Translations under genes and position numbers: made by a program
Source: a virus
IMG/VR virus record: IMGVR_UViG_3300002180_000029
Span: 5,828 to 27,726 of that record
Strand: one strand, 5' to 3'
DNA: 21,899 nucleotides
In this document: piece by piece, positions 1-21,899 of the stretch
How the letters are laid out: each line of letters begins with the position of its first letter
How positions within the stretch are numbered: the first letter of the stretch is position 1
Notes under the pieces: generated by a model
What the model was told of the DNA's origin: nothing
Seen by the model: the letters and a program-made list of their open reading frames with translations, nothing else
Databases searched by the model: none

Positions 1-1
1 G

Positions 2-58
2 TTCCAAAAGAAGCATAAAATACACATACTCAATGTTGACGAACTCTTAAAGGGATAA
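2..58 (+). CDS. C-terminal end of an upstream gene (partial)
   Basis: An open frame runs from the window edge to a TAA at 56-58 and encodes 18 residues ending NVDELLKG. It stops two bases before the portal start, the tight packing usual for this gene set, and the portal's weak ribosome-binding site (AAAGGG) lies in its last codons. In T7-like genomes the gene before the portal is often a terminase subunit or a small morphogenesis gene, but nothing in 18 residues identifies it. The coding call is inferred from frame and spacing only. Confidence 0.45.
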   Translation, partial: FQKKHKIHILNVDELLKG

Positions 59-60
59 AT

Positions 61-1719
61 ATGAGAGCTACACAAACTGACATAGAGACTCATATAACGC
101 AGAAACAATCGTTAGTTGTGTCAAGAGGGATGTTTGATTCTCACTGGCAGGAAATTGGCGAGCTTATATATCCAGAACACGCTAACTTTACCTTTACCCC
201 AGCACCTGGGGAGAAGAGGCTGTCTAAAGTATTTGACTCTGTTCCGACACATGCTAATCAGTTATTAGCTTCCGGCCTGTTCTCGTTGCTAACAAGTTCA
301 GCAAGCCCTTGGTTCCATCTTAGACCAGTTAACCTGATGATGGCGAAGTCTCGTGAAGTGAATGTGTATCTCGATGAAGTGTCGTCCATAATGTATCATG
401 AGATAAACAATCCTGTAGCTGGGTTTTCTTCTGCTATACACGAGGGTTACTTAGAATATGGTGCGTTTGGTAATATGACTATACTACTCGAAGAAAACTT
501 AGAGCAGTCTTCTTTACGTTTTATGTCTTTACCATTGTATGAGTGTCATTTTATCGAAAACGCCCAGGGCGTAATCGATACTCTATACAGAACTTATGAT
601 AGGTCTGTAGGATTCTTGATGCGTAAATTTGGCGTTGAAAACTTATCCGAAGCAGCTAAAAAGTTTATAGAAGAGGACAAACTTGACACAATAATAAAAG
701 GATTGCACGTCATCCTTCCAAGGGACTTAATCGATCATTACTCTATCAAGTCAACTGATTTGCCTTTTGCATCTATGTACATAGATATCACCAATACACA
801 CTTGATGCATGAAGGTGGATTCCATGAGTTGCCTTTTATGGCAGCAAGATTCTATAAATCGACTAATGAGGTGTACGGTCGTGGCCCAGGATCGACAGCT
901 TTACCAGATACAAAGATGCTTATGCGAGTTGTTCAGGTGACTATAAGGGCAGCACAAAAGACAGTTGATCCACCAATGATACTACCAGATAGTGGGTTTT
1001 TACGCCCGTTACGTACTGTGCCTGGTGGGCTGAACTACTACCAGCGTGGGAGACTGAACTCGAAAAAAGATATCGACATCATCCCTACTGGAAACCCTGG
1101 ATTTGGTGTTGACTATTCTAAATTATTGCACGAAAAGATACGAGAGATATTTTTTGTAAATCAGCTACAACTTGATACCGGCCCGCAAATGACAGCAACA
1201 GAAGTAATGCAGAGAACAGAAGAGAAGTTACGCTTGCTTGGCCCACTTCTTGGGCGTGTGCAGACTGAGTTGCTTGGCCCACTTATTAGAAGGGCGTACG
1301 GTCTACTAATGAGAGCAGGTAAGCTGCCTGAACCACCAGCAGTATTAGGAGACGCAAAGTTAAAAATAACATATACGTCCCCAATAGCAAGAGCGCAAGA
1401 GCAAGTTGAGGCTAATGGGCTAATGAGGGCGCTCGGTATACTCGAACCAATGCTCAAGTACAGCCCAGAAACAGCAGATATATTTGACACTGATGCTATG
1501 GGTCGTGGAGTTTTTAACATGTATAGCATAAGCCAAAAGTATCTTAAAGACGAGAAGCAGGTTAAGGCTATTCGTAGCTCACGAGCTAAAGCGGAACAAG
1601 ACCGGCAAGAAGCAGAGAATCTAAGAGCGACTGGACAGGGTGCCGATTCCATGGCGAGAGCAGGAGCAACAGTGCAAGAAGCTGGACTCGGCTCTGGTGA
1701 TTTTGGGCCACTACAATAA
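61..1719 (+). CDS. Portal (head-to-tail connector) protein, T7 gp8-like
   Basis: The 552-residue product matches the podovirus head-tail connector family (Pfam Head-tail_con) in length and character. This protein forms the twelve-subunit ring at one capsid vertex through which DNA is packaged and ejected, and to which the tail attaches. Recognisable traits are the opening helix with a W-x-E-I-x-E-L-I-Y-P pattern (about residues 29-38), the F-D-S-V-P-x-x-A-N-x-L-A-S-G-L-x-S-L-L-T segment (about 58-77), and a polar C-terminal tail rich in A, E, Q and G. The start is the ATG three bases after the upstream stop. It heads the head-assembly genes, in the usual order portal, scaffold, capsid. The palindromic repeat follows ten bases after its stop. 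Confidence 0.9.
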   Translation: MRATQTDIETHITQKQSLVVSRGMFDSHWQEIGELIYPEHANFTFTPAPGEKRLSKVFDSVPTHANQLLASGLFSLLTSSASPWFHLRPVNLMMAKSREVNVYLDEVSSIMYHEINNPVAGFSSAIHEGYLEYGAFGNMTILLEENLEQSSLRFMSLPLYECHFIENAQGVIDTLYRTYDRSVGFLMRKFGVENLSEAAKKFIEEDKLDTIIKGLHVILPRDLIDHYSIKSTDLPFASMYIDITNTHLMHEGGFHELPFMAARFYKSTNEVYGRGPGSTALPDTKMLMRVVQVTIRAAQKTVDPPMILPDSGFLRPLRTVPGGLNYYQRGRLNSKKDIDIIPTGNPGFGVDYSKLLHEKIREIFFVNQLQLDTGPQMTATEVMQRTEEKLRLLGPLLGRVQTELLGPLIRRAYGLLMRAGKLPEPPAVLGDAKLKITYTSPIARAQEQVEANGLMRALGILEPMLKYSPETADIFDTDAMGRGVFNMYSISQKYLKDEKQVKAIRSSRAKAEQDRQEAENLRATGQGADSMARAGATVQEAGLGSGDFGPLQ

Positions 1720-1724
1720 CATAA

Positions 1725-1752
1725 AAGGAGACTGCCACTGGTGGCAATCATG
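1725..1752 (+). promoter_or_regulatory. Ribosome-binding site split from the start by a palindromic hairpin
   Basis: The sequence AAGGAG (1725-1730) is followed by the palindrome (1730-1749) and then directly by ATG at 1750. A GTG at 1741 lies inside the right arm, ten bases after GGAG, in the same frame as the ATG. Either GTG is used with a normal spacing, or the hairpin folds in the mRNA and brings the ATG close to the ribosome-binding site. A leader hairpin bringing a distant site near the start is known from T4 genes. Its use here is inference. Confidence 0.45.
1730..1749 (+). repeat. Dispersed 20-bp palindrome, copy 1 (TG orientation)
   Basis: GACTGCCACTGGTGGCAATC. The arms are 9 bp around a central TG, with one mismatch between positions 3 and 18 (C opposite A). 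It lies ten bases after the portal stop and overlaps the start region of the next gene. Confidence 0.9.
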
Positions 1753-2001
1753 ATTAATAACTTGCTTAATAAAAAAATACACAGAGCGTACCAAGATGTT
1801 TTCGACGCTGGTGCGCCACAAGTAAAATTAGTACTCAGCGATCTATGCAAAGCACATGGGGTATTCGACGGAGGCTTTGATCCTAACCCACATATTAATG
1901 CTTTCAACAGCGGTGAGAGAAATGTAATACTAAGGATATTGACCATATTAAAAATGAAACCAGCTGATATTATAAATTTAGCAGATAATGGAGGAGTATA
2001 A
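1741..2001 (+). CDS. Small Bbp19-like phage protein
   Basis: The product is 86 residues from the GTG at 1741, or 83 from the ATG at 1750. The pattern A-Y-x-D-V-F near the start, then V-L-S-D-L-C-K-A-H-G-V-F, a P-x-x-H-x-N-A-F-N-S-G-E-R-N-V stretch and a closing hydrophobic helix resembles the Bbp19 family named after Bordetella phage BPP-1. These small proteins commonly sit between portal and scaffold genes, and their exact role is unknown to me. The stop TAA overlaps the scaffold ATG by one base (TAATG), so translation is probably coupled. The start is uncertain because it lies within the palindrome. Confidence 0.7.
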   Translation: MAIMINNLLNKKIHRAYQDVFDAGAPQVKLVLSDLCKAHGVFDGGFDPNPHINAFNSGERNVILRILTILKMKPADIINLADNGGV

Positions 2002-2879
2002 TGCAACCAACAACCACACCAACAGCAGAGACACAAGCACCACCAGCACCACCAGCACCACCAGCAGAGCCACCAGCACCAGCACAACCAGCACAACCAG
2101 CACCACATGAGACTTGGAGAGACAGTTTGCCTGAGGACATGAGGGGATTACCAACTCTTGAGAAGTTCAAAGATGAAACCGAAATGGTGCGGATGCCGGT
2201 CAATGTAGCTCGTAGCTACATTAACGCCGAGCAGCTAATTGGTAGGGACAAGTTGCCTATACCGAAAACACAAGAAGAGTGGGACAGTACTTACGAGCGA
2301 CTTGGGAAACCAAAGAGTAAGGAATTGTACGTCTTCCCTGTAAAAGAAGGCACAGACCAAAGATTAGTAGATGAGTTGACTAAGGACGCTGAGTGGTTTA
2401 GAGACAAAGCATTTGAACTCGGCCTGAGTGAGAAGCAAGCAACTGAATTATTCTCATCTTTCACAGACAATACAGTGGCTAACATTGAAAATATGCAGTC
2501 AACTGGAGCTGCCGAAAAGCTCAATGCAGAAGTTAAACTACGTTCAGAATTTGGTGCCGCTTATGATGGCAAGATGGTTCTGGCTGGCAGAGCTGCAAGG
2601 GAACTTGGAGGGCCAGAGCTTATTGAACTGCTTGACAAGACAGGAGTTGGGAACCACCCTGCTTTTATAAAGTACAATATGAAGGTAGGGGCTATGATGG
2701 CAGAAGACTTAGGTCTTGACAAGAATACAGGCGAGCTATTACAGTCGACGGAGTCAGTCAAGGATAAAATTTTGGGCATCCAAACTTCACCTGAGTACAC
2801 AGATGCTACCAACCCCGCGCATGCAAACGCGGTGGCTAAGGTAGCAAAATTGATGGAACACCTATATGGTGGAAAATAA
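2001..2879 (+). CDS. Capsid scaffold / assembly protein
   Basis: The product has 292 residues. Position between portal and capsid, acidic and helical character, and length fit the internal scaffold on which the procapsid is built and which leaves before or during DNA packaging. Residues about 8-37 are a low-complexity stretch of Ala, Pro and Gln. Residues about 40-90 carry a W-R-D-S-L-P-E-D patch and a Y-I-N-A-E-Q-L-I-G-R-D-K-L-P-I-P-K segment, which is typical of phage scaffolds of this type. The C-terminal half is charged and predicted helical, and the last residues (about 275-292) form an amphipathic helix likely to contact the capsid protein. GGAGG lies upstream at 1991-1995. The ATG overlaps the preceding stop. 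Confidence 0.8.
   Translation: MQPTTTPTAETQAPPAPPAPPAEPPAPAQPAQPAPHETWRDSLPEDMRGLPTLEKFKDETEMVRMPVNVARSYINAEQLIGRDKLPIPKTQEEWDSTYERLGKPKSKELYVFPVKEGTDQRLVDELTKDAEWFRDKAFELGLSEKQATELFSSFTDNTVANIENMQSTGAAEKLNAEVKLRSEFGAAYDGKMVLAGRAARELGGPELIELLDKTGVGNHPAFIKYNMKVGAMMAEDLGLDKNTGELLQSTESVKDKILGIQTSPEYTDATNPAHANAVAKVAKLMEHLYGGK
2038..2106 (+). repeat. Short tandem repeat coding Ala/Pro/Gln in the scaffold gene
   Basis: Imperfect 9-base units of the type CACCACCAG recur from 2038, giving alternating A-P-P and A-Q-P codons. The tract is likely prone to slippage in steps that keep the frame. It encodes an extended, flexible N-terminal arm. Confidence 0.75.
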
Positions 2880-2922
2880 TCACAGCAGACAAGCATAAAG
2901 CCCTGCACACAATAGCATTTGG

Positions 2923-2996
2923 GCCTCCTTAGCATAGGAGACAACCCGTTGGTTAATGGGAAGAATCTTATAAACAAACACAACAATGAAGGAGGC
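2923..2996 (+). promoter_or_regulatory. Structured leader before the capsid gene with possible anti-ribosome-binding-site pairing
   Basis: The 121-base gap before the capsid start holds two small hairpins: CTCCT 2925-2929 with AGGAG 2936-2940, and CCCGTT 2945-2950 with AATGGG 2955-2960 (one G-U pair). GCCTCCTT at 2923-2930 is also exactly complementary to AAGGAGGC at 2989-2996, which contains the capsid ribosome-binding site, so two exclusive folds are possible. A TTG at 2949, eight bases after ATAGGAG, opens a 16-codon frame ending at 2999, a possible leader peptide. Pairing is seen in the sequence. Regulation is inferred. Confidence 0.35.
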
Positions 2997-3000
2997 TGAA

Positions 3001-3870
3001 ATGTCAGCTGAAATAACGACCGCAATGGTCGAACAGTACAAGAGCAATGTGGCATTATTGTCGCAGCAAAAGGGATCGAGATTGCGTGGTGCTGTCCGTA
3101 CTGAAAGTATTGATGGTGAGAATGTATACTTCGAGCAGATAGGCGCTACATCTGCACAGAAGAAAACCTCAAGGCATATGGATACACCACAGATAGACAC
3201 TCCGCACCACCGCCGTAAAGTATCCGCCGACGATTATGTATGGGCGGATTTCGTAGACAAAGAGGATTTAATCCGCACTATCATTGATCCGACAAGCCCG
3301 TATGCAGTCAATGCTGTTAACGCTTTCGGCCGATCAATTGATGACGTGATAATTGCAGCGGCAAGTGGAACAGCTTACACAGGGAAAACTGGTGGTACAG
3401 CAGTAACTCTGGGTACTGGACAGCAAATTGCTGAGGGTAATGTCGGCATGACTGTAGAAAAACTTGTTGAGGCGAAAGGTATATTCTGGAGCAACGATAT
3501 AGACGAGGATATCCCGCTACATATAGTTATGTCATCTCAGCAGTATCAGGATTTGCTAAACATAACTGAGGTCACAAGCGCAGATTACAACTCAATTAAG
3601 GCTCTTGTCAAAGGCGAGATCAATGAGTTCATGGGGTTCACCTTCCACCGTACGCAGAGGCTTTCTGTTGACGCGAGTGATATTCGTACATGTTTTGCAT
3701 GGGCGCAGGATGGCATACTTCTTGGACTTGGTGCCGATATACACACAAAAATATCTGAGAGAGACGACAAGAATTATCTCACACAGGTATGGTGCGGAAT
3801 GACTATTGGCGCAACACGTATGGAAGAGAAGAAAGTTGTCGAAATATTCTGTGACGAAACCCCTGATTAA
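3001..3870 (+). CDS. Major capsid protein
   Basis: The product has 289 residues and is the presumed HK97-fold shell subunit, by position after portal and scaffold and by its family-like sequence. It begins M-S-A-E-I-T and has the loop-like segment V-Y-F-E-Q-I-G-A (about 41-48) and the D-x-P-x-x-x-T-P-H-H-R-R motif (about 61-72). It then has a D-D-Y-V-W-A-D-F-V-D-K-E-D stretch and an A-F-G-R-S-I-D-D-V-I-I-A-A helix that matches the spine of capsids from this podovirus group, and it ends in a basic-acidic tail. I chose ATG 3001 rather than the in-frame ATG 2986, because AAGGAGG (2989-2995) would otherwise be coding and because it sits at a proper distance from 3001. High expression is expected and the leader is structured. 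Confidence 0.85.
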   Translation: MSAEITTAMVEQYKSNVALLSQQKGSRLRGAVRTESIDGENVYFEQIGATSAQKKTSRHMDTPQIDTPHHRRKVSADDYVWADFVDKEDLIRTIIDPTSPYAVNAVNAFGRSIDDVIIAAASGTAYTGKTGGTAVTLGTGQQIAEGNVGMTVEKLVEAKGIFWSNDIDEDIPLHIVMSSQQYQDLLNITEVTSADYNSIKALVKGEINEFMGFTFHRTQRLSVDASDIRTCFAWAQDGILLGLGADIHTKISERDDKNYLTQVWCGMTIGATRMEEKKVVEIFCDETPD

Positions 3871-3879
3871 TAAACCTGT

Positions 3880-3899
3880 GATTGCCACCAGTGGCAATC
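3880..3899 (-). repeat. Dispersed 20-bp palindrome, copy 2 (CA orientation)
   Basis: GATTGCCACCAGTGGCAATC, with perfect 9-bp arms. It lies nine bases after the capsid stop and 25 bases before the next ATG, upstream of that gene's ribosome-binding site. This is the only start-associated copy in the reversed (CA) orientation. Confidence 0.95.
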
Positions 3900-3924
3900 A
3901 CACCACATATAAGGAGATACAAAC

Positions 3925-4410
3925 ATGGCTACTTTTTATTCAGAGCAGGTAACAAAGCTCGACTCTGTTCCTGCGGAACCAATAAATGTCGATGAACTAC
4001 ACGGCAAAGTAAGAATCGCAAGATTCGATTATACCCAAGTAGCTGAGGGAGCGGCTGATAGTGTGATTCAACTATGTAAAATTCCTGCTGGTAGAATACG
4101 TATCCTCGGCAAAGAGAGTGCTGTGTACCATAACTTGACAACCGGTACTGTCGATCTTGATATAGGATGGGCGGCGCATACTGATTTTGCTGGTGACGCA
4201 GTCGCTGCAGACGAGGATGGTCTTGACGATAATATTGATTGCGAAACAGCAGGAGTCATAAGGGTTGGTACTGTTGCAGCAGTACTGGCTGAGTGCCAGT
4301 CAAAAGTCCTTGAGTCACAGGCTGGCGTTACAATTACAGCCACAGTTAAGACTGCGGTAATTGCCGCAGACGACACTCTGAAAGGATATATCGCTTACGT
4401 GCTGGACTAA
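3925..4410 (+). CDS. Probable capsid accessory / decoration protein
   Basis: The product has 161 residues and is dominated by short alternating hydrophobic stretches that suggest a beta-sandwich. It is rich in Ala, Val, Asp and Thr and ends Y-I-A-Y-V-L-D. Proteins of this size and style commonly follow the major capsid gene in marine and environmental podoviruses and are annotated as structural, decoration or head-fibre-like. The strong ribosome-binding site AAGGAGAT lies just before ATG 3925, and the preceding palindrome separates it from the capsid gene. The virion role is inferred from context, and I recognise no catalytic motif. Confidence 0.55.
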   Translation: MATFYSEQVTKLDSVPAEPINVDELHGKVRIARFDYTQVAEGAADSVIQLCKIPAGRIRILGKESAVYHNLTTGTVDLDIGWAAHTDFAGDAVAADEDGLDDNIDCETAGVIRVGTVAAVLAECQSKVLESQAGVTITATVKTAVIAADDTLKGYIAYVLD

Positions 4411-4432
4411 TAATAACCCTCAATCCGTTGCA

Positions 4433-4488
4433 GTTAGTTCAGCACTGTCCCCATGAAAATTGTTTTGTGGGGACACTGAGGCACTAAC
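4433..4488 (+). promoter_or_regulatory. Large imperfect hairpin in the 96-base gap before tail tubular protein A
   Basis: GTTAGT (4433-4438) pairs with ACTAAC (4483-4488), and TGTCCCCA (4446-4453) with TGGGGACA (4468-4475). The two stems are separated by an internal loop, and the apical loop could add an AAAA/TTTT pairing. There is no run of T directly after it, so a classic intrinsic terminator is unlikely. It may be an mRNA processing or stability element. The rest of the gap holds only the ribosome-binding site AAAAGGAG near 4493-4500. Confidence 0.6.
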
Positions 4489-4506
4489 AAATAAAAGGAG
4501 AGTATT

Positions 4507-5064
4507 ATGTCATCAGAAGTAGAAATTTGTAACGAAGCGTTGACAGCTATTGGTGCGAATACTATACTATCACTGTCAGATAACATAAAGACCGCACGTT
4601 TATGTAGTCTAAAATACGCTAATAAAAGAGATTATTTATTACGCAGGTATATATGGAACTTTGCAACAAAAAGGGCTGTTTTATCATCTGATGTGGACAC
4701 ACCTGATTTCGAGTTCAGTAAACAATTCACATTGCCATCTGATTGTGTGCAGTTCAGAGAACTATACCCAAACAATATAGCATACAGCATAGAAGGACGT
4801 AAGATTCTATGTGAGGAGTCAGTACTATATATGAAGTACACAGCGCAGGTAACAGACACTAACGAAATGGACACCACTTTTCGTGAGGCGTTATCAGCAT
4901 TATTAGCCAGAGAGTTGGCTATACCACTTGCGGATAGTGTAAACTTGTACTCTCAGATGGACGAGCTGTACGAAGTAAAACTGGCAGAAGCAAAATTTGC
5001 TGGGTCAATCGAACAGGACACAGAAGCAATAGAAGCAACCGATTGGGAAAATTCACGAAATTAG
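4507..5064 (+). CDS. Tail tubular protein A (adaptor, T7 gp11-like)
   Basis: The product has 185 residues and belongs to the tail tubular protein A family, the ring that joins the portal to the nozzle. Seen in the sequence are the family's opening pattern I-C-N-E-A-L-T-A-I-G-A-N-T-I-L-S-L-S-D (about 6-24), then A-R-L-C-x-x-K-Y-x-x-x-R-D-Y-L-L-R-R-Y-I-W-N-F-A-T-K-R-A-V-L (about 30-60) and F-x-L-P-S-D-C-V (about 76-83). The C-terminal helix, L-L-A-R-E-L-A-I-P-L-A followed by Y-E-V-K-L-A-E-A-K, is also standard. Length is close to that of T7 gp11. The stop is immediately followed by a palindrome and the nozzle gene. Confidence 0.9.
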   Translation: MSSEVEICNEALTAIGANTILSLSDNIKTARLCSLKYANKRDYLLRRYIWNFATKRAVLSSDVDTPDFEFSKQFTLPSDCVQFRELYPNNIAYSIEGRKILCEESVLYMKYTAQVTDTNEMDTTFREALSALLARELAIPLADSVNLYSQMDELYEVKLAEAKFAGSIEQDTEAIEATDWENSRN

Positions 5065-5084
5065 GATTGCCACTGGTGGCAATC
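5065..5084 (+). repeat. Dispersed 20-bp palindrome, copy 3 (TG orientation)
   Basis: GATTGCCACTGGTGGCAATC, with perfect arms. It starts at the base directly after the stop codon of tail tubular protein A and ends ten bases before the nozzle ATG, abutting its AGGAGG ribosome-binding site. Confidence 0.95.
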
Positions 5085-5094
5085 AGGAGGAACA

Positions 5095-7770
5095 ATGAAG
5101 TTTGACGCCATACAAAGTAGTTTCACATCCGGAGAAGTAAGCCCCAAATTCAGGGGGCAAGTGGAGACAGATGCTTACGCAGCAGGTGTTGGGCGGTCGG
5201 AGAATATGATAGTACAACCGCACGGAGGACTAATATACCGTGGTGGTTTTCATTATGTTGCCGAAGTAAAAGATCCAGCTAAGAAACCTATATTAGTTGG
5301 GTTTGATTACAAGAGTTTGTACTCATACATCTTAGAATTCGGAGAAAATTATATTAGGGTGTATGTGGACACTGAGCAAGTACAGGATGGCGCGTCGGCT
5401 TACGAAATAGGATCGACATACGCTCATTCGGAGTTACAAGATTTGTGCTTTAACCAAGACGACGACACTCTGTATATCACACACCCAAACCACCATCCAG
5501 CAAAATTAGTAAGAACTGCTGATGACGACTGGACTCTTTCAGATATCTCTTTTATGTTTGATCCAGTGTGGGCGCTAAAAAACACACCAGCAGATAACGA
5601 TTGGAAATCAATTTGTTGGAGTCCTGAGCTATCTCTGTTAGTAATTGTCGCAAGTTCTGGCACAGGAAACAGAGTAATGACTTCACCTGACGGACTAACT
5701 GGTTCGCTACAAACTTCTGCTGCCGACAATGATTGGCGTTCTGTTTGTTGGAGTCCAGAATTATCCTTGTTCGCTGCTGTAGCAAATAACGGGACAAGCG
5801 ATGGTGTCATGACATCACCTGATGGGGTTAATTGGACTTCGAGAACCGCTGCTACAGTTAGCGTTTGGGAGTCAGTTTGTTGGGGCGCTACTGCTGGGCT
5901 ATTCGTAGCAGTATCTGGTTCTGGGACTGCTAATAGAGTTATGACTTCACCAGACGGGATTACGTGGACTACAAGAACATCTGCTGCTGACAACTATTGG
6001 AAGTCAGTCTGTTGGGCCGCAGAGTTGGCGCTGTTTGTAGTAGTATCTGCGAGTGGTACTGCTGACAGAGTAATGACTTCACCAGATGGAATAACATGGA
6101 CTTCAAGAACTTCTGCTGCTGACAGAGGATGGGAGTCGGTGTGCTGGAGTCCTGAGTTGACTCTATTCGTAGCAGTTGCGGGTGATGGAATAGGCGATGG
6201 TGTTATGACTTCACCTGATGGTATAACGTGGACTTCGAGAACTCCCGCGACTGATACTGTTTGGAAGTCAGTCTGTTGGAGTCCTGAGTTAGGGATATTT
6301 GTAGCCGTTTCTGGTTCGGGTAGTGGTAACAGGACTATGACTTCACCTGATGGTATAACATGGACTACAAGAACTTCACCAGCGAACAATTATTGGGAAT
6401 CAGTTTGCTGGAGTCCAGAGTTAGCACTATTTGCCGCTGTTTCGAGTACAGGTGTTGATAATAGAGCAATGACTTCAAGCATCGGAAGGGAGGCGTGGAG
6501 AGTCGGCAACTATCCAGCGCTAAATTTTTTCTTTGAACAGCGTCATATATTCGCATCAACTCCATCTACTCTTAATGGTGTGTGGGGTAGCTGGTCTGGC
6601 GAATACAATAATATGACATTAGGCACAGGTCTCGACAATCAAGGACTTGAGTTTATTATAAAAGCGGCGGTTAAATTTGTGTGGGCGTCACCTGGTCAAG
6701 AATTGATACTTGGTGGGACAAACGCAGAGTTTAAAATTGGTGCTAATGCTGCAAACGAGGCTCTTACCCCAAGCAATATTAGGCCGACAATAGTGACGAG
6801 TTATGGTAGTTCAGCTAAACACCCAGTAAGAATAGACGATAGTGTTGTATTTTTACAGAAAGGCGAAAGGGTATTCAGAAGGCTTGTAGCCAATAATAGA
6901 TCAGGTGGGTACTCTGATTCTTATTCTGCGGAGAACTTGACAATACTTAGTGACCATATAGCAAAGAACGGTGTAAACAGCATAACTTATTCTTTACTAC
7001 CAAGTTCTATTATGTGGGTAGCACGTACTGACGGAGAACTTGTAGGTCTAACTTACGAACCAGACCACAAGATTTTCGGGTGGCATCGCCACACACTTGG
7101 CGGAACAGACTCAAAAGTACACTGGGTCGCAACTGCGAATGCTGTAGGTGAGTCACGAAAAGACGAGGTATGGGCAGTTGTAGAAAAGACTATAGATGGC
7201 AGTACTGTGTGCTATATCGAGTATATGGTAGAGGGGCTGTCAGACGAAGACGATATAGAAGACTCATTTTTTGTTGATTCAGGGGTCACGGTGACAGGCA
7301 GCCAGTTTACTTCTGTGCCTGACTTAGATCATTTAGAAGGTGAAGAAGTCAGTATATTCGGCGACGGAGCGATGCAAGCTTCTAAGACTGTATCAGGCGG
7401 ACTTATAGTATTAGACACCGCTGTCGACAAAGCACAGATTGGGCAAGCATATGAGGGCGTTGTAGAGACACTACCAATAGAAGGTGGTAACGCAATCGGG
7501 ACATCACAAGGAGTAATGAAGAGAATCAATTCTGTGTCCTTACGCTTGGACAGGTCTTTAGGGTTTAGCTTTGGTGGGCTTGTTGGGCCGCTTGACGAGT
7601 ACTACTTTGGCCCGGCGATAATGGACTCACCACTTGAATTGTTTACTGGTGACACAGAACCATCACCATTCTCTGGTGATTTTGACAGATCGTCAGTGTT
7701 AAAAGTATCACACGCTACTCCAATACCTTTTAATTTATTAGCAATAATGTACGAAGCGAGGACAAAATGA
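5095..7770 (+). CDS. Tail tubular protein B (nozzle, T7 gp12-like) with inserted seven-repeat propeller-like domain
   Basis: The product has 891 residues. The N-terminus (I-Q-S-S-F-T-S-G-E-V-S-P-K-F-R-G, about 5-20) and the G-R-S-E-N-M-I-V-Q-P-H-G-G-L stretch are the hallmark of the nozzle family. The core resumes with Y-P-A-L-N-F-F-F-E-Q-R-H-I-F-A-S-T and W-G-S-W-S-G-E-Y-N-N. Residues about 163-461 are seven tandem units of about 42 residues, each with a W-x-S-(V/I)-C-W element. Units two to six carry S-P-D-G-x-x-W, which resembles Asp-box/BNR repeats. Without the insert the protein would be about 590 residues, an ordinary size for compact members of this family. The nozzle gates DNA exit, and the insert probably forms a surface domain contacting the host or fibres. 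The stop overlaps the next start (ATGA). Confidence 0.88.
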   Translation: MKFDAIQSSFTSGEVSPKFRGQVETDAYAAGVGRSENMIVQPHGGLIYRGGFHYVAEVKDPAKKPILVGFDYKSLYSYILEFGENYIRVYVDTEQVQDGASAYEIGSTYAHSELQDLCFNQDDDTLYITHPNHHPAKLVRTADDDWTLSDISFMFDPVWALKNTPADNDWKSICWSPELSLLVIVASSGTGNRVMTSPDGLTGSLQTSAADNDWRSVCWSPELSLFAAVANNGTSDGVMTSPDGVNWTSRTAATVSVWESVCWGATAGLFVAVSGSGTANRVMTSPDGITWTTRTSAADNYWKSVCWAAELALFVVVSASGTADRVMTSPDGITWTSRTSAADRGWESVCWSPELTLFVAVAGDGIGDGVMTSPDGITWTSRTPATDTVWKSVCWSPELGIFVAVSGSGSGNRTMTSPDGITWTTRTSPANNYWESVCWSPELALFAAVSSTGVDNRAMTSSIGREAWRVGNYPALNFFFEQRHIFASTPSTLNGVWGSWSGEYNNMTLGTGLDNQGLEFIIKAAVKFVWASPGQELILGGTNAEFKIGANAANEALTPSNIRPTIVTSYGSSAKHPVRIDDSVVFLQKGERVFRRLVANNRSGGYSDSYSAENLTILSDHIAKNGVNSITYSLLPSSIMWVARTDGELVGLTYEPDHKIFGWHRHTLGGTDSKVHWVATANAVGESRKDEVWAVVEKTIDGSTVCYIEYMVEGLSDEDDIEDSFFVDSGVTVTGSQFTSVPDLDHLEGEEVSIFGDGAMQASKTVSGGLIVLDTAVDKAQIGQAYEGVVETLPIEGGNAIGTSQGVMKRINSVSLRLDRSLGFSFGGLVGPLDEYYFGPAIMDSPLELFTGDTEPSPFSGDFDRSSVLKVSHATPIPFNLLAIMYEARTK
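5581..6480 (+). repeat. Seven tandem repeats of about 126 bp within the nozzle gene
   Basis: The repeats encode units of about 42 residues, each with W-x-S-V-C-W and most with M-T-S-P-D-G-I-T-W. DNA identity is high around the segment reading ATGACTTCACCTGATGG, so recombination between units could change copy number. The first and last units lack the complete S-P-D-G-x-x-W box, as edge blades often do. A cysteine is kept in every unit. Confidence 0.9.
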
Positions 7771-8228
7771 TAACTTACAAGCAGGAAGGGTATACCGATG
7801 TGCTTGGCGAAATGAAGAACCTATTCAAGTCACAATGGGAAGAGGTTGGGCTAAACGCTCTGAGCGACCGCAACAGGGTACTTGACCCTAATTGGTCGAT
7901 GTATGAGGCTCTGGACGGCGCCGGTAATTTACACGTGTACACCGCCAGGATTGCCACCAGTGGCAATCTCGTAGGCCACTGCATGTCCGTTGTGTACCCG
8001 CACCCGCACAGCAAGAATGTAATAGCTGCCGAAAATGACTTCCTGTACTTATCACCGAAGTATAGAACAGGATTCACGGGGGTTGGGCTTATAAATTTTG
8101 CTGTAGAAGAATTGAAAAAAGTAGCTGAGATAATCTTTTTTAACACGCATGTGCATAATTCATTTTTCCCTATACTACATAAGTTGGGGTTTAAACTTAT
8201 AGAGCATAGGGCTATGCTGGAGGTTTAA
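7767..8228 (+). CDS. GNAT-fold internal virion protein (T7 gp13 position)
   Basis: The product has 153 residues with a GNAT acetyltransferase-like fold. A strand-turn-strand reads V-Y-T-A-R then G-N-L-V-G-H, followed by N-D-F-L-Y-L-S-P-K-Y-R-T-G-F-T-G-V-G-L, which matches the acetyl-CoA-binding R-x-x-G-x-G region (about 99-108). The protein ends with the usual L-G-F-K-L-I-E-H-R. GNAT-like proteins at this position, between the nozzle and gp14-like genes, are common in podoviruses. Whether this one acetylates anything is unknown. Palindrome copy 4 lies in frame at residues 61-67 (R-I-A-T-S-G-N), in the turn before G-N-L-V-G. The start overlaps the nozzle stop by four bases, which indicates coupled translation. 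Confidence 0.75.
   Translation: MITYKQEGYTDVLGEMKNLFKSQWEEVGLNALSDRNRVLDPNWSMYEALDGAGNLHVYTARIATSGNLVGHCMSVVYPHPHSKNVIAAENDFLYLSPKYRTGFTGVGLINFAVEELKKVAEIIFFNTHVHNSFFPILHKLGFKLIEHRAMLEV
7949..7968 (-). repeat. Dispersed 20-bp palindrome, copy 4 (CA orientation), inside the GNAT-fold gene
   Basis: GATTGCCACCAGTGGCAATC, with perfect arms. It is read in the phase with its first G as third codon base and encodes I-A-T-S-G-N between two predicted beta strands. Confidence 0.95.
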
Positions 8229-8230
8229 CT

Positions 8231-8860
8231 ATGTCATCAGGACTTTCATTTGTGTCGAGCGCAGTAGGAGCTGTTGGGAGCTTATTTGGTAGTAGTTCAT
8301 CAAGTAGCGCAGCAACAGCCCAAGCAAGACAAGCTACACGAGAAGAACAAATAGCCGCTGAACGTAAAGAACGAGAGCTACGTATACAGCGAGAACAGAC
8401 AGATCGTGCGGCACGAGTAGCTGCTGAACAAGCTGAGTGGGAAGAGGGTGTGAGTTTAGAGAAAACAGTATTCACACAGGAACGAATACAAGAGGAAGCT
8501 GACGCAGTGAAAGCTTCCCAAATAGTAGGATACGCAGCAGCAGGTGTAAGCACACGCATTGGTTCTCCTGTATCAGTGATGGCCCGGACAGCTAAAACAG
8601 TACAAATTGAGAAAGAAGCTATAATGCGTGGTCATGAGCTAATGACAGAAGCACGCATGAAGGAAGTAGCCGAAATAGAAATGGGCGGCGAAGAAGCTTA
8701 CAGATGGTTTACTGAAAGGATAGAAGCAGAAACTGCGTACGAAATAGAAGGGCGTGAATCCGAAGCAAGTATGTATCGTAAACAAGCCTCGGATATAAAA
8801 ATAGGCGGATGGATTTCAGCAGGATCGTCATTGTTGGGAGCCGCATCATCTTTATTTTAG
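8231..8860 (+). CDS. Internal virion (ejection) protein, T7 gp14-like
   Basis: The product has 209 residues, close to the 196 of T7 gp14. It starts with a Ser/Gly/Ala-rich hydrophobic stretch (about 3-35), has a long charged helix or coiled coil with repeated R-E-E-Q-I-A-A-E-R-K-E-R-E and A-A-E-Q-A-E-W-E-E-G patterns (about 37-75), and closes with a short Gly/Ser/Ala hydrophobic tail (about 193-209). In T7 the equivalent protein is ejected ahead of DNA and forms a pore in the outer membrane. That role is inferred here from order and architecture. AGGAGG-like bases precede the ATG, which lies two bases after the previous stop. Confidence 0.7.
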   Translation: MSSGLSFVSSAVGAVGSLFGSSSSSSAATAQARQATREEQIAAERKERELRIQREQTDRAARVAAEQAEWEEGVSLEKTVFTQERIQEEADAVKASQIVGYAAAGVSTRIGSPVSVMARTAKTVQIEKEAIMRGHELMTEARMKEVAEIEMGGEEAYRWFTERIEAETAYEIEGRESEASMYRKQASDIKIGGWISAGSSLLGAASSLF

Positions 8861-8876
8861 TAAATAACATAGACAA

Positions 8877-8896
8877 GATTGCCACTGGTGGCAATC
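8877..8896 (+). repeat. Dispersed 20-bp palindrome, copy 5 (TG orientation)
   Basis: GATTGCCACTGGTGGCAATC, with perfect arms. It lies sixteen bases after the gp14-like stop and sixteen before the next ATG, just upstream of the GGGGAG ribosome-binding site. Confidence 0.95.
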
Positions 8897-8912
8897 ACGG
8901 GGAGTTACAGTA

Positions 8913-10745
8913 ATGCCAAGAATACCACAATTACCGACATCAAAGGAATCCCATATAGGTGATTTTAAGATATCAACACCACGAGCAGCAAATATAAACG
9001 CACCAAGTGGACGACCAGCACGTAACGCAGGAGGCGTAGGTGGTAGAGTGATTGGTGGTGCTGTCAAAGAACTGAGCGCAGTATTGAGAAAGATGTCACA
9101 GGAGTACTCTAAGAAAGAAGAGTTAACACGTATAGCGAATTCTCAGAAGTTACAATTCGAAATGAATGAGAAATTTAGGATTCGTAAAAAAGAAGAAGCA
9201 GAGAAAGTTGGGAGCCAAGCACTTGGGTTAGTAGAGAAGTTTAAACAAGATACAGAGGATTTAAGAGAAGGTTACATACCAGAAGACTTAGACCAAAGAA
9301 CTTCTAACGAACTCAACCAGCATTTTAACTCGCAGTACAATTCACATGCTTCTTGGCTGGTAAACCACTCAATAAGACAGAGTTCTGTTGCTGACAGTGA
9401 GGCCCGGATACGTGCGATACAAGACGCACATACCAATATAACTTCTATGGGTGTTGGCGACAGAGTTGGAATAGAGCGTGAGGTAATGAACACGCTTAAA
9501 TTTGAGAAAGCTAGACACCCTGGCATAACAGAAGACCAGATGGAGACTAATGGCAGGTCGTTAAGAGAGGACTACTTAACTTTTGCGTTAACGAAGTGGG
9601 CCGCTGATAGTACTATTGGAGCATCTAATTTCTGGGAGAAGAACCAAGAGTATATAAAAAGCGCATTACCAAAAAACTATAATGTTATGGCAAAAAAGAT
9701 GGAGATAGTTGAAGACGATTCTACGTATGATATTGCGCTCGGAACTCTTGAGAGAATGTTTGGTGAAGACGATGCCGCAGCAGCTAAATTTGTAGACGAG
9801 GACACAGATGGCTTGCTAAAGTTGACCCCATCGCAACGATTAAAAATGTCGTCAACACTGTGGGCTAACAACAACCATAAGTTGGCGGAAGAAGAGCGCA
9901 TAAAAAATAAGAAAGAAGAAGAGTATCTTATCAATAGCCATAATCGTTTCTTTGATCCCGAAACACGTACTCTTAACACCCCCGCAGCTTTGTCAGATCT
10001 TGAGCAGACATACAGATCAGGCGGAGTTGATTCCGCCATGTACGAGAGCAGACGTAAACAGTTGCTGACTGGTGGCGAGTTCAGCAACAGCCAAGCGCAA
10101 GATTTAATAAGAGATATTAACAGCGTTGCGGTCACCACTAAAGGTGAAGTGCTGAATCGTATAGCAGGTACGAGCGCAAACCCCGCGCCGTTCTTCAGCG
10201 AGTTAAAGAAACGGCAAGACCAGATATCCAGAGGTTTCACTTCTAACTGGTTTGATGTAGCGTATGACAAGTTCAACGCACTTGCGAGTATAAAGAAGAA
10301 GAAAGACTTACCATCAGATGTGAAAGAAAAAGAATTACTTGTTAGCACAACAGAGCTACCAGCATTTAAAAAGCGTTTGGAAGAAGTTGCACGATGGGCT
10401 GGTTTGTCAGCTGGCGATCCAGAGATTGTTAACCTTGCTAACACCTTACTTGAGAGCGGCTGGTATTCTGACAAGCACCCATCATGGCACTCAGGCGGAG
10501 CCGCATGGAATGTATTTGGAGAGAAGTACCAGAGATTATGGGAGTTCCCTGAAGGTGAAGTTATGGAAGTATTACAGTCTCGTGGTCTTGAGACTGCCAC
10601 TGGTGGCAGTCCCACTCTTTTCCAAAAGTACACTCCAGAAGAAGAAGAAGCTGTGGCAAGACTACATACTATGAATATACCAATCGACAGCACCAGTATA
10701 AAAAGAGCGCTCGAGATTATAAAAATAGAAAAAGGTGGTGAATAA
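8913..10745 (+). CDS. Internal virion (ejection) protein, T7 gp15-like
   Basis: The product has 610 residues, mostly long charged helices, with many K-E-E and E-E-E stretches and few cysteines. It lies between the gp14-like and gp16-like genes, exactly where T7 gp15 (747 residues) sits. That protein forms the periplasmic part of the DNA ejection channel. Its N-terminus (about 1-40) is Pro/Gly/Arg-rich and looks flexible. I cannot see a specific catalytic motif. Palindrome copy 6 lies in frame at residues 560-566 (E-T-A-T-G-G-S), in a predicted loop before an E-E-E-E helix. The stop overlaps the next ATG by one base (TAATG). Confidence 0.7.
   Translation: MPRIPQLPTSKESHIGDFKISTPRAANINAPSGRPARNAGGVGGRVIGGAVKELSAVLRKMSQEYSKKEELTRIANSQKLQFEMNEKFRIRKKEEAEKVGSQALGLVEKFKQDTEDLREGYIPEDLDQRTSNELNQHFNSQYNSHASWLVNHSIRQSSVADSEARIRAIQDAHTNITSMGVGDRVGIEREVMNTLKFEKARHPGITEDQMETNGRSLREDYLTFALTKWAADSTIGASNFWEKNQEYIKSALPKNYNVMAKKMEIVEDDSTYDIALGTLERMFGEDDAAAAKFVDEDTDGLLKLTPSQRLKMSSTLWANNNHKLAEEERIKNKKEEEYLINSHNRFFDPETRTLNTPAALSDLEQTYRSGGVDSAMYESRRKQLLTGGEFSNSQAQDLIRDINSVAVTTKGEVLNRIAGTSANPAPFFSELKKRQDQISRGFTSNWFDVAYDKFNALASIKKKKDLPSDVKEKELLVSTTELPAFKKRLEEVARWAGLSAGDPEIVNLANTLLESGWYSDKHPSWHSGGAAWNVFGEKYQRLWEFPEGEVMEVLQSRGLETATGGSPTLFQKYTPEEEEAVARLHTMNIPIDSTSIKRALEIIKIEKGGE
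10592..10611 (+). repeat. Dispersed 20-bp palindrome, copy 6 (TG orientation), inside the gp15-like gene
   Basis: GACTGCCACTGGTGGCAGTC. Both arms carry the alternative base (C at 3, G at 18), so the arms still pair perfectly. It is read in the same codon phase as copies 4 and 7 and encodes T-A-T-G-G-S. Confidence 0.95.
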
Positions 10746-13700
10746 TGGCCACACAGAATTTGATATCGATGCTAAAAAAGCACGAGGGTTACAGGGCTAA
10801 TATCTACAAAGACACACGAGGGTTTGATACTGTTGGGTATGGGCATAAAGTGACCTCACCAGAAGAGTACAGCAAAGGTGTTTCAGAAGCAGAAGCCGAA
10901 GCAATGCTTGTGCAAGACGCTGACAGAGCCAGGGCAGACGCAGAGAGAGTGTTCCCGAACTTGTCGAGCTACCCCTCTGAAAAACAAGATGCTTTTGTCA
11001 ACATGACGTTTAACCTTGGCGCAAGCGGAGTTCTTGGATTCAAGAATATGCACACTGAACTACAAAAAGGCGACAAAACAGATTGGGATGTAGTCGGGCA
11101 ACATATGTACGACAGCAAATGGAGAGAACAAGTTGGCGACAGAAGCACTGAACTTATAGATATTATAAAGAAAAAAGAAGAAGCCGAAGCGGAGGTTAAA
11201 GAAGAAGCTGATTCTTTTGAAAAAATGAAGAAAGATTACGGTGTCGGTGACTCCTTCGAGAGAATGCAAGCTGAATACAAAACTCAGCAGATCATAGCGG
11301 AGGACCAAGGAATAGACGAGGACTACTTACTACCCGTAACAGCGGCTATAAGTGCATCGTCAGCTTTTTTGTTTGGGCTGCCAGCGGGGTTGGTAGCTGG
11401 TGGAGCGTCCCTGATAACAGAAGCAGGTAGCGCTATCTTGGGTAAGTTCGCAAAAAAGGTCGACCCTGCATTGGAGTTCCCTGTGTACTTTGCGTCACAG
11501 GTTGTTAGTGCTTTTTCTTTTGAGAACTGGCTGATTAATAACACTGTCAAAAAACTCGCAACTGCTGCTCCTAAATTCTGGACAAAAGAGTTCGCAGTAG
11601 CAGAAAGGAATGGGTGGCTGTCAAAAGAGTTTATCAGCGACACATCCGATATAGTCCGCAACATGGACATGGGGACAAAAGGCGCGAATAAAAAACTATT
11701 AAACCTGTACAAACAACAAGCGTACGACTACAGACTTGGAAAAGTAGGTAAGAGGTTGGAGAAATTAGAGAAAGTACCTTCAAAAGTAGCCGAAGCGAAG
11801 GACGTTATAACCCAACTCAGCAAGAAGAAAACTTTGCTTGATTCTGATTACCGTAGGTTAGCACGTATTGCTAAAGAGGATGCGTATATAGAGTATATGC
11901 CTAAGTTCAACAAGTTTAAAAACAATGCCGTAAATAAAGCAGCTAACGAGAAGTGGCAAGCATTACCAACACGAGACTTAGTGGAAGCCTTGAGAGCAGA
12001 TGGTGGTATTCCTAAGAACTACAAATTCGTTTCACCAGAGGTGGCAGAAGCTTTTGCAAAACGACATCCTGATTTGCTGAGTAAGACAGACAAAGCAGCA
12101 CAACTTGAGAGTATAGCCAGAGGCTTTGACTACGAAAGCGTTGATGATGTTGTGCTTAGTGTGTTCAACACTCCAAACAAAAAACAGTTGCGTAGGATCG
12201 CATCTGCGGAATTGAAATCAGATTTTGATAAGGTGTTTATAAATGAAATATCTTCACGTGTAGCAGCTAAAGAAGCAGACTACCTGTATGAGTTGCACGG
12301 TAAAACAAAAGGATGGAAAGCTGGCCGGATATCTAAACAAAAACATATTGAGGCAACACGTAGATCAGAGGGGAAACTACCAGCAAAACTTGTTGCGATG
12401 GAAGTTAAGGCTGGTAAGAGAGCAACGTCTAAGTTGTTGGAAATACTGCAGAAGACAACAAAAAAAGATATTACACATCTACAGAGGGCGCACGCACAAA
12501 AGTTGGCTGAGTTCCAAGCCGCTGTTAGAGTAGAGAGAAAACTAAAAGTTATAAATAGAAGGCTACAAAGAAGCATTGGTATAGACGGCGAGTATGGCGC
12601 TCAACTTGACAAGTTGTTAGCCCCATTGTACAACAAGGCAGCAGGTAGACCAGCAGAGCATATGTGGAAGTTCTTGACTCGAAAGTACTATGATGAGGTG
12701 TCAATAGGAGCCGATATACTAATCAAAAGATACAACGACTTGTTACAGACTTTACCTTTTACTGGTCGTACTTTTTTAGACCTTACTTACAACCAAGCTA
12801 AAGACCTTGACAACTTTGTCCGTGCTTTCAAATTTGTCGCCGAGAATGACAGATGGATAACCAGAATAGGTGAGAAGTATCGTTTAAAGCATCTTGTTTC
12901 CGAGATATACAACACCGCCAAGACAACTATTCCAAAGGCTAAGTTACTACAACCACGTGTTACAGGTTCACAGCTTGAGGAGTTATCAAGAGGCAGCCTT
13001 GGTAAGCTTGCTAATGCAAGAGAGTCTCTTGCTGATGTGGCTGGTGGGGCGCTTGCGTCATTAAAAAGGATTGAACCAATTTGTATACAGTTGGATGGTT
13101 TTAAAAATTTTGGCCCAGCATGGAAAAATATATTCAACAGAACAGTGCAAGCGGAGACAGCAAAAGAAGCTTTGGGTTCTAAAGTATTTGGTAAATACGA
13201 AGAAATATTTGCAGCACATAAAGCAGCTACCGGACTGAAACCTTCTAAATACTGGACTGCCACCAGTGGCAATCTTAATGGGTTAGCAATAAACAAAGAA
13301 ACTGCTGTTCTGATGGCGCTAAATTCTAAGCACCCTAATAATATGGAAGCTATGCTAAGTGGGCTGAGGGTGTCTAAAGAAGCTATGATAAATTTTCTCG
13401 ACGGAGCGATGTCAACTGCTGACAAAAAACTTGTTAACGATGTACTCGACACACTCGACGAATTGTACCCACTACTCGCTGAGATATACAAAAAGAAAAC
13501 TGGTCTTGTACTACCACGGCCAGAAGGGGGTAGGTACTTCCCAATACTTAGGGACAGCAACTTCTCCAATATAAGCGAGAGTATTGATGATGTGTTCCTC
13601 GATACTGGTTCTGATTTATTCTACACAGAGGTTAAGAAGACTTTTATGAAAGCCAGAGTAGGTGGAGTAAAAGCAGTGAAACTTGACTTTAGAGGACTGA

Positions 13701-14911
13701 CGCAACACCTGGCGGATATAGTACACTACGCTACCCATTGGGAGGCGTTGAACGACATACAAAAAATAACCAAGAACGCCAAGTTTAAAGAAGCAGTCGA
13801 ATCATCTATGGGTAAAGGAGTATACCAACAGTTTGATCCGTGGATAAAAAATATGGCACGACCTTCTCGTACTAAAATAGATACATTTATGGGTAAAGCA
13901 AGACGCAACGTAACCTTCGCTTCACTTGCTTTTGTGCCCAAGATTGCGGTAAAGCAGACTCTATCTTTTGTAACGGCGATGCCAGAAATAGGATACGGTA
14001 ACGCTATTAAAGCCGTAAAAGACTTTGCTCGTAGACCTCGCGAGATACGTGACGCAATAGCAGCAGCGTCACCAGAAATGGCTAACAGGTCTAAAACATG
14101 GAATAGGGACTTGATAGAACTGATGTCAGAGATGACAGAATCGGGCACCAAAGCAACACTGATGAAAGCAGGATTCCTGATGATACACAAAGTTGATGAA
14201 ATTACTGCATCAGTTGTGTGGCATGGCGGATACGAACAAGGTCTTAAACTGTTCAAAGGCAATGCTGAGTTAGCAGTAAACCACGCTAACAGATTAGTTA
14301 GAAAAACTCAGCCGGCTTCTTCTGCTAAAGACACACCTCGTATAATGCGGTCTGGCGAAGGGTGGAGAGCAGTGTCAATGTTCTATTCGTACTGGTCTGT
14401 TTTCCACAATCAGGTTGGTGAAGTAGTAGCAAAAGGTCTGTCAGGTAAGATGTCAGCAACAGAAACAATAGGTACTTTAGCATGGTTAACTATCGCCCCC
14501 GCTGTGGCACAACAGCTAACATCAGCAGCTTGGAACACACTGACTGGCAGAGAGCAAGAAATAGAACACGGCAAAGAGGTGGCGACTGGAGCAGCATTGA
14601 ACGCAATTGGTGGACTTCCGGTGCTAAGAGACATAGGAGCATCCGCACTCAGTGGGTTTGATTACCAAGTATCACCAATTGTTGCGGCACCAAAAGCAGC
14701 TTCGTCTGTGATAAAGACGCCATTCAAACTTTTCGATGACGAAGCAGAATTTAGTAAATACGACGCTGAATCTGCAGCCAAGATGCTAAGTTACTTCACG
14801 ATATTTCCATCAAAAGCTGCCATAACCGCAGTGGAAGGTGCTTTACGAATATACGAAGACGACACAGATGATTATTTTGAGTTAATAGATAGACCACCAT
14901 ATGAAAAATAA
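10745..14911 (+). CDS. Large ejection protein (T7 gp16-like) with N-terminal T4-type lysozyme domain
   Basis: The product has 1388 residues. Residues about 5-150 are a T4-lysozyme-family (GH24) domain: H-E-G-Y, Y-K-D-T and T-V-G-Y-G-H supply E14, D23 and T29, which align with the T4 triad E11, D20 and T26. N-M-T-F-N-L-G and W-R-E-Q-V-G-D-R-S also fit. It would cut peptidoglycan so the ejection channel can cross the wall. A hydrophobic Ala/Gly/Leu segment (about 194-232) may enter the inner membrane. The rest is a very long helical, Lys-rich region of the kind seen in gp16-like proteins, and the C-terminus is acidic. T7 gp16 (1318 residues) uses a different, SLT-type muralytic domain. Palindrome copy 7 lies in frame at residues 837-843. 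The start overlaps the previous stop. Confidence 0.85.
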   Translation: MATQNLISMLKKHEGYRANIYKDTRGFDTVGYGHKVTSPEEYSKGVSEAEAEAMLVQDADRARADAERVFPNLSSYPSEKQDAFVNMTFNLGASGVLGFKNMHTELQKGDKTDWDVVGQHMYDSKWREQVGDRSTELIDIIKKKEEAEAEVKEEADSFEKMKKDYGVGDSFERMQAEYKTQQIIAEDQGIDEDYLLPVTAAISASSAFLFGLPAGLVAGGASLITEAGSAILGKFAKKVDPALEFPVYFASQVVSAFSFENWLINNTVKKLATAAPKFWTKEFAVAERNGWLSKEFISDTSDIVRNMDMGTKGANKKLLNLYKQQAYDYRLGKVGKRLEKLEKVPSKVAEAKDVITQLSKKKTLLDSDYRRLARIAKEDAYIEYMPKFNKFKNNAVNKAANEKWQALPTRDLVEALRADGGIPKNYKFVSPEVAEAFAKRHPDLLSKTDKAAQLESIARGFDYESVDDVVLSVFNTPNKKQLRRIASAELKSDFDKVFINEISSRVAAKEADYLYELHGKTKGWKAGRISKQKHIEATRRSEGKLPAKLVAMEVKAGKRATSKLLEILQKTTKKDITHLQRAHAQKLAEFQAAVRVERKLKVINRRLQRSIGIDGEYGAQLDKLLAPLYNKAAGRPAEHMWKFLTRKYYDEVSIGADILIKRYNDLLQTLPFTGRTFLDLTYNQAKDLDNFVRAFKFVAENDRWITRIGEKYRLKHLVSEIYNTAKTTIPKAKLLQPRVTGSQLEELSRGSLGKLANARESLADVAGGALASLKRIEPICIQLDGFKNFGPAWKNIFNRTVQAETAKEALGSKVFGKYEEIFAAHKAATGLKPSKYWTATSGNLNGLAINKETAVLMALNSKHPNNMEAMLSGLRVSKEAMINFLDGAMSTADKKLVNDVLDTLDELYPLLAEIYKKKTGLVLPRPEGGRYFPILRDSNFSNISESIDDVFLDTGSDLFYTEVKKTFMKARVGGVKAVKLDFRGLTQHLADIVHYATHWEALNDIQKITKNAKFKEAVESSMGKGVYQQFDPWIKNMARPSRTKIDTFMGKARRNVTFASLAFVPKIAVKQTLSFVTAMPEIGYGNAIKAVKDFARRPREIRDAIAAASPEMANRSKTWNRDLIELMSEMTESGTKATLMKAGFLMIHKVDEITASVVWHGGYEQGLKLFKGNAELAVNHANRLVRKTQPASSAKDTPRIMRSGEGWRAVSMFYSYWSVFHNQVGEVVAKGLSGKMSATETIGTLAWLTIAPAVAQQLTSAAWNTLTGREQEIEHGKEVATGAALNAIGGLPVLRDIGASALSGFDYQVSPIVAAPKAASSVIKTPFKLFDDEAEFSKYDAESAAKMLSYFTIFPSKAAITAVEGALRIYEDDTDDYFELIDRPPYEK
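13255..13274 (-). repeat. Dispersed 20-bp palindrome, copy 7 (CA orientation), inside the gp16-like gene
   Basis: GACTGCCACCAGTGGCAATC, with one arm mismatch (C opposite A at positions 3 and 18). It encodes T-A-T-S-G-N in the same phase as copies 4 and 6, in a predicted loop after W837. Confidence 0.95.
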
Positions 14912-14914
14912 CGA

Positions 14915-14934
14915 GATTGCCACTGGTGGCAATC
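14915..14934 (+). repeat. Dispersed 20-bp palindrome, copy 8 (TG orientation)
   Basis: GATTGCCACTGGTGGCAATC, with perfect arms. It lies three bases after the gp16-like stop and sixteen before the fibre ATG, just upstream of the fibre's AGGAG. Confidence 0.95.
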
Positions 14935-14950
14935 ACAATAGGAGCATATT

Positions 14951-16288
14951 ATGACAGTATCAGGAGGCCTTGCAAGAAACGATTATAACGGCAATGATAT
15001 AACTACTGAGTTTGCTGTGACTTTTAAATTTATTTTAAACTCAGATGTGCAAGCTATTTTATATAACGCTGTTACTGCTGTTGAAACTACTCTTGTTGAG
15101 AGTACTAACTATACTTTAACAGGGGCTGGTGAAGAATCAGGTGGAACTCTAACAATGCTCGTGGCACCAACATCTGACGAGACTCTTACTTTTGTAAGGA
15201 ATTTAGTATTCTCTCAAACATACGATTATATAGAGCATACCACATTCCCAGCTGAATCACACGAAACTGCTCTTGACAAGTTGACAATGCTACTGCAACA
15301 ATTGGACGAGTCAATGACACGGGTTCTTAGACAGTCCGTATCACAGTCTGGATCGTTGGAGTTGCCAATAGCTATCGCCGATATGTTTCTTAGGTGGTCA
15401 GCGGATGGCAGTTTAGTTAATTTCGATATAGCTGATCTTGGTGCGTATAGTGTAACACCATACGCCGAAACAATATTAGAGTGTGTGACTTCCTCAGAAG
15501 CCAGGGGAGTCCTCGAAATAGACGCAACCTATGCTGTTACCGCACAAGCAGTGCCAGATAGAACAGTTACTATTTCTGAGTTGGTTGTGTTCTTTGGTAG
15601 CAGCAGAGTCGATTACGAAGGGATAGCGGCCGCCGATATGGGGACAGGTGGTGACTTTGAGACATCAACCCTCACAGCTTCGTACTACAACAAGCTCCTA
15701 TTTACTCTTGATTCGTCTGGTACTCTTAATTCACACGAGGGTACAGCGTCCGCCACGATTGGTGGGGTGGTGGAACCAACATTACCAAGCGACGAATTCC
15801 CTATTTGTGTGATACTGTTCCAAGATGATGGCAGTGCTACTCCTGGCACAATTTTGGCTATATCACAAACAGCAATAACACAAACTCTACGTATTAATTC
15901 AGCACAGTTTTCAGAAGTAGTTAAGGACACTACCCCACAACTTGGTGGTGAGTTAGACGCACAAGCGCACTCAATAGGGTTTACTCTACAAGTAGCAACA
16001 GGTGGTGGGGCTACCACAGTGGACTGGAAATTAGGTAATAAAGCAAAGCACACTTTTGGGGCACAAAATGAAACATTTACATTCACTGCTCCATCTAAGC
16101 CATGTAGCTTAATGCTTATGCTGGTGCAAGATGCTGTTGGCTCCAGGACAGTAACATGGCCAGTGTCAGTAAAATGGCCAAGTGGTATAGCACCAATTAT
16201 CAGCACAGATCCAAATAGCGTGGATATAATAAGCTTCTTTTATGATGGCACAAACTACAACGGAGCAGCGAGTCTTGATTTCCAATAG
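14951..16288 (+). CDS. Tail fibre protein with T7-type N-terminal attachment domain
   Basis: The product has 445 residues. Residues about 1-150 are the T7-type fibre N-terminal domain that docks on the portal/nozzle complex: an N-D-Y-x-G-N-D-x-T-T-E-F-x-V-x-F-K-F opening, then Y-D-Y-I-E-H-T-x-F-P-A-E-S-H-E-T-A-L-D-K-L-T-M-L-L-Q-Q-L-D-E. A middle beta-rich region (about 175-320) includes S-Y-Y-N-K-L-L-F-T-L-D-S-S-G-T-L. A C-terminal module (about 325-445) starts D-T-T-P-Q-L-G-G-E-L-D-A and contains G-S-R-T-V-T-W and V-K-W-P-S-G, as found at the ends of many phage and prophage fibres. No tailspike enzyme is visible, so the next gene may supply the distal adhesin. TAGGAG precedes the start. Confidence 0.85.
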   Translation: MTVSGGLARNDYNGNDITTEFAVTFKFILNSDVQAILYNAVTAVETTLVESTNYTLTGAGEESGGTLTMLVAPTSDETLTFVRNLVFSQTYDYIEHTTFPAESHETALDKLTMLLQQLDESMTRVLRQSVSQSGSLELPIAIADMFLRWSADGSLVNFDIADLGAYSVTPYAETILECVTSSEARGVLEIDATYAVTAQAVPDRTVTISELVVFFGSSRVDYEGIAAADMGTGGDFETSTLTASYYNKLLFTLDSSGTLNSHEGTASATIGGVVEPTLPSDEFPICVILFQDDGSATPGTILAISQTAITQTLRINSAQFSEVVKDTTPQLGGELDAQAHSIGFTLQVATGGGATTVDWKLGNKAKHTFGAQNETFTFTAPSKPCSLMLMLVQDAVGSRTVTWPVSVKWPSGIAPIISTDPNSVDIISFFYDGTNYNGAASLDFQ

Positions 16289-16297
16289 GAGTACATT

Positions 16298-17230
16298 ATG
16301 GGTTTAAGATACGGTAGTGGAATAGACGGCGATGTAACGATATCAGTAGATACTGTTCTGACTGAGGATAAGAATTATTATAATTTGTCAATCGCTGTAG
16401 ACAAAACTCTTGATACCGCAGGGTATATTGTTAGGGTTAAAAATGTACTAAACAACTTAGGAACTATAACTAACAATAGTTCAAACGCAGGCGGTGATGC
16501 TACTTCTGGAGGAGCTACAACAACCTCTGAGGGTGACGGAGAAGCTGGAGTAGACGGTAGAGTTGGTGGTAGTGGCGCCGGTGTGAGCGGTGGGAGTGGG
16601 GGTGCAGGCGCTTGCCAGCATCACCAACCACCAGTTGGCGACACCCTACACACAGACGGCGGAGCGGGTGGTGATGGTGGAGCAGGTGGTAGATATGGCG
16701 GAACAGTAGATGTCTACGCAAGAACACTAACTAACACAGGTAGTATCGACGCCAATGGCGGAGATGGTGGAGATGGAGGCAATGGTGATGATGGTGAGTT
16801 TGAGGAAGGAGTGGCAAGAAATTCACCAGAACAAGAACCGTACCAAATCGATATTGCGTCTGGCGGCGGCGGCGGCGGTGGCGGCGGCTGCGGAGGCAAT
16901 GGGGGTGTAGTTACATTATACTACGACAACAGAACTGAGGGTACTGTCACAGCTGCAGCAGGTGGAGGTGGCGCTGGCGGAACTGGTGGTTCGGGCTTTA
17001 CTTGCAGTCATCTCACACCCGGAGGCACGACGTACTCAGGAGGCGTATACGGTGCTGGCGGCGGCTCAGAGGCGAACGACGGTGGTTGCGGTGGTGATGG
17101 CGTCGAAGCAACAGGTGCGTCTGGTGATGGTGATGATGGCGTGTGTGGTGAGGATGGCTCAGCAGGTAGTATTTCGTGGAACTACGAACAGGCTTCTTCT
17201 GGTGCGTTGTTCTTTGGTGCTAACTTTTAA
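16298..17230 (+). CDS. Glycine-rich fibre tip / adhesin
   Basis: The product has 310 residues. It starts with a beta segment (about 1-60) of the repeated phage-adhesin type: G-D-V-T-I-S-V-D, Y-Y-N-L-S-I-A-V-D-K-T-L, and G-Y-I-V-R-V-K-N-V-L-N-N-L-G-T-I. After that it has long glycine runs broken by D, A, T and S (about 65-300), including nine consecutive Gly. Such Gly-rich blocks form polyglycine bundles in phage adhesins such as those of the gp38 type, exposing variable loops that bind the receptor. Several cysteines stand alone within Gly blocks. Local GC content is well above that of the neighbours because of GGC/GGT codons. It starts nine bases after the fibre stop with its own AGGAG, so the two are probably one operon and one fibre assembly. 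The receptor role is inferred. Confidence 0.7.
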   Translation: MGLRYGSGIDGDVTISVDTVLTEDKNYYNLSIAVDKTLDTAGYIVRVKNVLNNLGTITNNSSNAGGDATSGGATTTSEGDGEAGVDGRVGGSGAGVSGGSGGAGACQHHQPPVGDTLHTDGGAGGDGGAGGRYGGTVDVYARTLTNTGSIDANGGDGGDGGNGDDGEFEEGVARNSPEQEPYQIDIASGGGGGGGGGCGGNGGVVTLYYDNRTEGTVTAAAGGGGAGGTGGSGFTCSHLTPGGTTYSGGVYGAGGGSEANDGGCGGDGVEATGASGDGDDGVCGEDGSAGSISWNYEQASSGALFFGANF

Positions 17231-17235
17231 CTCAA

Positions 17236-17255
17236 GATTGCCACTGGTGGCAGTC
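17236..17255 (+). repeat. Dispersed 20-bp palindrome, copy 9 (TG orientation)
   Basis: GATTGCCACTGGTGGCAGTC, with T opposite G at positions 3 and 18 (a wobble pair in RNA). It lies five bases after the adhesin stop and fourteen before the next ATG, upstream of AGGGGG. Confidence 0.95.
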
Positions 17256-17269
17256 TGAATAGGGGGATT

Positions 17270-17497
17270 ATGGATGATTGGATTAGGATTGTGTGCTCTG
17301 CTATTGCCGCTTCTGTGCTGACAGTACTTGGTTTTGCTCCTCGCCTTAGCAGAGTTGAAAGGGATGTTAATGATAAGTTGGACAAAGAAGTTTTCATAGA
17401 AGTACGAAGACACATTGACGACAAGTTCAAAGCACAAGAAGAGTTGTTAAAAGTTATTCATGCTTCAATAAAAGATAAGAAAGGAGGTGGGGTGTAG
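17270..17497 (+). CDS. Small membrane-anchored coiled-coil protein, possible lysis protein
   Basis: The product has 75 residues with a single N-terminal hydrophobic helix (about 4-24, I-R-I-V-C-S-A-I-A-A-S-V-L-T-V-L-G-F), then charged heptad-like helices (about 27-68) and a Lys/Gly tail. One membrane helix plus a coiled coil, directly after the fibre genes, resembles small holin or inner-membrane spanin-like proteins, but it is shorter than a typical Rz. No separate endolysin is in the window. The lysis role is a guess from position and topology. AGGGGG precedes ATG 17270. Confidence 0.5.
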   Translation: MDDWIRIVCSAIAASVLTVLGFAPRLSRVERDVNDKLDKEVFIEVRRHIDDKFKAQEELLKVIHASIKDKKGGGV

Positions 17498-17525
17498 GAA
17501 GTATTTCTGGTTTTGTTAGTTATCT

Positions 17526-17531
17526 TATAAT
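17526..17531 (+). promoter_or_regulatory. Possible -10 box before the secreted DUF4214 gene
   Basis: A perfect TATAAT stands in the 60-base gap before the 17558 gene. No good -35 is seen 16-18 bases upstream, where the sequence is only T-rich, so this is a weak promoter candidate. Confidence 0.3.
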
Positions 17532-17557
17532 CTATTAAACACAAAAGGGAATAAAAT

Positions 17558-18112
17558 ATGAAAAAGTTTCTTGTAGTACAAATTGTTGCACTGGTTGTTT
17601 TGCTTTGTTCGTCTATTAACAGTTTCGCTGAACTTAGCGTACTTAATTATATCAGGGCGACGCACTTTTATACGTGTATGTATAACAAACCGGGAGAAGC
17701 TGCTGGCTTGGAGTATTGGGCTACGGATATAGTGAACAGGGGTGAAGAAGCAGTTGCCGAATCATTTGTTAACTGTGTAGAACTCGATATAGGCGCAATG
17801 AATAATGCCCAGTTCATCACAAGAATGTATGTTATGGCCTTAAACAGGATGCCGGACGAAGAAGGGCTTGATTACTGGATTCAAAGAGCGAACTCAACAA
17901 CAAAAGGAACTTTGATGCGTGAGTTTATAGGGGGCATTATAAACTCTCGCGACAACCACCCTGACGATGATCTGTTCGCTAACAAGGTAACTGTTGGTAT
18001 CGTATACGGATGGGCGCAAGAAATACCTGATGTATGCCCAACTAACTATTATAGCTATTTGGGGGTTACAGAAGACCTTGCTACAGTGCAAGCGGCGATA
18101 GACCAATTCTAA
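17558..18112 (+). CDS. Secreted DUF4214 domain protein
   Basis: The product has 184 residues. Residues 1-24 are a Sec signal peptide: M-K-K, a long hydrophobic core, and an S-F-A cleavage site. There is no canonical lipobox around C17. The mature part resembles DUF4214, with two diverged copies of the pattern Y-x-x-x-x-(N/R)-x-P-(G/D)-E-x-x-G-L-x-Y-W. One is at about residues 40-55 and one at about 90-110 (M-Y-V-M-A-L-N-R-M-P-D-E-E-G-L-D-Y-W). DUF4214 is mostly seen in bacterial surface and calcium-binding secreted proteins, and its function is unknown. An exported phage copy could act at the cell surface, for instance in exclusion or adhesion, or modify the host as a prophage-carried gene. 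It has its own spacer with a possible promoter and is followed by a GC-rich hairpin. Confidence 0.72.
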   Translation: MKKFLVVQIVALVVLLCSSINSFAELSVLNYIRATHFYTCMYNKPGEAAGLEYWATDIVNRGEEAVAESFVNCVELDIGAMNNAQFITRMYVMALNRMPDEEGLDYWIQRANSTTKGTLMREFIGGIINSRDNHPDDDLFANKVTVGIVYGWAQEIPDVCPTNYYSYLGVTEDLATVQAAIDQF

Positions 18113-18119
18113 CATAACC

Positions 18120-18139
18120 GGTGGGCGTAAAAGCCCACC
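18120..18139 (+). terminator. GC-rich hairpin after the DUF4214 gene (terminator-like)
   Basis: GGTGGGC (18120-18126) and GCCCACC (18133-18139) form a perfect 7-bp stem around GTAAAA, eight bases after the stop codon. No U-tract follows, so it may be a weak or Rho-assisted terminator or an mRNA-end protector. Confidence 0.45.
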
Positions 18140-18159
18140 ACATCTTTGAAAGGCGAACA

Positions 18160-18363
18160 ATGCGAAAGTTATACGAAGAAGCAGAGAAGTTGGCAAGACA
18201 AGCTACTGCACTTGGGGATGATTTATTCTATCATAGCCCTGGGGCAGTTCGTGTTGATGATGTGGCTAAGACTCTGCATGATATTGGTGCCGAATACGGA
18301 AACTTGAGTATGTTGTTTAATAATCTTAGAGTAAAAATATTGAACCATAGGGAGTCGTCATGA
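18160..18363 (+). CDS. Small helical protein of unknown function
   Basis: The product has 67 residues from ATG 18160, preceded by GAAAGGCG. An earlier GTG at 18121 lies inside the hairpin and is not used in this call. The sequence is charged and helical (M-R-K-L-Y-E-E-A-E-K-L-A-R-Q-A-T-A-L-G-D-D) with no membrane segment. I do not recognise the family. Its last bases overlap the DUF1353 start (ATGA), so the two are probably translated together. Confidence 0.6.
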   Translation: MRKLYEEAEKLARQATALGDDLFYHSPGAVRVDDVAKTLHDIGAEYGNLSMLFNNLRVKILNHRESS

Positions 18364-18737
18364 CAATAGCAGCTACGATGCCAGTAACAAGAATAGTTGA
18401 CTATAAGTACTCAGTGCTAACTGAACCTTTTAGATGCTATTCTAAAGTGCTACAAAAATGGATCACTATCCCTGTTGGCTTCCACACTGATTGGGAGTCT
18501 GTTCCGCTTATAAAAGGAACTTCTAAAGTCTCTGGCCTTGTACATGATTATCTTTGCAGGATAGATAGTAATCCCGTAGTTGACAAGAAGACAGCAGCAA
18601 AAGTGTACTTGGAATTTATGAAGTACAGGGGAACTTCGTTTGTTAGACGATTAGTTAAATACTTAGCTGTATGTATAGCAGTTGGATATTTTCATAAGTT
18701 GCACACGCAAGATAAACTTAGCATACGTAAACATTAG
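18360..18737 (+). CDS. DUF1353 phage protein
   Basis: The product has 125 residues and shows the DUF1353 signature: I-P-V-G-F-H-T-D-W-E-S-V-P (about 38-50), then L-V-H-D-Y-L-C-R (about 60-67), then K-T-A-A-K-V-Y-L-E-F-M-K-Y-R-G (about 77-91). Conserved D, H and D residues suggest a small metal-dependent or hydrolase-like site, but the function of the family is unknown. It is widespread in tailed phages, often near fibre, holin or lysis genes, as here. The C-terminal part has a mildly hydrophobic helix (about 98-112). GGGAG precedes the start. Confidence 0.8.
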   Translation: MTIAATMPVTRIVDYKYSVLTEPFRCYSKVLQKWITIPVGFHTDWESVPLIKGTSKVSGLVHDYLCRIDSNPVVDKKTAAKVYLEFMKYRGTSFVRRLVKYLAVCIAVGYFHKLHTQDKLSIRKH

Positions 18738-18752
18738 AAAAGGAGTTCAATC

Positions 18753-19058
18753 ATGAGTGGACACAGAAACACAGTATTAGTCGCATGTGGTACTTGGATA
18801 AACAATATACTGAACGTAACAGTTGGCGATGCGACCTGGACGGCGATTACTCTTGGTGGTACTGATAAGTGCAGAGCTATAGAAGCGGGTCTTCGTTCAG
18901 GTGGCGTATGGAAATTATCAAATGCCGATGATGGAGCTACCTACAGAACTGTAGATAGCAATATAGCAATGGACATTATAAAAGAATCCGACAAAACACT
19001 ATTCTACGCACAAACAGATTCTGGTGCGGATACTTTAGAGTGTATACTGTTGGATTAG
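18753..19058 (+). CDS. Small beta-rich protein of unknown function
   Basis: The product has 101 residues with alternating hydrophobic strands and a pattern of the type G-L-R-S-G-G-V-W-K-L-S (about 46-56), then L-F-Y-A-Q-T-D-S-G-A-D-T-L-E-C-I-L-L-D at the end. The style resembles small structural phage proteins near fibre genes. I do not recognise a family. AAAAGGAG precedes ATG 18753. It lies between the DUF1353 and leucine-rich-repeat genes and is cotranscribed with them by spacing. Confidence 0.6.
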   Translation: MSGHRNTVLVACGTWINNILNVTVGDATWTAITLGGTDKCRAIEAGLRSGGVWKLSNADDGATYRTVDSNIAMDIIKESDKTLFYAQTDSGADTLECILLD

Positions 19059-19075
19059 TGAAAAGGGAGTTTAGG

Positions 19076-19861
19076 ATGACTCATTTACGAAAGTATCTAA
19101 ACACACATATCAGAACACCTAATATTTGGGGCGGCGGTGCACCTGAACTTGAGTTTACCAATGCAGGTGCAACTCTATCTCCTACTATACAGGTAACCGG
19201 AACTCCTGAGATCCTCTGGACTTGGAGTGACGGCACAACAGATAATGTTGCTAATCCCGGTGAGAAGACACTTACAGGGACGCATACACTGCTGGTCACA
19301 CCTTGGTCTGCTGTTACAAGAATTCTATTCAATGGAGATGGCTTAACTGGGCCATTTGAAACTAAAGAGTGGGAAAATATAGAACATCTTGTGCTCTATG
19401 AAAATGCTAATACTGGCAAGTTTGTCACCTACGCATGGGAGGATATAAAATACTTATGGATTTTTGATAATGATTTTGATGGTGAGCTTGTTACCCACCC
19501 ATGGGAAAATATGCTGGAAATGTGGATGTATGGCCTTGATGTTACAGGTAACTTCGCTTTTCACCCTTGGGTTAACTTAATTAAACTCTATCTACAAGGT
19601 AATAATCATTCTTCTGTGTCTGGTAGTTTGCAAACGCAAATAAAAATGACTGTGCTTTACTTATCTGGTAATAATGTTTCTTCACAGGTAGAAATAGACA
19701 AAGTATATTCTGACCTACTTGTTAATGCTGCTGACGCTGGTCGTGTGTCTGTGTGTACTGTCAACACATCTGGAGCTAACATGTCGGCCCCTTCCGCAGC
19801 AGGTATAGCTGATGCAGCAACACTGGTAACGACTTACGGTTGGACAGTAACTCACGCATAA
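19076..19861 (+). CDS. Leucine-rich-repeat protein, probable virion or surface binding protein
   Basis: The product has 261 residues from ATG 19076, since the in-frame ATG 19040 lies in the previous gene. Residues about 20-75 look like a PKD-type beta domain (W-T-W-S-D-G-T-T-D, T-H-T-L-L-V). Residues about 80-205 are five or six repeats of about 22 residues with an L-x-L-x-x-N/D frame and a conserved W-(E/V)-(N/D)-(I/M/L) element. The C-terminal cap (about 205-261) contains G-A-N-M-S-A-P-S and ends G-W-T-V-T-H, as in leucine-rich-repeat proteins found in other phages. It has no signal peptide, which argues for a virion or cytoplasmic protein. It may bind a receptor, but the role is inferred. 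GGGAGTTTAGG precedes the start. Confidence 0.72.
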   Translation: MTHLRKYLNTHIRTPNIWGGGAPELEFTNAGATLSPTIQVTGTPEILWTWSDGTTDNVANPGEKTLTGTHTLLVTPWSAVTRILFNGDGLTGPFETKEWENIEHLVLYENANTGKFVTYAWEDIKYLWIFDNDFDGELVTHPWENMLEMWMYGLDVTGNFAFHPWVNLIKLYLQGNNHSSVSGSLQTQIKMTVLYLSGNNVSSQVEIDKVYSDLLVNAADAGRVSVCTVNTSGANMSAPSAAGIADAATLVTTYGWTVTHA

Positions 19862-19872
19862 AGGAGGTAACA

Positions 19873-20265
19873 ATGGCTGTACCTGAAGTAATAACAGAAA
19901 TAATACAAGATAGACCAACTTCTAAGACTCTTACAAAAGAAAAGTCTTGGAGATTAGTTTACGGTAGTAATAATGAGGTCACTAATTTATTCGAAAGCGC
20001 TGGTGTGACTTATGCACCCAACTTCATGAAGTGCTTTGAGACAAATGAAGAAGCTGGTCTTTATATCGAAAGCGAATATTTAAAATGTCATAAGGCTGTG
20101 ATAAAAGACGGAGTTGTTGAGAGTTTAACAGAGATTAAAACTAACATGGCCGTAACATTAAAAATAGGTGAATACGCTTTCTACTCTGCTGATCTCGATG
20201 ATTTTAGAACACACGCACGTGAACAAAAGTGGGATATTGAGAAGGTTATAGATATACTGTACTAA
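19873..20265 (+). CDS. Unknown small protein, last gene of the + strand module
   Basis: The product has 130 residues from ATG 19873, chosen because AAAGGAGGT (19860-19868) sits just before it. The in-frame ATG at 19840 lies inside the upstream gene. It is mixed alpha/beta, has an acidic C-terminus ending V-I-D-I-L-Y, and has no membrane segment or recognised motif. It closes the late operon and is followed by the two-way terminator. Confidence 0.6.
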   Translation: MAVPEVITEIIQDRPTSKTLTKEKSWRLVYGSNNEVTNLFESAGVTYAPNFMKCFETNEEAGLYIESEYLKCHKAVIKDGVVESLTEIKTNMAVTLKIGEYAFYSADLDDFRTHAREQKWDIEKVIDILY

Positions 20266-20275
20266 ACCTAAACAC

Positions 20276-20311
20276 AAAAAGCAGACTGCCACCAGTGGCA
20301 GTCTGCTTTTT
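20276..20311. terminator. Bidirectional terminator built around palindrome copy 10
   Basis: A perfect 17-bp inverted repeat: AAAAAGCAGACTGCCAC at 20276-20292 pairs with GTGGCAGTCTGCTTTTT at 20295-20311 around CA. It gives a GC-rich stem with a T run on either strand, ideal for stopping both the + strand late genes (stop at 20265) and the - strand ligase operon (stop at 20313). Confidence 0.92.
20284..20303 (-). repeat. Dispersed 20-bp palindrome, copy 10 (CA orientation), core of the terminator
   Basis: GACTGCCACCAGTGGCAGTC, with perfect arms using the C/G variant at positions 3 and 18. It is the only copy extended by matching flanks (AAAAAGCA and TGCTTTTT). Confidence 0.95.
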
Positions 20312-20312
20312 C

Positions 20313-21170
20313 TTACTTTAACTTTGCCTCTACATCCTTCAACCAGTCTTTATCTATCGACTGCATCTTAGGAACCCCACGTACTTTAGTATAATCTTGG
20401 AATCGTATTTTTATAGTTTCGCCAATAAAATATTCTCTGTGTTTCCACAGCAGATTCCGTTGATTATCTGTCGGGCCGGAACCTACTGAGAACCATTCGT
20501 TTCCATAAGTTACACAAGTGAAAGATCCGAAAGTACCCTTTGGTTCGCCTTCTATCGACTTTTCTTCTTCAACATCTATTATACTAAAAGACTCGCTTAC
20601 TCTTGGCTTCAACTTTAGTAGTGTTGATACTTTCCTCCGCTTGTACCCAGCTTTATATTCGCGTATGATTACACCCTCATAACCCTGGGTTACAAAAGCA
20701 TCGTAGTATCTCTGTAATCCTTCTAAAGTGTACACTTGATACACGGGAACGTATTTTAAGTATCTGAAATTATACTTCTTAAAAATCTTACCTAAGTATC
20801 TGCTCCGTTCGTATTGTTTGTTGCTTGCAACTACGTCGAACACATGGTACTGTATCAACTTATGGTCAGGGTGTATGTTTTTTGTCCTGCTTACTATACT
20901 CCTGATCTCACTATGCCGCATACCATGCCTGTACAACTCACCATCTAACTCAATGTTCATAAGCTTTGATTTAGCTATTTCATCCCCAATATGTGGCACA
21001 CTGATTATTTCCTTACAACCAGAACTTAGTAATCTTATATCCTCGGGGGTTATCTTAGCCCTCAACCTGTCACCCTCTATCTTTGCTTGGACGAGTACAG
21101 GCTTTTCCATCTTGTTAAAAAGTTTCTCAGTAAACATTGAAGCCAGCATTATACCAGTTCTTTTACTCAT
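20313..21170 (-). CDS. ATP-dependent DNA ligase
   Basis: The product has 285 residues and has the nucleotidyltransferase motifs in order: motif I K30-I-E-G-D-R, motif III E-L-D-G-E-L-Y (74-80), motif IIIa Y-H-V-F-D-V (108-113), motif IV E-G-V-I-I-R (165-170), and motif V L-L-K-L-K-P (184-189). An OB-fold follows (about 191-285) with F-G-S-F-T-C-V and I-R-F-Q-D-Y-T. It would seal nicks in replicating phage DNA using ATP. The size matches minimal ligases such as those of Chlorella virus and Haemophilus. Motif I has Glu where most ligases have Asp (K-x-D-G). GGAGGTTGTC precedes the ATG, nine bases after the primase-helicase stop, so both are one operon. Confidence 0.9.
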   Translation of the reverse strand: MSKRTGIMLASMFTEKLFNKMEKPVLVQAKIEGDRLRAKITPEDIRLLSSGCKEIISVPHIGDEIAKSKLMNIELDGELYRHGMRHSEIRSIVSRTKNIHPDHKLIQYHVFDVVASNKQYERSRYLGKIFKKYNFRYLKYVPVYQVYTLEGLQRYYDAFVTQGYEGVIIREYKAGYKRRKVSTLLKLKPRVSESFSIIDVEEEKSIEGEPKGTFGSFTCVTYGNEWFSVGSGPTDNQRNLLWKHREYFIGETIKIRFQDYTKVRGVPKMQSIDKDWLKDVEAKLK

Positions 21171-21179
21171 GACAACCTC

Positions 21180-21899
21180 CTATTGTAGATCATATATTTC
21201 ATTAGAAAACTCCAAGCCCAAAGATGTTGCTGGAACCAAACCAGCAATCAGTGCTGTAACTTTGTCGCCCACCCTGTGTCTCTCAACACGCAGATAAGGG
21301 AACAGTGTTTTTATACTACGGATAGAAGCTCTCTTTTGCACCAGTCCCTCCTTAGTAGGTTGTCCTATCCGAAGACAAAAAGCTCTAAAGTACATAGTGA
21401 AGTCCCGTTGTTCAACCCACTCACTTTTTCCAGAACAGGCGTCTACCTTATAGTAATTGTTTATGTACGACTTCAAAGGGTCTATCTGTTCCATTAACGA
21501 AACTTTGGCAACAATGCCCTTCTCTGGTTCAGCAAACCTCTTTCGCTTGCTCAAGCGTTCAAGTCCTGTCATATGCCATCGTATGATTTTCGCCAACCCT
21601 TCTTCGACTATCAACCTATCTAAGCCTAATATTTCGTCAGATGTCCCACGAAATTCTTTCGTGAAAGTGGCCATCATTAGCCTTTGGGCTAAAGCACCAG
21701 TGTCATCTGGCAGTACTGGCGTTTTATTTGTCAGCATTATAAGTTTGCATTCTAACAACTCTGTAGTTATACTGACCCCCTTGTCCTCCGAATCCACATA
21801 ATCCTGGCCTATGACTTTCAATAGCACGGGTACTATAGCTTTTAGTATATTAAAATCTATTGTTCTTGCTTCGGACATAACCGCCAACTTTTTACCTGG
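21180..21899 (-). CDS. Primase-helicase of the D5/P4 type, C-terminal part (5' end beyond the window)
   Basis: The frame is open to the window edge and gives 239 residues. It begins G-K-K-L-A-V-M-S-E, a Walker-B-like strand of superfamily 3 helicases. It continues L-K-V-I-G-Q-D-Y, then L-I-M-L-T-N-K-T-P-V-L-P-D-D-T-G-A-L-A-Q-R-L-M-M, which carries the sensor Asn and the likely arginine finger. After that comes E-E-G-L-A-K-I-I-R-W-H-M-T-G-L, typical of the D5/P4 alpha family end. The Walker A motif and primase part lie beyond 21899. The protein would unwind DNA and prime replication. A TTG at 21887 is not a real start, because coding continues upstream. Confidence 0.85.
   Translation of the reverse strand, partial: PGKKLAVMSEARTIDFNILKAIVPVLLKVIGQDYVDSEDKGVSITTELLECKLIMLTNKTPVLPDDTGALAQRLMMATFTKEFRGTSDEILGLDRLIVEEGLAKIIRWHMTGLERLSKRKRFAEPEKGIVAKVSLMEQIDPLKSYINNYYKVDACSGKSEWVEQRDFTMYFRAFCLRIGQPTKEGLVQKRASIRSIKTLFPYLRVERHRVGDKVTALIAGLVPATSLGLEFSNEIYDLQ

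Follow-up and report, generated by a model that had tools for sequence, protein, structure and literature searches.

What is a short palindrome, repeated along part of a viral genome, for, and what reads it? The window (the whole stretch of 21,899 nucleotides analysed here) covers bases 5828–27726 of a 40,108-base virus record. We posit, at a probability of roughly 0.6, that the palindrome is a putative parS/OB-like site at which a DNA clamp of the ParB family, encoded by the phage, binds or is loaded, with a role in global regulation or DNA organisation.

The palindrome and its genome

All ten copies of the 20-bp palindrome listed by the first-pass annotation are present in the window (Table 1), with zero mismatches to GAYTGCCACNNGTGGCARTC and, as it had also reported, 16 of 20 positions invariant among them. 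Shuffles of the window (n = 100) contained 0.03 copies on average and at most one, in agreement with its view that chance cannot explain ten copies and that this is a defined dispersed element. The search with up to two mismatches that it proposed for the whole phage genome yields 19 copies, 12 of them exact. Its exclusion of a T7-type promoter is supported, and a conserved promoter was likewise rejected, as the -35-like TTGCCA matches stem from the element's own sequence and the scan lies ~2 SD above shuffles. The GTG start (1741) of the Bbp19-like gene falls within copy 1; in several relatives, too, a start codon is predicted within a copy.

Table 1. Positions of the element copies (window coordinates) and of the candidate binding protein (contig coordinates)
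Feature	Coordinates	Strand	Centre	Setting
Copy 1	1730..1749		TG	Between portal gene (61-1719) and Bbp19-like gene
Copy 2	3880..3899		CA	9 nt past stop of major capsid gene
Copy 3	5065..5084		TG	Directly after tail protein stop; next ATG 10 nt on
Copy 4	7949..7968		CA	Inside ORF 7767-8228; encodes RIATSGNL; absent from homologs
Copy 5	8877..8896		TG	Intergenic
Copy 6	10592..10611		TG	Inside ORF 8913-10745
Copy 7	13255..13274		CA	Inside 1388-aa internal virion/lysozyme protein
Copy 8	14915..14934		TG	Intergenic
Copy 9	17236..17255		TG	Intergenic
Copy 10	20284..20303		CA	Intergenic, where late genes (+) and ligase/primase genes (-) converge
Copy 10 with extended arms	20276..20311			AAAAAGCAGACTGCCACCAGTGGCAGTCTGCTTTTT; likely bidirectional terminator containing the element
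ParB-like protein	L055:9999-11099	minus		367 aa; outside the window; conserved in the phage clade

PHROG matches in the window are podovirus-like and include portal/head-tail adaptor, major capsid, tail tubular and internal virion lysozyme proteins, followed after the late genes by ligase and primase matches on the opposite strand. Among named phages, the capsid is closest to those of HTVC010P-type pelagiphages (~52–56% identity). Both record ends (L054:1-672 and L055:12209-12508) share one DELDELDEL-repeat reading frame, which suggests a complete genome, either circularly permuted or terminally redundant, whose record was opened within that gene. No integrase, repressor or phage RNA polymerase was found among the G000 genes scanned. 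Two repetitive genes were observed besides: the tail tubular protein (window 5635-6480) contains MTSPDGITWTSRT-like tandem repeats of 132 bp (44 aa), with ~19 copies in the relative L074, and a glycine-rich repetitive ORF without a family match (16298-17230) adjoins the tail fiber gene.

Distribution across viruses and prokaryotes

In IMG/VR viral contigs the pattern is matched exactly in 49 stretches, usually with several copies per contig, and allowing up to three mismatches gives 233 copies in 416 kb, compared to none below five mismatches in a reversed-sequence control. The search of related phages called for by the first-pass annotation thus finds the element recurring in a podovirus-like clade, in 150 distinct contexts; the copies with distinct flanks form the non-redundant set of 150 used below. 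Capsid relatives of at least 73% identity carry the element and those of at most 58% do not. A GTDB-based collection (257 Gb, 85,000 prokaryote genomes) returned 13 stretches, which is near chance. The split by capsid identity combined with this near absence from prokaryotes identifies the element as clade-specific and phage-borne.

The same counts bear on whether the palindrome belongs to the host. A host nucleoid, segregation or regulatory factor exploited by the phage could read a dispersed palindromic site, but several of the 13 prokaryote stretches either have a CG centre and lie in high-GC genomes or belong to a phage contig that was mis-binned, and no genome in the collection, from which the host itself may be missing, has a dense set; we consider such a factor unlikely. 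The mis-binned contig (L142, three copies) is from the element-bearing phage group and was binned with a Candidatus Thorarchaeota assembly through contamination or low-coverage mis-binning. A host-borne repeat was rejected on these counts; the three Desulfobacteraceae matches have essentially no phage genes around them and no further close copies. Repeats of the uptake-sequence or HIP1 type, to which the element had initially been likened, were also rejected: the host-type density implied by that likeness is absent at 13 stretches in 257 Gb, again from a collection that may lack the host. The first-pass annotation recognised no named repeat in the element, and we likewise found no named repeat family that matches it; among the literature matches listed for the half-site, none contains the full word in a phage context.

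Footprint and asymmetric centre

Across the 150 non-redundant copies the footprint extends to ~26 bp, YNRGAYTGCCACYRGTGGCARTCYNR, which revises the earlier description of conservation ending sharply at the 20-bp edges. C never occurs at -1 nor G at +1, and the base is mostly a pyrimidine at -3 and a purine at +3. These preferences hold equally in the 70 intragenic copies, and stop codons are therefore not their cause.

The centre is CA in 70 and TG in 66 of the 150 copies. Together these make up 136 of the 147 YR-centred copies, where half would be expected if the two bases were independent (P ~1e-28, an optimistic value given that the phages are related). The central dinucleotide had been interpreted as an orientation mark, a role that does not fit two directions of about equal frequency which, at the site behind the portal gene, vary among relatives. 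The central TG/CA is instead a selected asymmetry, in which the asymmetry is kept and the direction is not. A simple dimer site alone does not explain this required feature. It is possible that an asymmetric centre leaves no perfect palindrome around it, palindromes being frequent targets of restriction, that it avoids cruciforms, or that the centre is contacted by one protein subunit only.

Placement, origin and spacing of copies

Gaps between genes hold 80 of the 150 copies though ~94% of the DNA is coding, and the remaining 70 (47%) are intragenic. Most intragenic copies (48/70) are read in one frame, giving an x(I/T)AT(S/G)G(N/S)P-like peptide of small and polar residues. Homologous proteins without a copy mostly align across the site ungapped, as exemplified by the DNA polymerase (QTATGGTVKTP with the copy, SEATCGSVETP without) and by copy 7, an ungapped substitution relative to one homolog lacking it. 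These alignments indicate that substitution, with selection acting on the DNA word, gives rise to the copies, and that the element is not mobile. The alternative of a miniature mobile or recombining element, either REP/MITE-like or a set of serine-recombinase core sites, has in its favour the 12 bp + 2 bp + 12 bp layout, which with its asymmetric dinucleotide recalls hix/gix sites. The homologs, however, mostly lack a 20–24 bp insertion, and no recombinase or transposase was found in the genes searched, making this reading most improbable. REP/MITE repeats were rejected on the comparison of insertion with empty sites, where replacement is mostly ungapped, and serine-recombinase crossover sites on the lack of a recombinase family in the genes scanned. 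The first-pass annotation had asked whether copies appear and disappear cleanly among syntenic phages; what is seen is mostly ungapped replacement of homologous codons. Among the analogies first offered, mobile elements are therefore not supported, as the intragenic copies are mostly substitutions and not insertions, and neither are uptake sequences, as the element is sparse in prokaryotes; mycobacteriophage stoperators stand as a fair functional analogy.

Genomes carry ~16–21 copies, about one every 1–2.5 kb (mean gaps 1.1–2.4 kb). Gaps between copies are more regular than expected at random in G000 (CV 0.48, P 0.0008), G001 (CV 0.57, P 0.006), G002 (P 0.04) and L146 (P 0.04), and not significantly so in L011; crowding into gene boundaries could contribute to this evenness.

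A DNA site with a second role for some copies

Selection for an RNA hairpin would favour U-G wobbles over C-A mismatches on the transcribed strand, yet at pair 3/18 the number of C-A mismatches (32) does not fall below that of U-G wobbles (20). The element therefore acts as DNA, and an RNA role is not general. We nonetheless considered intrinsic terminators, or processing or stability hairpins between genes, as its function. Copy 10, lying between convergent operons, is clearly terminator-like in both directions and a likely bidirectional terminator; 4–8 extra paired bases flank 15 of the 150 copies, where ~2 are expected, and 13 of the 15 are intergenic; and at four of the five sites just downstream of parB the arms are longer, with sequences that differ from one another. 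Set against this, flank complementarity is at chance on average over the 150 copies, most lack a U tract, nearly half are intragenic and Rfam gave no match. As a general function the RNA hairpin is disfavoured, and we regard it as quite improbable; it is valid for the subset, including copy 10 and the parB-downstream sites, that doubles as terminators or hairpins. An intrinsic terminator family was rejected on the same grounds, C-A not being avoided and U tracts or extended arms occurring in some copies only.

A ParB-family protein as the candidate reader

The same genome encodes a ParB-like protein (Table 1). Pfam ParB_N and HTH_ParB match it in the right order, weakly and below curated cut-offs, and it also matches the ParB-like family phrog_4715. 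Its HTH block is invariant (GVGAS..FLG.TWSRQTI.DALQV), and its putative motif for nucleotide binding is a variant that reads GHHR in place of GERR. The top PDB matches of an AlphaFold model (pLDDT 79) are ParB, Noc and KorB (8qa9, TMt 0.60). Two features of a ParB/KorB-type system are thus found, namely a ParB-family protein with an N-terminal ParB fold followed by an HTH, and candidate palindromic sites co-occurring with it. No ParA family member was found among the larger G000 ORFs scanned and the ParA-binding motif LG(R/K)GL is absent from the ParB sequences, on which grounds a ParABS partition system was rejected.

The element is present in all five viral contigs found with the ParB-like protein, and no ParB match was found in 14 capsid relatives without the element, six of them near complete. 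What the element tracks is a module of primase-helicase, SNF2 helicase, PolA, SSB, DUF2800 exonuclease and ParB, of which the six near-complete element-free relatives gave nothing but a single weak helicase match. Co-occurrence does not single out ParB, as it travels with the whole replication module. Copies lie on both sides of parB in four of five lineages, which are not independent, against 3 of ~142 other genes (Fisher P 8e-6), a base rate that start-codon errors in automatic gene calls may have lowered; G000 has no recognisable copy upstream of parB. The podovirus VpV262, with a lone ParB-like gene, has no such array, which makes the array a property of the element-bearing clade and not of phage ParBs generally. 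Searches of named phages for distant ParB relatives gave weak partial matches only, and a DNA polymerase search found no relative.

Another DNA-binding protein of the module, for example the DUF2800 exonuclease (L055:8215-9918), could instead use the palindromes as stoperator-like operators or as recombination or replication landmarks. The element tracks the whole module, the exonuclease has a conserved C-terminal segment that is weakly HTH-like, and its distant homolog in L183, a contig without the array, aligns over residues 4–401 only, stopping before this HTH-like domain. A monomer-type HTH on a nuclease, however, fits a 26-bp dyad less well, copies bracket parB (the shared parB/exonuclease gap suits either protein), and family precedent makes the evidence for ParB stronger. 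We view a different protein of the module as a doubtful candidate.

A separate palindrome was observed in G005 (L158/L159), a capsid relative without the element and with no ParB. It reads GGACAAAC(NN)GTTTGTCC and is dispersed in seven exact copies, for example at G005:6777, 13575, 14301, 16275, 18571, 27115 and 34145, most of them bordered on one side by a common GGGTGGCAT, and with GTTATTAGTTATCAG-type arrays besides. It is largely private to that contig, with single matches in other IMG/VR contigs.

Returning to the ParB-family clamp, we infer the course from binding at the sites through loading and sliding of the clamp to regulation as follows. The HTH would bind the two half-sites as a dimer, and the N-terminal ParB fold would then close as an NTP-dependent, probably CTP-dependent, clamp and slide off the site. 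Some 16–21 sites at 1–2.5 kb intervals would let ParB reach the whole phage genome, and those flanking parB may give feedback on parB itself. The KorB clamp on plasmid RK2 slides up to 1.5 kb, silencing promoters (PMC11790492); compared with mean gaps of 1.1–2.4 kb, a similar reach would bring nearly every promoter within range. The outcome may be KorB-like global transcriptional control, genome organisation or both, and among silencing, activation, compaction and protection we favour none. More tentatively, these podoviruses, which appear to be lytic (no integrase found), might use a ParB-type sliding clamp that works alone, with no ParA. Loaded from sites spread evenly over the whole genome, some of them within coding sequence, the clamp might coat or silence the phage genome on entry or protect it from the machinery of the host, as a viral clamp-based chromatin or global switch.

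Comparison with known systems

Stoperators of the mycobacteriophage L5 type are asymmetric and bound by the lytic repressor. They resemble the array as numerous protein-binding sites scattered through short gaps between phage genes. The phage element differs in being a dyad that often lies inside genes, and neither a repressor nor an integrase was found. Identity with mycobacteriophage stoperators was rejected, as the element is symmetric, both centre orientations are used and no repressor was found among the G000 genes scanned. The parABS of RedRock-type extrachromosomal prophages also combines a phage-encoded ParB with several sites, but there the parS loci consist of direct repeats of 8 bp that lie in clusters and serve, together with ParA, to partition the prophage (PMC7157519), unlike the array described here. 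Chromosomal ParB-parS shares with our system a palindrome with inner CAC...GTG, a ParB-family protein and a similar predicted fold. The phage sites, in contrast, are spread genome-wide while parS is clustered near the origin, they have two extra asymmetric central bases, and neither a ParA gene nor LG(R/K)GL was found.

Phage ParB-fold proteins are widespread, and a 2025 survey, in which most of those described are fused to other domains, leaves open what they do (PMC12704722). A lone phage ParB with an HTH, together with a large and strongly conserved candidate target array, makes function directly testable, in a natural system of 16–21 candidate clamp loading sites on a 40-kb genome where the phage bends its coding sequences to hold a DNA site at regular intervals. 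Genome-wide control of this kind would be new for such viruses. The closest likeness is to KorB, the ParB-family CTPase clamp and global regulator of RK2, and its operators (OB), with which the phage shares a ParB-family fold followed by an HTH, short palindromes dispersed in several copies as operators or candidate operators, and the structure match 8qa9. The phage site differs in sequence and is present in ~16–21 copies, nearly half of them intragenic; RK2 couples KorB to its partner KorA and to promoters, while the phage array is known from sequence and its binding is predicted. A ParB clamp with genome-wide loading sites is the simplest account of the array, most like KorB and its operators on RK2.
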